DNA of 64,000 nucleotides from Thiocapsa marina 5811 (GTDB lineage Bacteria > Pseudomonadota > Gammaproteobacteria > Chromatiales > Chromatiaceae), in NCBI RefSeq assembly GCF_000223985.1, contig NZ_AFWV01000003.1, positions 310,001-374,000 of the forward strand, given 5' to 3'. Below are positions 1 to 64,000 of the stretch, piece by piece. The notes beneath the pieces were generated by a model that was not told the DNA's origin, did not search any database, and saw only the letters and a program-made list of their open reading frames with translations. Position 1 is the first letter of the stretch. Each line of letters opens with the position of its first letter. The position numbers were made by a program, and so were the translations under genes.

Positions 1-1398
1 GTGGTCGGCTCGACCCTGGCGATGGTGCTGCGCACCGGCCTGTTGATGATCGGCGGCATCGTCATGCTCGCGATCACCAGCCCGGCCCTGACCGGTTTGG
101 TCCTGCTCGGGGTGCCCTTCGTGATCCTCCCGGCCTGGCTCTTGGGGTATCGGGTGCGACGTCTCTCGCGCGCCAGCCAGGACCGGATCGCCGACGTCGG
201 GGCCTATGTCGACGAGGTGATCCACGGGATTCGCACGGTGCAGGCCTGCTGTCACGAGCCGATCGATCGCGAGCGCTACGGCACGCAGGTGGAATCCGCC
301 TTCGAGGTCGCGGCGCGGCGCTCCCAAACCAGCGCCTTGCTGGCCGCGGTGTCGACCCTGCTGACCTTCGGCGCCATCGGAGTGGTGCTCTGGGTCGGCG
401 GCCGGCAGGTCTTGGCCGGCGCCATCAGCGGGGGGGAGCTCTCGGCCTTTCTCTTCTACGCCGTGGTGGTCGCCGGGTCCGTCGGCTCCTTGAGCGAGCT
501 GATGGGTCAGTTGCTGCGCGGCGCGGGTGCGAGCGAGCGCCTGATGGAGTTGTTGGAGTCCGAGCCGAGTATTCGCACACCGCCCGATCCGCAGGCGTTG
601 CCGGAGCCGGCACGCGGGCGCGTCGAGTTCGATGCGGTCCGCTTTGTTTATCCGGCCCGCCCGGATACCCCGGCACTCGATCGTCTCGATCTGGTCATCG
701 AGCCCGGCGAGCGGGTGGCGCTGGTCGGTCCCTCCGGCGCCGGTAAATCCACGCTCTTTCAACTGCTGCTGCGCTTCTACGATCCGGTCGCCGGCGCGGT
801 GCGGTTCGACGGGGTGGATCTGCGCGATCTCGCGCCCGCCGAGCTGCGTCGCCACATGTCGCTCGTCCCGCAGGATCCGGTCATCTTCGGGGCGAATGCG
901 TGGGAGAACATCCGTTACGGTCTTGTCGATGCGAGCGACGCGGATGTCCGCCGTGCCGCCGAGGCCGCCCACGCGGCCGAGTTTCTAGACCGGTTACCGC
1001 AGGGTTTCGACACCTTCCTGGGCGAGCGCGGGGTCAGGCTCTCGGGCGGCGAGCGTCAGCGCATCGCCATTGCACGCACGGTGCTGCGCAATCCGGTCCT
1101 GCTGTTGCTCGACGAGGCGACCAGTGCCCTGGATGCCGAGAGCGAGCGGCTGGTGCAGGAGGCGTTGGAGCATCTCATGCAGGGTCGCACCAGTATCGTC
1201 ATCGCCCATCGGCTGGCGACCGTACGCACGGCCGACCGCATCCTGGTCCTGGATCAGGGTCGCATCGTTGCGAGCGGGCGCCACGAGGAGTTGATGGCCG
1301 AGGATGGGCTCTATGCGCGGCTGGCGTCGTTGCAGTTCCAGGATGCGGGGGCTGTTCCGGCCCAGGCACCGCCTGCATTGCGTCTTGCGCTGCCTTGA
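1..1398 (+). CDS. ABC exporter, fused permease-ATPase (5' truncated)
   Basis: This is the C-terminal part of an MsbA-like half-transporter; its start lies left of the window. The first ~200 residues hold the last transmembrane helices of the exporter fold. The nucleotide-binding domain follows, with Walker A GPSGAGKST at residues 243-251, the signature LSGGERQR near 347, Walker B LLLLDEATSALD around 371, and the H-loop histidine near 403. All ATPase residues are intact, so it should be active. It would export a lipid, peptide or drug from the inner membrane; the substrate cannot be read from the sequence. A GTG at base 1 opens the frame but is only the window edge. Confidence 0.9.
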   Translation: MVGSTLAMVLRTGLLMIGGIVMLAITSPALTGLVLLGVPFVILPAWLLGYRVRRLSRASQDRIADVGAYVDEVIHGIRTVQACCHEPIDRERYGTQVESAFEVAARRSQTSALLAAVSTLLTFGAIGVVLWVGGRQVLAGAISGGELSAFLFYAVVVAGSVGSLSELMGQLLRGAGASERLMELLESEPSIRTPPDPQALPEPARGRVEFDAVRFVYPARPDTPALDRLDLVIEPGERVALVGPSGAGKSTLFQLLLRFYDPVAGAVRFDGVDLRDLAPAELRRHMSLVPQDPVIFGANAWENIRYGLVDASDADVRRAAEAAHAAEFLDRLPQGFDTFLGERGVRLSGGERQRIAIARTVLRNPVLLLLDEATSALDAESERLVQEALEHLMQGRTSIVIAHRLATVRTADRILVLDQGRIVASGRHEELMAEDGLYARLASLQFQDAGAVPAQAPPALRLALP

Positions 1399-1451
1399 CG
1401 GGGCGGTCGCGCGTTTGGGATCCGTAATCAGGCGAGACGCAACCGCTCGCG

Positions 1452-3161
1452 TCAAGAGACATTCTCATCCTCGTCGGTCTCGACCGTCTTGGCCATCCGT
1501 TTGGCGAAGTAGTAGATCCGCTTGAGCTTCTCGATGATGTCGATCTCGATCGTGTAGGCGGGGATGCGATTCGGCTCTTCAGCGACGAGGCGTTGTGCTT
1601 GGTGGATGGCCGCGGAGTCGGCGATATGTTGGATCTCCTGTTTCATGGAGGTCACGGTGCGTGCGGCCATCTCGTTGTTCTGCGCGACGGCCTGGACCGC
1701 GGCGGCGACCGAGCGTGTCACGATGCGGTGAAAGCCCATGAGGATCTGGCGGGTCGGCGCGCTGATGGAGACACCCGCATCGATGCGCTCGCGTCCGAGC
1801 ACGATCAGGTTGGTTTCCACGACGTCGCCGATGTTCTCCAGGTCGTTGACCGCAGCCATCAACCGCATCAGGGTTCCGGTTTGCTTCTCGGTGAGCGACA
1901 GACGGCTGATCTTGCCCAAATAGGTGATGATCTGGGCGTGCAGGGTGTCGACGTCGTTGTCCATCAGCTCGATCTCGCGCAGCGTACGGCGATTGCCGCT
2001 GAGGATCGCCGGCATGATGCGCGCCATCATCTTGTCCACGCACTCGCCCATGTGCAGGACCTCCAGGCGCACGCGGTCGAGCGCCAATGATGGCGTGGAG
2101 ATCAACTCGTCGTCCAAGTACTTTGCGCGCACCGCAAGAGGTTCCGCGCTCGGGGGCTTATCCGGAACCAGCCACTGCACGAGGCGCGCAAACTGCGTGG
2201 TCAGGCCGATGAAGAGAAGTGTATTGGCGACATTGAACAAGGTATGCGCATTGGCGATCTGCCGGGGGACCTCGGCGGCGAGTCGCGCGGTTCCCGACAA
2301 ACCGGAATGGGACGGCGAGATCAGCTGAGTGAAGGCCGACAGCTGCCCGATGAAGCCGACCCAAATCAAGACGCCGCAGACGTTGAAGATGACGTGCACC
2401 AAGGCGGCGCGCAGCGCGTCGCGCGGTTTCCCGATGGCCGCCAGCAGCGCGGTGACGCAGGTGCCGATATTGGCCCCGAGGGCGAGCGCGATCCCGGTGG
2501 GGAGATTGATCAGCCCCTGGCTCGCCATGACGATCGCGATGCCCATGGTGGCGGCGGAGGATTGGATCACCCCGGTGAAGACGGCGGCGACGAGGATGCC
2601 GATCGCCGGATTCTCGAGCCGCCGGACAAAGTCCAGGAAGGGCTCGTAGGTCCGCAACGGCCCCATCGCGTCGCTCATGATGCTCATGCCGAAGAAGACC
2701 AGGCCCAAGCCCATGAGGATGCCGCCGTATTGGCGAATCGCCTCCTGCGCGGAGATGAATTGCATCATGAAGCCGATGCCGATCATCAGGAGCGCCGCCT
2801 CCGTGATCTGAAAGGCGATCAGCTGTGCAGTCACCGTGGAGCCGATGTTGGCGCCCATGATGACGCCGACGGATTGACTCAGGGTCATGAGTCCGGCACT
2901 GATGAAACCCACCACCAGGACCGTCGTGACCGAAGAGGAGTTAATCACGGCCGTCACGAAGGCGCCGGTGATGGCGCCCATGAAGCGGTTGGCGGTCAGC
3001 TTGGCCAGGATGTCCTTCATCCGCTCTCCGGCGACCGCCTTGAGCGCCTCGGCCATCTGGTCCATGCCGTAGAGAAAGAGTGCGAGACCGCCGAAGAGGC
3101 TCATCGCCATCGCCCACCAGTGGATCGCCGGGGTCATCGCCTGGGCGACCTCGGGGGTCAT
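1452..3161 (-). CDS. Na+/phosphate cotransporter family protein with PhoU-like tail
   Basis: This 569-residue membrane protein belongs to the NptA/YjbB Na/Pi symporter family. The two inverted membrane repeats show the family signatures NSSSVTTVLVVGF and QSSAATMGIAIVMASQ, which line the phosphate and sodium sites. From about residue 340 the sequence is a soluble helical PhoU-like domain (VRLEVLHMGECVDKMM...), as in bacterial two-domain members. It probably moves phosphate across the inner membrane. The ATG overlaps the stop of the upstream gene on the same strand by four bases (ATGA), so the pair is translationally coupled. A second in-frame ATG eight codons in is an alternative start. Confidence 0.9.
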   Translation of the reverse strand: MTPEVAQAMTPAIHWWAMAMSLFGGLALFLYGMDQMAEALKAVAGERMKDILAKLTANRFMGAITGAFVTAVINSSSVTTVLVVGFISAGLMTLSQSVGVIMGANIGSTVTAQLIAFQITEAALLMIGIGFMMQFISAQEAIRQYGGILMGLGLVFFGMSIMSDAMGPLRTYEPFLDFVRRLENPAIGILVAAVFTGVIQSSAATMGIAIVMASQGLINLPTGIALALGANIGTCVTALLAAIGKPRDALRAALVHVIFNVCGVLIWVGFIGQLSAFTQLISPSHSGLSGTARLAAEVPRQIANAHTLFNVANTLLFIGLTTQFARLVQWLVPDKPPSAEPLAVRAKYLDDELISTPSLALDRVRLEVLHMGECVDKMMARIMPAILSGNRRTLREIELMDNDVDTLHAQIITYLGKISRLSLTEKQTGTLMRLMAAVNDLENIGDVVETNLIVLGRERIDAGVSISAPTRQILMGFHRIVTRSVAAAVQAVAQNNEMAARTVTSMKQEIQHIADSAAIHQAQRLVAEEPNRIPAYTIEIDIIEKLKRIYYFAKRMAKTVETDEDENVS

Positions 3162-4714
3162 CGCGGCACCTCGTGCGGAGCGTCTTTCGGCTGAGTCGGG
3201 GTCGGGTCAACGGGGCTCGTGAGCTGTCGATTCGGTGGCAATCCGTCACCTGCCGTGCGGGCCAGCCGGTTGTAGACCTCCAAAAGGGGCTCGGCCGGGT
3301 AGCGAAGCGGGAGCAACCGCTTATGGGCGCGCGTGAGGGTGCCGACCCAGTGCGGATCGGCACTGAATACCCGCCGAAGCTGCTCGATCTCCTCGCTGTC
3401 CCGCGCGCGATGCTCGGCCGAATGCGGCGGGCGACCCCCGAGCACGCACACGGCGTTTTCTCCCAGGCCGAGGCGTCGGAGCATGCGGTTCAGATCGCGC
3501 CGTCCGTAGGTGCCGCTCGGGGTGGGCTCCGAGGGATGCCGGACCCGAGCGAGGCGATCGGCCAGCTCCGGATGGCGGTCGATATCCACGAGCGTCTGCC
3601 ATCCCTCCGCATCGATCGGCGGTGCCGCGTGCGCGGCGAGATAACGCGAGGTGACGGCCACCAAGGGCAGGCGGGCATAGAATCGCTGCATGGCATCCCG
3701 ATAGCCCGGTCCCCGTGTTTGGTGCAGTGCATCCTCCCAAAGCGACCCTTGCGGCAATCCGGCATGGCTGATTGCCTCGGAAAAGCTGTCGTGATGGCCC
3801 CGCAGATAGAAGACCCGCTCGGGAAATCGCAGCTTGAGCCGAAAGATCAGATCCATCATCAGGACGGAGCTGTCCATCTCGGCCGCGTGCTCGGGTCGAT
3901 CCGGATGTACGGCACTTCCCAGGATGATCAGGATGGCGCTGCCCTCTTCGAGTGCCTGAAGAAAGGCGTTCTGAGTCAAGATGACGAGCAGGTTGTCGAT
4001 GCGCGCGCGCAGATCGCCGACGAAGACGGGGGTCGCGCGATCGGGCAGGATCAAAAGGCCGCCGGGCTGACCGAGATGATTGAGCGCGCGGTAGGGCTCC
4101 TGATCCATCACCGCGATCACCTGCTCGATCAGGTCCAGGGCGGGCGCGCGTGCCAAAGGCTCGATCGGTCCGCCGAGCACCCGGACCAGACGGGCAAGGT
4201 TGAGGCTGCGCCAACGCGACATGCGTTCAATGAGATCGGTCGCGGTCAGCGGGGCGATGCAGACACCGGCCGACGTGGATTTGTTCTTGATGGCCAGTGC
4301 GTCGCTCGAGAGCTTGAGCCGAAGATGCCGCGGCTCGACCGCGCGCGGGTAGCGCAGCAGCAGTCGTTGCGTCGGGTCGTCGCGTCCCAGGGTCAGGGTA
4401 TCGCCCTCGCTCAGTCGGATGAATCCGCTGATGTCGGAAAAATAGGTCATGGGGTCGATCAGGAGATAACTGCCGCGGTGCTCGAAGCGGCCTTCGGCAT
4501 CGAGCACCGGTTCAGGATACAGGTGGAGCCGATAACCCTGCTCGCCGCCGAGGAGGATCTGCAGGGGCAGCGCAGGAGGCGGGAGCTTGAGCGTCGACCT
4601 GCCCAAACGCAGCGAGCCTCGCAGGTCGAGGTCGGCGCACGGATCGGCCCGGTGGACCAGACCGCGAAAGTGTCTGAGAAAGCCTTTACGCTTGGCGTGG
4701 CCGGGATCCGACAT
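3158..4714 (-). CDS. FHA-like plus degenerate PPP-type metallophosphoesterase protein
   Basis: The chosen ATG gives 518 residues. The frame stays open 96 codons further upstream, but that part is low-complexity and overlaps the divergent gene. Residues ~90-165 look like an FHA domain (GDTLTLGRDD...RHLRLKLSSD...KNKST). From ~230 the fold resembles a Ser/Thr (PPP) phosphatase, but the metal motifs are altered: GDxH reads GDLR (D234, R236), GDxxDRG reads LGSAVHPDR, and GNHE reads GHHD (306-309). A later histidine (AAHAAPP) is kept. It could be a pseudophosphatase that binds phosphoproteins, or an enzyme with changed metal use. It is co-transcribed with the Na/Pi symporter gene. Confidence 0.75.
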   Translation of the reverse strand: MSDPGHAKRKGFLRHFRGLVHRADPCADLDLRGSLRLGRSTLKLPPPALPLQILLGGEQGYRLHLYPEPVLDAEGRFEHRGSYLLIDPMTYFSDISGFIRLSEGDTLTLGRDDPTQRLLLRYPRAVEPRHLRLKLSSDALAIKNKSTSAGVCIAPLTATDLIERMSRWRSLNLARLVRVLGGPIEPLARAPALDLIEQVIAVMDQEPYRALNHLGQPGGLLILPDRATPVFVGDLRARIDNLLVILTQNAFLQALEEGSAILIILGSAVHPDRPEHAAEMDSSVLMMDLIFRLKLRFPERVFYLRGHHDSFSEAISHAGLPQGSLWEDALHQTRGPGYRDAMQRFYARLPLVAVTSRYLAAHAAPPIDAEGWQTLVDIDRHPELADRLARVRHPSEPTPSGTYGRRDLNRMLRRLGLGENAVCVLGGRPPHSAEHRARDSEEIEQLRRVFSADPHWVGTLTRAHKRLLPLRYPAEPLLEVYNRLARTAGDGLPPNRQLTSPVDPTPTQPKDAPHEVPR

Positions 4715-4916
4715 GGGCTGTTTCGTTGATCCTCCGGGCTTGATTGAGGGCGGCGGTTCGCTCGATGCCGCAAGCGTCGCATTCCGGCCGATGGGCTTCA
4801 ACCTCGATCCGGCAGCGTGCTCGATGGTCGGCAGGTGTGGCCGATTACGGTAAGCTGGCGGTCTCTCGGTTGAGAGACGAGTGGATCGGCCGGCCGTATC
4901 AGGCACGGGAGGCAGG

Positions 4917-6341
4917 GTGAGCAGGCTCGCGAGCAGATTGCGTATCGGTGAGAAGATCGGGCTGGGATTCGGGCTGGTGATCCTGATCTTTCTCGGGGTC
5001 ATCGTCCATGAACAGCTGGAATTGGCGCGCCTGAGCGCGGACTACGAGCGTCTCCACGCGCTCTACGGCGCGCGTCAGTCTTACGCTTTCGGCATCGAGC
5101 GACGCCTCGGCGCCATGCGCGCAGCTCAGTCCGAGTTTCTCGTGACCCGAAATCTCGATGCGGTTGCGCAAGTGGCGCGCGCAGCGGTTGCCTTGGATGC
5201 CGAAGCCGCCGGGCTCGCGCGTCTCGACGCGCCCTCGCAGCATGCCGCGACCGAGATCCGCACGCTGATTGCTGATTATCTCGGGAGCTTCGAAGCGGTC
5301 GTCGAGGCCTGGCGGATCAACGGACTCGACGAGAAAAGCGGACTGCAGGGCGCGTTTCGCCGGACCGCACACGAGCTGGAGGCGTTGGCCGGATCCTCGG
5401 CGGGATCGGGCGAGGAGGTGACGGGCCTCGAGATCGCAATTCTCCAGCTGCGGCGGCGCGAGAAGGATTATCTGCTGCGCGGCGATGCGAGCTATGTCGC
5501 GATCGTGAACGACATCCTGACCGAGACCGCCGAGCGCGTTGCAAGGGCTCCGATCGGCGAACCCGAGCGCGAGGCGTTGACCGAGCGCCTCGCGGCATAC
5601 CGGCGCGATTTTAATGCCCTGGTCGAGCAGGATCGCCGCATCGAGGGGCTCGAAGAGGCCATGGGCATTGCCGCCGGGCGGATCACGCCGCTGGTCGAGG
5701 AGAACCTTGAGGAAGCCAGTCGGCTGATGACGTCGATGACCGATGCGATCGCGGAGCAGGCGGCTGCGCGGGCGCGGATCAACCTGTTGATCGCGTTCGG
5801 GGCAACCCTGCTCGGCGCGGCCTTTGCCGTCATGATCACCTCGAGGATCGTCCGCCCGGTGCGCAAGATCGCCGGGCTGCTCGACCGCATGATCACCGAA
5901 ACGCCGCGCGAGCGCATCCCGACGGTGCCCGGTGCGCGCGACGAGATCGACGCCATGGCTGCTTCGCTCAATGTGTTGGCCGATCACAAATCGACCTTCG
6001 TGAACTGGTGGCGCAGTGCGATGCGCGAGGCGGTGGCCCTGCGAGATCTGCATGCCGCCGGCGAGACGAGCGATCGGTCACCCGCGTTGGCGGAGCTGCG
6101 CATGGCAGTCGACGCGCGACTCGAGTGCATCCTGGCCGTTTGCGCCGGGCTCGAGCGCAACAGCGCCATCGTCCAAGACCTTGTCGCGTCCCTTCCGCAA
6201 TCCGGAGCCACCCTGTCCTCGGGTGACGTGAAGCGGCTCAAGGAGGCTGCGGCCGGCGTGTCGGTCGTTTCGCAGATCCTTCAAGCCGAGTCCGGCCATT
6301 CGGCGGATCGCCGAGAGGATGCCGCACCGGGCGCGGTGTAG
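4917..6341 (+). CDS. Membrane sensor with HAMP domain and no recognised output domain
   Basis: The protein has 474 residues from the GTG at 4917, which follows a GGGAGG four bases upstream; a GTG at 4881 is possible but has no such site. It has a membrane helix at ~12-30, a long helical periplasmic sensor region like the four-helix ligand domains of chemoreceptors, a second helix (NLLIAFGATLLGAAFAVMI) and a HAMP domain (RPVRKIAGLLDRMI...DEIDAMAASLNVLADH). The last ~110 residues are helical but contain neither the MCP signalling hairpin nor a kinase or cyclase domain. It may act through an unknown partner or be a receptor that lost its output. It is divergent from the FHA-phosphatase gene. Confidence 0.75.
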   Translation: MSRLASRLRIGEKIGLGFGLVILIFLGVIVHEQLELARLSADYERLHALYGARQSYAFGIERRLGAMRAAQSEFLVTRNLDAVAQVARAAVALDAEAAGLARLDAPSQHAATEIRTLIADYLGSFEAVVEAWRINGLDEKSGLQGAFRRTAHELEALAGSSAGSGEEVTGLEIAILQLRRREKDYLLRGDASYVAIVNDILTETAERVARAPIGEPEREALTERLAAYRRDFNALVEQDRRIEGLEEAMGIAAGRITPLVEENLEEASRLMTSMTDAIAEQAAARARINLLIAFGATLLGAAFAVMITSRIVRPVRKIAGLLDRMITETPRERIPTVPGARDEIDAMAASLNVLADHKSTFVNWWRSAMREAVALRDLHAAGETSDRSPALAELRMAVDARLECILAVCAGLERNSAIVQDLVASLPQSGATLSSGDVKRLKEAAAGVSVVSQILQAESGHSADRREDAAPGAV

Positions 6342-6486
6342 ATCCGGCGGTCGCGGCCGTCACCCGCGAGTGCGGTGCCGGATGACCGAGATCGTCAACC
6401 GAGTCAGACCCTTGCCGGCGGCACGAAGCGGTCGACCGCCGGCTTTGGGTTCGAGGGTCGCCGCGAGCCGGATGCGGCGCGGCGCC

Positions 6487-6978
6487 TCACGGAAGTGCTT
6501 CGATGGCCTGCATCTTTTCGTCGTAGAGTGCCCGAAGCTCTGCGGGGAGCTCCGAGTCCTTCACACCGGCACACCCGCCGTTGGCGTTGAGCACCGCCAA
6601 GAATTCACGCTGGAGTCGTTCTTGGACCTTTCGATAATTGCGCTCCGGAAACACGTCGTCCTGGACCCTGAGCACGGTCATGCGCATGCGGCTCGCGAGC
6701 AGCTTGTTGAGGTTCTCGGTGCGACGGTTGGAGCCGTCACGACGGCAGCGGGCGTGATAGAGATCCAATGCGTAGGCGGCCTCGACCGCTTCGATCAACA
6801 GTGTCTCGGTCGCTTCGTCCAATTCCGCGGCGACGGCGCTTTGGATGCCGAGGCCCGTCACGAGGCATATCGTCAATGCCCAGCGGCGCAGCGGGCGCCT
6901 TCGGCCATTCGGTCCTCTCGCTCCGTTGCCCGGTCGGCCGTGGCGGATCCTGCTTTGTCCTGTCGGTTGAAGAGACAC
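6487..6978 (-). CDS. Small exported protein of unknown function
   Basis: A GTG at 6978, eight bases after the stop of the upstream SDR gene, gives about 163 residues. The N terminus is Arg-rich (GRRRPLRRW) and is followed by a hydrophobic stretch and an AVAA cleavage-like site, so it looks like a signal peptide, after which the mature part starts AELDEATETLL. The mature protein is helical and charged, with two cysteines (YHARCRRDG and NGGCAG) that could form a disulfide. I do not recognise the family. The start is uncertain: the frame is open far upstream through the SDR gene, and the GTG has only a distant GGAG. Confidence 0.55.
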   Translation of the reverse strand: MSLQPTGQSRIRHGRPGNGARGPNGRRRPLRRWALTICLVTGLGIQSAVAAELDEATETLLIEAVEAAYALDLYHARCRRDGSNRRTENLNKLLASRMRMTVLRVQDDVFPERNYRKVQERLQREFLAVLNANGGCAGVKDSELPAELRALYDEKMQAIEALP

Positions 6979-6986
6979 GGCTTGTC

Positions 6987-7700
6987 TTAACTCCGACCGT
7001 AGACGGGTACCGCTGCACCGGTTACGCAGCGTGCCGCATCCGAGGCCAAAAAGAGGATGACGTCGGCGAGAGCATCCAAAGGAACCCATGCGTCGTGCTC
7101 CGCGTCGGGCATCGCCGAGCGGTTTTCCGGGGTGTCGAGGGTTCCGGGCAGAATACAGTTGACGGTGATCCCGCGATCTTTGAGCTCCTCGGAGAGGCTC
7201 TCGGTCAGGGTGATAACGGCGGCCTTGGAGGCGCAGTAGGGGGCCATGTGCCCGGCACCCCGAACGGCCGCTCTGGCTGAAATGTTCACGATGCGACCGC
7301 CGGCCCTGTCCGGGATCTCGGGTATCGCCGCCCGGCAGCAGTTGAAGACCGTGCGTAGGTTCAAGTCCATCAGAGAGTTCCACTGCTCGTCGGTCGTCTC
7401 GTGCAGGGCCGGACCCATGGCGAAGCCGCCGGCGATATTGGCAAGGACATGAATGGCGCCGAAGCGCTTCTTGACGGCGGCGATCGTGTCCGCCACCGCG
7501 GCGGGATCCAAGAGGTCGGCTGCGAAGACGGCGGAATCGCAGCCCTCGGGCAGCGCATTGCGCGCCGACTGCAGGGCGTCGGGGTTCAGGTCGATCAGGG
7601 CGAGTCGTGCGCCTCGGCGGGCGAAGGCGCGTGCCGTTGCGCGGCCCAGATTCCCCGCGGCGCCGGTGACGACAACGGTTTTCCCGGTGAATTCCTGCAC
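6987..7700 (-). CDS. Short-chain dehydrogenase/reductase
   Basis: This 237-residue classical SDR oxidoreductase has the N-terminal cofactor loop TGAAGNLGRA, a downstream NIAGG motif (family NNAG), a serine in NISARAA and the active-site YCASK. The acidic residue ending the second beta strand (LALIDLNPDA) suggests NAD(H) rather than NADP(H). The substrate is unknown; the length and motifs resemble 3-oxoacyl- or sugar-type SDRs. It is probably co-transcribed with the small exported protein downstream. The region between this start and lapB (7701-7978) holds no further gene that I can support. Confidence 0.85.
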   Translation of the reverse strand: MQEFTGKTVVVTGAAGNLGRATARAFARRGARLALIDLNPDALQSARNALPEGCDSAVFAADLLDPAAVADTIAAVKKRFGAIHVLANIAGGFAMGPALHETTDEQWNSLMDLNLRTVFNCCRAAIPEIPDRAGGRIVNISARAAVRGAGHMAPYCASKAAVITLTESLSEELKDRGITVNCILPGTLDTPENRSAMPDAEHDAWVPLDALADVILFLASDAARCVTGAAVPVYGRS

Positions 7701-7978
7701 GCTCGTGACTCCTGGTGGTTGTGCCGACTGTTCGGGGCGCCCGCCGGCTTCGCGCTCCTACCCGGAGGTTGGGGCCGGCAACGGGATGCCCAACCCGGGT
7801 GCGCTTGACCGATCGCCCGTCGGCTCGGCGCGGGGAAGCTCGGCTTCCTCATGCGGGGCGGGCGGGTTGCCTGTATCATCCCGGGTGTGAGCAGTCTACC
7901 CGAACCAGCATATCAAAGCGGTCGCCGTTGCGTCCTCGGCGGCAAGCTGCCTGTCCTGCCGCGTTGTCGGTGGCGCCG

Positions 7979-9181
7979 GTGATCGAGCTGTTGTTTCTAC
8001 TTCTGCCCGTGGCTGCGGCCTCCGGGTGGTGGGTCGCGCGCCGCGGCATGCCGGCACGACGCATTCGGCGGTCGCCACCCCACCCCGCGTTTCTGCGGGG
8101 CCTGAATTATCTCGTCGAAGAGCAGCCGGATAAGGCCATCGACATGTTCCTCGAGCTTGTCGAGGTCGACGGGGAGACTGTCGAGACCCATCTCGCGCTC
8201 GGCAGTCTCTTCCGGCGTCGCGGCGAGGTCGACCGGGCGATTCGCATTCACCAGAATCTGATCGCGCGCAAGAATCTCGCGGCCGAGCAACGCGGGGATG
8301 CCCTCTTCGAGCTCGGTCAGGACTACATGCGCGCAGGCTTGTTGGACCGCGCCGAATGTCTCTTTCAGGAGCTGGTCGGGCTTGGTCTGCACCGCCGGCG
8401 CGCGCTCCAGAGTCTGCGCGAGCTCTACGAGCAGGAGCGCGACTGGGCGCGCTGCCTGGAGGTCGCCGAGATGCTCGAGCCGGCGAGCGACCCGTCCATC
8501 AAGGTTGCGATCGGCCAGTACCACTGCGAGCTTGCCGAGGATGCCCGGCGCTGCGGCGACGCGGCGCGTGCGACGGTCCAGCTGAGCCTGGCTCGCGAGG
8601 CCGATCCGGAGTGTGTCCGAGCCACGATACTGGAGGGTCGGGCCGCATTGGAGGACGGCGCACCGCAGCGCGCCCTTGCGCACTTCATGCATGTGGCGGA
8701 GCAGCGCGCATCCTATGCCCCGGAGATCCTGCCCGAGCTGATCGACGCCTTGCGCCGGCTCGGGCGCGATGATGTGCCGGCGGTTCTCGAGGATCTGGCG
8801 CAGCGGCATTCCAGCTCGGCACTGACGCTCGGCCTCTGCGATGTCGTCGCCCAAAGCCGCGGGACGGAGGCCGCCATGGATCTACTGACCCATTATCTCT
8901 CCCGGCATGCGGATTTGGCGGCGCTGGAGCGTCTCTTCGAGCTTCAGGTCGCGGAGCCGTCGCAGGGGCAGGGTTTGAGCGTCGAGCGGATGCGTGTCGC
9001 CTTGGATGTGACGCGGCATTTGCTCGCGCGGCAGGCGGCCTATCGCTGCGAGCACTGCGGGTTCGAGGCGCGCTCGCTGCATTGGCAGTGTCCGAGCTGC
9101 CGATCCTGGGGGAGTGTCGTTCCCGTTCAGCCCGAGCCGATCGTCGGAGAGGAGGTCTTGCATGAACGACGACTCGCCTGA
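7979..9181 (+). CDS. lapB: Lipopolysaccharide assembly protein B (LapB/YciM)
   Basis: LapB is an inner-membrane TPR protein that, with FtsH, controls LpxC turnover and so LPS synthesis. From GTG 7979 the protein has 400 residues (E. coli about 389). An N-terminal membrane helix (IELLFLLLPVAAASGWWV) is followed by TPR-like repeats starting FLRGLNYLVEEQPDKAIDMFLELV. The C terminus is a rubredoxin-type metal site with two CxxC pairs (YRCEHCGF and QCPSCRSWGS). pyrF follows, as in enterobacteria. The usual lapA partner is not upstream; a divergent SDR gene is there instead. GTG 7970 is an equally possible start. Confidence 0.93.
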   Translation: MIELLFLLLPVAAASGWWVARRGMPARRIRRSPPHPAFLRGLNYLVEEQPDKAIDMFLELVEVDGETVETHLALGSLFRRRGEVDRAIRIHQNLIARKNLAAEQRGDALFELGQDYMRAGLLDRAECLFQELVGLGLHRRRALQSLRELYEQERDWARCLEVAEMLEPASDPSIKVAIGQYHCELAEDARRCGDAARATVQLSLAREADPECVRATILEGRAALEDGAPQRALAHFMHVAEQRASYAPEILPELIDALRRLGRDDVPAVLEDLAQRHSSSALTLGLCDVVAQSRGTEAAMDLLTHYLSRHADLAALERLFELQVAEPSQGQGLSVERMRVALDVTRHLLARQAAYRCEHCGFEARSLHWQCPSCRSWGSVVPVQPEPIVGEEVLHERRLA

Positions 9182-9340
9182 CCCCGTCGTGGTCGGGCAC
9201 GCATCCAAACCGGCCATCCTGGTCTCGGCGCGCGCGCTCTGCGCCTCTCGCGTCGGCCGCGGCTGTTTGAACGACGCGCTGCCGTCGGCTCGGGGAAACA
9301 ACCGCGGCCGAAACATTGACGATGCACACGAGGACCGGGC

Positions 9341-10039
9341 GTGATACCAGCCAAACGCATTATCGTCGCGCTCGATTTCGCGACCGAGTCCCAAGCCCTT
9401 GCGTTGGTCGAGCGCCTCGATCCGACGCGCTGCCGGCTGAAGGTCGGCAAGGAGCTGTTCACGCGATGCGGCCCGGCCTTCGTCGAGGTGTTGCAGTCTC
9501 GGGGATTCGAGGTCTTTCTCGATTTGAAATTTCACGATATTCCCAATACGGTTGCCGGGGCGTGTGCCGCGGCGGCGGATCTCGGGGTCTGGATGGTGAA
9601 CCTGCACATCTCGGGCGGGGCCCGGATGATCGAGGCTGCGCGCACGCGACTGGATGCCGTGTCGACTCCGCCCTTGCTGATCGGCGTGACCCTGCTCACC
9701 AGCCTGAGCCGGGAGGATCTGGGCGCGGTCGGGTGTCCAGGCGAGCCGAGCGAGCGGGTGCTCGCACTCGCCGCGCTCGGGCACGCGGCGGGTCTCGACG
9801 GCGTGGTCTGCTCGCCCTTGGAGGCGGCCGCGGTCCGCGCGGCGCAGGGCCCTGATTTTCGTCTGGTCACGCCGGGTGTTAGGCCGGCCGGCGCCGCGCT
9901 CGGTGATCAGGTGCGTGTCATGACGCCGCGGGATGCCCTCGCAGCCGGTGCCGATGACCTGGTCATCGGGCGTCCGATCACCGCGGCGAGCGATCCCTTG
10001 GCTGCCTTGCGGGCCATCGAGGATTCGCTTATGGCCTGA
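9341..10039 (+). CDS. pyrF: Orotidine 5'-phosphate decarboxylase
   Basis: PyrF converts OMP to UMP, the last step of de novo pyrimidine synthesis, in the cytoplasm. The 232-residue protein starts at GTG and shows the catalytic block [16 protein letters not shown] (Lys-Asp active-site network), the early VALDFATE strand, and the C-terminal phosphate loop around [15 protein letters not shown]. Length matches the family. It lies 159 bases after lapB, an order conserved in gammaproteobacteria. Confidence 0.95.
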
Positions 10040-10136
10040 TGTGCTCCCGATCCCGGCATGACCTTTCTCAACCGCGCATCTCGGCGCTCGTCCGAGGTGC
10101 TCGCTTACATTGATCGATCCCGAAGGAGAAGATGCG

Positions 10137-11012
10137 ATGGCGAAGATTCGAAAGGCAGTGTTTCCCGTTGCCGGACTCGGGACCCGGTTCCTTCCGGCCA
10201 CCAAGGCGAGCCCCAAGGAGATGATGTCGATCGTCGACAAGCCGCTGATCCAGTATGCGGCGGAGGAAGCGGAGGACGCCGGTGCCACTCAACTGGTCTT
10301 TATTACCGGGCGCAACAAGCGCTCGATCGAAGATCATTTCGACAAGGCCTACGAGCTCGAGGCCGAGCTCAAGAGCGCGGGCAAGCTGCAACTCCTGGAC
10401 ATCGTTCAGAACGTCATGCCGCCGAGCGTGACCTGTATCTACGTGCGCCAAGCCGAGGCGCTCGGTCTCGGGCACGCCGTCCTTTGCGCCAAGTCCGTCG
10501 TGGGGGATGAGCCCTTTGCCGTCTTGCTGGCCGACGACCTGATCCGCTCGCAAGGCAAGGGTGTGGTCGAGCAGATGGCCGAGGTTTACGAGCGTTTCGG
10601 TTGCAGCGTGCTGAGTGTTCAGGAGGTCCCGCGCGAGGAGACCAACAAATACGGCATCGTGAAGGTCGAGCCCGGCCCGGACGGAGAGCTGCGGGTCGTG
10701 GGGATCGTGGAGAAGCCGGCACCGGCCGATGCGCCATCGAATCTCGCGGTCGTCGGGCGCTATTTGCTGACGCCCAAGATCTTCGAGAAGCTCGAGCAGA
10801 CCCGGGAAGGTGCGGGCGGGGAGATCCAGTTGACCGACGCCATCGCCGCCCTCCTCGAGGACGAGCCGGTGATCGCCTACCCCTTCCAGGGCAAGCGTTA
10901 CGATTGCGGCAGCAAGCTCGGCTATCTCCAGGCCAACGTCGAGTTCGGTTTGGCGCACCCGGAGGTCGGGGAGCGCTTCTCGGCCTATCTGCGGGCCTTC
11001 GGGCAAGAGTAG
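10137..11012 (+). CDS. galU: UTP-glucose-1-phosphate uridylyltransferase
   Basis: GalU makes UDP-glucose from UTP and glucose-1-phosphate for cell-surface polysaccharides. The nucleotidyltransferase signature [21 protein letters not shown] is at the N terminus, followed by [15 protein letters not shown] and [17 protein letters not shown], all typical of GalU. The ATG at 10137 was chosen because GAAGGAGAA lies just upstream; it gives 291 residues. An in-frame start at 10110 lacks a ribosome site. Confidence 0.95.
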
Positions 11013-11106
11013 GATCGCGACGGGCCGGCAGCCGGGCTGTCGGCTCCGAGCTGCCGAGGCCGATCCCATCCGAAAACACCGTATAGCGCGCCGGGCGCGG
11101 TTTCGT

Positions 11107-11646
11107 TCAGACCTGGCGCAGACGCGGAATCAGGCCGACCGTCTCCCGCCCATTGCCGATCCAAACCTCGCCCCCGTCGATGGTGCACTGCAGATCCATC
11201 GAGCGCTCCGCCAAGCGGCTTAGGGCCTGGCTCTCGTCGCTGCTCAAATCGATAATTCGAAGGTTGCGAAGGCGCTCCAGCGCGGCGCTGTTGTGCTGCC
11301 ACCAAAGATCCGCCGCGCGTCCGGCGTAGGTGATCACCGTCACTTCGCGCGCGCGACCGCTCGCTTTGCGCAGACGCCGCTCGTCGGGTTGGCCCACCTC
11401 GATCCAGCGCTCGATCTCCCCGCCGAGGCTGCGTTGCCACAGGTCCGGCTCGTCGTCCGCGCTCAGCCCCTTGGTGAAGGTCAGCTGCGGGTCGGCATGC
11501 AGGGCGAAGGCGAGTAGCCTCACCATCATCCGCTCATCGGTTTCCGAGGGATGCCGGGCCAGCGTCAGGGTATGGCTCTCGTAATAATGCCGGTCCATGT
11601 CGCTGATCTGGACCTGCGCTCTGAAGACGGTCGCTTTGAGGGCCAT
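11107..11646 (-). CDS. yaeQ: YaeQ family protein
   Basis: The 179-residue protein matches the YaeQ family in length and in its conserved segments: an N-terminal MALKATVFRAQVQISDMDRHYY, SETDERMMVRLLAFALHA, and W-rich LWQRSLGGEIERWIEVGQPDE. The family has a PD-(D/E)xK nuclease-like fold; its cellular role is not established. The first 113 bases overlap the 3' end of the gluQ reading frame on the same strand, so its ribosome site lies inside gluQ. Confidence 0.9.
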   Translation of the reverse strand: MALKATVFRAQVQISDMDRHYYESHTLTLARHPSETDERMMVRLLAFALHADPQLTFTKGLSADDEPDLWQRSLGGEIERWIEVGQPDERRLRKASGRAREVTVITYAGRAADLWWQHNSAALERLRNLRIIDLSSDESQALSRLAERSMDLQCTIDGGEVWIGNGRETVGLIPRLRQV

Positions 11647-12634
11647 TGGAGGGTCTCGGGGTGAAGGTGTGCGCCGAGGGCTCGCGAGCCCGCGGCGATG
11701 AGCCGTTCGGGCATACGACCGCAGTCTTGGACGGGACGCGCGCGATCCGCCATTCGGGGATGGCCCACGACCAGAAGGCATCGAGGTGGAGATCCGCGGG
11801 CGCCGGGATTTGTCCCAACAAGGCCCAAGCCGCGCGCAAGGCCGGCAGCGGGTCGCGTGCGTCGACCGGTGCGGCCGCCAGTGATTTGCTGAGCTTCCGG
11901 CCGTTCGCGTCCAAGACCAGGGGGACATGCGCGTAGCCGGGTCGGCTGAATCCCAACGCGCGTTGCAGCAGGATCTGGCGGGGCGTCGAGAGCAGCAGGT
12001 CCGCGCCGCGGACCACCCGAGTGATGCCTTGAAGGGCATCGTCGACAACAACGGCGAGTTGGTAGGCGTGGATGCCGTCGGCGCGCCGCAAAACGAAGTC
12101 TCCGACCGCGTCGTCGACCCTTTGCTCCTGTTGCCCCTGGATTCCGTCTTCGAAGACGATCGCGCCTGCAGGGGTGCGGAAGCGCTCGGTACGTGCGCTC
12201 CGACCGAGCGCGAGACCGGCGCGGCAGGTGCCGGGGTAAACCGGTCCCTCGAGTCCGGATCGGCCGGCTCGGGCAACCTCGGCGCGGCTGCACCCGCACG
12301 GATAGGTCAGACCCCGAGCCTGAAGGGTGTCGAGAGCATCTCGGTAGGCATCTGTTCGGCGGCTTTGGTAGGCCACGCCTTCGTCCCACTCGAACCCGAG
12401 CGCGCTCAGGGTGCGAAGGATCAGGTCTGCCGCCCCGGGGACCTCGCGCGTGCGGTCGAGGTCTTCCATGCGGAGCAGCCAGATGCCTCGGTTGGCGCGG
12501 GCGTCCGCATAGCTGGCCATGGCCGCGAGGAGCGAGCCGAAATGGAGCGGACCCGTCGGGGACGGCGCGAAACGGCCTCGATAAGCAGAGTGCCCGGGAA
12601 CGCCGTTCGGACCCGGGTCAGAGCGGTCGCGCAT
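11534..12634 (-). CDS. gluQ: Glutamyl-Q tRNA(Asp) synthetase
   Basis: GluQ attaches glutamate to queuosine at the wobble position of tRNA(Asp). Present are the class I start RGRFAPSPTGPLHFGSL (HIGH-equivalent HFGS), a zinc site CGCSRAEV...YPGTC, and the second class I motif GRKLSKS. The enzyme normally ends soon after AIPEWRIARVP, about 300 residues. Here the frame continues ~60 residues to a stop inside yaeQ, giving 366 residues. The added tail is Pro/Ser/Arg-rich and looks like yaeQ read in another frame, so loss of the old stop is likely. Start ATG 12634 avoids overlap with dksA; the order dksA-gluQ is conserved. Confidence 0.88.
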   Translation of the reverse strand: MRDRSDPGPNGVPGHSAYRGRFAPSPTGPLHFGSLLAAMASYADARANRGIWLLRMEDLDRTREVPGAADLILRTLSALGFEWDEGVAYQSRRTDAYRDALDTLQARGLTYPCGCSRAEVARAGRSGLEGPVYPGTCRAGLALGRSARTERFRTPAGAIVFEDGIQGQQEQRVDDAVGDFVLRRADGIHAYQLAVVVDDALQGITRVVRGADLLLSTPRQILLQRALGFSRPGYAHVPLVLDANGRKLSKSLAAAPVDARDPLPALRAAWALLGQIPAPADLHLDAFWSWAIPEWRIARVPSKTAVVCPNGSSPRAREPSAHTFTPRPSNGPQSDRLQSAGPDQRHGPALLREPYPDAGPASLGNR

Positions 12635-12671
12635 CGCTCTCACGCGCGAGGGTCGGGTCCCGTGCAATCGC

Positions 12672-13106
12672 TCATCCGCGCTGCCGTTCGCGGATCTCGT
12701 CAAGCGTCTTGCAGTCGATGCAGAGCGTGGCGGTCGGCCGCGCCTCGAGACGGCGGATGCCGATCTCCACCCCGCATGCCTCGCAGAAGCCGTATTCGTG
12801 ATCGTCGATCCGACCGAGCGCCTCGTCGATCTTCTTGATCAGCTTGCGCTCGCGATCGCGGGTGCGCAGCTCCAGGCTGAACTCGGACTCCTGCGTAGCA
12901 CGATCGTTGGGGTCGGGGAAGTTGGTGGCCTCGTCCTGCATGTGGTGTACGGTACGGTCGACCTCTTCCATGAGCGACGTCCTCCAGGCGAGGAGGATCT
13001 CGCGAAAATGCGCCTCCTGCTCCGGACTCATGTAGTCCTCGTCCTTGCCCTGGTGGTAGGGCTCGAATTCGGCGGTGCTGGCTTGAGTGGCGTTCGCTTC
13101 GGCCAT
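12672..13106 (-). CDS. dksA: RNA polymerase-binding transcription factor DksA
   Basis: DksA acts with ppGpp in the RNA polymerase secondary channel. The 144-residue protein from ATG 13106 has the coiled-coil region, the DPNDRATQESEFSLELRTRDRERKL stretch whose Asp residues form the active tip, and a C4 zinc finger (CEACG ... CIDC, 17 residues between the pairs). An in-frame ATG at 13199 would add 31 residues not seen in the family. gluQ follows on the same strand. Confidence 0.96.
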   Translation of the reverse strand: MAEANATQASTAEFEPYHQGKDEDYMSPEQEAHFREILLAWRTSLMEEVDRTVHHMQDEATNFPDPNDRATQESEFSLELRTRDRERKLIKKIDEALGRIDDHEYGFCEACGVEIGIRRLEARPTATLCIDCKTLDEIRERQRG

Positions 13107-13256
13107 GAATGTACTCCCGAAGGCTCTTGTCGTGGATGGCATGCGCCCGATACGGTCGGCCGGGCCTGCCGCGAAAAACACGCTTAAGTACCAGAACATC
13201 GGTCGCCGGGCAACTCAATCGGCGGCGGCGGGCGTGACTTCGCGCGTCCAACCGCG

Positions 13257-13955
13257 TTACCACGTCGGGATGCTGCCGGGTGGAGGAGGCGGCGGAGGCG
13301 GCGGAAGCAGCCCGCCGTCGGCGATCCACACCGCGGCGAAGGCAATGGCCAAGGCCGCGAGGAAGGCGATCCAGCCGCCTCCGGTCGCCGGTTGCGCCGC
13401 CGTGTTCGAGACGCGCTTGCGGCCATGGATCATGGGACGGATGAGATCGTCCTTGCGCAGCAGCGTGTAAAAGAGAACCGCACAGACGTGGAGTGCGACG
13501 AGCCCGCCGATCAACCAGATGTTCTGGCGATGCAGCCCGGTCAGCCAGTTGCTGGTCGCTTTGGAGACCAGGTCGTAGAGGGGGCCCGTGAAGGCGATAT
13601 CGTCGTTGGTCATGAGGCCGCTGATCGACTGAAACAGCAGCAGGCCGATCAATGCGAGCACGGAAAGGGCCGCCAAAGGGCTGTGCCCGAGCCCTTGCCA
13701 GCGACCGCGCAGATAGTCGATGACCTCGCCCGGTCCACGCACGAAGTGCCCGAATCGCGCATAGGTCGATCCCAGGACGCCCCAGGCGAGGCGAAAAGCC
13801 AGCAGGCCCAGGATCACAAGCCCGATACGCCCGTGCCAAACCATCAGATTCCCGCCTTGCAGGCCGGTCACGAACGCCGCCGTGACGAGCAACACAAGGA
13901 ACCAATGAAAGAGGCGGGTCGGTAGGTCCCAGATCAGGATCGCTCGCTCGTTCAA
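13257..13955 (-). CDS. Diheme cytochrome b561-type membrane protein
   Basis: This 232-residue four-helix cytochrome b of the Ni/Fe-hydrogenase b-subunit/CybB type has candidate heme histidines in RLFHWFLVLL, VWHGRIGLV, LHRQNIWLI and VALHVCAV. A TTG at 13955, seven bases after AGGAGA, is the best start (MNERAILIWDLPTRLFHW). It would pass electrons between the quinone pool and a soluble cytochrome, but no partner gene is adjacent. After a fifth hydrophobic segment the C terminus ends in nine consecutive prolines and GSIPTW, an unusual tail. Confidence 0.82.
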   Translation of the reverse strand: MNERAILIWDLPTRLFHWFLVLLVTAAFVTGLQGGNLMVWHGRIGLVILGLLAFRLAWGVLGSTYARFGHFVRGPGEVIDYLRGRWQGLGHSPLAALSVLALIGLLLFQSISGLMTNDDIAFTGPLYDLVSKATSNWLTGLHRQNIWLIGGLVALHVCAVLFYTLLRKDDLIRPMIHGRKRVSNTAAQPATGGGWIAFLAALAIAFAAVWIADGGLLPPPPPPPPPGSIPTW

Positions 13956-14122
13956 GGTCAGGTCTCCTTTCTCTTCGAGTCGATTTGGTGTCGGCCGAGT
14001 ATCTTGAGGCCCGCGATGGTTCAGGGCAACTCGATCGGCATCGGCATCGACGCCTCGCTCGGTTTGCCGGGCACGACGCGACCCGGTTCGAGGGAGGAGT
14101 CGATCACGGAGCAAACAACAGC

Positions 14123-14151
14123 TTGACGCTGAGCCGTCTTTCGATTAAAGA
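14123..14151 (+). promoter_or_regulatory. Weak sigma70-like promoter candidate
   Basis: TTGACG is followed after 17 bases by TAAAGA, 45 bases before the start of the 59-residue gene. The -35 box is good and the -10 box is poor, so this is only a candidate. Confidence 0.25.
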
Positions 14152-14195
14152 GCGGCGAAGATTCCTTTGCGATTGTGTGACCCGAGGTAGCGGAG

Positions 14196-14375
14196 ATGAT
14201 GGACAACGAAAGCAGTTACGGCGAGGAGGCCAACGAGCGTGTGCCGTCGATGACCGGCCCGGATTCACGCGCCCCTGCGGCGAATCTGGCGGTGCGTCGT
14301 CGCATCGAGCACATGCGTGAGATCAAACGGCTTCGCGAGCTTCTCGACGACCCCGAGTTCGACGAGCTGGGCTGA
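14196..14375 (+). CDS. PA3496-like small protein (59 residues)
   Basis: A short gene starting ATGATG at 14196/14199, preceded by GAGG eight bases upstream. The first half is acidic and disordered. The C-terminal part (VRRRIEHMREIKRLRELLDDPEFDELG) is a charged helix like the RRRIE...LREEL end of the PA3496 family of small gammaproteobacterial proteins linked to envelope integrity. The resemblance comes from memory of that pattern, so the family call is tentative. A GC-rich hairpin follows the stop directly. Confidence 0.6.
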   Translation: MMDNESSYGEEANERVPSMTGPDSRAPAANLAVRRRIEHMREIKRLRELLDDPEFDELG

Positions 14376-14383
14376 GCCGGTGG

Positions 14384-14401
14384 CCCGCCGCGAGGCGGGC
14401 T
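14384..14401 (+). terminator. Hairpin after the PA3496-like gene
   Basis: GCCCGCC and GGCGGGC form a 7-bp stem with loop GCGA nine bases after the stop. No T-run follows, so it is a stem rather than a textbook intrinsic terminator. Confidence 0.5.
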
Positions 14402-14410
14402 GATCAGGCC

Positions 14411-14494
14411 TAAACCGCGTCCAGAGCGACATGCGTCATGTTCACGTTGTGTCGGGACTAGGGATTTTTCCGAACCTCGTGGAGACGCGGTTTA
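14411..14494 (+). repeat. 84-bp terminal-inverted-repeat element, type 1
   Basis: It begins TAAACCGCGTCCAGAGCGA and ends GACGCGGTTTA: 11-bp perfect inverted ends around about 62 bases. The right end contains the TAA stop of the MscS-type gene (minus strand, 14494-14492). It matches the copy at 34267-34350 (inverted) over most of its length. Confidence 0.85.
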
Positions 14495-17400
14495 ATCGCC
14501 TTGGGAAACCTGCTCCGCGGCCCGAAACGCGTCGCGAACCGCGGGATCCAAACGAATATCCAAGGGCGCGCGCATCGACAGATGGACATCGCGTTGCGGA
14601 AAGGCCATCCCGATTCCTGCCTCTTTGAAGCGATCGTAAATCGCTTGGTGCAGCTCGGTGGCGACGCCGATCCGACCGTCGAGCGAGTTGAGATAACATC
14701 GCAGGACGATGGTCAGGGCGTTGTCGCCGAATCCCTCGAAGCTGATCAAGGGGGCGGGGTCGTCGAGGACCCGCTCATGCTGTTCGGCAATCTTCGCCAG
14801 GATGCCGAGTGCCTTGCGCGTATCGCTTCCGTATTCGATGCCGATCGGGATCGTGATGCGGTTCTGTTGATCGGTCAGACTCCAGTTCAGTAGCCGTCCG
14901 GTGATGAACTCCTTGTTCGGCACCAGGAGCTCCTGCCTGTCCCAGTTACGGATGGTGGTTGCGCGGATCTGGATGTTGGTGACCACGCCGGTCGTATCGC
15001 CGATGGTGACGATGTCGCCGACCCTCACCGGGCGTTCGAACAGGATGATGATGCCGCTGATGAAGTTCGCAACGATCTCCTGAAGGCCGAAGCCGATACC
15101 GACGCCGAGCGCGGCGACGAGCCATTGCACCTGTCCCCAGTTCAACCCGAGCGTGCTGAAGGCGAGCAGGAAGGCGGCGACCGTGATGCCGTAGCTCACC
15201 AGGGTCTTGATCGCATAACGCCCGCCCGCCGAGACGGATTCGGTCTGAAGCAGCAGGATCTCGAGCAGGGCCGGGAGATTCTTGGCGGCAGCGGTCGCAA
15301 CGAAGAGGATCACCAGCACCAGGCCGAGGTCGGCCGCCGTCACCGGGATCGGCTGGGCGACGCCGTCGACCATCCCCTCGTAGTGCCACAGCGGGATGCG
15401 CTCGAGCATGGACAGGGCCGGCAAGACATCCGACCAGGTCAGCCACACCCCGAGCACTGCGGTGAAGAACACCGCGGCGTTGATGAGGCGGCGGGTCTGC
15501 TCGTCGAGCGCGGCGAGATCCGGCTCGGGCTCATCGACCTGCAGCTCCGAGGCGGCCGGGGCGGTCACTTTGCGTTCGGCCTCGCTTTGCGCACGGCGCG
15601 CGCTGGCACGCTCTACGGCCGCCGTCAGGGCCAAACGTCGCCGGGTGACGATCAACCAACGTACGATCAGCTGGTGCAGCAGGATCAGGGCGAGGGCGAG
15701 CCAGGTCTGCTGCACCAGCGACTCGAACAGGACTCCGGCCGTGTAGACATAGCCCAGCAGCGCAAGCACAGCCAGCCCCAGCGGCGCGCCGACGATCACC
15801 GGAAACCAGACGTGACGCAAGCGGTTGAGCCAACCGTTCGGGGACGCCGCGAGGGCTTCTCTCAGGACGCCCGTCGCGGGGCTCAACAGGCGCGCGAAGA
15901 AGACGGAGAACGCCACCATGGTCGCGATCATCGCCAGGCGTCCGAGGCTGCCGCTGAAGGCGGGGTCGCTGTCGTTGAAGAGCACCATCGCCGTCAAGGC
16001 GATCGGGACGATCACGATGCTGAACCAATCAAACTCGCGTCTGATCCGCTGAAGGGTGTCTTGCCTCCAGCGAAAGTGTCGGTCGGCGACCCCGCCCGTG
16101 ATGCAGAGTGTTCGGAACGCACGCAGATAGTAGAGGCCGACGGAGGTGGCGATCAGGGCCGACCCCAGCGCACGCGTGAAGCCGGTGGCCTCGGTGGATG
16201 TCGACAGTTGCAGTCCGATCAGCCAGAGCAGGAGTGGTACGGGGAGTGCCGCCAAAAGGCTAAGGCCGATGGCCTTGCCGGTATGGCGCAGGCGATCCGT
16301 CCGGATCCTGCGCAGCGGCTCGGCCGTGGCGCGGATCGCGCGTCGGAGAGCAGAGAGCTTCCAGAACAGGGCAGCGACAACGAGCGATAGGCCCCAGAGC
16401 AGCGGCGAGTGCACTCCCGCGTGCGTCAGTACCTTTGCGACCTCGACCCAATGCTCCTGCGCGACGAGCCAGCCGATGGCCGAGGGAAGCGTGACGAGGG
16501 TCTCGATGCCGACCGGGAGGGTGCTGCGAACCCACAGCAACCGCTCGGCGAGATAGTCGTCGAAACGCTCGGCGGTTTGAATGAGCTGGTCGGCGGCATA
16601 GTTCAGCTCGCCGAGCTGGCGGATGTAGTCATCCTCGACGCTTAGCGCCTGTGTGATCAACCGGCGTCTTTGCTCGAGTGTCGCCTCGAGTTGCTCGCGG
16701 ACCTCCGGGGGCTGCGTGGTCGGATCACGCGCGGTGAGCTCGTCGAGATAGGCGTCGAGATCGCGCAGCTGACGTTGCTCCTCGCGATAGAGGATCTGTC
16801 TCAGCGTGGCCTCGGCGATTTCGTCGTCGCGATCGTCGATCTCCCCGCGCAGCCGCCGCAGATCGGGAATCTCGTCGCGCCGCTCGACTAGAACCTGACC
16901 GAGCGCCTTGCTGAGCCCGGCGGCCTCGATGCGTTCCTGCGCCGCCCTGAAATTCTGCTCCACCCGTTTACGTTCCGCCTCGAGGTTCTCGATCTCGAGG
17001 GCGACGGCATCGAGATCGCCAGCCAGATCGCCCATGGACGTCGTGATCTCGGTGTTCTCCCGGGTAGCCTCCTGCACCAAGGCATGTTTGTCCGCGGCCG
17101 CGATCCGAGCGCGTTCGGATTCACGCTGCGCCGCCTCCGCCTCGTCGCGACGTCGCTGGTTCTGCAGCTCCTCGAGCTGGCGCTGCCGGGCTCGGAGGGT
17201 CTCCCACTCCAAGACGGCTTCCTCGCGCTTCGCGCGGTGCAATGCTTCGCGCGCCGACTGACTCAGCAAGTCCTGCTCGAGCATGCGCGTCTCGGCCCAG
17301 AGCGACGCTCGGCGGGTCTCGAGCGCCCATCGACGCGCTTCGAGCGACGCGGGGTCCGCGTCGGCGCTGGTGGGTTGGTTCAGCTCGGTATCGATCTCGC

Positions 17401-18046
17401 CGAGCGCCGTCTTCACATCCGTCAGGCGTGCGCGGATGGCGGCGGGGCGGCCCGTGCTGCGTTCGATCGCCTTGTCGAGCTCGCCGATACGCGTCTCCTG
17501 TGCGGTCGCGTCGGCCAGTACGATGCTCAGGCGCCGCGCGATCTCTTCCTTCGGGAGATCTTTCGGAATCTCGTCGGGCTCGCTCGCCCCCTGGTCGCGT
17601 TGCGCCAGTTGTTCCCGGATCGCCGTGGTTTCCGCGGGTGCCGTTGTCAGCGCCGCGGCAAAATCGTTGGCCTGTTTCTCGAAGGTCCGAGTTGCCTCGA
17701 GGTTTGCCAGTGTCCGCCGATACTGCTCAGTCAAGGCCGCCTTGCCGGCCTCGTCGAGTGCGGTATCGGCCGCCACCTCGGCGATCATGGCCTCGACTTG
17801 GTCGACCGACGGGAGGCGGTTACCGCTGCTCGCCGGTGCGGCCGGGATCGACCCGGCAGGCGTCGGATCGGTCGCGCGCGCGTCGCCCGCGAGCAGCACC
17901 GAGAAGACCAGGAGGAACGCAAGCAAGCCAAAGGGCTGCAAAAACCACCGTTTGTCCGAGTGGCCGGGGATTCTTGCTGGTGTGGGCATCATCGGGATCG
18001 GGATCGACATCGTCATGATCGGGTCAGAAAAGAACGGCTCGGCCAT
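14492..18046 (-). CDS. Large MscS-family mechanosensitive channel (MscK/KefA-like)
   Basis: The 1184-residue protein has an N-terminal signal-like helix (FGLLAFLLVFSVLLAG), ~450 residues of periplasmic coiled coil rich in Glu/Arg, about ten membrane helices, and a C-terminal MscS core. The pore helix is WLVAALGVGIGFGLQEIVANFISGIIILFERPVRVGD, followed by the beta domain VVTNIQIRATTIRNWDRQELLVPN. It should act as an osmotic release valve in the inner membrane. Several in-frame ATGs lie within the first 20 codons. Its stop codon TAA is formed by the end of the 84-bp element. Confidence 0.9.
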   Translation of the reverse strand: MAEPFFSDPIMTMSIPIPMMPTPARIPGHSDKRWFLQPFGLLAFLLVFSVLLAGDARATDPTPAGSIPAAPASSGNRLPSVDQVEAMIAEVAADTALDEAGKAALTEQYRRTLANLEATRTFEKQANDFAAALTTAPAETTAIREQLAQRDQGASEPDEIPKDLPKEEIARRLSIVLADATAQETRIGELDKAIERSTGRPAAIRARLTDVKTALGEIDTELNQPTSADADPASLEARRWALETRRASLWAETRMLEQDLLSQSAREALHRAKREEAVLEWETLRARQRQLEELQNQRRRDEAEAAQRESERARIAAADKHALVQEATRENTEITTSMGDLAGDLDAVALEIENLEAERKRVEQNFRAAQERIEAAGLSKALGQVLVERRDEIPDLRRLRGEIDDRDDEIAEATLRQILYREEQRQLRDLDAYLDELTARDPTTQPPEVREQLEATLEQRRRLITQALSVEDDYIRQLGELNYAADQLIQTAERFDDYLAERLLWVRSTLPVGIETLVTLPSAIGWLVAQEHWVEVAKVLTHAGVHSPLLWGLSLVVAALFWKLSALRRAIRATAEPLRRIRTDRLRHTGKAIGLSLLAALPVPLLLWLIGLQLSTSTEATGFTRALGSALIATSVGLYYLRAFRTLCITGGVADRHFRWRQDTLQRIRREFDWFSIVIVPIALTAMVLFNDSDPAFSGSLGRLAMIATMVAFSVFFARLLSPATGVLREALAASPNGWLNRLRHVWFPVIVGAPLGLAVLALLGYVYTAGVLFESLVQQTWLALALILLHQLIVRWLIVTRRRLALTAAVERASARRAQSEAERKVTAPAASELQVDEPEPDLAALDEQTRRLINAAVFFTAVLGVWLTWSDVLPALSMLERIPLWHYEGMVDGVAQPIPVTAADLGLVLVILFVATAAAKNLPALLEILLLQTESVSAGGRYAIKTLVSYGITVAAFLLAFSTLGLNWGQVQWLVAALGVGIGFGLQEIVANFISGIIILFERPVRVGDIVTIGDTTGVVTNIQIRATTIRNWDRQELLVPNKEFITGRLLNWSLTDQQNRITIPIGIEYGSDTRKALGILAKIAEQHERVLDDPAPLISFEGFGDNALTIVLRCYLNSLDGRIGVATELHQAIYDRFKEAGIGMAFPQRDVHLSMRAPLDIRLDPAVRDAFRAAEQVSQGD

Positions 18047-18176
18047 CGCCTGATCAGGTGACGGCTCCGCGGATGAAGTCGGGAAAATTCAATATCCATC
18101 GCATTCGCTCGAGCGCATCGAGACGCGCTCGACGCCGAGCCGATACCGAGCCCGTGCGCGTGCTGGTGGATGCGAT

Positions 18177-19550
18177 CTAAAGCGCCTTGATGTAGACCTG
18201 CGAGCTGCGCTGGAAGTTGTACAGGGCTTGCCGCTCCATCGGCAAGGCGCCGAGCGAGCCAGGTTCGAACCCGCGTTCTCGGAACCAATGTGCGGTTTGT
18301 GTCGTGAGGACGAACAGGCGCGCGATGCCGCCGGCGCGCGCGAGGTCTTCCATGTGGGCAAGCAGCCGATCGCCGCGTCCGCTCGCGCGATAATCCGGAT
18401 GCACGGCGACGCAGGCCAACTCCGCCATCCCCGCGCTCGGGTAAGGGTAGAGTGCCGCGCAGGCTGTAATCAAGCCATCGCGCTCGGTCAGGAAGAACCG
18501 GTCGATCTCGGTCTCCAAGCGCTCCCGCGAGCGCCGGACCAGCACGCCGCGCTCTTCCAGCGGACGGAGCAGCTCGAGGATCCCCGTCACGTCGTCGATC
18601 CGTGCCGGTCGAAGCTCCTCGTAGGGTTCCGCGGAGATCAAGGTGCCGCTCCCGTCCGGCGTGAAGAGCTCGCGCAGCAGTGCTCCACCGTGCCTGCGCC
18701 TCACCAAGTGCACGCGCCGGATACCGTTGCGACAGGCCTCGGCACCGGCGCGCAGGCACTGGGCGACGTCCTCGGGGATCGCGCTCGAGGCGGCGAGCAG
18801 GCCGTCGATATCGCGGGCGAGGAGGTTGGATCCCAGCAGATCCGCGGATGGATCCCGAGCGTCGTGGTCCGCCGACGCATCCCGGGGAGGGTCTTCGGTG
18901 AGAAAGATCAGCTTGTCGGCACCGAGCGCGACCGCCGCGCCGCGCGCCACGTCGGCCGAGCTGAGATTGAAGACCTCGCCGGTCGGCGAATACCCGAGCG
19001 GCGGCATCAAGGCGACCGCGCCCTGATCGAGGACCGCCCGCAACGTCTGGCGGTCGATCCGCCTGACCGCCCCGGTGTGGGCATAGTCGACCCCGTCGAT
19101 GACGCCCAAAGGGCGCGCCGTGACGAAGTTGCCCGAAACGACGGGGATGCGCACGCCCGCCATCGGCGAGTTGGCGAGCCCGAGCGAGAGCAGTGCCTCG
19201 ATCTCCACGCGGACCACTCCGGCGGCCTCCTTCACGCAGGCCAGCGCGGTCTGATCCGTGATCCGCAGCCCGTTGACGTAGCGCAGCTGTGCACCCCGAC
19301 CGGCGAGTCGTGCCTCGATCTGGGGTCGCGCGCCGTGGACCAGGACAACACGGATACCGAGCCCGTGCAGCAGGGCGATATCGTGAACCAGATCGGGGAA
19401 ACGGGGATCCGCGACCGCCTCGCCGCCGAAGACCACCACGAAGGTGCGCCCGCGGTGCGCGTGGATATAGGGTGTGGCCTGGCGCACCCAGTCGACGAAC
19501 GGATCGCGGGGTGGATGGGGGTCGTTCGGGTCGGAAGTCGATGGTGTCAT
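18177..19550 (-). CDS. argA: Amino-acid N-acetyltransferase (N-acetylglutamate synthase)
   Basis: ArgA acetylates glutamate, the first step of arginine synthesis. The 457-residue protein has an N-terminal amino-acid-kinase-like domain (TFVVVFGGEAV..., VLVHGARPQIEARL), which binds arginine as feedback inhibitor in this family, and a C-terminal GNAT domain (VAVHPDYRASGRGDRLLAHMEDLARAGGIARLFVLTT, where the RxxGRG loop holds acetyl-CoA). Length agrees with the classical enzyme (about 440). No other arg gene is nearby. Confidence 0.93.
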   Translation of the reverse strand: MTPSTSDPNDPHPPRDPFVDWVRQATPYIHAHRGRTFVVVFGGEAVADPRFPDLVHDIALLHGLGIRVVLVHGARPQIEARLAGRGAQLRYVNGLRITDQTALACVKEAAGVVRVEIEALLSLGLANSPMAGVRIPVVSGNFVTARPLGVIDGVDYAHTGAVRRIDRQTLRAVLDQGAVALMPPLGYSPTGEVFNLSSADVARGAAVALGADKLIFLTEDPPRDASADHDARDPSADLLGSNLLARDIDGLLAASSAIPEDVAQCLRAGAEACRNGIRRVHLVRRRHGGALLRELFTPDGSGTLISAEPYEELRPARIDDVTGILELLRPLEERGVLVRRSRERLETEIDRFFLTERDGLITACAALYPYPSAGMAELACVAVHPDYRASGRGDRLLAHMEDLARAGGIARLFVLTTQTAHWFRERGFEPGSLGALPMERQALYNFQRSSQVYIKAL

Positions 19551-19578
19551 GTTCGGTGCGCGCGCGGCATGCGATCGG

Positions 19579-20931
19579 CTACTCGATGCCGAGTTTGGCG
19601 AGACGATAACGCAGCGATCTCAGGGTCATCCCCAGTTTTTTCGCCGCGGCGGTGCGGTTCCAGCGTGTTTCGTCGAGGGCATCGAGGATCGCCTTCTTCT
19701 CGATCTCGCCGAGATAGTCCTCGAGCGGAACGCTCTCGTCGAGCTGGACCGGTGCGGCGAGCGCCGGGCCGTCGGCCTGAGGCAGGTAGAGATCCCCGAC
19801 CGCGATGACCGACCCTTCGCAGAGTGCCGTGGCGCGCTCGAGGATGTTCTCGAGCTCGCGCACGTTGCCCGGAAAGCCGTAGTCCATCAAGGCACTCAAG
19901 GCGTCGGGCGACAGGGTCATGGCGGGCTGACCCTTATGATGCCGGGCGATACGCAGCAGCATCCGTTCCGCCAAGGCGGGGATGTCGCGGGGACGCTCGC
20001 GCAGCGCCGGCATGCGCAGCTCGATGACGTTGATGCGATAAAAGAGGTCCTGCCTGAAGTGTCCCTTGTCGACCTCCAGGTTGAGATCGCGATGGCTGGC
20101 GCTGATGATTCGCGCATCCACGGCGACCTCCTGTTGGGCGCCGACCGGACGCACGCTCTTTTCCTGCACGGCCCGCAAGAGCTTCACCTGCGCCGGTAGC
20201 GGGAGATCCGCGACCTCGTCGAGAAACAGGGTGCCGCCCGAGGCGGCTTGAAAGAGCCCCTCCTTGTCGCTGACGGCGCCGGTGAAGCTGCCTTTCTTGT
20301 GGCCGAACAACTCGCTTTCGACCAGATCCTGCGGAATTGCGCCGCAGTTGACGGCGACGAAGGGTCCCGCGGCACGAGGACCTTGGCCGTGGATGAGTCG
20401 AGCCGCGAGCTCTTTGCCCGTGCCGCTCTCGCCGGTGATGAAGACCGGGGCTTGATTGCGCGCGAGCTTGGCGATCATTTGGCGGATCTGCTCCATCGCG
20501 CGCGAGTCCCCGATCAGGTTGGCGCCGCCGGCGCTGCGGGCGTCCCCCCCGGCCGCAGCGGTCTCGCGCAGCCGCAGCGCCGAGCCGACCAACCGGCGCA
20601 GAAGCTGAAGATCCACCGGTTTGGGGACAAAGTCGAAGGCCCCGGCCTTCATGGCGGCGACGGCGGATTCCATGTTGCCGTGGGCCGTGATCATGGCGAC
20701 CGGGAGGTCGGGATAGTGCTCGGAGATATGACGGATCAGGTCGATGCCGTTCCCGTCCGGGAGGCTCATGTCCGTCAAGCACAGGTCGAAATGGTTGCGT
20801 TCGAGCTGGTGCTTGGCGTCGATGACCGTCATGGCGGTCAATGCCCGAATATCCATTCGCCCGAGGGTGATCTTCAAGAGATCCAGGATATCGGACTCGT
20901 CGTCGACGACCAGCGCTTGAGCCTTCGTCAT
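19579..20931 (-). CDS. pilR: Sigma-54-dependent response regulator (PilR-like)
   Basis: NtrC-family activator, 450 residues. The receiver domain has the acidic pair in VVDDESD and the phospho-acceptor in CLTDMSLPDG. The AAA+ domain shows Walker A GESGTGKE, the sigma-54 contact loop GSFTGA, and Walker B GGTLFLDEVADL. The C-terminal helix-turn-helix is TAAAKKLGMTLRSLRYRLAKLGIE. Because the kinase upstream looks like PilS, the pair most likely controls type IV pilin transcription; no pilin gene is in the window. A type 2 repeat separates the two genes. Confidence 0.88.
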   Translation of the reverse strand: MTKAQALVVDDESDILDLLKITLGRMDIRALTAMTVIDAKHQLERNHFDLCLTDMSLPDGNGIDLIRHISEHYPDLPVAMITAHGNMESAVAAMKAGAFDFVPKPVDLQLLRRLVGSALRLRETAAAGGDARSAGGANLIGDSRAMEQIRQMIAKLARNQAPVFITGESGTGKELAARLIHGQGPRAAGPFVAVNCGAIPQDLVESELFGHKKGSFTGAVSDKEGLFQAASGGTLFLDEVADLPLPAQVKLLRAVQEKSVRPVGAQQEVAVDARIISASHRDLNLEVDKGHFRQDLFYRINVIELRMPALRERPRDIPALAERMLLRIARHHKGQPAMTLSPDALSALMDYGFPGNVRELENILERATALCEGSVIAVGDLYLPQADGPALAAPVQLDESVPLEDYLGEIEKKAILDALDETRWNRTAAAKKLGMTLRSLRYRLAKLGIE

Positions 20932-21004
20932 TCGGCCAGCTCCCTCGGTGTGGTCTAGGATGATTGGGTTCGGGGCGTGCTGCCGCGAGGCGTTCCATGC
21001 GTGC

Positions 21005-21092
21005 TTAAACCGCGCCCGGTGCGGTATGCGTCGTGTGTTGAATCGGTTTGGCCGCGCCAGCTCCGACGATTGTCGGAGCTGGCGTGGTTTAA
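21005..21092 (+). repeat. 88-bp element, type 2, between pilS and pilR
   Basis: Starts TTAAACCGCGCCCGGTGCGG and ends GGCGTGGTTTAA. Internally CGCCAGCTCCGAC pairs with GTCGGAGCTGGCG across a 4-base loop (13-bp stem). The first ~35 bases are nearly identical to 34153-34245, and the 88-bp length equals the copy at 31613-31700 (inverted). Confidence 0.85.
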
Positions 21093-21194
21093 GACAGCGT
21101 TATCTCGGTTTTTCGCGCACCGCGTCTGCTCCCCAAGCATAGCGCGTGGCCGCGTCCGACAGAAGCCGTGTGCCCCGGCGGTCGGGGCTGCCCG

Positions 21195-22841
21195 CTACCG
21201 GGCGAAATGGAGTCTGAATCGGCTGCCGTGCGGCTCGGCGGCCTCGTAGGTGAGATGGATGCCGTTGGTCTCGGCCAATTCTCGGGCGATGTAGAGGCCG
21301 AGCCCCGTACCGCTGGTCTTCGTGGTGAAGAACGGGTTGAAGATGTCTCGCGCGGTCTTGGCGTCGATTCCGGGCCCCTCGTCGGCAATCTCGATCACGG
21401 GGCGATCGGCGGCCTCGCCGCCGGGCAGGAGGCGGATCTCGATGTGCGCCGGCTTGTCCCCGTAGCCGCCGTGGATCAGGGCGTTTTCGCACAGGTTGGA
21501 GACGATCTGATGCAGATGGCGCGGATCCACCTCGACCGGATCGGGCGAAAAGGTGATCTCGAGCGTGAGGCGTTCCGGCGCGAGTCGGTGGGTCTCGCGA
21601 AACTCCTCGGCGAAATCCTCGATCCAGAGTGCCGCATCGAGCGACACCGGATCCATCCGGTCGCGACGCGAAAGCTGGAGCACGCTGCGCACCGTCTCGT
21701 CGATACGCGCACTGTTGCGCTGGATGATGTCGAGCAGGTGGCGATCGTCCTCCGGCAGGTCCTTGCCATCGGAGAAGAGTTGGCTCGCATGGGTGATCGC
21801 GCTCAAGGGGTTGCGGATGTTGTGGGCGATGCTGGCGGTGAGGGTGCCGAGTGCGGCGAGCTTGAGTTGTTGGGCCTCGCGGGTGAGCTCTTGGTTGTCG
21901 CGCAGATAGATCAAGGCGCCGGAGGCCCGATAATCGCCGAGCAGCTTCAGGGTCGCACGCAGCTCGCGCTCGCCGACGCGCATGATGGTGCCCTCGGGCG
22001 CCGGGTCTTGGACCTGAGTCTCGAGCCACTGCGCGACCTCCGGCGAGAACTCGCCGAGGGCGCTGCCGGGCTTGACTGCATCGACGTCGAGAAGCTCCAG
22101 CGCGGCCCTGTTCGTCAGGCGTAGATGACGCTCGCCGTCGACGGCGAGGACGCCGGTCTCGAGGTTGGCGATGATAAAGGCGTTGAGCTTGGTCAGATTG
22201 GCGATATCGACCGTGCGTCGCGCAGCCATCGCCTCGGCCTCGCGCACCCTGCGATAGAGCACATGCGCCAGCAATGCGACCGTGAAGAAGATGCTGCCGA
22301 GGAGGCCGGCCTGGGTGTAGCTCGTGGTCGCGATGCTCCCGGAAAGGTCCGAATAGACCTGTTCGGTGAGCACGGCCAGGGCGGCCAAGGACGCGAAGAG
22401 AAGCGCGAGGCGTCCCTCCATCAGAAGTGCTCCGGCCGCCACGGCGACGCCGATCAAGATCCCGATACCGCTTGCCGCGCCGCCGGCGGCATGCATCAAG
22501 AAGGTGAAGGCGATGATGTCGATATAGGTGGCGAGGTGGACCTGGCTCCCGCGGCTCGGGCGACGCGCGTAGAGGGCCAGGCCGCTCAGCAGGACCAGGA
22601 TGGCGTAAAAGATCAGGACGTTCCAAGCCAGCACGGCGTTGGCGGGCGTGATGAGCGGATCCATCGCGGTAGGCGAGAACAACAGGATGAGTCCGATCAG
22701 CACCACGAGCCGAAACAGAAACAGCCAGCGCAGCGCAAGCCAGGTCGGATGCGGATGGCCGGGCTGCCCGGGTTGGCTCTTGCCCTCGCGGTGCGTTGCA
22801 GGGCTCGGTGGGCCCGCTGCGATGTCGGGGTGATTCGTCAT
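21195..22841 (-). CDS. pilS: Membrane sensor histidine kinase (PilS-like)
   Basis: 548 residues. Six hydrophobic helices span ~35-210, then a PAS-like domain (LNAFIIANLETGVLAVDGERHLRLTNRAALELL) as in PilS, then dimerisation and ATPase domains. The phosphorylated histidine is H340 in SIAHNIRNPLSAI. The next residue is Asn where the family usually has Glu (HEIRNP). N, G1 (DEGPGID), F (NPFFTTK) and G2 (GTGLGL) boxes are intact. It sits upstream of pilR on the same strand, with 263 bases and a repeat between them. Confidence 0.88.
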   Translation of the reverse strand: MTNHPDIAAGPPSPATHREGKSQPGQPGHPHPTWLALRWLFLFRLVVLIGLILLFSPTAMDPLITPANAVLAWNVLIFYAILVLLSGLALYARRPSRGSQVHLATYIDIIAFTFLMHAAGGAASGIGILIGVAVAAGALLMEGRLALLFASLAALAVLTEQVYSDLSGSIATTSYTQAGLLGSIFFTVALLAHVLYRRVREAEAMAARRTVDIANLTKLNAFIIANLETGVLAVDGERHLRLTNRAALELLDVDAVKPGSALGEFSPEVAQWLETQVQDPAPEGTIMRVGERELRATLKLLGDYRASGALIYLRDNQELTREAQQLKLAALGTLTASIAHNIRNPLSAITHASQLFSDGKDLPEDDRHLLDIIQRNSARIDETVRSVLQLSRRDRMDPVSLDAALWIEDFAEEFRETHRLAPERLTLEITFSPDPVEVDPRHLHQIVSNLCENALIHGGYGDKPAHIEIRLLPGGEAADRPVIEIADEGPGIDAKTARDIFNPFFTTKTSGTGLGLYIARELAETNGIHLTYEAAEPHGSRFRLHFAR

Positions 22842-22999
22842 TGCTGGTCTCGTGCTCGGACACGCCGTCGGGCGGTGCCGAGCGTGCGGAGGATGAAAGC
22901 GCCTTTGCCAATCTGCCGCGGATTAGACCAGAATGGAGATAGCGCGGCCACGCGGCCGCAGCGCTTCGGGATTCGGCACACCGCGACGGCGACCACACC

Positions 23000-24187
23000 A
23001 TGAATTTACACGAATACCAGGCGAAACGGCTGTTCAACGAGCACCGGATCCGCATCCCGGACGGCGTGACGGCGACTTCCGTCGACGAGGCCCTTGGGGC
23101 CTGCACTGCGCTCGGCGGCGAGCGCTGGGTCGTGAAGGCGCAGGTCCATGCGGGCGGGCGCGGCAAGGCCGGGGGCGTGGTCATGGCCGAGAGTCCGTCC
23201 GCCGTCGAGAGTGCCGCACGGCGTCTGCTCGGATCGCGTCTGGTGACGGGGCAGAGTGCACCGGACGGCTTGCCGGTCGATACGCTCCTGATCGAGCGGC
23301 CGATGGCGATCGCCCGCGAGCTCTATCTCGGGCTGCTGCTCGAGCGCGAGTCCGAGCGCGTCCTCTTCGTCGCCTCGGAGGCCGGCGGAATGGACATCGA
23401 GCGCGTCGCGGCCGAGACGCCGGAGCGCTTGCTGCGGGTGCGGGTGCATCCGGCGGTCGGCCTGCAACCCTATCAGGTGCGCCGCTTGGGATTCGGGCTG
23501 GGGCTGGAGGCGAGTCAGATCAAGTCGCTCGGGCAGCTGATGGACGGGCTCTATCGCCTCTTCGTCGAGAAGGACGCGAGTCTGGTCGAGGTCAATCCGC
23601 TGGTGGTGGACGATCAAGGGGAGCTGATCGCGTTGGACGCCAAGATCAACCTCGACGACAACGCACTCTATCGACATCCGGATCTGGAGGCGCTTCGCGA
23701 CCCGGGCCAAGAGGACCCGCGCGAGCTGGCCGCGAAGCGCCATGAGCTGAGCTATATCAGCCTCAGCGGCAACATCGGCTGCATGGTCAACGGGGCCGGG
23801 CTCGCCATGGCAACCATGGACCTGGTGCAGCTGCACGGCGGCGCGCCGGCCAATTTTCTCGATGTCGGGGGCGGCGCCACCGCGGCGCGCGTGGCCGAGG
23901 CGTTCAAGCTGATCCTCTCCGACGCCAACGTCCGCGCGGTGCTGGTGAACATCTTCGGCGGCATCGTGCGCTGCGACCTGATCGCCGAGGGCATCATCGC
24001 GGCGGTGCGGGAGGTTGCGGTCTCGGTCCCGGTGGTGGTGCGTTTGGAGGGCACCAACGCGGCGCAGGGTCTCGAGATGCTCGCACGCAGCGGGCTGGCG
24101 GTCGAGACGATGGCCGGTCTCGGCGAGGCGGCCCGGCGGGTCGTGGATGCGGCCGCCGGTCGTCCGGCGGTCTCCGGAGGGGTCTGA
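23000..24187 (+). CDS. sucC: Succinate-CoA ligase (ADP-forming), beta subunit
   Basis: TCA-cycle enzyme subunit, 395 residues. It opens [20 protein letters not shown] as in all SucC, has the ATP-grasp block [19 protein letters not shown], the acidic Mg site [27 protein letters not shown], and the C-terminal CoA-ligase region [17 protein letters not shown]. sucD follows after one base, so the subunits are co-translated. The alpha-ketoglutarate dehydrogenase genes that often precede sucCD are absent; a divergent pilS gene is upstream. Confidence 0.96.
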
Positions 24188-24188
24188 G

Positions 24189-25061
24189 ATGAGCGTTCTC
24201 GTCGACAACAATACACGTGTCATCTGTCAGGGCTTCACGGGGAAGCAGGGCACCTTTCACAGCGAGCAGGCGATTGCCTACGGCACCAACCTCGTCGGCG
24301 GCGTGACCCCCGGCAAGGGCGGGCAGCGCCATCTCGATCGGCCGGTCTTCGATACCGTGCATCAAGCGGTTCGCGACACGGGCGCGGATGCAACCATGAT
24401 CTACGTGCCCGCCGCCTATGCCGCGGATGCGATCCTGGAGGCCGCGGATGCGGGGATTCGCGTGATCGTCTGTATCACCGAGGGGATTCCGGTTTTGGAC
24501 ATGGTGCGGGTGAAGGCCGCACTTGCGGGTAGCCCGGCCGTCCTGATCGGTCCCAACTGTCCCGGCATCATCACGCCGGGTGCCTGCAAGATCGGCATCA
24601 TGCCGGGCAATATCCATGCGGCCGGTCGGGTCGGTATCGTGTCGCGCTCGGGCACCTTGACCTACGAGGCGGTGTGGCAGACGACCCAAGCGGGTTTGGG
24701 GCAGAGTACCTGCATCGGGATCGGCGGGGATCCGATCCAGGGTCTCGATTTTGTCGCCTGTCTGGATCTGTTCGAGCACGACCCGCAGACCGAGGCGATC
24801 ATCATGGTCGGCGAGATCGGCGGCAGCGGCGAGGAGGAGGCCGCCGAGGTGATCCGCGAGCGGATCTCAAAGCCGCTGGTCGCCTACATCGCCGGTGTGA
24901 CGGCGCCTGCCGGCAAGCGCATGGGGCATGCGGGTGCAATCGTGACCGGCGGGCGCGGGACGGCCGAAGGCAAGTACGCGGCCCTCGAGCAGGCCGGCGC
25001 CGTCACCGTGCGCTCGCCCGCGGAGATGGGGAGTCGCCTGGCGGAGCTTCTCGGCGGGTGA
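24189..25061 (+). CDS. sucD: Succinate-CoA ligase, alpha subunit
   Basis: 290 residues from the ATG one base after the sucC stop. Shows the CoA-binding loop [22 protein letters not shown], the [21 protein letters not shown] block, and the phospho-histidine in [10 protein letters not shown]. It forms the heterodimer or heterotetramer with SucC that makes ATP and succinate from succinyl-CoA. Confidence 0.96.
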
Positions 25062-25207
25062 CGAGGTGGCGATGGTAGCCGCCAGCGATCAGCCTTTGCC
25101 CCTTCATCTTGCACCTTTCACCTTTCGCCTTTCGACTTTCGCGTAGAGGCGGCGGCCGGCGATAGCCGTCTCAAACAAGCTGCCTATCACATCAAGAGGA
25201 TCCCGCA

Positions 25208-26836
25208 GTGGGGTGTCGTATCCGGATTGCGCAGTTGAATCTCGTCGTCGGGGATGTCCTCGGCAACGCCGATCGGGTGATCGCCGAGGGGCTCTCAGCG
25301 CGCGCCGACGGGGTCGATCTGTTAGTCTTTCCCGAGTTGACCCTCACGGGTTATCCGCCGGAGGATCTCTTGTTGCGTCCCGAGCTCCTGCAGCGCGTCG
25401 AGTCGGCCTTGGATCGGATCCGCGAAGAGTGTCGAGGGATCACCCTGGTGTTGGGCTATCCGCTTCGGACCGTCGGGGGTCTGTTCAATGTGGCGGGCGT
25501 GGTGCGCGATGGCGAGGTGATCGGCGAGTACGCGAAACAGCATTTGCCCAACTACAGTGTCTTCGACGAGAAGCGTTACTTCCAGGCAGGCTCGACCCCT
25601 TTGGTGCTCGAGCATTTGGGCTTGAGGATCGGCTTGAGCGTTTGCGAGGACATCTGGCAGGAAGATCCGACACGGCAGGCGGTCGAGGCCGGGGCGCAGA
25701 TCCTGATCAACATCAACGCCTCGCCCTTTCATGTCGGCAAGCGTGCGGAGCGCGAGGCGCTGGTCGCGCGTCGGTCAGGCGAGCACGCCATCCCGATCGT
25801 CTATGCAAACCTGGTCGGCGGGCAGGATGAATTGGTCTTCGACGGTGCCTCGTTTGTCGCGGATGGCGCGGGTCGGATCCTGCATCGCGCGGCGGTCTTC
25901 GAGGAGGACCGGCCGACGTTCGAGCTCGACGACGAGGGCCGCCCTCTCGTCGGCTCGACATCCGGGCGCAGCGCCTCCGTGTTCGACGGCGATGCGATGG
26001 AGGAGGAGGCGAGCGTCTACGGCGCCTTGGTGCTGGGTGTGCGCGACTATGTCCGCAAGAACGGTTTCAGCGGTGCGGTGCTGGGTCTCTCGGGCGGTGT
26101 CGATTCGGCGTTGACGCTCGCCGTGGCGGTGGATGCGCTCGGCGCCGACGCGGTCGAGGGCGTCTTGATGCCGTCGCGTTATACCTCGCAGATGAGCAAT
26201 GCGGATGCCTTCGAGGAGGCCGAGTCACTTGGCGTGAAGGCTCAGCTGATCTCGATCGAGCCGGCCTTCCGGTCGTTCCTGTCGATGCTCGAGCCGGCCT
26301 TCGAGGGGCTGGCGCCGGACGTGACCGAAGAGAACATCCAGGCGCGCTGCCGCGGTATCATCCTGATGGCGATCAGCAACAAGACCGGGCGGATCCTGCT
26401 CACCACCGGAAACAAGAGCGAGATGGCGGTGGGCTACGCCACCCTCTACGGCGACATGGCCGGAGGGTTTGCACCCATCAAGGACGTGCCCAAGCTCTTG
26501 GTCTACCGGCTGGCGCGTTATCGCAACCTCTGCTCGCCGGTGATTCCGGAGCGGGTGCTGACGAGGGCTCCCTCCGCGGAGCTGAGACCCGATCAGACCG
26601 ATCAGGATAGTCTTCCTCCTTACGAGGTTTTGGATCCGATCCTGCGTCTCTATATCGAAGAGGACGAAGGTGTCGATGCAATCGTGGCGCGCGGTTATCC
26701 GGCCGAGATCGTGCGTCGGATCACCCGACTCGTCGATCGCAATGAATACAAGCGACGCCAAGCACCGCCTGGCGTGCGAATATCCACCCGGGCGTTCGGT
26801 CGGGACCGCCGCTATCCGATCACGAGCGGCTTTTGA
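25208..26836 (+). CDS. nadE: Glutamine-dependent NAD+ synthetase
   Basis: NadE amidates deamido-NAD, the last step of NAD synthesis. The 542-residue two-domain form starts at GTG after AAGAGGAT. The N-terminal nitrilase-type glutaminase has the triad Glu (FPELTLTGYPPEDLL), Lys (AKQHLPNYSVFDEKRYF) and Cys (LSVCEDIWQ). The C-terminal synthetase has the PP-loop LGLSGGVDSALT and TGNKSEMAVGYATLYGDMAGGFAPIKD. Between sucD and this gene lies a short CTTTC-rich pyrimidine tract (~25100-25141) with no obvious function. Confidence 0.96.
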   Translation: MGCRIRIAQLNLVVGDVLGNADRVIAEGLSARADGVDLLVFPELTLTGYPPEDLLLRPELLQRVESALDRIREECRGITLVLGYPLRTVGGLFNVAGVVRDGEVIGEYAKQHLPNYSVFDEKRYFQAGSTPLVLEHLGLRIGLSVCEDIWQEDPTRQAVEAGAQILININASPFHVGKRAEREALVARRSGEHAIPIVYANLVGGQDELVFDGASFVADGAGRILHRAAVFEEDRPTFELDDEGRPLVGSTSGRSASVFDGDAMEEEASVYGALVLGVRDYVRKNGFSGAVLGLSGGVDSALTLAVAVDALGADAVEGVLMPSRYTSQMSNADAFEEAESLGVKAQLISIEPAFRSFLSMLEPAFEGLAPDVTEENIQARCRGIILMAISNKTGRILLTTGNKSEMAVGYATLYGDMAGGFAPIKDVPKLLVYRLARYRNLCSPVIPERVLTRAPSAELRPDQTDQDSLPPYEVLDPILRLYIEEDEGVDAIVARGYPAEIVRRITRLVDRNEYKRRQAPPGVRISTRAFGRDRRYPITSGF

Positions 26837-26967
26837 ACCCTGTTGCGGGGCGAGGACGTGTGTCGGGACCAGGGCCGGGACATCCGGTCGATCGCCGTCT
26901 CGGCCGCCGCTCGACCCGTTCGCTGTTCAACGGCATGCACGGAACTTATACTTACCGGCTTCGGTAG

Positions 26968-27330
<363 letters not shown>

Positions 27331-27386
27331 GCCACTGCTTCTCGGTCGGGGTTCTATGCCGAGCACACGCGAAGTTTTCGCCGCAT

Positions 27387-27415
27387 TGCACGCCCCGCGC
27401 ACGCCGGGGCGTGCA
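27387..27415 (+). terminator. Hairpin downstream of glnB
   Basis: Perfect 11-bp stem (TGCACGCCCCG / CGGGGCGTGCA) with a 7-base loop, 57 bases after the glnB stop. No T-run follows. Confidence 0.5.
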
Positions 27416-27522
27416 TCGGGTCGGTTCGCCATCGTGACCGCCGGTCTTCCTCGTCGCGCCGCGTAACGGGGCTTGCGTGACGCGGATCCGCTCCGAAACA
27501 GCCGGGATCGCCCGGTTGCGCC

Positions 27523-27608
27523 TTAAACCGCGTCGAGCGCCGTATGCGATGTTTCCGCACGGGATCGCACCCGGCGGATTTTACGGCTGCTGGAGGCGCC
27601 GCGGTTGA
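27523..27608 (+). repeat. Type 1 element, degenerate copy (86 bp)
   Basis: Begins TTAAACCGCGTCGAGCG and ends GCCGCGGTTGA; the inner ATGCGATGTTT segment resembles the other type 1 copies. It is the only type 1 copy that does not abut a gene stop or gene start. Confidence 0.65.
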
Positions 27609-27642
27609 GGCGATTCGACTCCCGCTATCCGACAGAAGGCCA

Positions 27643-27682
27643 GTCAACCCGGCAGAGTGTCCTGTCTCGGTGCCGGGTTGAC
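27643..27682 (-). terminator. Hairpin downstream of bamD
   Basis: GTCAACCCGGCA and TGCCGGGTTGAC form a perfect 12-bp stem with a 16-base loop, 11 bases beyond the bamD stop. Confidence 0.6.
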
Positions 27683-27693
27683 GCGCCGGGGTG

Positions 27694-28521
27694 TCAATTC
27701 TCGTCCAGGCTGAGATAGTCCCAGACCTTGCGCGCGAGACTGACCTCGCCGGGCTCGGGCTCGTCGGAGATGAAACGGCCCGCCTCCCGATTCAAGTCGA
27801 GCACACGCTTTGCGTCGGCCGCCAGCTCAGTCTTCCCGAGTGCCGTGTAGGCGTCGATCAACACCTCGAGGGCGCTCTCCACGGCACTGGTTCGTTGAAA
27901 CCGCTCGATCACGTAGTTCGCTCGGTTCGCCGCGGCGAGATAAGCCCCGCGGCGCATGTAGTAGCGTGCGACATTGACCTCGTGCTTTGCCAGATTGTTG
28001 CGCAGATAGAGCATGCGCTGACGGGCATCCTCGGCGTAGCGACTGTCGGGAAAACGTTCGACCAGGACCGAAAAGTCCACGAAGGCATCGAGCGCAGATC
28101 CGGGATCGCGCTGCGAGGCATCGACCGGAACATACCGATCCAGAAACCCGACGCTGCGGTTGTAGTTGACCAGACCTTTCAGATAGTAGGCATAGTCAAC
28201 GTAAGGGTTTTGAGGATACAGCTTGATGAATCGATCCGCCGCGGCGATCGCGGCCTCGGGCTCGTCCGCCCGATAGTGCGTGTAGGCAATGTCGAGCTGC
28301 GACTGCATCGCATAACGCCCGAACGGGTACCGAGCCTCCAGCTTTTCGTAGTACTCGATCGCCTTGGCATAGTTGTTCGAGTCCAGCTCGGAGGATGCCT
28401 CGGCATAGAGCTTCGCCGCGCTCCAGTTTTCGGTCATATCGATCTCTTTGCCGAAGACGCCGCATCCGGCGAGCGCGACGGCGAGCACGAGCGCCGGAAG
28501 TCGTGTTAACGTTCTTCGCAT
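27694..28521 (-). CDS. bamD: Outer membrane assembly lipoprotein BamD
   Basis: Essential member of the BAM complex that inserts beta-barrel proteins. The 275-residue precursor has a lipoprotein signal with lipobox LAGC, then TPR repeats (SSELDSNNYAKAIEYYEKLEARYPFGRYAMQSQLDIAYTHYRADEP...). ALDAFVDFSVLVERFPDSRYAEDARQRM is typical of BamD/YfiO. It is divergent from rluD, the conserved order in gammaproteobacteria. Confidence 0.95.
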   Translation of the reverse strand: MRRTLTRLPALVLAVALAGCGVFGKEIDMTENWSAAKLYAEASSELDSNNYAKAIEYYEKLEARYPFGRYAMQSQLDIAYTHYRADEPEAAIAAADRFIKLYPQNPYVDYAYYLKGLVNYNRSVGFLDRYVPVDASQRDPGSALDAFVDFSVLVERFPDSRYAEDARQRMLYLRNNLAKHEVNVARYYMRRGAYLAAANRANYVIERFQRTSAVESALEVLIDAYTALGKTELAADAKRVLDLNREAGRFISDEPEPGEVSLARKVWDYLSLDEN

Positions 28522-28617
28522 GAATCAGAGATACCTGTTGATTTCCCTGTGCAGTATACCCGAAGGCAAAACTCCTCGCGCGCGAGGATATGCCTGTAGC
28601 GGATTGGTGAATCGGTC

Positions 28618-29613
28618 ATGACGCAAGCCACGCCGGACGTCCCGCGGCCCGCCGCGTCGGGTCCGATACGCATCCAACGCCGAATCCGGGTCGAGCCGCA
28701 GCTCGCGGCGCGCCGGCTCGATCAGGTGTTGGCGGCCTTGATCCCGGAGCTCTCGCGCAGCCGGCTGCAGCTTTGGATCGAATCCGGCCAGGTTCGCGTC
28801 GACGGGGTGGCGCGGCGCTCGCGCGACAAGGTCTGGGGTGGCGAGCTGATCGAGCTCGACGCGCCGATCGAGCCGGTCGGCGATTGTCTCCCGGAGGCGA
28901 TCCCGCTGAATCCGGTCTTCGAGGACGAGCAGATCCTCGTGCTCGATAAACCGGCCGGCTTGGTGGTGCATCCGGCGGCCGGGCATCGCGACGGGACCTT
29001 GCAGAACGCGTTGCTCAATCATGCGCCGGAGCTGGCGCGCGTGCCGCGGGCCGGCATCGTGCACCGCTTGGACAAGGACACGACCGGACTTCTCGTGGTG
29101 GCCAAGACGCTCGAGGCGCATCGCTCCTTGGTCGAGCAGCTCCAGGCTCGGCAGGTCCACCGCGAATATCGTGCCCTGGTCATCGGCGAGGTGGTCGCCG
29201 GCGGGCGGATCGAGGCACCGGTCGGACGTCATCCGACACAGCGTACCCGCATGGCGGTGGTCGCAGGCGGGCGGCCGGCGATCACCCGCTACCGGGTCTT
29301 GGAGCGATTCGTCGGCCACAGCCTGCTGGCCGTCGAGCTCGAAACCGGCCGGACGCACCAGATTCGCGTGCACATGGCCCATACGCAGCATCCGCTCGTC
29401 GGCGATCGTGCCTATGGCGGTCGCCCGCGGCCGCCCAAGGGTGCATCCGCCGGTCTTGTCGAGGCGCTCCAGGGTTTCCCGCGTCAGGCGCTGCACGCCT
29501 TGCGCCTGGGCTTGGAGCATCCGACGCTCGGGACGGCGATGAGCTGGGAGATCCCGTTGCCGGCCGATCTCGCCGAGTTGCTGGAGCGGTTTCGGGGCGA
29601 GGCGCGCGCGTGA
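28618..29613 (+). CDS. rluD: 23S rRNA pseudouridine synthase RluD
   Basis: RluD modifies helix 69 of 23S rRNA (positions 1911, 1915 and 1917 in E. coli). 331 residues: an N-terminal S4 RNA-binding domain (ARRLDQVLAALIPELSRSRLQLWIESGQVRVDG) and the RluA catalytic domain with the active Asp in HRLDKDTTGLLVVAKT. TGRTHQIRVHMAHTQHPLVGD follows. The stop overlaps the start of pgeF by four bases (GTGA). Confidence 0.94.
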   Translation: MTQATPDVPRPAASGPIRIQRRIRVEPQLAARRLDQVLAALIPELSRSRLQLWIESGQVRVDGVARRSRDKVWGGELIELDAPIEPVGDCLPEAIPLNPVFEDEQILVLDKPAGLVVHPAAGHRDGTLQNALLNHAPELARVPRAGIVHRLDKDTTGLLVVAKTLEAHRSLVEQLQARQVHREYRALVIGEVVAGGRIEAPVGRHPTQRTRMAVVAGGRPAITRYRVLERFVGHSLLAVELETGRTHQIRVHMAHTQHPLVGDRAYGGRPRPPKGASAGLVEALQGFPRQALHALRLGLEHPTLGTAMSWEIPLPADLAELLERFRGEARA

Positions 29614-30488
29614 ACCCGCTCTCGCCCGAGCCGCTCGAACCCGAGAGGATCTTGCCCGAACGGGGTATGCCGGAGATGATCGAGCCTGACTGGCCCGCGC
29701 CGGACCGCGTCAAGGCCTATTCAACGACGCGCGAGGGCGGTGTCGGAACCGGTGACTATGCGAGCTTCAACCTGGCGGATCATGTCGGGGACGCGCCCGA
29801 ACGGGTTGCCCGGAATCGCGCCATCCTGCGAGACCACCTAGGGCTTCCGAGCGAGCCGTTGTGGCTCCGACAGGTGCATGGTTGCCGGCTCGCGGGCGCG
29901 GATGCGGCCGTCGCGAGCGATGCGCGCGATCTCGGAGGCTGCGAGGCCGACGGGGCCGTGACCGGCGAGGCCGGTGCGGTCTGCGTCGTCATGACGGCCG
30001 ATTGTCTGCCGGTCCTCATGTGCGACGACCAGGGAACCCGCGTGGCGGCCGTGCACGCCGGCTGGCGCGGTCTGGCCGACGGCATCCTGGAGCGGGCGAT
30101 CGCGGCGATGGTGTCTTCGTCCGTGCGGAGTGCGTCGGAGCGCATCCCGCCGGAGCGACTCCTGGTCTGGCTCGGTCCGGCGATCGGTCCGGATGCCTTC
30201 GAGGTCGGTCCCGAGGTGCGCGAGCGATTTCTGGAAGCGGATCCGGGGGCGATCGGTGCGTTCCGCGCGTCGCGCGACGGGCGGTTTCTGGCCGACCTTG
30301 CCGGTCTGGCGCGGCGTCGGCTTGCAAGGCTCGGGGTGACAGGGGTCTATGGAGGCGGTTACTGTACCCATTCGGATCCACGACATTTTTTTTCGTATCG
30401 GCGCGACGGCGTCACCGGGCGGATGGCGAGCCTGATCTGGCTCGACGGCGACGGCGCAGCCGCTGCGGGAGACACACAAGATGCCTGA
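29610..30488 (+). CDS. pgeF: Polyphenol oxidase / purine nucleoside phosphorylase-like (YfiH/PgeF family)
   Basis: 292 residues with the family's zinc ligands in LRQVHG, MTADCLPVLM and VHAGWRGL, and the GPAIGPDAFEVG and HFFSYRRDGVTGRMAS blocks. Members cleave purine nucleosides, and E. coli YfiH/PgeF also edits peptidoglycan precursors. The GTG start overlaps the rluD stop; the N terminus carries ~20 extra Pro/Glu-rich residues. Its last eight bases overlap the next gene. Confidence 0.92.
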   Translation: MNPLSPEPLEPERILPERGMPEMIEPDWPAPDRVKAYSTTREGGVGTGDYASFNLADHVGDAPERVARNRAILRDHLGLPSEPLWLRQVHGCRLAGADAAVASDARDLGGCEADGAVTGEAGAVCVVMTADCLPVLMCDDQGTRVAAVHAGWRGLADGILERAIAAMVSSSVRSASERIPPERLLVWLGPAIGPDAFEVGPEVRERFLEADPGAIGAFRASRDGRFLADLAGLARRRLARLGVTGVYGGGYCTHSDPRHFFSYRRDGVTGRMASLIWLDGDGAAAAGDTQDA

Positions 30489-31002
30489 TTGGAACATGCT
30501 GACATTGGTCGGAGCCGACCGCCCGGGGATCGTCTCGCGTGTGACGCGCGCACTCTATACCTGCGGGTGCAACCTCGGCGAGGCGTCCATGATCCGCCTC
30601 GGCGGCAACTTCACCATCATGCTGATGGTGAGCGGCGAGCGCCCCTGCGAGGAGCTCATGGCTGCCGTGCGCCCGGTGGCCGAGGAGCTCGGTCTGCGCG
30701 TTCACCTGGATCCGGTGCCGGGCGGTCTGCATCGGCACCTGGTTCCGAATCTCCAAGTTCGGGTTTTCGGGGCCGATCGTGCGGGCATCGTTGCCGATGT
30801 GACGGAGATTCTCGCCGATCACGGGTTCAATATCCTGGAGCTGGAGTCCGATGTCGCCGGCGATGCGCAACATCCCGTCTACATCATGAATATCCAAGGT
30901 TACTGCGAACGCACCATCGAAGAGGTGGAGGCTGCGCTGTCGGCATTGAGCACCCGAGGCGTTTCCGTCGATGTAGCCCCCGTCGACGTGCTGATCGGCT
31001 GA
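30481..31002 (+). CDS. Double ACT-domain protein, GcvR-like
   Basis: 173 residues with two ACT domains: LTLVGADRPGIVSRVTRALYTCGCNLGEASM (~7-75) and VRVFGADRAGIVADVTEILADHGFNILELES (~92-165). This layout is that of the glycine cleavage repressor GcvR, which binds glycine and restrains GcvA. No gcv gene is nearby, so it may bind another amino acid. It overlaps pgeF by eight bases and is followed by def after three bases, so the run rluD-pgeF-this-def looks like one operon. Confidence 0.82.
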   Translation: MPDWNMLTLVGADRPGIVSRVTRALYTCGCNLGEASMIRLGGNFTIMLMVSGERPCEELMAAVRPVAEELGLRVHLDPVPGGLHRHLVPNLQVRVFGADRAGIVADVTEILADHGFNILELESDVAGDAQHPVYIMNIQGYCERTIEEVEAALSALSTRGVSVDVAPVDVLIG

Positions 31003-31005
31003 GCC

Positions 31006-31509
31006 ATGGCGATCCTCGATATCCTCAGACTACCCGATCCGCGTCTGAAGCAGGTCTCCGAGCCGGTCGAGCACTTCGACGACAACCTGCGCGCTTTCGT
31101 GGCGGACCTCGAAGAAACCCGTCTGGCCGGTCCGGCCGCCGTCGGCATTGCCGCCCCGCAAGTCGGACGCTTTCAGCGCATCGTCATCGTCGATGTCTCG
31201 GGTCGTCCGAAGACCCCCAATCACGGCCATCTGATCCTGGTGAACCCCGAGATCGTCCATTGGGAGGGTTACGCGATCGGTCGCGAAGGTTGCCTCTCGG
31301 TCCCGGACTACACCGGCAACGTCATCCGTGCCACCGGCATCCGCTTGAAGGCGCAGGATCCCGACGGTCGGGAGCACGAATACGCGATGGAGGGATACGA
31401 GGCGCGCGCGGTTCAGCACGAGATGGACCACCTCGACGGCCTGCTGTTCGTCGATCGGGTCGTGAGTCGGCGCACCGATCTGTATCGGCGCAAGGTGTAC
31501 CAGACCTAA
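31006..31509 (+). CDS. def: Peptide deformylase
   Basis: Removes the N-formyl group from new proteins. 167 residues with the three motifs GIAAPQVG, EGCLSVP (metal Cys) and QHEMDHLDG (metal His pair and catalytic Glu). EGCLSVP and the length agree with bacterial type I/III enzymes. The usual partner fmt is absent. Its stop TAA (31507-31509) is the first three bases of an 84-bp element. Confidence 0.95.
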   Translation: MAILDILRLPDPRLKQVSEPVEHFDDNLRAFVADLEETRLAGPAAVGIAAPQVGRFQRIVIVDVSGRPKTPNHGHLILVNPEIVHWEGYAIGREGCLSVPDYTGNVIRATGIRLKAQDPDGREHEYAMEGYEARAVQHEMDHLDGLLFVDRVVSRRTDLYRRKVYQT

Positions 31510-31590
31510 ACCGCGTCCAGAGCGATATGGGGCGTTTTCATTGTGCGCTTGGCCTCGGAGATATCCTGGATCCCAGTGAGACGCGGTTTA
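31507..31590 (+). repeat. 84-bp element, type 1, at the def stop codon
   Basis: Starts TAAACCGCGTCCAGAGCGA and ends GACGCGGTTTA, 84 bp. The initial TAA is the def stop. After a 22-base AT-rich linker it is followed by an inverted type 2 element, making a composite from 31507 to 31700. Confidence 0.88.
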
Positions 31591-31612
31591 GAATTTAGTA
31601 TTTTTGAATATG

Positions 31613-31700
31613 TTAAACCGCGCAGCCTCAGACAGTCGCCGGAGCCGGCGCGGCCAAGCGACTCTGACATCTTACGATTACCCTAATGGGCGCGGTTTAA
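31613..31700 (-). repeat. 88-bp element, type 2, inverted
   Basis: TTAAACCGCG at one end and CGCGGTTTAA at the other. Read on the minus strand it follows the type 2 pattern: TTAAACCGCGCCC, then TTGGCCGCGCCGGCTCCGG, then the closing end. 88 bp, equal to the copy at 21005-21092. Confidence 0.82.
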
Positions 31701-31844
31701 GCGCACATGAAGAGAGGCGGTCGCGGACCCATATCTCCTGTTCGGGCAGTTGTCCGTTCCGCGTTGGATGCAGGTGTTCGCGGTACGGACCAGAAACCCC
31801 GTCCGACCAACGTTGTCTCTCTTCCAAGAGATGGATTACGAGAA

Positions 31845-33950
31845 ATGCCTATGAGATCGCGCCTGTCCCGCCTTGCCTTCTTCGTCGCGGCCGTCCTGGC
31901 GGCGACGCTTGTCGTTGCCGCTCCGCGTCAGGTTCCTTTATCGGAGCTGTTTCCGAGCCCCGCCCAGACCAAGTCGGCGGTCGTGATCAACAAGGTCTTG
32001 GAGCGCTTTCACTACAGGAAGGTCGATCTCGACCCGGCGTTTGCGCAAGACGTGCTCGACAACTACCTCGAGGCACTGGATCCGAGCCGTTCGTTCTTTC
32101 TGGCCCGCGACGTCGATCGCTTCAAAGGCGGTGCCAAACGCCTGGATGAAGGGCTGCGTCGCGGCGAGCTCGACCTCGCCTTCGACGTCTTTCGGGTGTA
32201 TCGGATGCGGGTCGACGAGCGGGTCATCTACGCCGAGAGTCTTCTGAAGGGGCCGTTCGATTTCGATCGCGACGAGACCTACAGACTCGACTCGCCGGAT
32301 GCGGCGTGGGCCAAGGACAGCGCCGAGTTGGACGAGATCTGGCGCAGGCGCGTGAAGAACGACTTTCTGACCCTGCGTCTGGCTGACAAGACGGACGATG
32401 AGATTCGAGAACGGTTGAGCGAGCGGTATCAAGGGTTGGTTCGTCGCACCCATCAGTTCGACGGGAACGACGTCTTCCAGACGTTCATGAATGCCTACAC
32501 CCAGACGCTCGAGCCGCATACGAGCTACATGTCGCCCAGCACATCCGAGAACTTCGACATCAGCATGAAGCTCTCGCTCGAAGGGATCGGCGCGGTCCTG
32601 CGAGCGGACAACGAGTACACGGTGATCCAGAGCACGGTCCCCGGCGGTCCGGCCCGGGAGTCCGGTCAGGTCCAGACGGGCGATCGGATCGTCGGGGTTG
32701 CGCAAGGGCTCGACGGCGCGATCGAGGACGTCGTGGGCTGGCGGCTCCAAGACGTCGTGGACAAGATCCGCGGACCCAAAGGATCGGTCGTCAGGCTGCA
32801 GCTGCTGCCGAAATCCGCCGCAACCAACGGCGGCGTCCGCGAGGTCGCGATCGTCCGCAACGAGATCAAGCTCGAGGATCAGGCTGCGAAGGCCCAGGTC
32901 CTGGACCAGCTCGACAACGCACCGGGGATGCGGATCGGCGTGATCGAGATCCCGGCTTTTTACCGGGACTTCCAGGCCGAGGGCTCGGGCGATCGCGATT
33001 TCCGCAGTACGACGCGCGACGTGCGCCAGCTCCTCGACGAGCTGGTGCTGAAAGGCGTCGACGGTATCGTGATCGACCTGCGCGGCAACGGCGGCGGCTC
33101 GTTGGCCGAGGCGACCTCGCTGACCGGTCTCTTCATCGATACAGGCCCGGTCGTTCAGGTGAAGGATGCCTTCGGCAAGATCGAGGTCGAGACCGATCCC
33201 GAGCCGGGCCTTGCCTACCGCGGGCCTCTGGCCGTGCTGGTCGACCGCGACAGCGCCTCTGCCTCCGAGATCTTCGCCGGAGCTATTCAGGACTACGGGC
33301 GCGGTCTGGTGATCGGCGAGCCCACCTTCGGCAAGGGCACCGTGCAGACCCTGATCGATCTGAATCGCTACGTCCCGGGCGAGCAGAACAACCTCGGGCG
33401 CCTGCGTCTGACGATGGCCGAGTTCTTCCGCATCAGCGGCGGGAGCACACAGCTGCGCGGCGTCGAGCCGGATATTCGCTTCCCGACCGCGGAGCTCATG
33501 GCCGAGCACGGCGAGCGATCCCTCGACAACGCCTTGCCTTGGACCCGAATTCGGCCGGCCGAGTACAAAAAGGCGGGTTCCGTCAGCGTCGATCTCCTCG
33601 CCCTGCAGTCGGCCGAGCGCGTGTCCAAAGATCCCGGTTTCACGATGCTGGTCGAGCGCAGCAAGCTGCTGCGCGATGTCGAGGCCCAAACCCATGTCTC
33701 GCTCCAAGAGAAGGCGCGTCGCGAGGAGGACAAGCGGCGCGGGAGCGTCTTCAAGGAGCAGCAGGACTCGTATCTGCGCGCGCGCGGGATCGCTCCGGTC
33801 GACGAGGACGACGAACAGGTCGACGAGGATCTACTCGACGCCCAACGCGAGGCCATTGCGCGCATCCAGGTGGAAGAGGCCGCCCGTATCCTCGCCGATG
33901 CCGTGTTGCTCGACCGCACGGAACGGCCGCGTGCCGTGATGCGTGACTGA
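31845..33950 (+). CDS. prc: Carboxy-terminal (tail-specific) protease Prc, S41 family
   Basis: Periplasmic protease of 701 residues (E. coli Prc 682). Signal peptide LSRLAFFVAAVLAATLVVAA, N-terminal helical region, PDZ domain (~240-320: LEGIGAVLRADNEYTVIQSTVPGGPARESGQVQTGDRIVGV), then the S41 core with catalytic Ser in RDSASASEIFAGAI and Lys in TFGKGTVQ. A C-terminal charged domain completes it. It trims lipoproteins and penicillin-binding proteins in relatives. Start ATG 31845 leads straight into the signal peptide; no strong ribosome site is visible. Its stop TGA is the first three bases of an element. Confidence 0.93.
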   Translation: MPMRSRLSRLAFFVAAVLAATLVVAAPRQVPLSELFPSPAQTKSAVVINKVLERFHYRKVDLDPAFAQDVLDNYLEALDPSRSFFLARDVDRFKGGAKRLDEGLRRGELDLAFDVFRVYRMRVDERVIYAESLLKGPFDFDRDETYRLDSPDAAWAKDSAELDEIWRRRVKNDFLTLRLADKTDDEIRERLSERYQGLVRRTHQFDGNDVFQTFMNAYTQTLEPHTSYMSPSTSENFDISMKLSLEGIGAVLRADNEYTVIQSTVPGGPARESGQVQTGDRIVGVAQGLDGAIEDVVGWRLQDVVDKIRGPKGSVVRLQLLPKSAATNGGVREVAIVRNEIKLEDQAAKAQVLDQLDNAPGMRIGVIEIPAFYRDFQAEGSGDRDFRSTTRDVRQLLDELVLKGVDGIVIDLRGNGGGSLAEATSLTGLFIDTGPVVQVKDAFGKIEVETDPEPGLAYRGPLAVLVDRDSASASEIFAGAIQDYGRGLVIGEPTFGKGTVQTLIDLNRYVPGEQNNLGRLRLTMAEFFRISGGSTQLRGVEPDIRFPTAELMAEHGERSLDNALPWTRIRPAEYKKAGSVSVDLLALQSAERVSKDPGFTMLVERSKLLRDVEAQTHVSLQEKARREEDKRRGSVFKEQQDSYLRARGIAPVDEDDEQVDEDLLDAQREAIARIQVEEAARILADAVLLDRTERPRAVMRD

Positions 33951-34033
33951 ATCGCGTCACTCGACGACATGCCCTGGTTTCGCGCTGAATCGACGTTGTA
34001 TGGATTCATGCGCGGTGCAGCGGACGCGATTCA
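33948..34033 (+). repeat. Type 1 element variant at the prc stop codon (86 bp)
   Basis: Ends TGAATCGCGTC and GACGCGATTCA are perfect inverted repeats of 11 bp. The initial TGA is the prc stop. The inner GACGACATGC resembles the GAGCGACATGC of the copy at 14411. Confidence 0.8.
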
Positions 34034-34152
34034 GGTGTTCGGATCTCGAAGATTTTCGCCCGGATGGCGCACGGGAGCGCTTCCGCATCCCGCGGCGGTG
34101 GATGAGCCGGTTGTCGGCTATCGCCCGGGCGGGGCGCAGCGTACTGCCGATC

Positions 34153-34245
34153 TTAAACCGCGCCCGGTCCGGTATGCGTCGTCTGTTCTGTTGGATTGGC
34201 TTGGCCGCGTCGGCTTCGATAACTGTCGGAGCCGGCGCAGTCTAA
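34153..34245 (+). repeat. Type 2 element (93 bp)
   Basis: Starts TTAAACCGCGCCCGGTCCGG and shares GTATGCGTCGT with the copy at 21005-21092. It contains the GCGTCGGCTTCG/GTCGGAGCCGGCGC stem and ends in a worn GCAGTCTAA. With the following AT linker and inverted type 1 copy it forms a composite (34153-34350). Confidence 0.82.
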
Positions 34246-34266
34246 GGTATTCAATACTATTGATTT

Positions 34267-34350
34267 TAAACAGCGTCTCCGCAAAGGTCGGGAGAATCCT
34301 TGAGCCCGATACAACATGAAAACGGCGCATTTCACTCTGGACGCGGTTTA
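34267..34350 (-). repeat. 84-bp element, type 1, inverted, upstream of gshA
   Basis: Read on the minus strand it begins TAAACCGCGTCCAGAGTGA and ends GACGCTGTTTA, 84 bp, closely matching 14411-14494. Its last bases contribute to the TAAGGA ribosome site of gshA. Confidence 0.86.
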
Positions 34351-34361
34351 AGGACCAGTCA

Positions 34362-36002
34362 TTGAATCAGTCTCGAAAGGATCTTCAAACGCGGATCGAG
34401 CGTCTGCGTTCCGCCGGCGCATCCGAGCGGCTCCGCGGCAATCGCATCGGCCTGGAAAAGGAGGGACTACGCGCCTCGGCGGCGGGCCATCTAGCTCTCT
34501 CGCCGCACCCGCGAGCGCTCGGCTCGGCCTTGACCCATCCCTACATCACGACCGATTTCTCCGAGGCACTGCTTGAGCTCATCACGCCTCCGGCCTCCAG
34601 CGTCGAGGAGGTGCTGGGATTCCTCGCCGACCTCCATGCCTACGTCTACCGCTATCTCGGTGACGAGCTGATCTGGGCGACCAGTATGCCCTGCGTCCTC
34701 GAGGGCGGTGCGGGTATCCCGCTGGCGCAATACGGGACGTCGAACGCCGCGACCATGAAGACGGTCTATCGGCGTGGGCTGGGCAACCGATACGGTCGCA
34801 CCATGCAGGTGATCGCGGGTCTGCATTTCAACTTTTCGTTTTCCGACGATTTCTTCGATCTGTACCAGGCGACTCAGGGTGTGAAGGGCGATGACGTGGC
34901 CTTTCGCTCGGAGGTCCAGATGGGAATGGTCCGGAACCTGCAGCGCGTCGGCTGGATCGTGCCCTACCTCTTCGGAGCATCGCCTGCGGTCTGTGCCAGC
35001 TTCGTCCAGGGGCGCGAGACCGATCTGCAGATCTTCGATCCCCACACGCTCTATTACCCTTATGCGACCTCGCTGCGCATGGGCGACATCGGGTATCAGA
35101 ATCAACAGGAACAAGGCACCGGGATGAAGGCAAGCTACGACAGCCTCGATTCCTATGTGCGCAGCCTGACCTGGGCGATCGAGACCCCTTGTCCGCAGTA
35201 CGAGAAGATCGGCGTGAAGGTCGGCGATCGTTACGAGCAGCTCAATGCCAACGTCCTGCAGATCGAGAATGAGTATTACAGCACGGTGCGTCCCAAGCAG
35301 GTCACGGAGTGGATGGAGCGCCCGACGCTGGCGCTGCGCCGTCGCGGCATTCGCTATGTGGAGCTGCGCTCTCCCGACATCAGCATCTTCGAGCCGGCCG
35401 GGATCACGGCCGAGCAGATTCGTGTGCTCGAAACCCTGATGCTCTATTGCCTGGTCCTGGACAGCCCGCGTATCGGGGCGCGGGAGCGCCGCGAGATCGA
35501 CGAGAATCAGGTCCTCGTTGCCCATCGGGGACGTGAGCCCGGGCTTGGACTCTCGCGTCAACGCACGGCGGTGTCCTTGCGGGTCTGGGCGAGCGAGATC
35601 CTGGACGATATGGTCGCTGTCGCGGAGCTCCTCGACGGGGCGTCGAATGGTCCACATGTGCAGAGCGTCGAGCAGCAGCGCGAAAAGGTCATCGATCCTC
35701 ACGCGACCCCGTCGGCCCGTATCCTCGAGACGATGCGCGAGCGTGGTGAAAGCTTCTTCGCTTTCGCTCGGCGACTCACGCAGGACCATCGAGAGACATT
35801 CAGGCACCACAGTCTTGATCCGGAGCGCGAAGCACTCTTCGAGCGGCTTTCACGCGAGTCGATCGCGCAGCAGCAGGCGATCGAGGCCGCCGACGATTGC
35901 GGGTTCGACGCGTTTCTTGCGGACTATTTCAACCAGGGCCGAGCGACCGATATCGGTCTGGATTTGGCTGTCGATCGCGCCGAGATTCGGGCGCAGGTCT
36001 AA
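34362..36002 (+). CDS. gshA: Glutamate-cysteine ligase (gamma-GCS, proteobacterial type)
   Basis: First enzyme of glutathione synthesis. 546 residues with the family start GNRIGLEKEGLR, the substrate region YITTDFSEALLELITPP, and the core TMQVIAGLHFNFSFSD, YEQLNANVLQIENEYYSTVRPK and RGIRYVELRSPDISIFEP. Start is TTG 34362, seven bases after TAAGGA at the edge of the inverted 84-bp element. The stop TAA (36000-36002) is the first codon of another element. It lies alone on the plus strand between repeats. Confidence 0.94.
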   Translation: MNQSRKDLQTRIERLRSAGASERLRGNRIGLEKEGLRASAAGHLALSPHPRALGSALTHPYITTDFSEALLELITPPASSVEEVLGFLADLHAYVYRYLGDELIWATSMPCVLEGGAGIPLAQYGTSNAATMKTVYRRGLGNRYGRTMQVIAGLHFNFSFSDDFFDLYQATQGVKGDDVAFRSEVQMGMVRNLQRVGWIVPYLFGASPAVCASFVQGRETDLQIFDPHTLYYPYATSLRMGDIGYQNQQEQGTGMKASYDSLDSYVRSLTWAIETPCPQYEKIGVKVGDRYEQLNANVLQIENEYYSTVRPKQVTEWMERPTLALRRRGIRYVELRSPDISIFEPAGITAEQIRVLETLMLYCLVLDSPRIGARERREIDENQVLVAHRGREPGLGLSRQRTAVSLRVWASEILDDMVAVAELLDGASNGPHVQSVEQQREKVIDPHATPSARILETMRERGESFFAFARRLTQDHRETFRHHSLDPEREALFERLSRESIAQQQAIEAADDCGFDAFLADYFNQGRATDIGLDLAVDRAEIRAQV

Positions 36003-36050
36003 ACCGCGTCGGCTCTGGACCGTCGTCGGAGCTGGCGCGGCCTAGCCAAT
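36000..36050 (-). repeat. Partial type 2 element at the gshA stop codon
   Basis: TAAACCGCGTCGGCTC... then GTCGGAGCTGGCGCGGCCTA and GCCAATCCA: the reverse of the type 2 segment TGGATTGGCTTGGCCGCG seen near 34190. The far end is not recognisable. The first TAA is the gshA stop. Confidence 0.7.
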
Positions 36051-36145
36051 CCAGTTGGGATGTCGATTCCCGGAAATCGCCTAACATCGATCGAGCCAGA
36101 GCCAGAGTGCGTTGCGCTCCGCTCGTGAGCGCGTTCATCGAAACG

Positions 36146-36173
36146 ACAAAGACCCCGTTGCCGGGGTCTTTGT
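36146..36173. terminator. Bidirectional intrinsic terminator
   Basis: ACAAAGACCCCG and CGGGGTCTTTGT form a perfect 12-bp stem with loop TTGC, flanked by A- and T-rich arms, between the convergent gshA and Met-Pro repeat genes. Confidence 0.8.
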
Positions 36174-36189
36174 ATCGTGCGAAACCGGT

Positions 36190-36215
36190 GTCCCGGAGGC
36201 GATCGCCTCCGGGAC
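36190..36215 (-). terminator. 26-bp perfect palindrome after the Met-Pro repeat gene
   Basis: GTCCCGGAGGCGA / TCGCCTCCGGGAC, eight bases beyond the stop of the minus-strand gene. It is GC-rich without a T-run and may stabilise the mRNA end before the terminator at 36146. Confidence 0.6.
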
Positions 36216-36222
36216 CTGGCCT

Positions 36223-36918
36223 TTACTGTGCAGGTGCGGCGGCTTGCTGCTCGGTGCCTTGGGTCTGCGTCGGCGCGCAGTCCTGGCTCCCCATATTGCT
36301 CGGGCGCATGTGCGGCGCATAGGCTGCCATATGGGTGCGTTCCATGGCGCGCGGGTGCTCGGCTCGACGCTGCTCGCTCTCCGCCTTGAAGGCGGCACGG
36401 CGCTCCTGAATCTCCTGCTGAACCTTGGCGCGGTGAGCATCCATCTCATCCATGCGTGTCTTCACGAATTCAGGCATGGCCGGAATCTGGCCGAACTCAG
36501 GCATGGCCGGCATCTCAGGCATGGCCGGAATCTGGCCGAACTCAGGCATGGCCGGCATCTCGGGCATGGCCGGGATCTGACCGAACTCAGGCATGGCCGG
36601 CATCTCGGGCATCGCGGGGTACTGGGCGAATTCCGGTACCGGCGGCATCTGCGGGAAGCCGGCTTCGATGCCGGAAGGCATCCGAGCGAAATCGGCTGCG
36701 CGCTGCTCCATCATCTGCCGATGGGCCTCCATCGCCTGCTCGATGGCCTTGTTCTGCTGCTCGACCATCGCCTCATGCCGAGCGGATATGGCCTGCATCT
36801 GCTGCTCGGCCATCTCGGGCGTCATGATCGGCGCGACGGGAGCGTTGCACCAGGCACCGGCTGAGGATGCGGCGGCGGCAAGGGCGATGAGCGAGGCTGC
36901 TTGGACGAGCTTGGACAT
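36223..36918 (-). CDS. Exported Met-Pro-rich tandem-repeat protein; possible sulfur-globule protein
   Basis: 231 residues from ATG 36918, after AAGGTG. A signal peptide (KLVQAASLIALAAAASSAGA) is followed by a Gln/Met/Glu-rich helix that looks coiled-coil, then about 3.5 copies of a 15-residue unit PAMPEMPAMPEFGQI (DNA ~36470-36630, 45-bp units), then a second charged helix and a Pro/Gln tail. Low-complexity exported proteins with long helices coat the periplasmic sulfur globules of Chromatiaceae, so an Sgp-like structural role is possible, but this is inference. A strong promoter-like site lies 260 bases upstream, and two stem-loops follow the stop. Confidence 0.7.
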   Translation of the reverse strand: MSKLVQAASLIALAAAASSAGAWCNAPVAPIMTPEMAEQQMQAISARHEAMVEQQNKAIEQAMEAHRQMMEQRAADFARMPSGIEAGFPQMPPVPEFAQYPAMPEMPAMPEFGQIPAMPEMPAMPEFGQIPAMPEMPAMPEFGQIPAMPEFVKTRMDEMDAHRAKVQQEIQERRAAFKAESEQRRAEHPRAMERTHMAAYAPHMRPSNMGSQDCAPTQTQGTEQQAAAPAQ

Positions 36919-37177
36919 GGAACACACCTTTTTTATTGGAATCCGATGGGTTTTGAATATCTTGCGAGTCTTTCCCGCCTCTCGGGGAGCCGTTTGGGCT
37001 CGAAGCAACGGTGGAGCGAGACTCACGGGCCTTGATCAAGGACAGTCGAGGCAACAGCGTCGGGATCGCACCCCGTCCATGGGCGTCATGGCATCCGGAT
37101 CCCGTGCCATGAAGCGGGTGTCGGCAGCAAACTGATTATTGTCGTTGCTCTTCGACCGCCGTCTTGATTAGGGCATC

Positions 37178-37205
37178 AGTATATAAGAATTCGCTAACAT
37201 ATCAA
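37178..37205 (-). promoter_or_regulatory. Sigma70-like promoter candidate for the Met-Pro repeat gene
   Basis: On the minus strand TTGATA and TATACT are separated by 16 bases (each 5 of 6 consensus positions) in an AT-rich region. It would give a leader of about 250 bases. Confidence 0.5.
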
Positions 37206-37273
37206 CCCAAAGTTGCACCCGCGACGAACGGCTGCCGTCACCGCAACTTAACCCGATGATTTTATTATTTTCC

Positions 37274-37357
37274 TGAACCGCGTCTACTGCGAGGCCCGTT
37301 GATCGACAGGGGGACTCATCGATATGAGAGGCTGCATATCATTCCGGACGCGGTTCA
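37274..37357 (-). repeat. 84-bp element, type 1 variant, next to the sthA stop
   Basis: Ends are TGAACCGCGTC and GACGCGGTTCA, 84 bp. On the minus strand it starts TGAACCGCGTCCGGAATGA, with ATATGC following as in other copies. The sthA stop TAA ends one base before the element. Confidence 0.83.
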
Positions 37358-37358
37358 G

Positions 37359-38756
37359 TTAGAAGAGCCGATTCAAGCCGTTGAGCGCCGCGACCCGATA
37401 GGCTTCCGCCATCGTGGGGTAGTTGAAGGTGGTCTCGGTGAAGTACCGGATGCTGTTCGCCTCGCCGCGCTGGGACATGATTGCTTGGCCGATATGGACG
37501 ATCTCGGCGGCCTGCTCGCCGAAACAGTGGATCCCCAGGATCTCCAGGGTCTCGCGGTGGAAGAGGAGCTTGAGCATGCCGACCGTGTGTCCGGTGATCT
37601 GGGCACGGGCAATGCTCTTGAAGTCCGCTTGGGCCACTTCGTAGGGGATCTGTCGAGCGGTGAGCTCGCGCTCGGTCCGGCCCACGGAGCTGATCTCGGG
37701 TACCGTATAGATTCCGGTCGGGAATTCCTCGATCAGCGACCAGTCGCAGGCACCGTCGGCGATGTGTGCACCGACAAACCGCCCTTGATCGTAGCTGGCG
37801 CTGGCCAGCGCGGGTTGCCCCACCACGTCGCCGACGGCATAGATGTGCGGCAAGGTGGTCTGGTAGCTCTTGTTGACCTCGAGTTGGCCGCGCTGATTGG
37901 GGGCCAATCCGATGGTCTCGAGTCCAAGGTCGTGGGTGTTGCCGGTCCGTCCGTTGGCCCAGAGCAGGATGTCCGTCTTGAATTTCTTGCCTGACTTGCA
38001 GTGCAGCACCACACCGCCCTCATCGGCTTCGACACGCTCGTAGGTCTCGTTGTGCCGGATCACCACGCCTTGCTGGCGCAGGTGGTACCCGAGGGCGTCG
38101 GTGATCTCGTCGTCGAGGAAGGACAGGAGTCGGTCGCGCGTATCGACCAGGTTCACCTTCACGTCGAGCGCGCCCATGATCGAGGCGTACTCGCAACCGA
38201 TGACCCCTGCACCATAGATGGTCATGGATCGCGGCGTATGCCTCAGTCCGAGAACCGAGTCGCTGTCGCGGATGCGCGGGTGCGTGAAATCGACATCCGG
38301 CGGATGGTAGGGACGCGAGCCGGTGGCGATGACGATATGGTCTGCGCGCAGCTCTTCGGTGACGCTGCCCGGGCGTTGGACCTCGATGCGATCGTCGCCC
38401 AGAAAACGCGCCCGCCCGAACACGACCTCGACCCGATTGCGCTGATAGTACCGATACCGGGTGCGAACCTGTTCGTTGATCACGCCGTCCGCGGCGCGCA
38501 GAAGGTCCGGAAACTCGGCTTCGATCTGATGCTGGGTGTGCTGGAACAGCGGGTTGCGCCGATAGTCCGCAAGCATCTGGATCGAGTGGCGCAGCGCCTT
38601 GCTCGGGATGGTGCCCCAGTGGGTACAGCCTCCACCCACCGCATTGTGGGCCTCGATCACGGCGACCCGTTGCCCGGCCTTGGCGAGCTTCATCGCCGCG
38701 CCTTCCCCGGCGGGTCCGGTCCCGATGACGATACTGTCGAATTCTCTGGTGGTCAT
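37359..38756 (-). CDS. sthA: Soluble pyridine nucleotide transhydrogenase
   Basis: SthA (UdhA) is an FAD enzyme that equilibrates NADPH and NAD+. 465 residues with the FAD loop [10 protein letters not shown], the SthA-specific [17 protein letters not shown] (only one of the two redox cysteines of related disulfide reductases), a second dinucleotide site [15 protein letters not shown], and [17 protein letters not shown]. The C-terminal dimer domain ends NGLNRLF. Length equals E. coli SthA. Confidence 0.95.
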
Positions 38757-38877
38757 CGCGACGGACTCCGGTTGGGGTTCAAAAGGCTACCTTACAACGG
38801 TAAGCACGGAACGGGCCATCTTGATGCGCGGATGGCCGCGCCCTGGCCGATGGCCGCTGCCGGATGGACAAGCACCG

Positions 38878-38975
38878 TAGGGTGGACAAGCGCAGCGCAG
38901 TCCACCAACACCACCAACCCAACCAACGCCGGCACGGGGTTCGGTGGACTTCGCTCTCGCTCGTCCATCCTACAC
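38878..38975. repeat. GTAGGGTGGAC inverted repeat pair
   Basis: A copy of the GTAGGGTGGACAAGCGCAGC...GTCCACC repeat (38878-38908) and an imperfect reverse copy (38941-38975) face each other across 32 bases. The same motif recurs at 57177 and 63351-63451. This class of intergenic palindromic repeat is common in gammaproteobacteria. Here it lies just past the 3' end of the PqiA-like gene. Confidence 0.75.
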
Positions 38976-39045
38976 GGAGCGTCCATCTTCACGGCTTATG
39001 GATAACGCCTTCCGGCAACGAGGCGTTTAGGTTCCTCGCCACGGC

Positions 39046-40370
39046 CTATCGATCCCGGTCGAGACGGTTTTCCAGTGCACCGGAGAGGACCAGACCGGCA
39101 AGGACGAAGCCGAGAAAGAGATAAAACCCGGGCTCCAACGAGGTGCCGTTGGTGGTCAAGACGGCGACCGCATCGCTCGCGCCCGCCAGGCTGCCGAGCT
39201 GGTTGCCGACCAGGGCATCGAAGCCGATGTAGGCCATGAAGATGGCGACGACCATGACGTCGGCCATCGACCATTTACCTGACTTCAACGCGAAGAACCG
39301 GACGATCCACGCCCCGCGTGACCCGTTCCAATCGGAGTAGAAGGCGTAGGTCGCCAACAACTTGAGCGCAGGGAAGACCACGCTGAAGAGGGTCAGGAGC
39401 ACGGCGACCAACAGCATGTCGGCTTGGCCGGACTCGAACAGGATTCGCATCACGTCGAAGATGCTTTTGGTCTGGAAATAGAGCACCTGATCGGTGAAGA
39501 CGACCGGCTCGCCGAGGAGCTGAAAGGCCAGCTCGGCGATGCGTGCATCGACCTCGATCATGGGTGTGCTCAGTCCGCCGGCGAGCAGCAGGAAGGTTGC
39601 ACCCACGAGTGCGAAGAGCAGCATCGGCGGGAGCCGATCGGGCGTCCCGACTGTCGGTTCACCGCGCGGCATACCGCCGATGAGCGAGATGATGAACACC
39701 AAGGCCACCAGCCCGATCACGGCCCCGAGCTGTTGTTGGATCCGCGGCTGGAGCGCGCCGACCTCGGTCTCGATCAGACCCGAGCAGCCATCGACATCCG
39801 CACAGCCATAGCGCACCAAGACGGCCTCCAACGGCCGGCGATCGGTCCCGGCGCCGCTCGAGGCCACGGCATCGGTCAGCAACACCCGCAGCCTCGCCTT
39901 GATCTGCTCCTTCACGCCGGGCACGGAGAGTTGCTCGACGAAGGCATCGGCATACTCGGGCACTCGGTCGCGCAGACGCGCCACATCCAGCACCAGATCC
40001 TGCAAACCCTGCTGCAGTGCGCCCTGGAGCTGGTCCAGCCAGCTTGCGCCCGGGTCGGGCCGCCGCTGCGCGAGATTGCGCTCGATCTCGCGGATCAGGG
40101 TATCCAGCAACTGGGTCACAGCCTCCGTCACTTGCTCCCGACTGGCCTGCGTGAGATCCAGCTCGTCGACGCGTTTCTCCAGGATCTCGCCGATCCGCGT
40201 GACCCACACGTCGGCATCCAGCATCCCGTAACGGACATGGTGGATCTCCGCGAGATCCGTCTTCAGGATCTTCACGCGGTTCAGATCGCCGACCAGACCG
40301 ATCAGCAACCAGCCTGCCCCGATCAGCAGGGCGAGGGCGAGAACCTGTCGAACGAGGCGCCCGGTCTGCA

Positions 40371-40371
<1 letters not shown>
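39046..40371 (-). CDS. PqiA-like membrane protein
   Basis: 441 residues. An N-terminal membrane anchor (VLALALLIGAGWLLIGLVG), a ~190-residue periplasmic helical region, then four helices forming a PqiA-type domain (residues ~235-430; TKSIFDVMRILFESGQADMLLVAVLLTLFSVVFPALKLLATY...GKWSMADVMVVAIFMAYIGF). Classical PqiA has two such domains and zinc ribbons; here there is one and no CxxC. PqiA proteins work with MCE proteins in lipid transport, but no MCE gene is adjacent. Its ATG overlaps the dnaE stop by one base (TGATG). Confidence 0.78.
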
Positions 40372-45266
<4,895 letters not shown>

Positions 45267-45587
45267 GGGTGGTCCTGGTCGGGTTCGACGATGGCGGCGA
45301 GGGATGCCGGCCGGATAGTCTACCGGTCCGCCCGCGTCACGCCGATTCGGAAAAACAGATCGGATCCGGGATCCGGGTCGGGATCCTCGACCGGGGCGAT
45401 CGCCGGCGGGGGTGTTGTTCGCGTCCTTGTCGGTGGAACGACCGCGACGACGGGCTTGGAGCCTGCGGGATCTCGAGGACTTTTCCGGCTTAGCCTGGCT
45501 CGGTCAAGGGGCATGCGCCCTATTCGACCGATTGGCGCTCGTCCGAGACCGATCAGTCGGTCGAGCGACTCTTCGCCCGCGAAGACG
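45267..45587. other. Region between dnaE and the PIN pseudogene
   Basis: No gene supported. A Phd/YefM antitoxin would be expected just upstream of a PIN toxin, but none is recognisable in any plus-strand frame. Confidence 0.5.
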
Positions 45588-46030
45588 ATGCGCCTGCTGC
45601 TTGATACCTGCATCCTTTACGACTGGATGATGGATTCCCTGGCCGATCCCGAGACGGTCGCGCTGATCTAGCAGACAGGGGCCTTTGTCAGCGCCGTTGC
45701 GGTCCGGGAGATGTCGATCAAGCACGCCTTGGGCAAGATGGCACTCCTTCGCGCCGAATCGTCGAGGACCTCGGAGCACAGGGATTCGGCTGGCTCAGTA
45801 TCACGCCGAGCCATGCTCAGGCCGTCCTCGACCTCCCCGCGCATCACAAAGACCCCTTCGACCGTCTCCTGATCGCGCAGGCCCGATGCGAGGGGATGCA
45901 AATCCTCACCTATGATCGGCTCTTCCGCGACTATCTGCCGGAGACGCGGCTGCGCTTGGCCCGGCCTACGGTGCTGGATACCGATAGGCTCGCGGGCATC
46001 GACAACTCTCCAATCAAGGGACGGTCTTGA
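45588..46030 (+). pseudogene. VapC-like PIN-domain toxin, inactivated
   Basis: ATG 45588 starts MRLLLDTCILYDWMMD, the PIN start with its first Asp. An in-frame TAG at 45669 interrupts it. The same frame continues with FVSAVAVREMSIKHALGKMALL (second acidic residue), then shifts frame near 45745-45760 and continues GWLSITPSHAQAVLDLPAHHKDPFDRLLIAQARCEGMQILTYDRLF to TGA 46030. All PIN blocks are recognisable in order, so this is one decayed gene. The end overlaps the convergent thioredoxin gene. Confidence 0.82.
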
Positions 46031-46550
46031 GCGCCCGCACCTGATCCAGCAGCGCGGGATCGTCCCATTCACGCTCGCCGGTGGCGCTGTACACCAGGCG
46101 GCCTTCCGGGTCGATGACGAAAGTCGTCGGCAGCCCCTTGACCGGGTAGCTCTGCACGACCTCGGAGTCCAGGTCCATCGGGATCGAGAAGTCGATATCG
46201 GTCTCGCTCAGAAATCGTACGATGGTCTCTGCGTCTTCGCCGACGTTGACGGCGATCACCGAGACGCCCTCGTCGTTTAGGGTTTCGTGGGCGCGCTGCA
46301 TCGAGGGCATCTCGGCGCGGCAGGGCGGGCACCAGGTCGCCCAGAAGTTGAGGATGACAGGCTTGCCGCGATGATCGGCGAGACGTTGCGGCTCGCCGGC
46401 GGGCCCTTGGAGGTCGAACTCGGGTGCCTGGATGTCATCCGACATCGGCGTTAGGGTTTGCGGCTCGTCCGCCGTCAAGGCGGCAGACGAGAATAAGAGG
46501 GCCGAAGCCCCGACGAAGTTGCAGAGAGAACGCATGGGGTTGCTCTTCAA
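46014..46550 (-). CDS. TlpA/ResA-like periplasmic thioredoxin
   Basis: 178 residues with an N-terminal signal helix (LCNFVGASALLFSSAALTA) and a thioredoxin fold with active site FWATWCPPCRAEMP. A cis-proline is present in VKGLPTTFVID. It is probably an exported thiol-disulfide reductant for cytochrome c maturation or protein repair. No cyc genes are adjacent. ATG 46535 is an alternative start five codons in. Confidence 0.88.
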   Translation of the reverse strand: MKSNPMRSLCNFVGASALLFSSAALTADEPQTLTPMSDDIQAPEFDLQGPAGEPQRLADHRGKPVILNFWATWCPPCRAEMPSMQRAHETLNDEGVSVIAVNVGEDAETIVRFLSETDIDFSIPMDLDSEVVQSYPVKGLPTTFVIDPEGRLVYSATGEREWDDPALLDQVRALKTVP

Positions 46551-46773
46551 TGAGGTGATATATGTCGATCACCCGCGAACACGATTCCTGCCGACTTGGC
46601 AAGGCAGGGGATCATCGCGCCCTCGGGATTACGGAGATGGAGAGGGCGCAAGCAGGCTTCAAGTCGGCGCGGCACCCTGGGTAGATCACGGCGACAAGGC
46701 TCACCGACCCGATATAATGAACCGACGGCAAGCGGCCGGAAGCGCCGTCCGACTCCTCTCCGAGAGAGCGCAC

Positions 46774-48141
46774 ATGAACCACGCCATGCCCGTGTCAGAG
46801 CGCATCGACGCGCTGCTCTGGAGTCGTCGGCTCGACGAGATGCCGCCTTGGCAAGCCCTTTCGATCTGGCTCGGGCGTTTGATCTATGCGCTCGTGCGCG
46901 ACCTGACGCAAGGCTATCTGTCACTACAGGCCATGAGTTTGGTCTACACGACCATCTTGGCGCTCGTGCCCTTGCTGGCGGTGACCTTCTCGGTGTTGAA
47001 GGGGTTCGGTGTCCACAATCAATTGGAGCCTCTGCTGCTGAAGGTGTTCGGCCCGCTCGGCGAGGGCGGCGTGGAGATCACCACCCAGATCATCGGCTTT
47101 GTCGACAACATGCGAGTGGGCGTTTTGGGGTCGGTCGGACTCGCACTGCTGATCTATACCGTCATCTCGCTGGTCCAGAAGATCGAGCAGGTCTTCAACT
47201 TTACCTGGCGCGTCTCCACGCAGCGCTCCTTCGCGCAACGGTTCAGCAAGTATTTGAGCGTCATCCTCGTGGGTCCGGTGCTCTTTTTCTCGGCCGTCGG
47301 ACTCTCGGCCTCGCTCGGCGGGAACGCCTTCGTACAAGCGATCATCGAGGCGAAGCCATTCGGACATGTCTGGCATGCGTTGGGTCAGCTCGGGCCCTAC
47401 ATGATGATTTCGTTGACATTCGCCTTCTTTTACCTCTTCGTTCCCAACACGCGGGTACATATCCTCTCCGCGCTCGTCGGGGCGCTCATCGCCGGGCTGC
47501 TTTGGGAGTTCATCGGGGGGATGTTCTCTTATTTCATGGCCAGCTCGACGCGCTTGATGGCGGTCTATTCGAGTCTGGCAATCCTGATCCTCTTCATGAT
47601 CTGGATCTACATCGCATGGTTGATCCTGCTGATCGGCGCAAGCATCGCCTTCTACCACCAACACCCCGAGTATCTGAGGATCCGCTCGCGTGATCTGCAG
47701 TTGAGCAATCGACAGCGCGAGCGTCTGGCTCTGCTCCTTGCAGGGCAGGTGGCGCGCCGTTACGAGTCGGGCGAGCCGCCTTGGAGCAGCGAGGCGCTCG
47801 CGCAGACGTTCGGGGTTCCCAAGAGCAACGCCGAGCGGATGTTGGGTGTGCTCGAGGAGGCGGGTTTTCTGATTCGCACGGCCGGTGATTCGCTGACCTT
47901 CGTCCCGGCGCGTGCAACGGACGGTATCTCGGTGAAGGCGATGCTCGATGCGGTGCGCTGTTTCGAAGAACGCGAGAGCGGTTGTCGCGGCACCGCTCCG
48001 GAGGGAGAGATCGGACGGATCGAGACGAGCATCGATCAGGCGATGGACGCGGCGCTCGGCGGCATGACGCTGCGTGACCTTGCGCGTGCACTCGACAGGT
48101 CCGTGTCTGCGGCTCCGTTCGTCGATTCCGGGCAGGGTTGA
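46774..48141 (+). CDS. YihY/BrkB family membrane protein with C-terminal winged-helix-like extension
   Basis: 455 residues; E. coli YihY is about 290. Six helices form the YihY domain (QAMSLVYTTILALVPLLAVTFSVLKGFG..., WEFIGGMFSYFMASSTRLMAVYSSLAILILFMIWIYIAWLILLIGA). The extra ~130 residues contain a winged-helix-like segment (SSEALAQTFGVPKSNAERMLGVLEEAGFLIRT) followed by a charged helical tail. The function of the family is unresolved; the early link to RNase BN is wrong. Start ATG 46774 follows GAGAG. Confidence 0.85.
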   Translation: MNHAMPVSERIDALLWSRRLDEMPPWQALSIWLGRLIYALVRDLTQGYLSLQAMSLVYTTILALVPLLAVTFSVLKGFGVHNQLEPLLLKVFGPLGEGGVEITTQIIGFVDNMRVGVLGSVGLALLIYTVISLVQKIEQVFNFTWRVSTQRSFAQRFSKYLSVILVGPVLFFSAVGLSASLGGNAFVQAIIEAKPFGHVWHALGQLGPYMMISLTFAFFYLFVPNTRVHILSALVGALIAGLLWEFIGGMFSYFMASSTRLMAVYSSLAILILFMIWIYIAWLILLIGASIAFYHQHPEYLRIRSRDLQLSNRQRERLALLLAGQVARRYESGEPPWSSEALAQTFGVPKSNAERMLGVLEEAGFLIRTAGDSLTFVPARATDGISVKAMLDAVRCFEERESGCRGTAPEGEIGRIETSIDQAMDAALGGMTLRDLARALDRSVSAAPFVDSGQG

Positions 48142-48147
48142 TCGATC

Positions 48148-50439
48148 ATGCCGTACCGAGGCAACGGGCTGCCGAAAAACCCCGCGACGGATGCACTGAT
48201 CGAGGCGGACCTCACACGTTTGCTGTTCGAGCAGCTCCCCGCCAGTCTCCTCATCACCGCGGCGAACGCCCTGCTGGTGGCCGCCGCGATGAGTTTCGTC
48301 TCCTCACCGGCCGGGGCCTGGATCTGGTTCGCCGCGCTCGTGGTGATTCTGCTTGCCCGCGGGCTCCTGATGTTGCGCTATCGGCGCGCCGGCGAGGCGC
48401 GTTTTTCGGCCGATTGGACCCGTCGCTTCGCGTTGGGTGCCGCGGCAACGGGTCTTGCCTGGGGCCTCTCGGTCTTCCTGCTCCCCAGCCATGTCTTGAC
48501 CTACCAGGTCTTTCTCGGCTTTGTCATCTCCGGGATGGTCGCGGGAGCCATCCCGAGCTTGAGCGCCTGCCCGGCGGCCTATCTCTACTACATGCTCGGT
48601 GCGCTGGTGCCCTTCGCGCTGCGGATGATCGTGATCGGTGACGAGCTTGCATATACCTTTCTGGCGCTGATCCTCCTGTTCGCCGTCTTTATGTGGCTGA
48701 ATGCGCGTCGCTATCACCGCACCCTGCGCCATTCGCTCGAGCTGGGGCACGTCAATCTCGATCTGATCGCGAGTTTGACGCAGGACAAGGAGCGGATCGC
48801 CGCGTTGAATCGGGATCTCGAGCGCGAGGTCGAGGAGCGACGCGCGACCGAGGCGGCTTTGGTGATCGCCAAGGAGCAGGCCGAATCTGCGAGCATCGCC
48901 AAGGGTCAGTTCGTTGCCAACATGAGCCACGAGATCCGCACGCCGATGAACGGCGTGCTCGGTCTGCTGGAGATGCTCTCGCACGAGCGCTTGAGCGCGG
49001 AGCAGAGAGGGCTGGTCGACGTGGCGCACACCTCCGCGGAAAGCCTGCTCAACGTCATCAACGACGTCCTGGATTTCTCCAAAATCGAGTCCGGGCGACT
49101 CGATTTCGAACGTATCCCGTTCGATTTGCGCCGCCTGGTCGAGGATGTTGCAGGTCTCTTCACAGCGAGCGCGCGCAGCAAACAGCTTGAGCTGGTCTGT
49201 TTCGTACCACCGGGGCTGCCGGCCCGCGTGATGGGCGATCCTCACCGCCTGAGGCAGATCTTGACCAATGTCTTGGGCAATGCGGTGAAGTTTTCGCTCT
49301 CGGGCGAGGTTGCGCTGCGTGTCGATGTCTGTGCCGAGGAGGCCGGACGCAGTCGGTTCTCCTTCGAGATCTCGGACACCGGGATCGGTATGACGCCCGA
49401 GCAGCTCGCGCGTCTCTTCAAACCCTTTGTCCAGGCCGACGGCTCCACGACACGGCGTTTCGGCGGGTCCGGCCTCGGTCTCGCCATCAGCAAGGATCTG
49501 ATCGAGCTGATGGGCGGCGACATCCAGGTCGAGAGCACCTTCGGTCGGGGTTCTCGGTTTCTCGTTCGACTGCCGTTCGATCATCAATCCGAGACGGCCG
49601 AGCCGACGGACGGCGCGGGGTTGGAGGGTCGGCGGATCCTCTGTGTCGACGACAACGCGACCAATCTGGAGATCCTCGGGCACTATTTGCAGGAATGGGG
49701 TGTGGCCTACGAGGCTGTGACCGACGGACCGACAGCGCTCGAGCGGCTGGTCCGCGCGCAGGCGCGGGATCGGCCTTTCGAGGCCGCGGTGCTGGATCTG
49801 CAGATGCCCGAGATGGATGGCCTTGCACTCGCGCGGGCGATTCGCGCGACACCCGGCATCGCTGCCGTCCGATTGATCCTGCTGAGCTCGGGCGGGTGCC
49901 CGGAGCCCGTCGGCGAGGCTGCCGAGACGGTCGATCTTGTCTTGAGCAAGCCGGTGCGGCAGGGTCTGCTTCGTGACGCACTCGCGCAGGTGCTCGTCAC
50001 CGGCAGGCCGATCCCGGACCCGGGCGCGACGCCGATCCTCGATCGACCCATGACGGGGCGTGTGTTGTTGGCCGAAGACAATCCGGTCAATCAACAGGTG
50101 GCGCGCGGCATGCTCATGCGGTTGGGCATCGAGGCGGACCTCGTCGAGAATGGTGCCGAGGCAATCGAGCGACTTGCGAGCGGGCGCTATGACGCCGTGC
50201 TGATGGACATGCAGATGCCGGTGCTCGACGGTCTCGGGGCGACGCGGCATTGGCGAGAGCGGGAACATCGCGAAGGCCGTTCGCACATCCCCATCATTGC
50301 GATGACCGCCAACGCGATGGCCGCGGATCGCGATGCCTGCCTGGAGGCGGGGATGGACGACTATCTCGCGAAGCCGGTCAAGATCGGTGCGCTGCGCGAG
50401 ACCTTACGTCGGTGGTTGCCGGTTGCGAAACGAGGTTGA
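48148..50439 (+). CDS. Hybrid sensor histidine kinase with two receiver domains
   Basis: 763 residues. Six membrane helices (~35-205) form an unclassified sensor; a coiled coil (LTQDKERIAALNRDLEREVEERRATEAAL) leads to the HisKA domain with MSHEIRTPMNGVLGLLEM and an intact ATPase (DTGIGMTPEQLARLFKPF, GGSGLGLAISKDLIELMGG). Two receivers follow with acceptor Asp in AAVLDLQMPEMDG and AVLMDMQMPVLDG. There is no HPt domain, so a separate HPt protein would finish the relay. It starts six bases after the yihY-like gene and is likely co-transcribed. Confidence 0.92.
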   Translation: MPYRGNGLPKNPATDALIEADLTRLLFEQLPASLLITAANALLVAAAMSFVSSPAGAWIWFAALVVILLARGLLMLRYRRAGEARFSADWTRRFALGAAATGLAWGLSVFLLPSHVLTYQVFLGFVISGMVAGAIPSLSACPAAYLYYMLGALVPFALRMIVIGDELAYTFLALILLFAVFMWLNARRYHRTLRHSLELGHVNLDLIASLTQDKERIAALNRDLEREVEERRATEAALVIAKEQAESASIAKGQFVANMSHEIRTPMNGVLGLLEMLSHERLSAEQRGLVDVAHTSAESLLNVINDVLDFSKIESGRLDFERIPFDLRRLVEDVAGLFTASARSKQLELVCFVPPGLPARVMGDPHRLRQILTNVLGNAVKFSLSGEVALRVDVCAEEAGRSRFSFEISDTGIGMTPEQLARLFKPFVQADGSTTRRFGGSGLGLAISKDLIELMGGDIQVESTFGRGSRFLVRLPFDHQSETAEPTDGAGLEGRRILCVDDNATNLEILGHYLQEWGVAYEAVTDGPTALERLVRAQARDRPFEAAVLDLQMPEMDGLALARAIRATPGIAAVRLILLSSGGCPEPVGEAAETVDLVLSKPVRQGLLRDALAQVLVTGRPIPDPGATPILDRPMTGRVLLAEDNPVNQQVARGMLMRLGIEADLVENGAEAIERLASGRYDAVLMDMQMPVLDGLGATRHWREREHREGRSHIPIIAMTANAMAADRDACLEAGMDDYLAKPVKIGALRETLRRWLPVAKRG

Positions 50440-50440
50440 A

Positions 50441-50821
50441 TTACGGGCTAGCCTCGTCGTTCGGAAAGAGCTCGCGATATGCCGAGGCGTCGAAGACCGC
50501 CTCGATCCTTTGGATCCGGCCCTCGTGCACGCGCGACCACTGCGCGGCCTCGACGGAGAGCTTCTCGGAGATCTGGATCCGATAGGTCAGGAAATGGCAG
50601 ATGTCCTCGCCGTCCACAAAGACCTTTCGGATCTCTCTGTCGAGCATGATGCCGCTCGACACGGCGGCGTACTGGACGAATTCATCCGCCCGATCGAACG
50701 CCGCGATCGGACTGCGGTAGCAGAAACCCTGGTCGGCGAGCAAACCACGCATCGCATCGAAATCCCGCGCCAACTGGGCGGCGAGATAGGCATCCACAAT
50801 CGACAGAGGGTCTGGGGTCAC
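50441..50821 (-). CDS. NTF2/SnoaL-like small protein
   Basis: 126 residues from GTG 50821, after GGAAG. The fold is suggested by LSIVDAYLAAQLARDFDAMRGLLADQGFCYRSPIAAFDRADEFVQY...FVDGEDICHFLTYRIQ..., typical of cone-shaped NTF2-like proteins that bind small molecules. No catalytic assignment is possible. Upstream codons stay open to 50995 but have no family character. It lies on the minus strand, downstream of the alpha-E gene. Confidence 0.72.
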   Translation of the reverse strand: MTPDPLSIVDAYLAAQLARDFDAMRGLLADQGFCYRSPIAAFDRADEFVQYAAVSSGIMLDREIRKVFVDGEDICHFLTYRIQISEKLSVEAAQWSRVHEGRIQRIEAVFDASAYRELFPNDEASP

Positions 50822-50977
50822 CGTCGGCTTCCGATTCTGCGAGAAGGAGCGCTCATGGTGCAGGGTTTTCCCCGATGCGTCCAATCGATGGCCGATGAGG
50901 GCCGCGATCCAAACCGATGCAGCCCATCGTCCTCTCGCCGCCGATGGGTTTATGTCGGCATCCTGTTTCTCGCTGTC

Positions 50978-51061
50978 TGAATCGCCTCGCACCAAACCCG
51001 GTCGTTTGGTTCAAGACCGAACCGATACACCGACCGGGCATATCGTTGCGAACGCGATTCA
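50978..51061 (-). repeat. 84-bp element, type 1 variant, next to the alpha-E stop
   Basis: TGAATCGC and GCGATTCA ends, 84 bp. Read on the minus strand it starts TGAATCGCGTTCGCAACGA followed by TATGC as in other copies. The alpha-E stop TGA ends three bases before it. Confidence 0.78.
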
Positions 51062-51064
51062 GCT

Positions 51065-52027
51065 TCAGTCCTGTGTCTGAGATTGCGACTGCGACTCCGG
51101 AGGCGGCGGAAACCACGTCCGCGCCAGTTCCTCATGCAGATCGCCGATCCCGACCTGAAGGTCGTCGATGAAGGCGTGCAGCTGTTGCTGATTGAGTCGG
51201 CGCGGCTCGGTCCCTTCGAGATTACGCTTGAGCCGTCCCGCGACGCGCAAGGCGGATTCATTGCGCGGCAGCTTCGAAAGACTGGTCCGCAGGGCGTCGA
51301 TGCAATGCACGACCGAGCGCGGGAATGTCTCGTTCTGAAACAGAAAGCGCAACACAGGCCCACGCAACACGCGAATCTGCTCGCTGCGCCGATAGGCCTG
51401 ATAGGCCGTCATGGATTTCAGCACGCTGACCCATTGAATCGTCTCGAAGGGCCGCAGCTCGGTTGCCTCCTCGGGCAGCAGATTGGCCGAACGCACGTCG
51501 ATGATGCGGGTGGTCATGTCCGCGCGTTCGAGAAAGCGTCCCAGGTGCAGGAAGTCGTAACCCTGGTCATGCAGCATGGTGCCGGAAAGCAGCCCGTTGA
51601 TGTTCTGGGCGCCTTGGATCACTCGCTTGAGATAGGCGTGTCGACCGCCCTTCGTCATTCCCTTCGGGAGATCCTCGCGGGCGAAGAGATAGATCTCGTT
51701 GAGCAGCTCCCAGACCTCGCGCGGGACGAAGTCGCGAATGGTGCGACAGTTCTCGCGTGCCGCCATCAGCGCCGCCAGGATCGATCCCGAGTTGCGCTCG
51801 TCGGCGAGTAAGAAGCGCACGACGTTGCGCTCGCTGTAGTCCTTGTAGTGCTCTTCGAAGAGCGGGTTTGCGCCCGTGATGTCCACCAACGGCCTCCAAC
51901 CCGGCGCAATGCCTTTCGGCAGGTCGAGCAGGAGATTGGCGTTGACCGTCACGATACGGGCGGTGTTTTCGGCCCGCTCGACATAGCGGGCCATCCAGTA
52001 AATGTTTTCTGCAACGCGCGAGAGCAT
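51065..52027 (-). CDS. Alpha-E domain protein of the Anbu cluster
   Basis: 320 residues, helical throughout, with the family start MLSRVAENIYWMARYVERAENTARIV and blocks NLLLDLPKG, ADERNSGSILAALMAARENCRTIRD and LGRFLERADMTTRIIDVR. Alpha-E proteins are always found with a circularly permuted ATP-grasp and are thought to take part in making or modifying a peptide. The stop is three bases from a dispersed element. The transglutaminase-like gene that commonly follows in such clusters is not present; an NTF2-like gene is there instead. Confidence 0.9.
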   Translation of the reverse strand: MLSRVAENIYWMARYVERAENTARIVTVNANLLLDLPKGIAPGWRPLVDITGANPLFEEHYKDYSERNVVRFLLADERNSGSILAALMAARENCRTIRDFVPREVWELLNEIYLFAREDLPKGMTKGGRHAYLKRVIQGAQNINGLLSGTMLHDQGYDFLHLGRFLERADMTTRIIDVRSANLLPEEATELRPFETIQWVSVLKSMTAYQAYRRSEQIRVLRGPVLRFLFQNETFPRSVVHCIDALRTSLSKLPRNESALRVAGRLKRNLEGTEPRRLNQQQLHAFIDDLQVGIGDLHEELARTWFPPPPESQSQSQTQD

Positions 52028-52086
52028 GCGTTCCGACCCCTATGCTCGATTGGATTCGCTACGGTCCCTGCCGAAGGCTCGGCCGG

Positions 52087-53544
52087 TCATTCCTCGGCCT
52101 GCGGCGGCTCGGGTACAATCCAGGTGTCTTTGCTGCCGCCGCCCTGGGAGGAGTTCACCACCAGAGAGCCTTTGCGCATCGCCACCCGTGTCAGCCCGCC
52201 CATCGTGACCTGTTGGCGATCAGCCGAGAGGATAAAGGGGCGCAGATCCACATGACGCGGCTCGAGCTTCTTGCCGATGATCGTCGGCACGGTCGAGAGC
52301 TTCAGAGCCGGCTGGGCAATGTAATTGCGCGGATCCTTTTTGATCAGCTCCGCGAAGTGCTCGCGTTCGGCCTTGGTCGATGCGGGACCCACCAGCATCC
52401 CGTAGCCGCCGGACTCGTTGGCCGGTTTCACGACCATCCGTTCCATGTTCTCGAGCGTATAGGCCAGGGCATCCGCCTCCATGCAGCGATAGGTCGGGAC
52501 GTTCGGGATGATGGGGTCGGCGTCGAGATAATAGCGGATCAGCTCGGGCACGAAGGCATAAACGACCTTGTCGTCGGCAACCCCGGCGCCGGGCGCATTG
52601 GCCAGGGCGACGTTGCCGGCCTTCCAGGCGCGCATGAGTCCGGGCACGCCGAGCGCGGAGTCCGGAAGGAATGCCTCGGGATCGAGAAAGAGGTCGTCGA
52701 TGCGGCGATAGACGACGTCGACACGGGCGAGCCCGTCGACGGTACGCATGTAGACGCAGTCGTCCTTGTCGACGAACAGATCGCGTCCCTCGACCAGCTC
52801 GCAACCCATCTGTTGTGCCAGATAGGAATGCTCGAAATAGGCCGAATTGTAGATGCCCGGGGTGAGCACGACCACGGCGGGATAGTCCGCCGGACGCGGC
52901 GAGAGTGCCGCGAGGGTGTCGAAGAGCTCCGAGGGGTAATCATCGACCGGCAGCGGTGCATAGTGCTCGAACAGCTCGGGCAGCACCCGTTTGGTCACCA
53001 GCCGGTTCTCTAGCATGTAGGAGACGCCGGAGGGGACACGTAGGTTGTCCTCCAGCACGTAGAGGGTTCCGTCGGCGTCGCGCACCAGATCCGAGCCGCA
53101 GATATGCGCCCAGATCCCCAAGGGCGGGTCGACACCGATGCACTGCGGGCGGAAGTTCACCGATTTGGCGAGAACCTCGGCCGGAAAGACGCCGTCTTTG
53201 ATGACCTTCTGGTCGTGGTAGAGGTCGTCGATGAAGAGGTTCAGGGCCTGCACGCGCTGGCGCAGTCCGGCTTCCACGCGCTCCCACTCCGACTGGGCAA
53301 TGATCCGGGGGATGATGTCGAAGGGCCAGGTTCGATCGATGGCCCCGCCTTCCTCGGAATACACCGTGAAGGTGATCCCCATCTCCTTGATCGACACATC
53401 GGCGGCCTCCTGGCGGGCCACCAGCTCCTCGGGGCCGAGTGCTTCGAGATCGGCAAGCAGACCGGCGATTGCCCGATGCCCGTTGCCGGCGACCAGCTCG
53501 TCGTAGAAACCCTCGGAGGGGTAGGCATTCCAATCGATACTCAT
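52087..53544 (-). CDS. Circularly permuted ATP-grasp ligase of the Anbu cluster
   Basis: 485 residues from ATG 53544 (MSIDWNAYPSEGFYDELV). The DUF404/407-type ATP-grasp shows ITFTVYSEEGGAIDRTWPFDIIPRII, the CGSDLVRDADGTLYVLEDNLRVPSGVSYMLENR metal/nucleotide region, VVLTPGIYNSAYFEHSYLAQQMGCELVEGRDL, and VKPANESGGYGMLVGP. The enzyme should form an amide bond using ATP; a role in a peptide tag or secondary peptide is the published proposal for this family. It is co-directional with the alpha-E gene after 59 bases and divergent from the protease gene. Confidence 0.92.
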   Translation of the reverse strand: MSIDWNAYPSEGFYDELVAGNGHRAIAGLLADLEALGPEELVARQEAADVSIKEMGITFTVYSEEGGAIDRTWPFDIIPRIIAQSEWERVEAGLRQRVQALNLFIDDLYHDQKVIKDGVFPAEVLAKSVNFRPQCIGVDPPLGIWAHICGSDLVRDADGTLYVLEDNLRVPSGVSYMLENRLVTKRVLPELFEHYAPLPVDDYPSELFDTLAALSPRPADYPAVVVLTPGIYNSAYFEHSYLAQQMGCELVEGRDLFVDKDDCVYMRTVDGLARVDVVYRRIDDLFLDPEAFLPDSALGVPGLMRAWKAGNVALANAPGAGVADDKVVYAFVPELIRYYLDADPIIPNVPTYRCMEADALAYTLENMERMVVKPANESGGYGMLVGPASTKAEREHFAELIKKDPRNYIAQPALKLSTVPTIIGKKLEPRHVDLRPFILSADRQQVTMGGLTRVAMRKGSLVVNSSQGGGSKDTWIVPEPPQAEE

Positions 53545-53823
53545 GGCTCTTACTCGCAGACCAGGTGTCGGGGATGGTTCGGGCGGAATGATTTGCGACG
53601 CCGACCCATCGAAGACCGACCTCCAAACCTCCTCCACGGAGTATGCTGGAGATGGGGCTACGGCGTCCATCCGCCGAGGCGGTGAGGAGGCGGTCGTCCC
53701 GAAAGCAGGTCGCGGGAGTCTCGCGCAGACTCATCGCCTACATCGGCCCGACACGCGAGCGATCGCTCGAACGCCATCACCCGAGCATGACCGCCCGCGC
53801 ATTGTCACACAGACGCAACCACC

Positions 53824-54627
53824 ATGACCTACTGCCTCGGACTCGCCCTCGACGAGGGCCTCGTAATGGCCGCCGACTCCCGGACCAACGCCGGCGTCGA
53901 CTATGTCACCACCTTCAGCAAGCTCCATGTCTTCCAACCTGCCGCGGATCGCATCTTCGTCCTCATGTCCGCGGGCAATCTCGCGACCACGCAGGAGGTG
54001 CTGAATCGCATCCGACGTGACCTCGACCTGCCGCGCGACAGGGGGCCCATCACGGATCCAACAGGCGAGCGGTCGCGGATCGACCTGCTGAACGCGCGTT
54101 ATCTCTTCGAGGCGGCGGATTATGTCGGGCGGGTCAGCGTCGGCGTGCAGCGCGACCACGCCCCCGCACTCCATCAAAGCGGCGTGAGCGCGGAGACCAC
54201 GCTTATCCTGGGGGGCCAGATCGCCGATCAGCCGCATGGCCTCTATCTGATCTATCCGCAGGGCAATTATTTCGCCGCATCGCCTCAGACGCCCTACCTG
54301 CAGATCGGCGAGACCAAATACGGCAAGCCTGCGCTGGACCGCATCGCCGAGCCGAGCCTGTCGCTGGAGAACGGGGCACGCTTGTGCGTGGTCTCGCTGG
54401 ATGCGACCTCGCGCTCGAATGTGACGGTCGGCCCGCCCTTCGAGGTCGCCATCTATGCCAAGGACAGCCTGACTCTAACCCACCGCCTCAAGCTGACCGC
54501 CGACTCGCCTGCACTGCGGGCGCTCTCGTCGAGCTGGAACGCGGGCATCCGAGGTGTCTTCGAGGAGTTGCCCCGTTTCGATTGGGAGGCGATGGGCGAG
54601 GCGCCGGCACAACGGCGTCAGGCGTAG
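53824..54627 (+). CDS. Anbu, ancestral proteasome-type protease
   Basis: 267 residues of the HslV/proteasome beta fold. After Met removal Thr1 (TYCLGLALDEGLVMAADSRTNAG) is the nucleophile, with Asp17 and Lys32 (FSKLHVF) as partners, so the site is intact. LILGGQIADQPHGLYLIYPQGN and KYGKPALDR are Anbu-typical. Anbu forms lock-washer or ring assemblies without a known ATPase. Together with the ATP-grasp and alpha-E genes it forms the conserved Anbu cluster. The stop overlaps the end of the convergent protease gene by 10 bases. Confidence 0.93.
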   Translation: MTYCLGLALDEGLVMAADSRTNAGVDYVTTFSKLHVFQPAADRIFVLMSAGNLATTQEVLNRIRRDLDLPRDRGPITDPTGERSRIDLLNARYLFEAADYVGRVSVGVQRDHAPALHQSGVSAETTLILGGQIADQPHGLYLIYPQGNYFAASPQTPYLQIGETKYGKPALDRIAEPSLSLENGARLCVVSLDATSRSNVTVGPPFEVAIYAKDSLTLTHRLKLTADSPALRALSSSWNAGIRGVFEELPRFDWEAMGEAPAQRRQA

Positions 54628-55088
54628 TGCTCCAGGGGTCGCGCCACCCGCCCGGTCAGAAAGGAGCGCGCCGGATCGACTCGAGCGCGACCGGCGAGTG
54701 CCGTGCGACCGAGCAGCATGCGAAACAGCATGGTTTCGCGATTGGTCAGGGTCATCTCGATCGGCCAATCCCGCCCGGCCAGGGCGAGCCGGGTACGGAT
54801 GACGTAACGGTCCTCGCGATGACCACCTGAGTCGGTGACCCGCCGTTGGTCGAGCACCGACGCCTCCGCGTGGATCACCACGTCGGTGCGCTTCTGCAGC
54901 GGATGGACGCCGAAGCGGACATAGTGCTGCCCGCCTCGGCGGAAGCCGTCGACATAGAAGGCATGCAGGGTGGAGGTGCGTGCCCCGGTGTCGATCTTGG
55001 CTTTGACGAGGCCCAGCCCCAACTCCGGCATGGTGACCCATTCGCGCCAGCCCAGCAGCAGGGCCTCCGAGCACTCGCCGGGGGTCAC
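54618..55088 (-). CDS. Retropepsin-like protease (RimB/ATP-dependent zinc protease family)
   Basis: 156 residues from GTG 55088. The family motif is KIDTGARTSTLHA with Asp33; other conserved blocks are VRFGVHPLQKR and REDRYVIRTRLALAGRDWPIEMTLTNRETMLFRMLLGRTAL. Proteins of this family were annotated as ATP-dependent zinc proteases but have a retropepsin fold with a single aspartate; relatives are coded near ATP-grasp enzymes such as RimK. Placed tail to tail with Anbu, it may act on the same peptide product. Confidence 0.85.
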   Translation of the reverse strand: MTPGECSEALLLGWREWVTMPELGLGLVKAKIDTGARTSTLHAFYVDGFRRGGQHYVRFGVHPLQKRTDVVIHAEASVLDQRRVTDSGGHREDRYVIRTRLALAGRDWPIEMTLTNRETMLFRMLLGRTALAGRARVDPARSFLTGRVARPLEHYA

Positions 55089-55255
55089 GGCTTCGCCCCG
55101 ACATCTGCTTGCGACAGTACACTCTTCATCTGGATTCCCCGCATCGATCGCCCTGAATCATCGATGCTGGATGTTAACAGAGCCACGCTTCGGCGGGGGC
55201 TGTTAGACTCGGCAGCCATTCGGACGAGCTCCCACACCGCATTTCGGAGGCACCC

Positions 55256-55957
55256 ATGCGCAAACCGATCCAGTCGACCCTCCTGCTCCTCCTGGCGATG
55301 CCGTTGGTCCCGGTCGCCGTCGCCGACGAGGGCACGGCCAAGATCCTCGCGCCCTGGGAGGCGAACGGTCAGCTCTTCCAGATCGCCGTGGACAAACTCC
55401 AGTTTATCGGCACCTTCGAAGGTGTCATGTACATCGAGCACGGGGACGGACTGCTGGATGCCGCGCTCTTTACGTGTCCGTCGACCCAGATCATCCATGT
55501 CCTGAGCAACGAGCTCGACGGCCAGGGCTATTGCACCATCGAAAGTCCAACCGGCGATTACGTGTATGCGGAATTTACCTGCGACGGCGAGCCCGGATCC
55601 TGCTCGGGAACCTTCACGCTGACGGGCGGAACGGGTCGTCTTGCCGGGATCACCGGGCAAAGCGATATGATCGTGCGCACCGCGCTCAGCGGAACGGCTA
55701 TGAACGAGTCGACCGGCGGGACGGTCTCGGCGGCGAAGGGGCTGGCGATCTGGCCGGAGATGCGGTTCGAGTTCCCCGGCAAGAGCGCGAAGGCGGGGAT
55801 GCTCGGGACCGGGTCCATCGCGAATGGAAACGATGTCGTTCCGGAGTCCGCGTCGGAAATCGAAACCGACGGCGGGGGCGCGGAAGGGGCAGCGAACATC
55901 GAGGCGGATGTCGTCGCCGAACCGACTCCGGCAGACGCCGGGCGCAGCGAGCCCTAG
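55256..55957 (+). CDS. Exported beta-rich protein of unknown function
   Basis: 233 residues. Clear signal peptide (STLLLLLAMPLVPVAVADEG), a ~150-residue domain with four Cys (FTCPSTQ, GYCTIES, FTCDGEPGSCSG) that could form disulfides, and the segment FTLTGGTGRLAGITGQSDM, which recalls the GTGxLxGxxG strand of small beta-barrel exported proteins. The C terminus is an acidic, Ala/Glu-rich disordered tail. I do not recognise a specific family. It stands alone before the SNase-like gene. Confidence 0.7.
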   Translation: MRKPIQSTLLLLLAMPLVPVAVADEGTAKILAPWEANGQLFQIAVDKLQFIGTFEGVMYIEHGDGLLDAALFTCPSTQIIHVLSNELDGQGYCTIESPTGDYVYAEFTCDGEPGSCSGTFTLTGGTGRLAGITGQSDMIVRTALSGTAMNESTGGTVSAAKGLAIWPEMRFEFPGKSAKAGMLGTGSIANGNDVVPESASEIETDGGGAEGAANIEADVVAEPTPADAGRSEP

Positions 55958-55973
55958 CCGAGTGACAGCGGGG

Positions 55974-56489
55974 ATGTCGTCGCTGCTTTCTTCGCGCATG
56001 CCACCCTTTTCGAGGCGAGGGCTCCCGGGTGTGCTCGCGCTTCTGCTCGTTGTTGCGGCGGACGTTGCCGCCGGGTCCCGGGAGATCGTCGGGCTCGCGA
56101 TCGTTCAGGACGACGGATCGCTTTTGATCAAGGGCCAGTCGATTGCGCTCTTCGGGGTCTATCTCCCCGACGCAGGTCGGCAATGCACCAGGCGACAGCA
56201 GCCGGTGCGGTGTGCTCCCAGGGCCGTGCTTGCGCTCGATTTTCGCGTCAGGGGCTTCGTGACCTGCGAGCCGCGCGGGCGCTCCGCCGAGGGAAGGATC
56301 CAGGCCGTCTGTTATGCCGATCGCACCGGGTTGAGCCCGGGCGAGGACTTAGGCGCTTATCTGATCAAGCGCGGCTGGGCACTCGCGCTCCCGACGGCCC
56401 CGTTCGAGTACCACGCCATGGAGCGCATCGCGCGGGCGAACGCGCTCGGCGTTTGGGGAACCGCCGTGGATTCGGTGAGCCCTCCCTAG
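55974..56489 (+). CDS. Exported SNase-like (thermonuclease-fold) protein
   Basis: About 171 residues from ATG 55974; ATG 55998 is also possible. A hydrophobic signal (LPGVLALLLVVAADVAAG) is followed by an OB-fold nuclease-like pattern: IVGLAIVQDDGSLLIKGQSIALFGVYLPDAGRQC, ...GFVTCEPRGRSAEGRIQAVCYADRTG..., DLGAYLIKRGWALAL, and AMERIARANALGVWG. The catalytic Arg/Glu residues of staphylococcal nuclease are not clearly conserved, so it may be a binding rather than cutting domain. Confidence 0.75.
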   Translation: MSSLLSSRMPPFSRRGLPGVLALLLVVAADVAAGSREIVGLAIVQDDGSLLIKGQSIALFGVYLPDAGRQCTRRQQPVRCAPRAVLALDFRVRGFVTCEPRGRSAEGRIQAVCYADRTGLSPGEDLGAYLIKRGWALALPTAPFEYHAMERIARANALGVWGTAVDSVSPP

Positions 56490-56520
56490 CGCGCACCCGG
56501 CATCGCCGGCTGCGGCGGGG

Positions 56521-56919
56521 TCAGTCCTTCGGCTCGAAGGCCAGAGCGACCGAATTGATGCAGTAACGTAGTCCGGTCGGTCTCGGACCGTCCGGAAACA
56601 CATGTCCGAGATGGGCGCCGCAGCTGTTGCAGTGCACCTCGGTGCGACGCATGCCGTAACTGACGTCGTCTTCGGTTGCCACGGCCTGTGCAGCGGCAGG
56701 CTGCCAAAAGCTCGGCCACCCCGAGCCCGAATCGAATTTCTCGCTCGCGTCGAACAGGGACTCGCCGCAGCAGACACAGCGGTAGAGACCCGGCTCCTTG
56801 GAGGCGTGATACTGCCCCGTGAAGGCCGGCTCGGTGCCTTTCTCTCGGCACACGCGGTATTGCTCCGGTGTCAGGGTTTCGCGCCATTCGCGATCGGTCT
56901 TCTCGATCTTGTGCCCCAT
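56521..56919 (-). CDS. msrB: Peptide-methionine (R)-S-oxide reductase
   Basis: 132 residues from ATG 56919, which follows GAGGT at five bases; an in-frame ATG at 56970 lacks such a site. Zinc cysteines CVCCGESLF and [12 protein letters not shown], the substrate region [11 protein letters not shown], and the catalytic cysteine in RYCINSVAL are present. It repairs oxidised methionine. It contains no export signal, so it is the cytoplasmic form. Confidence 0.95.
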
Positions 56920-57363
56920 AATGACCTCGTGTGAGTGGGTTTCGACGATCGGATTGTTCATGGGCGGCATTGGCTTGAGCCCCGAGCGAGGCGGCCCTTA
57001 TACTGGCTGTATCCTCGGGTCCGAATCGTGATGATCGACGACCCCGACCGCGACTCGGTTTTGATCCCATTGCTATCATGATGTTGCTCGTGACGCCCCG
57101 CCTTGATGCCTCGCCGACACGAGCGGCCGGTCGGGTGGGCGCGCGAGGGCGAGGTACACCGAGACGGGCACCGGTGCTGGTGGACTGCGCTTCGCTTGTC
57201 CACCCTACACCGCAGTCAGCGGAAAGAGTGGGGCCGTATCCACGCGATCTCCACTCGACGCCTTCACGGTCTGCACGATGCGACGCGGGCTGTTCCCCGA
57301 CAGGCGCCGAACCCGTCTCGACGACCGCTGATCCGGCGTGTGCACCCGAGGCGTGTGCCTGAG
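56920..57363. other. Intergenic region between msrB and the SCO-like gene
   Basis: No gene supported. It contains one copy of the GTAGGGTGGAC repeat (57177-57207, reverse orientation). The plus frame of the SCO-like gene stays open leftward, but there is no sign of coding. Confidence 0.55.
57177..57207 (-). repeat. GTAGGGTGGAC-type repeat, single copy
   Basis: TGGTGGACTGCGCTTCGC then TTGTCCACCCTAC: the reverse of the repeat at 38878 and 63374. Its ends can pair as a hairpin. Confidence 0.75.
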
Positions 57364-57981
57364 ATGTTCTTGCGGAACCGACACCCGCTCTGGATGCGCT
57401 TGGTCCTGATCCTCGGTGCCATCTCGCTGTTCGTCCTGGCCTATCAATGGGGTAATCAATACCAGCGCCGCAGCGCCGCGCCTCCGGTGATCGGCGGCTT
57501 GCTGATCCGCCCGCCCGCGAGCCTGCCGGATTTCGAGCTCCGGGAGGCGCTCGGCCGCCCGTTCGGCCAAAAGGATCTCGCGCAAGGCTGGACCCTGCTC
57601 GCGTTCGGCGACCTCTCGCGCGCTTCGGGACAACTTGCCGTCCAGCGCCTGATCGATGTCTACAACCGGGTGGCCGACGAGCGTGCCTTGCGCAAGCAGC
57701 TGCGCCTCGTGCTCGTGACCGCGGGCAATGATTCAAGCCTTCACCGGGATTTCGCCGGTCTCTTGCCTGCGCTGAAGATCCTCGGCGGCGACCCGGAGCA
57801 GATCGACCGTCTCCGCGCCGACATCGGTCTCGGTGCGACGGACACGGCGGCGATCTTCGTCGTTGCGCCGGGGGGATTCGTGCTCGCCTTTCTTCCCGAG
57901 AGCGAAGGAGGCGCACAGCTCGCCGAGGATCTGAAAGCCATCTACGCCGGCTCGGATCTTTTATTGCCGGAGACACCATGA
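57364..57981 (+). CDS. SCO1/SenC-like membrane thioredoxin-fold protein without the copper motif
   Basis: 205 residues from ATG 57364. One membrane anchor (LVLILGAISLFVLAYQWG), then ASLPDFELREALGRPFGQKDLAQGWTLLAFGDLSRASGQ...LRLVLVTAGNDSSLHRDFAGLLPALKILGGDPEQIDRLRADIGL, which follows the SCO layout. Where SCO has CxxxC after the F-G strand, this protein has DLSRASGQ with no cysteine, and the distal histidine is not obvious. It cannot bind copper in the known way. Its stop overlaps the psd start by four bases (ATGA). Confidence 0.75.
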   Translation: MFLRNRHPLWMRLVLILGAISLFVLAYQWGNQYQRRSAAPPVIGGLLIRPPASLPDFELREALGRPFGQKDLAQGWTLLAFGDLSRASGQLAVQRLIDVYNRVADERALRKQLRLVLVTAGNDSSLHRDFAGLLPALKILGGDPEQIDRLRADIGLGATDTAAIFVVAPGGFVLAFLPESEGGAQLAEDLKAIYAGSDLLLPETP

Positions 57982-58880
57982 CGGAACCCGTTCGGGGCAT
58001 GGGGGCGCGGCTCTTCGTCGCCCTTCAGCATGTCCTGCCGCAGCACCTGTTGTCGGCCCTCATGTATCGGCTGGCGCGCGTGCGGTGGCGTCCACTGAAG
58101 GACCTGTTGATCGCGATCTTCCTGCGCCTCTACCGGATCGATATGAATGAGGCGGTGGAGCCGAACGCGAAGGCCTATGCGCACTTCAATGCCTTTTTTA
58201 CCCGCGCGCTGAGACCCGAGGCCCGGCCTCTTGATCCGGACACGCTGGCGGTCGTGTGCCCCGTCGACGGCACGATCAGTCAGAGCGGTCGGATTACGGC
58301 GGGTCGCTTGATCCAAGCGAAAGGTCGGGTTTACACCGTCGAGGAGCTTCTCGGGGGCGACCCGGAGCGGGCAGGGGCCTTCGACGGCGGGACCTTTGCG
58401 ACCATCTATTTGGCGCCGAGCGATTACCACCGCATCCACATGCCGCTCGGGGGCAATCTTGTCTGGATGCACCACATCCCGGGACGGCTGTTCAGCGTGA
58501 ACAACGTCACCGCCGACCTGGTGCCGCGTCTGTTCGCCCGCAACGAGCGGGTCGCGTGCCGATTCGAGACCGATGTCGGCGCAATGGCGATGGTTCTGGT
58601 CGGGGCCATCTTCGTCGGCGGGATCGAGACCGTCTGGGCCGGCGAGGTCACGCCTGCACGAGACCGAAGTCAGGGCTCGAATGCGGGCAGCACCGGGGCC
58701 GGATCGGTCCGGCTCGAGCGCGGCGCCGAGATGGGCCGCTTCAATCTGGGCTCGACCGTGATCCTGCTCTTCGAGCCGGGTCGGGTGCAGTTGGACGAGA
58801 CGCTCGTGCCGGGGAGCAAGGTTCGACTCGGGCAGCGGCTCGGCCGTCCCGCCGCGGCGTCCGAGCGCGTCGAGTCCTGA
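57978..58880 (+). CDS. psd: Phosphatidylserine decarboxylase
   Basis: Makes phosphatidylethanolamine from phosphatidylserine at the inner membrane. 300-residue proenzyme with VCPVDGTISQSGRI, the catalytic region YLAPSDYHRIHMPLGGNLVWMHHIPGRLFSVN, and the self-cleavage motif LGST, where the serine becomes the pyruvoyl group of the alpha chain. It has a small Ser/Gly-rich insertion (DRSQGSNAGSTGAGS) before the cleavage site. Its start overlaps the SCO-like gene. Confidence 0.95.
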   Translation: MTEPVRGMGARLFVALQHVLPQHLLSALMYRLARVRWRPLKDLLIAIFLRLYRIDMNEAVEPNAKAYAHFNAFFTRALRPEARPLDPDTLAVVCPVDGTISQSGRITAGRLIQAKGRVYTVEELLGGDPERAGAFDGGTFATIYLAPSDYHRIHMPLGGNLVWMHHIPGRLFSVNNVTADLVPRLFARNERVACRFETDVGAMAMVLVGAIFVGGIETVWAGEVTPARDRSQGSNAGSTGAGSVRLERGAEMGRFNLGSTVILLFEPGRVQLDETLVPGSKVRLGQRLGRPAAASERVES

Positions 58881-58911
58881 CGCGAGCCCGAAGCGAACCG
58901 GAGGCGCTGTC

Positions 58912-60078
58912 ATGTCCCACCTTTTCCTTGCCGTAACCGCCCACGGGTACGGGCATCTGGCGCAGGCGGCTCCGGTGGTCCATGAGCTGGCGCGGCGTTT
59001 TCCCGGTCTGCGGATCACCCTGCAGAGCGACATTAATCCGGGCTTGGCGCGCAGCCGACTGCCGCCCGGGTTTACGCAGATCCAGGAGGGGACGGATATC
59101 GGTCTGCTCATGGACGGTCCTCTCGGCACCCGCTGGTCGGAAAGCCTGATCCGATATGCGGATTTCGAGGCCGACTACGAACGGCGACTCGAGCGCGAGA
59201 CCTCACTGTTGCGCCGTGCGGCGCCTGACCTGGTCTTGGCCGATGTGCCCTGGCTGCCGCTCGATGCGGCGCGGCGGGCGGGCATCCCGGCCGTGGCGCT
59301 GTGCTCGCTCAACTGGTACGACATCCTGCGCGAGAGTCCGGTGGCCGATCAGGTCCCCGCACCTGTGATGGCGCGGATGCGGGCGGTCTATGCCGCGGCC
59401 GAGCTCTTCATCCGACCGGCCCCCTCGATGGCTATGTCCTGGCTGCCGAATGCGATCGATGTCGGCCCCATCGCGAGCCGTTATCCGGATCGTCGGGATG
59501 CGTTGCGCGCACGCTGCGGCGTGCCCCCCGATCGCCCCTTCGCCCTGATTCAATTCGGTGGATTCCAGGGGTTCGATCCGCTCGCGATGTGGCCCGAGCA
59601 GGACCAAGTCCATTGGTTGGCTCAAGATCTTCCCGGCGGTCAGAGGCGCGATGCGACCGGGATTTCTTCGCTTGGACTGCGGGTGCCGGACGACGTCATG
59701 TCCTCCTGCGATCTCATGCTGTGCAAGCCCGGCTACGGCAGCTATGCCGAGGCCGCCGTCAATCGGATCCCCGTGCTCTACGTCAAGCGCGGCGATTGGC
59801 CGGAGGAAGCCGCCTTGATACCCTGGCTGGCAGAGCGGATGCCGACGCGCGAGATCACGCGGGAGGATCTTCTGGCGGGACACCTCGCCGAGGCCATCCA
59901 GGCGTTGTGCACCGCCGATCGACCGCCTGCCGTGGAGCCGACCGGCATTGCGGAGGTGGCGGATCTTCTGGAGCCCTTTCTGGTACACCGGCTCCGTCCT
60001 GCGGGTCATGCGTCCCGGGTTGCTCACTCCGGTTCGACGGGCGCCGCCTTGCCAACCTCAGTGGTGGAGGGGTCATGA
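58912..60078 (+). CDS. MurG/UGT-like glycosyltransferase family protein
   Basis: 388 residues with the GT-B start HLFLAVTAHGYGHLAQAAPVVHELARRFP, a middle IQFGGFQGFDPLAM, and the donor-binding region DLMLCKPGYGSYAEAAVNRIPVLYVKRGDWPEE as in GT28 enzymes. It probably transfers a sugar to a lipid or surface component; the substrate is unknown. Its stop overlaps the transglycosylase start (ATGA), and psd lies just upstream, suggesting one envelope operon. Confidence 0.8.
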   Translation: MSHLFLAVTAHGYGHLAQAAPVVHELARRFPGLRITLQSDINPGLARSRLPPGFTQIQEGTDIGLLMDGPLGTRWSESLIRYADFEADYERRLERETSLLRRAAPDLVLADVPWLPLDAARRAGIPAVALCSLNWYDILRESPVADQVPAPVMARMRAVYAAAELFIRPAPSMAMSWLPNAIDVGPIASRYPDRRDALRARCGVPPDRPFALIQFGGFQGFDPLAMWPEQDQVHWLAQDLPGGQRRDATGISSLGLRVPDDVMSSCDLMLCKPGYGSYAEAAVNRIPVLYVKRGDWPEEAALIPWLAERMPTREITREDLLAGHLAEAIQALCTADRPPAVEPTGIAEVADLLEPFLVHRLRPAGHASRVAHSGSTGAALPTSVVEGS

Positions 60079-60923
60079 CATCCTTCGGTGCCGATCCAAA
60101 GCGGGTCCGACGCCTGGCGTTTCTGGCGCTGGCCTTTATGCCGCTCGTCTCTTGGGGCAGCGTGGCGGGTCAATCGACCTCGACGGAGGGCGCCGAGACG
60201 CCGCAGTCCGGGACGCAATCAACCAAGATCGATGCCGACGCACTCAAGTCCGCCAAGGCTGCTCCCGCCAAGCCGGCATTGCCGGCGGCGCCGAACGGGC
60301 CGCGTCCGAGCCGCGCGGAGGTCATCGCCATGATTCCGGCGGTCGCCCGGCGACACGGTGTCGAGGATGAATTGGTGCGCGCGGTCGTCGCGGCGGAGTC
60401 GAACTACAACGCCCACGCCGTGTCCCGCGCGGGCGCGGTCGGGCTGATGCAGTTGATGCCCCCGACGGCAGCGGACTACGGGGTGACCTCGGTCGCCGAT
60501 CTCTTCGACCCCAAGATCAACCTCGATACCGGCACACGTCACCTCAAGCGCCTCCTGCGCAAATACAACAACGACTACGGTCGGGTCATCATGGCCTACA
60601 ACGCGGGCGAGGGCGTGGTCGATCGCACCAACAGTCAGGTGACCTATCTCGAGACGCTCAACTACACCGAGGCGGTGATCACCTATTACCGCCGCAACGG
60701 CGGCACTGCGCCGACTCAGGTGGCCTTGAACCAGGTGCGCGCGTTGCGCGGGACACGCGATCTCGGCAAGGCACGGCGCCTCATGAAGAAATACTTGGAT
60801 CCGTCGTTGTTGTCGCTTAAGGTCAAGCCGACGCTCGACCTGAAGCGCCTCAACCCGGCCCTTCACGAGGTCGGTCCCGAGAGCAAGCCGATGTTCGAGC
60901 TGGGCGCGAGCGGTCGGCCGTGA
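60075..60923 (+). CDS. Lytic transglycosylase (SLT domain)
   Basis: 282 residues. Signal peptide (RLAFLALAFMPLVSWGSVAG), a Ser/Thr/Ala/Pro linker, then the SLT domain with catalytic Glu in VRAVVAAESNYNAHAVSRAGAVGLMQLMPPTAADYGV, the NLDTGTRHLKRLLRKYNNDYGRVIMAYNAGEG signature and a basic C-terminal tail. It cuts peptidoglycan between MurNAc and GlcNAc. It has no lipobox, so it is probably periplasmic and soluble or anchored by the signal. Confidence 0.9.
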   Translation: MTSFGADPKRVRRLAFLALAFMPLVSWGSVAGQSTSTEGAETPQSGTQSTKIDADALKSAKAAPAKPALPAAPNGPRPSRAEVIAMIPAVARRHGVEDELVRAVVAAESNYNAHAVSRAGAVGLMQLMPPTAADYGVTSVADLFDPKINLDTGTRHLKRLLRKYNNDYGRVIMAYNAGEGVVDRTNSQVTYLETLNYTEAVITYYRRNGGTAPTQVALNQVRALRGTRDLGKARRLMKKYLDPSLLSLKVKPTLDLKRLNPALHEVGPESKPMFELGASGRP

Positions 60924-60975
60924 TTCTTGTCACGGAAGGAACATCGTCGGCATCGCTCGGAAGGGGACTCGGTAC

Positions 60976-61527
60976 ATGGTTTACGGGTTTGCGGCGCTCC
61001 TCCTGATCCCGCTGGGTTGGGGTATTTGGGTCTTCAATCGCCTGGTGCGCCTGCGCAATCGCGTGCGCGCGGCCTGGAGCGATATCGATGTTCAGCTCAC
61101 TCGGCGGCACGACCTGATCCCCATGTTGGTCGAGGCGGTGCGCGGCTATGCGACGCATGAGAAGACACTCTTCGAGGCCGTCGCGGCGCTGCGCTCCCGT
61201 GCCCTCGAGACGCGAAGTCCCGCCGAGCTGGCGACCCTCGAGGCGGCCCTCGAGCAGTCGGTCGGTCGGCTGATGCTGCTCGAGGAGGCCTATCCGGATC
61301 TGAAGGCGAGCGAGAATTTCCTGCGCCTTCAACGCGATCTCGTCGATGTCGAGGAGCATCTCCAATACGCCCGCCGCTTCTACAACGGTGCGGTGCGCGA
61401 GTTGAACGACGGGGTTCAGAAGGTGCCGGATCTGCTGCTCGCCCGGCTGTTCGGATTCGCGTCGGCCGAATACTATCTGGCACGCGAGTCCGAGCGTGCG
61501 GCACCCCGACTCGAGGCCGAAGCATGA
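60976..61527 (+). CDS. lemA: LemA family protein
   Basis: 183 residues: an N-terminal membrane helix (GFAALLLIPLGWGIWVFNRLV) then a long helical domain with the LemA signature RVRAAWSDIDVQLTRRHDLIPMLVEAVRGYATHEKTLFEAV and RFYNGAVRELNDGVQKVPDLLLARLFGF. Its function in bacteria is not settled. The stop overlaps the start of the DUF2207 gene (ATGA); the LemA-DUF2207 pair is widespread and often annotated together. Confidence 0.93.
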   Translation: MVYGFAALLLIPLGWGIWVFNRLVRLRNRVRAAWSDIDVQLTRRHDLIPMLVEAVRGYATHEKTLFEAVAALRSRALETRSPAELATLEAALEQSVGRLMLLEEAYPDLKASENFLRLQRDLVDVEEHLQYARRFYNGAVRELNDGVQKVPDLLLARLFGFASAEYYLARESERAAPRLEAEA

Positions 61528-63341
61528 GCAGGATCGACCGCCGCCCCGACCCGTCTGCCGGGTGCATCTCCTTCACGATCCGGCATCGATGCGCGGGTTC
61601 CGGGGGTGGATGGCTCCTCGGCCTCGTGTTTCTGCTCCTCCTCGGCGTCGGCGCTCAGGCAGGTGCAGCCGAGGAGATCCTCTCCTTCCACAGCGATCTT
61701 GCGATCCAGTCCGACGGCAGCCTCGAGGTGACCGAGACGATCGCGATTCGCGCCGAGGGCAGCGAGATCCGCCGCGGCATCGTGCGCGAGTTTCCGACTC
61801 GTTATCGCGACCGGCTCGGCAACCAGGTCCGCGTCGGATTCGAGCTTCTCGGTGTGGAGCGCGACGGTGAGCCGGAGCCCAATTTCATCGAGCGCGTCTC
61901 AAACGGCGTGGAGATCAACACCGGCAACGATGATTTTCTCGCTGTTCCGGCGACCTACACCTATCGCATCCGCTACCGCACGACCCGTCAGCTCGGTTTC
62001 TTCGAGGGGCACGACGAGCTCTACTGGAACGTCACCGGCACCGGTTGGATCTTTCCGATCCTCGCGGCGAGCGCCACGGTTCGGCTTCCCGCCGAGGTTC
62101 CGATCGAGAAGATCACGGCCGAGGGCTATACGGGTCCTCAGGGTGCCGTCGGTCGAGATCTGGTGGCCGAGGTGGTCGGGCCCGACGAGATCCGTTTCGC
62201 GACGACACGCCCTCTCGGTGTCGGCGAGGGTCTGACGATCGTTGCAGGCTTCCCGAAAGGTCTGGTCGCGGAGCCGACCAATGCCCGGCGTCTCGGCTGG
62301 CTCCTGTACGACAATCGCGGCGTGCTGGTCGCCCTGGTCGGGCTGATCCTGCTGCTTGCCTATTACGGGACCACCTGGTGGCGCGTGGGGCGGGATCCGC
62401 AGGCCGGCCCGATCTTTCCGCACTACCGTCCCCCGGATGGACATTCACCCGCGGGTCTGCGGTATCTGAGCCGGATGGGCTACGACCACCGTTGCTTTGC
62501 CGCCGATCTGGTCGAGACGGCGGTGAAGGGCCATGTGGTGATCCATCAGGAAAAGGCCGGTTGGCGCGAGGCATGGCGGCTCGAGCGTTTGCACGGCGCC
62601 GACCCGGCCGCACTCACGGCGAGTCAAGCGACCTTGCTTCGGCTGCTCTTCGCCAAGGGCGATCAGCTGGTACTGACCAACAAGCAGGCGGATCGGGTCG
62701 GGCCGGCGCAGAAGGGCCACACGCAGAGCCTCGCGCAGCTCTATAGCCCGCGTTTTTTTCTCGTCAACGACGGCAAGCTCGGCTTGGGGATCGCCTTCTC
62801 CGTGCTCTACGGCGGTTTGGCCTGGATGGTCGCGGGCGGAGACGGAATCCCGGCCATGCTCGTCTTGTTCGGGCTTGCCATCGGTGCGCATGTCCTCTTT
62901 GCTTGGCTGCTGAAGGCCCCGACCACCGAGGGCAGAGCGCTGCTCGACCGAATCGAGGGCCTCAAGCTCTACCTGAGTGTCGCCGAGCGCGATGAGTTGA
63001 AGGCGCTCCCCGGACCGAGCAGCGAGGCTTCGCCCGTGCTGGATGCCGAACGCTACGAGGCGCTGTTGCCTTATGCCCTGGCGCTGGATGTCGAAGAGGC
63101 CTGGACCCGCAAGTTCACGCTTGCCGTCGGCGCCGCCGCCGCGGCGGCCGCCGCAGGCGGCATATCCTGGTATCGAGGCCGCGGTACCGCGGGGGATCTC
63201 TCTCGCGTGAGTCGGTCGCTCGGCCAAACCCTCAGTCGTCAGATCGCCTCATCCGCGACGCCGCCCGGCAGCAGCTCGGGCGGAGGTGGCGGCGGCTCCT
63301 CCGGAGGCGGCGGCGGGGGCGGCGGAGGGCGCGGGCGCTAG
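61524..63341 (+). CDS. DUF2207 membrane protein
   Basis: 605 residues. After an N-terminal hydrophobic helix (GWLLGLVFLLLLGVGAQAG) comes the exported DUF2207 beta domain (ILSFHSDLAIQSDGSLEVTETIAIRAEGSEIRRGIVREFPTRY). Further membrane helices follow (~262, 425-460) with a cytoplasmic region, and the C terminus ends in a Gly/Ser-rich run. Such glycine tails are usual in the family. It probably forms a membrane complex with LemA; the biological role is unknown. Confidence 0.9.
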   Translation: MSRIDRRPDPSAGCISFTIRHRCAGSGGGWLLGLVFLLLLGVGAQAGAAEEILSFHSDLAIQSDGSLEVTETIAIRAEGSEIRRGIVREFPTRYRDRLGNQVRVGFELLGVERDGEPEPNFIERVSNGVEINTGNDDFLAVPATYTYRIRYRTTRQLGFFEGHDELYWNVTGTGWIFPILAASATVRLPAEVPIEKITAEGYTGPQGAVGRDLVAEVVGPDEIRFATTRPLGVGEGLTIVAGFPKGLVAEPTNARRLGWLLYDNRGVLVALVGLILLLAYYGTTWWRVGRDPQAGPIFPHYRPPDGHSPAGLRYLSRMGYDHRCFAADLVETAVKGHVVIHQEKAGWREAWRLERLHGADPAALTASQATLLRLLFAKGDQLVLTNKQADRVGPAQKGHTQSLAQLYSPRFFLVNDGKLGLGIAFSVLYGGLAWMVAGGDGIPAMLVLFGLAIGAHVLFAWLLKAPTTEGRALLDRIEGLKLYLSVAERDELKALPGPSSEASPVLDAERYEALLPYALALDVEEAWTRKFTLAVGAAAAAAAAGGISWYRGRGTAGDLSRVSRSLGQTLSRQIASSATPPGSSSGGGGGGSSGGGGGGGGGRGR

Positions 63342-63350
63342 GACAAGCGC

Positions 63351-63451
63351 CGTAGGGTGGACGAGCGAGGCCCGTAGGGTGGACGAGCGCAGCGCAGTCC
63401 ACCGAACCCAGCGCCGCCGCTGGTGGACTGCGCTGCGCTCGTCCACCCTAC
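63351..63451. repeat. GTAGGGTGGAC repeats with a perfect 30-bp stem
   Basis: A partial copy (63351-63371) is followed by a full copy at 63374-63403 and an exact inverse copy at 63422-63451, giving a perfect 30-bp stem with an 18-base loop. It lies between two convergent genes (stops at 63341 and 63514), where a bidirectional terminator is expected. The same repeat occurs at 38878 and 57177. Confidence 0.88.
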
Positions 63452-63513
63452 CGTTGTGCTCTTCCGGCTCGGGAGACCGACGCGCCGCGCTTGAGGTTAA
63501 AATGATATGGTTT

Positions 63514-64000
63514 TTAATCCATTAGATCGACCTCGATCCCAAACGCGGCGAGCGCCTCGCGGCGCGCGGCAAGGTAGCGTTGGAAGCTCGGCTCCCACAG
63601 GTAGGCACCCGTTGCGACGTAGTCCAAGGCGCCGTGGATATGGAATGCCTTGAAGTAGCCCTCGGTGCGGAAGACCTCGCGCCCGGCGGCATCGAAGAAG
63701 ACCAGGCTGGGCGTGTACTTGATGCCGAGCTCCGCGGCCCAGTCGCGGATCGGGATCTCGCGCCCGTCGACCGTCTGCACGGGGTCGCGCGAATAGGTAT
63801 CCAGGATGGCCCCGTCGAAGCCGCTCAGCGAGTAGGCGAGCGGCTCGCGCTCGAGGATGTCCTCGTGCAGCTCGTCGCAGTCTCGGCAGGTCGGCTGCTC
63901 GAACATCACCACCAAAGGACGCATGGATGTATCGCGGTTGTCGGCGAGCCTGAACGGGGCCTGCAAGAAGCCGCCTTGTTTATGCAAGGTGCCCTTGGCC
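63514..64000 (-). CDS. SoxW-like thioredoxin-fold protein (5' end outside the window)
   Basis: At least 162 residues; the frame is open to the right edge without a clear start, so the N terminus is missing. Active site FEQPTCRDCDELHEDIL (CxxC), cis-Pro in YTPSLVFFDAAGREVFRTEGY, and C-terminal SFQRYLAARREAL. This is the layout of SoxW-type periplasmic thioredoxins associated with sulfur oxidation, or of thioredoxin-like proteins near cytochrome maturation genes. It ends next to the 30-bp palindrome. Confidence 0.8.
   Translation of the reverse strand, partial: AKGTLHKQGGFLQAPFRLADNRDTSMRPLVVMFEQPTCRDCDELHEDILEREPLAYSLSGFDGAILDTYSRDPVQTVDGREIPIRDWAAELGIKYTPSLVFFDAAGREVFRTEGYFKAFHIHGALDYVATGAYLWEPSFQRYLAARREALAAFGIEVDLMD

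What the first reader, a model, noticed from the sequence alone, without database searches (positions are those of the whole stretch)
31507..51067. The element ends supply or abut stop codons
The first three bases of an element are the stop of def (31507), prc (33948), gshA (36000, type 2 fragment) and the MscS-type gene (14494, minus strand). For sthA and the alpha-E gene the element begins 1 and 3 bases after the stop. Chance cannot easily explain six of about ten copies sitting at stops. The element may insert at gene ends, or act as a 3'-end terminator or mRNA stabiliser selected to start TAA/TGA.
Basis: seen in the sequence. Interest (0 to 1): 0.82.

Follow-up and report, generated by a model that had tools for sequence, protein, structure and literature searches.

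The report
Mobile hairpins that supply stop codons
A small repeated DNA element, present in hundreds of copies in a purple sulphur bacterium of the genus Thiocapsa, often sits so exactly at gene ends that its first three letters serve as the gene's stop signal, and its two ends form a hairpin that evolution tends to keep intact.

Summary
The element is an 82-88 nt hairpin unit with ends T[AG]AACCGCG...CGCGGTT[CT]A, often doubled head-to-head around a ~23 nt AT-rich spacer. In stretches of four Thiocapsa species 46/97, 22/38, 48/96 and 25/60 gene ends facing an element have the stop codon as its first three bases; none lie at -2, -1 or 0. A second genus gives 16/33. Genes are not truncated: element-less orthologues align to the same last residue in 28 of 33 comparisons. 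The target is Y-TA-R with TA duplicated; the original stop was TAA or TAG, not TGA. In codon frame 1 YTAR can only be a stop. Stops are still over-occupied against other intergenic YTAR sites (odds ratio 4.7-14). The end stem is conserved after insertion (2.6% against 17% divergence), with three compensatory changes. Elements sit between operon genes, so terminator action is unlikely. Best reading: a MITE-like element using stop codons as safe sites, probably kept as an mRNA 3' hairpin. The RNA role is untested and no mobiliser was found.

The parts
14411..14494 (-). single F2 unit; its TAA (14494-14492, minus strand) is the stop codon of the MscS-type channel gene 14492-18046
21006..21091 (+). 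single F1 unit, not at a stop (103 nt from the stop of a PilS-type histidine kinase gene)
27524..27608 (+). single F1-cluster unit between convergent genes (P-II and YfiO-type), not at a stop
31507..31590 (+). F2 unit of a doublet; first three bases are the TAA stop of def (31006-31509)
31591..31613 (+). 23 nt AT-rich spacer of the doublet
31614..31699 (-). inverted F1 unit closing the doublet; the next base, A, is the R of the YTAR target
33948..34033 (+). TGA-class unit (TGAATCGCG...CGCGATTCA); TGA is the stop of prc; shared with relatives
34154..34244 (+). F1-type unit with a decayed right end, first half of a doublet; absent in G003, whose empty site reads TTAA
34267..34350 (-). F2 unit, second half of that doublet, 11 nt before the called gshA start; RNA fold no better than shuffles (z -0.12)
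36000..36053 (+). truncated F1-type unit; first three bases are the TAA stop of gshA (34362-36002)
37274..37357 (-). TGA-class unit starting 1 nt after the stop of sthA (37359-38756, minus)
50978..51061 (-). TGA-class unit starting 3 nt after the stop of the Alpha-E gene (51065-52027, minus)

Best explanation
The element is a MITE-like mobile DNA: two ~85 nt hairpin units, head-to-head around an AT-rich spacer, inserting at TA inside Y-TA-R with duplication of TA. At least some single units arise by deletion of one half. Because its first own base is A, an insertion at the TA of a TAA or TAG stop always leaves ...TAA, so the protein is unchanged. Because YTAR in codon frame 1 can only be a stop, and is rare elsewhere in GC-rich coding DNA, stop codons are a large class of harmless targets. 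After insertion the two ends remain paired as a 9-11 bp stem that includes the stop codon and is kept by purifying selection. The likely role is an mRNA hairpin starting exactly where the last ribosome stops, shielding the upstream message from 3' decay while letting transcription continue. Shown: target, lack of truncation, enrichment, conservation of the stem. Shown at few loci: compensation. Inferred: mobility by a transposase, and the RNA role.
For: Target: in 66 TAA..TTA stop sites the base before TA is C/T in 65 and the base after the far TA is A/G in 65; non-stop sites 33/35 and 34/35; G057 27/27. Empty sites TTAA or CTAA at several loci, TTAA for the window's 34154 doublet in G003. Original stop TAR: the far-flank base is A 51, G 47, C 1, as expected for TAA/TAG (p 0.48), not for any stop (p 1e-12). 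No truncation: 28 of 33 comparisons align to the last residue, 3 more have equal short tails. Coding depletion in this genome: 0.57 against 3.9 YTAR per kb. Persistence: orthologous position empty in 17/115 stop against 36/72 non-stop comparisons. Structure: mean z -2.6 against -0.6 in control intergenic 85-mers; terminal stem in the MFE of 115/139 stop-site units. Constraint: end positions 4-9 11/420 against interior 379/2197 at 25 stop loci. Compensation at three secure loci. G-U exceeds A-C on the mRNA strand at stop sites, 56 to 26, site sign test p 0.005.
Against: No transposase with matching ends was found. Conservation also appears, more weakly, at 11 non-stop loci (7/177 against 153/934), so it is not tied to stops. 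Uncompensated single-side changes in the stem outnumber paired ones in the deduplicated set: 7 against 2 at stop loci, 5 against 0 at non-stop loci. The antisense strand folds as well as the sense strand (z -2.7, 111/139). The G-U excess is not significant in this genome alone (19 to 8, p 0.12) or in G057 (7 to 3) and could be mutational. Stop association is the same in recent families (81/150) and unassigned copies (48/88), which does not show slow selective retention. Element-less orthologues carry TGA in 17 of 33 comparisons, more than the 27/107 turnover in the same output. Some empty sites lack TA. The origin of the TGA..TCA class is unresolved. No RNA data.
Confidence: 0.6

Rival explanations
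1. Neutral safe harbour only: a YTAR-targeting MITE is found at stops because stop insertions are harmless and others are purged; the hairpin has no function for the host.
For: YTAR is depleted in coding DNA and concentrated at stops and intergenic DNA. Non-stop insertions are more often absent in relatives. Recent-family and unassigned copies show the same stop fraction.
Against: Convergent non-stop YTAR sites, where no promoter is expected, are filled in 9/155 against 94/294 for stops. End stems are conserved about six-fold over interiors at stop loci, with three compensatory cases.
Confidence: 0.31
2. Transcription terminator at gene ends.
For: Stable hairpins right after stops; 13 of 61 doublets at stops have TTTT in the first 12 nt of the spacer.
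Against: Among tandem gene pairs the 11-30 nt gap is the most filled bin (21/38), with operon partners such as glcE-glcF. No TTTT within 12 nt of the far end in 124/133. The terminator scan of window 31000-37500 found one site, not at an element.
Confidence: 0.07
3. Insertion at any stop codon, TGA included, with the central two bases replaced by TA, rather than TA-target duplication.
For: Several empty sites have CA/TG, GA, TC or CG where the filled site has TA (G010 168783, 90044, 72502, 157711; G001 185539; def). Element-less orthologues are TGA in 17/33.
Against: The far-flank base is G in 47/99, which fits TAA/TAG targets (expected 0.51) and not all stops (0.17). Several non-stop empties are YTAR.
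Confidence: 0.1
4. A REP/REPIN-type element moved by a RAYT (Y1) transposase.
For: Inverted hairpin dimers with an AT-rich spacer; Y1_Tnp family hits in all 11 genus genomes.
Against: Units are ~85 nt and lack the tagged 20-40 nt palindrome that defines REPs in PMC3733652. None of six weaker Y1_Tnp hits (my label RAYT-like) in the fetched stretches lies within 1.5 kb of a unit. Y1_Tnp hits also occur in the element-poor G005, G006, G009. A duplicated palindromic TA target points to another enzyme class (my inference).
Confidence: 0.08
5. The element lands in coding ends and its TAA truncates the protein.
For: The end does read as a stop in frame 1 from both sides.
Against: Element-less orthologues align to the last residue in 28/33, and with equal tails in 3 more. 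There are no offsets of -2, -1 or 0.
Confidence: 0.02

Closest known systems
GTAG REPs (PMC3733652; passages and section 6 seen)
   Same: High-copy palindromic repeats, inverted dimers with spacers; the paper states that GTAG REP termini often provide the TAG stop codon to flanking ORFs.
   Different: REPs are 20-40 bp with a GTAG or CGTC motif; GTAG REPs are linked to RAYTs. Here units are ~85 nt, ends TRAACCGCG, TA duplicated at YTAR, and the stop supplied is TAA or TGA (rarely TAG).
ERIC / IRU / RU-1 (PMC2229807, passages seen; De Gregorio 2005 not held)
   Same: Short intergenic mobile repeat with 5'TA3' at its ends and a long RNA hairpin, co-transcribed with flanking genes, affecting upstream mRNA stability.
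   Different: 127 bp single element; sequence relation not tested here.
RUP and Correia elements (PMC2229807 and PMC3049150; passages seen)
   Same: Short repeats with terminal inverted repeats and TA at the termini; RUP ends match IS630-Spn1.
   Different: No use of the end as a stop codon in the passages seen; no matching IS found here.
IS711 of Brucella (PMC2266754, passages seen)
   Same: Appears to duplicate the TA of the target YTAR; a preference for palindromic repeats is reported.
   Different: An autonomous insertion sequence; no sequence relation tested.
Protective 3' hairpins in operons (PMC5927463; abstract and passages seen)
   Same: Hairpins downstream of a gene shield it from 3'-5' exonucleases inside operons (malE).
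   Different: Generally coded inside genes; not mobile repeats supplying the stop.

Membership tests
MITE (non-autonomous DNA transposon) | short, high copy, no protein | tested here: met
   84-86 nt units or ~193 nt doublets, too short for a transposase; 895 exact 9-nt ends genome-wide against 41 for the reversed control
MITE (non-autonomous DNA transposon) | terminal inverted repeats | tested here: met
   26-nt head consensus TAAACCGCGtCCaG.GCGa.ATGCg. from 240 outer ends of doublets
MITE (non-autonomous DNA transposon) | target-site duplication, empty sites in relatives | tested here: met
   TA within YTAR; some empty sites in other species lack TA
MITE (non-autonomous DNA transposon) | autonomous partner with the same ends | tested here: inconclusive
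   head scan of 2.85 Mb listed 10 candidate pairs, only one read in full and rejected; two IS630 groups had other ends
REP / REPIN | 20-40 nt palindrome with a GTAG or CGTC motif at one end | tested here: not met
   unit length and end sequence; definition from PMC3733652. CGTC does occur inside the end TAAACCGCGTCC, but not as the tag of a short palindrome
REP / REPIN | association with RAYT genes | tested here: inconclusive
   0 of 6 Y1_Tnp hits in fetched stretches within 1.5 kb of a unit; most hits lie outside those stretches
Known Rfam RNA families | match at gathering score | tested here: not met
   no match in the window
Intrinsic terminator | GC stem directly followed by a T-run | tested here: not met
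   9/133 with TTTT within 12 nt of the far end; 13/61 doublet spacers with TTTT in their first 12 nt
ERIC | sequence homology to the 127 bp consensus | not tested
   consensus not compared

The most novel reading that the evidence does not exclude
The element is a domesticated, still mobile 'stop-stem'. It places the stop codon of roughly 4-9% of genes inside a closing helix whose far strand lies ~82 nt downstream, so that the stop codon and its distant partner can co-evolve (TAA:TTA with TGA:TCA). The terminating ribosome holds the stem open and its release closes it, giving a genome-wide, transposable device that couples translation termination to mRNA protection within operons.
Probability: 0.26. 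Interest if true: 0.82.

Novelty: new variant of a known kind. Interest (0 to 1): 0.62.

Why it matters
In the sampled stretches it supplies the stop codon of 46/733, 22/553, 48/524 and 25/386 called genes in four Thiocapsa species. It shows how a target motif (YTAR) can steer a mobile element to the one place in a gene where it does no harm, and how a mobile end can then become part of the gene's mRNA. Because related species differ at individual stops, the effect of a hairpin at a stop codon can be tested gene by gene.

Tried and rejected
Terminator reading: rejected for the reasons given under rivals. Truncation reading: rejected. 'Different elements at the same stop prove repeated insertion': checked and reduced. 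Of 26 site-by-species pairs flagged, 14 are a doublet or unit against its own derivative (this includes def) and 12, about 4 loci, are unrelated units. Compensatory changes: one search printed 11 pairwise cases; I checked seven alignments and hold three loci as secure. One (own C55:153417 against G004) was dropped because its nearest units are other copies. Of the three, only one (G001_a 116998 against G010_a 213931) changes the stop codon itself; there the G004 copy has lost its far end. One is an inner unit of a doublet. One is pair 7 of the stem, in a copy whose pair 5 is broken. Autonomous partner: long end pairs; one 767 bp candidate in G010 was read and rejected as separate, partly deleted elements; the head-profile scan listed 10 candidate pairs whose genes I did not identify further; IS630, Y1, DDE_Tnp_1 and DUF4096 searches gave no copy with matching ends among the loci I could read. 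Rfam: none in the window.

Limits of the counts: the unit finder needs at most 2 mismatches over 18 end bases and 82-88 nt, so fragments (gshA 36000) and the 34154 unit are not in the genome counts. Reversed-sequence control 2 against 123 in 854 kb. Sites without a called gene on both sides were dropped; their number was not printed. Genes were called with my own dicodon model, not a published caller. Occupancy counts include TGA-class sites, whose target is not proven to be YTAR; in the gradient four sites overlapping genes fall outside the bins. Orthologue comparisons are pairwise and share species. Some identity-based 'same element' pairs of recent families may be separate insertions. The half-divergence estimate for conditioned ends was reasoned, not simulated.

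Full report
What was claimed and what is there. All six are correct (identities). The window has nine element sites; the other three are not at stops.

What the element is. Units are 82-88 nt, mostly 84-86, with ends T[AG]AACCGCG and CGCGGTT[CT]A; 123 units in 854 kb of this genome against 2 in the reversed sequence. The exact 9-mer occurs 895 times genome-wide against 41 for the reversed control. Three families (F1, F2, F3) plus many unassigned copies occur. Most assigned doublets are head-to-head, F2 or F3 facing F1; spacers are 22-23 nt in 73 of 103 doublets and 16% GC on average for those of 18-26 nt, in a window of 65% GC. Outer ends of doublets share a 26-nt head; inner ends share only about the first 11. 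Single units are at least partly deletion derivatives: at def this genome has the doublet and G004 has one unit that is 89% identical to one of its halves.

Where it occurs. Titles of the nearest named relatives place the genome in Thiocapsa. A DNA search found 21 or more matches (a capped count) in 8 of 11 genomes of the genus, this one included; G005, G006 and G009 had 2, 1 and 0. Among 77 genomes of the family (3 of them Thiocapsa), two other genera are rich in the end pattern, G057 (211+202) and G043 (46+57); G055 and G094 have a few more than their controls.

The stop coincidence. Offsets of -3 (stop codon = first three bases): 46 of 97 stop edges in this genome, 22 of 38 in G004, 48 of 96 in G010, 25 of 60 in G001, with none at -2, -1 or 0, and 16 of 33 in G057. 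In this genome 43 of 84 sites are at a stop. A few edges overlap a called gene more deeply.

Why stops. In 66 stop sites with TAA..TTA ends, the base before TA is C/T in 65 and the base after the far TA is A/G in 65. Non-stop sites show the same (33/35, 34/35), and so do all 27 such sites in G057. The target is thus YTAR with TA duplicated. Clean empty sites agree at several loci: TTAA in G003 for the window's 34154 doublet, CTAA and TTAA elsewhere. Others do not: CA/TG, GA, TC or CG stand where the filled site has TA. At stop sites the base after the far TA is the third base of the original stop. It is A 51, G 47, C 1, as TAA/TAG predict and unlike all stops. YTAR in frame 1 of a gene can only be a stop codon (genetic code). 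Its density here is 0.57/kb in coding against 3.9/kb in intergenic DNA. The element's own first base makes the junction TAA again.

Beyond target availability. Filled fraction of YTAR sites: stops 43/143, 15/72, 36/79 and 16/67, against other intergenic 41/489, 6/333, 22/311 and 17/303 (this genome, G004, G010, G057). Pooled over the first three, occupancy is 0.32 at stops, 0.33 from -2 to +10, and 0.03-0.07 in the farther bins; convergent non-stop sites are filled in 9/155. At orthologous positions of other species, stop sites are empty in 17 of 115 and non-stop sites in 36 of 72 comparisons (14 and 9 'other' left out).

No harm to the protein. In 33 comparisons with the element at only one orthologue's stop, 28 align to the last residue on both sides, 3 have equal short tails, 2 differ.

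After insertion. Orthologous copies at 25 stop loci diverge 11/420 at end positions 4-9 and 11/206 at positions 1-3, against 379/2197 in the interior; at 11 non-stop loci 7/177, 5/87 and 153/934. The finder conditions one partner on intact ends; by my reasoning, not simulated, this alone would still leave about 8%. RNA folding gives mean z -2.6 against -0.6 for control 85-mers, and the terminal stem in 115 of 139 stop-site units; the antisense strand folds equally well. In all six window units folded the first and last triplets pair; one of them (34267) folds no better than its shuffles. Three loci show paired double changes: TAA/TTA against TGA/TCA in an inner unit (own C55:121380 against G010 and G004), the same at a stop codon (G001 against G010), and G-C to A-T at pair 7. 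Single-side changes are more frequent than paired ones in the deduplicated set (7 to 2 at stop loci, 5 to 0 at non-stop loci). On the mRNA strand of stop sites G-U exceeds A-C, 56 to 26 (site sign test p 0.005), but not at tandem non-stop sites, 33 to 27, and not significantly in this genome alone.

Not a terminator. Among tandem gene pairs the 11-30 nt gap is the most filled bin (21/38). Examples are glcE-glcF and nifB-ferredoxin; GlcE, GlcF and NifB score above their NCBIfam cut-offs, the ferredoxin below. A pair I recognise from memory as flavocytochrome c subunits was not confirmed by NCBIfam. T-runs after the far end are rare (9/133); in 13 of 61 doublets the spacer starts T-rich.

Against my reading. 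Non-TA dinucleotides in several empties, TGA in 17 of 33 element-less orthologues against 27 of 107 by ordinary stop turnover, equal stop fraction in recent and unassigned copies, unresolved origin of the TGA class, and no mobiliser. On re-checking the single-side changes I lowered the main confidence from 0.62 to 0.60 and the novel case from 0.28 to 0.26, and raised the neutral rival from 0.30 to 0.31.

What is known. GTAG REP termini often provide TAG stops (PMC3733652, passages). ERIC, RUP and Correia are TA-ended repeats with RNA hairpins (PMC2229807 and PMC3049150, passages). IS711 appears to duplicate TA at YTAR (PMC2266754, passages). Hairpins protect operon segments (PMC5927463, abstract and passages). 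The listings of five literature searches showed no paper on this element, and the passages found in a Thiocapsa genome paper (PMC10892978) do not concern such repeats. The library holds open-licence papers only.

Verdict. Observation confirmed and strengthened. The insertion part is well supported, the RNA role is an inference, and the novelty is a variant of known bacterial MITE and REP systems.

Noticed in passing
window 38862-38955, 57149-57208, 63359-63454: A second dispersed repeat, around GTAGGGTGGACRAGCGCAGCGCAGTCCACC and its inverse, unrelated to the finding; 63374-63403 and 63422-63451 form a perfect 30-bp inverted repeat.
   Followed up: no
window 36425-36649: Tandem repeats with a 45-bp period inside a called minus-strand gene (36223-36918).
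   Followed up: no
L075 (Thiocapsa UBA6158), sthA end: An element starts exactly at the TAA stop of sthA, while own, S07.Bin152, T. roseopersicina and KS1 have a TGA-class unit 1-3 nt past that stop.
   Followed up: partly
L122 (Thiobaca trueperi), downstream of def: An F1-like unit start (TTAAATCGCGCCTCGTGCGGTATGCG) lies about 17 nt past the def stop in another genus.
   Followed up: no
G010:C1:652937-653703 (L182): Two hybrid units that look formed by internal deletion, joining the head of one family to the end of another.
   Followed up: no
G008: A same-genus genome listed at 10.4 Mb, about twice its relatives, perhaps a mixed or redundant assembly.
   Followed up: no
doublets, for example window 31582-31622: The inner ends of the two units are complementary across the AT-rich spacer, so an alternative hairpin could compete with the two unit stems (seen, not folded).
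   Followed up: no
single F1 units at stops, four Thiocapsa species: Single F1 units at stops have their head end at the stop in 17 cases and the tail end in 4, while doublets show no orientation bias.
   Followed up: no
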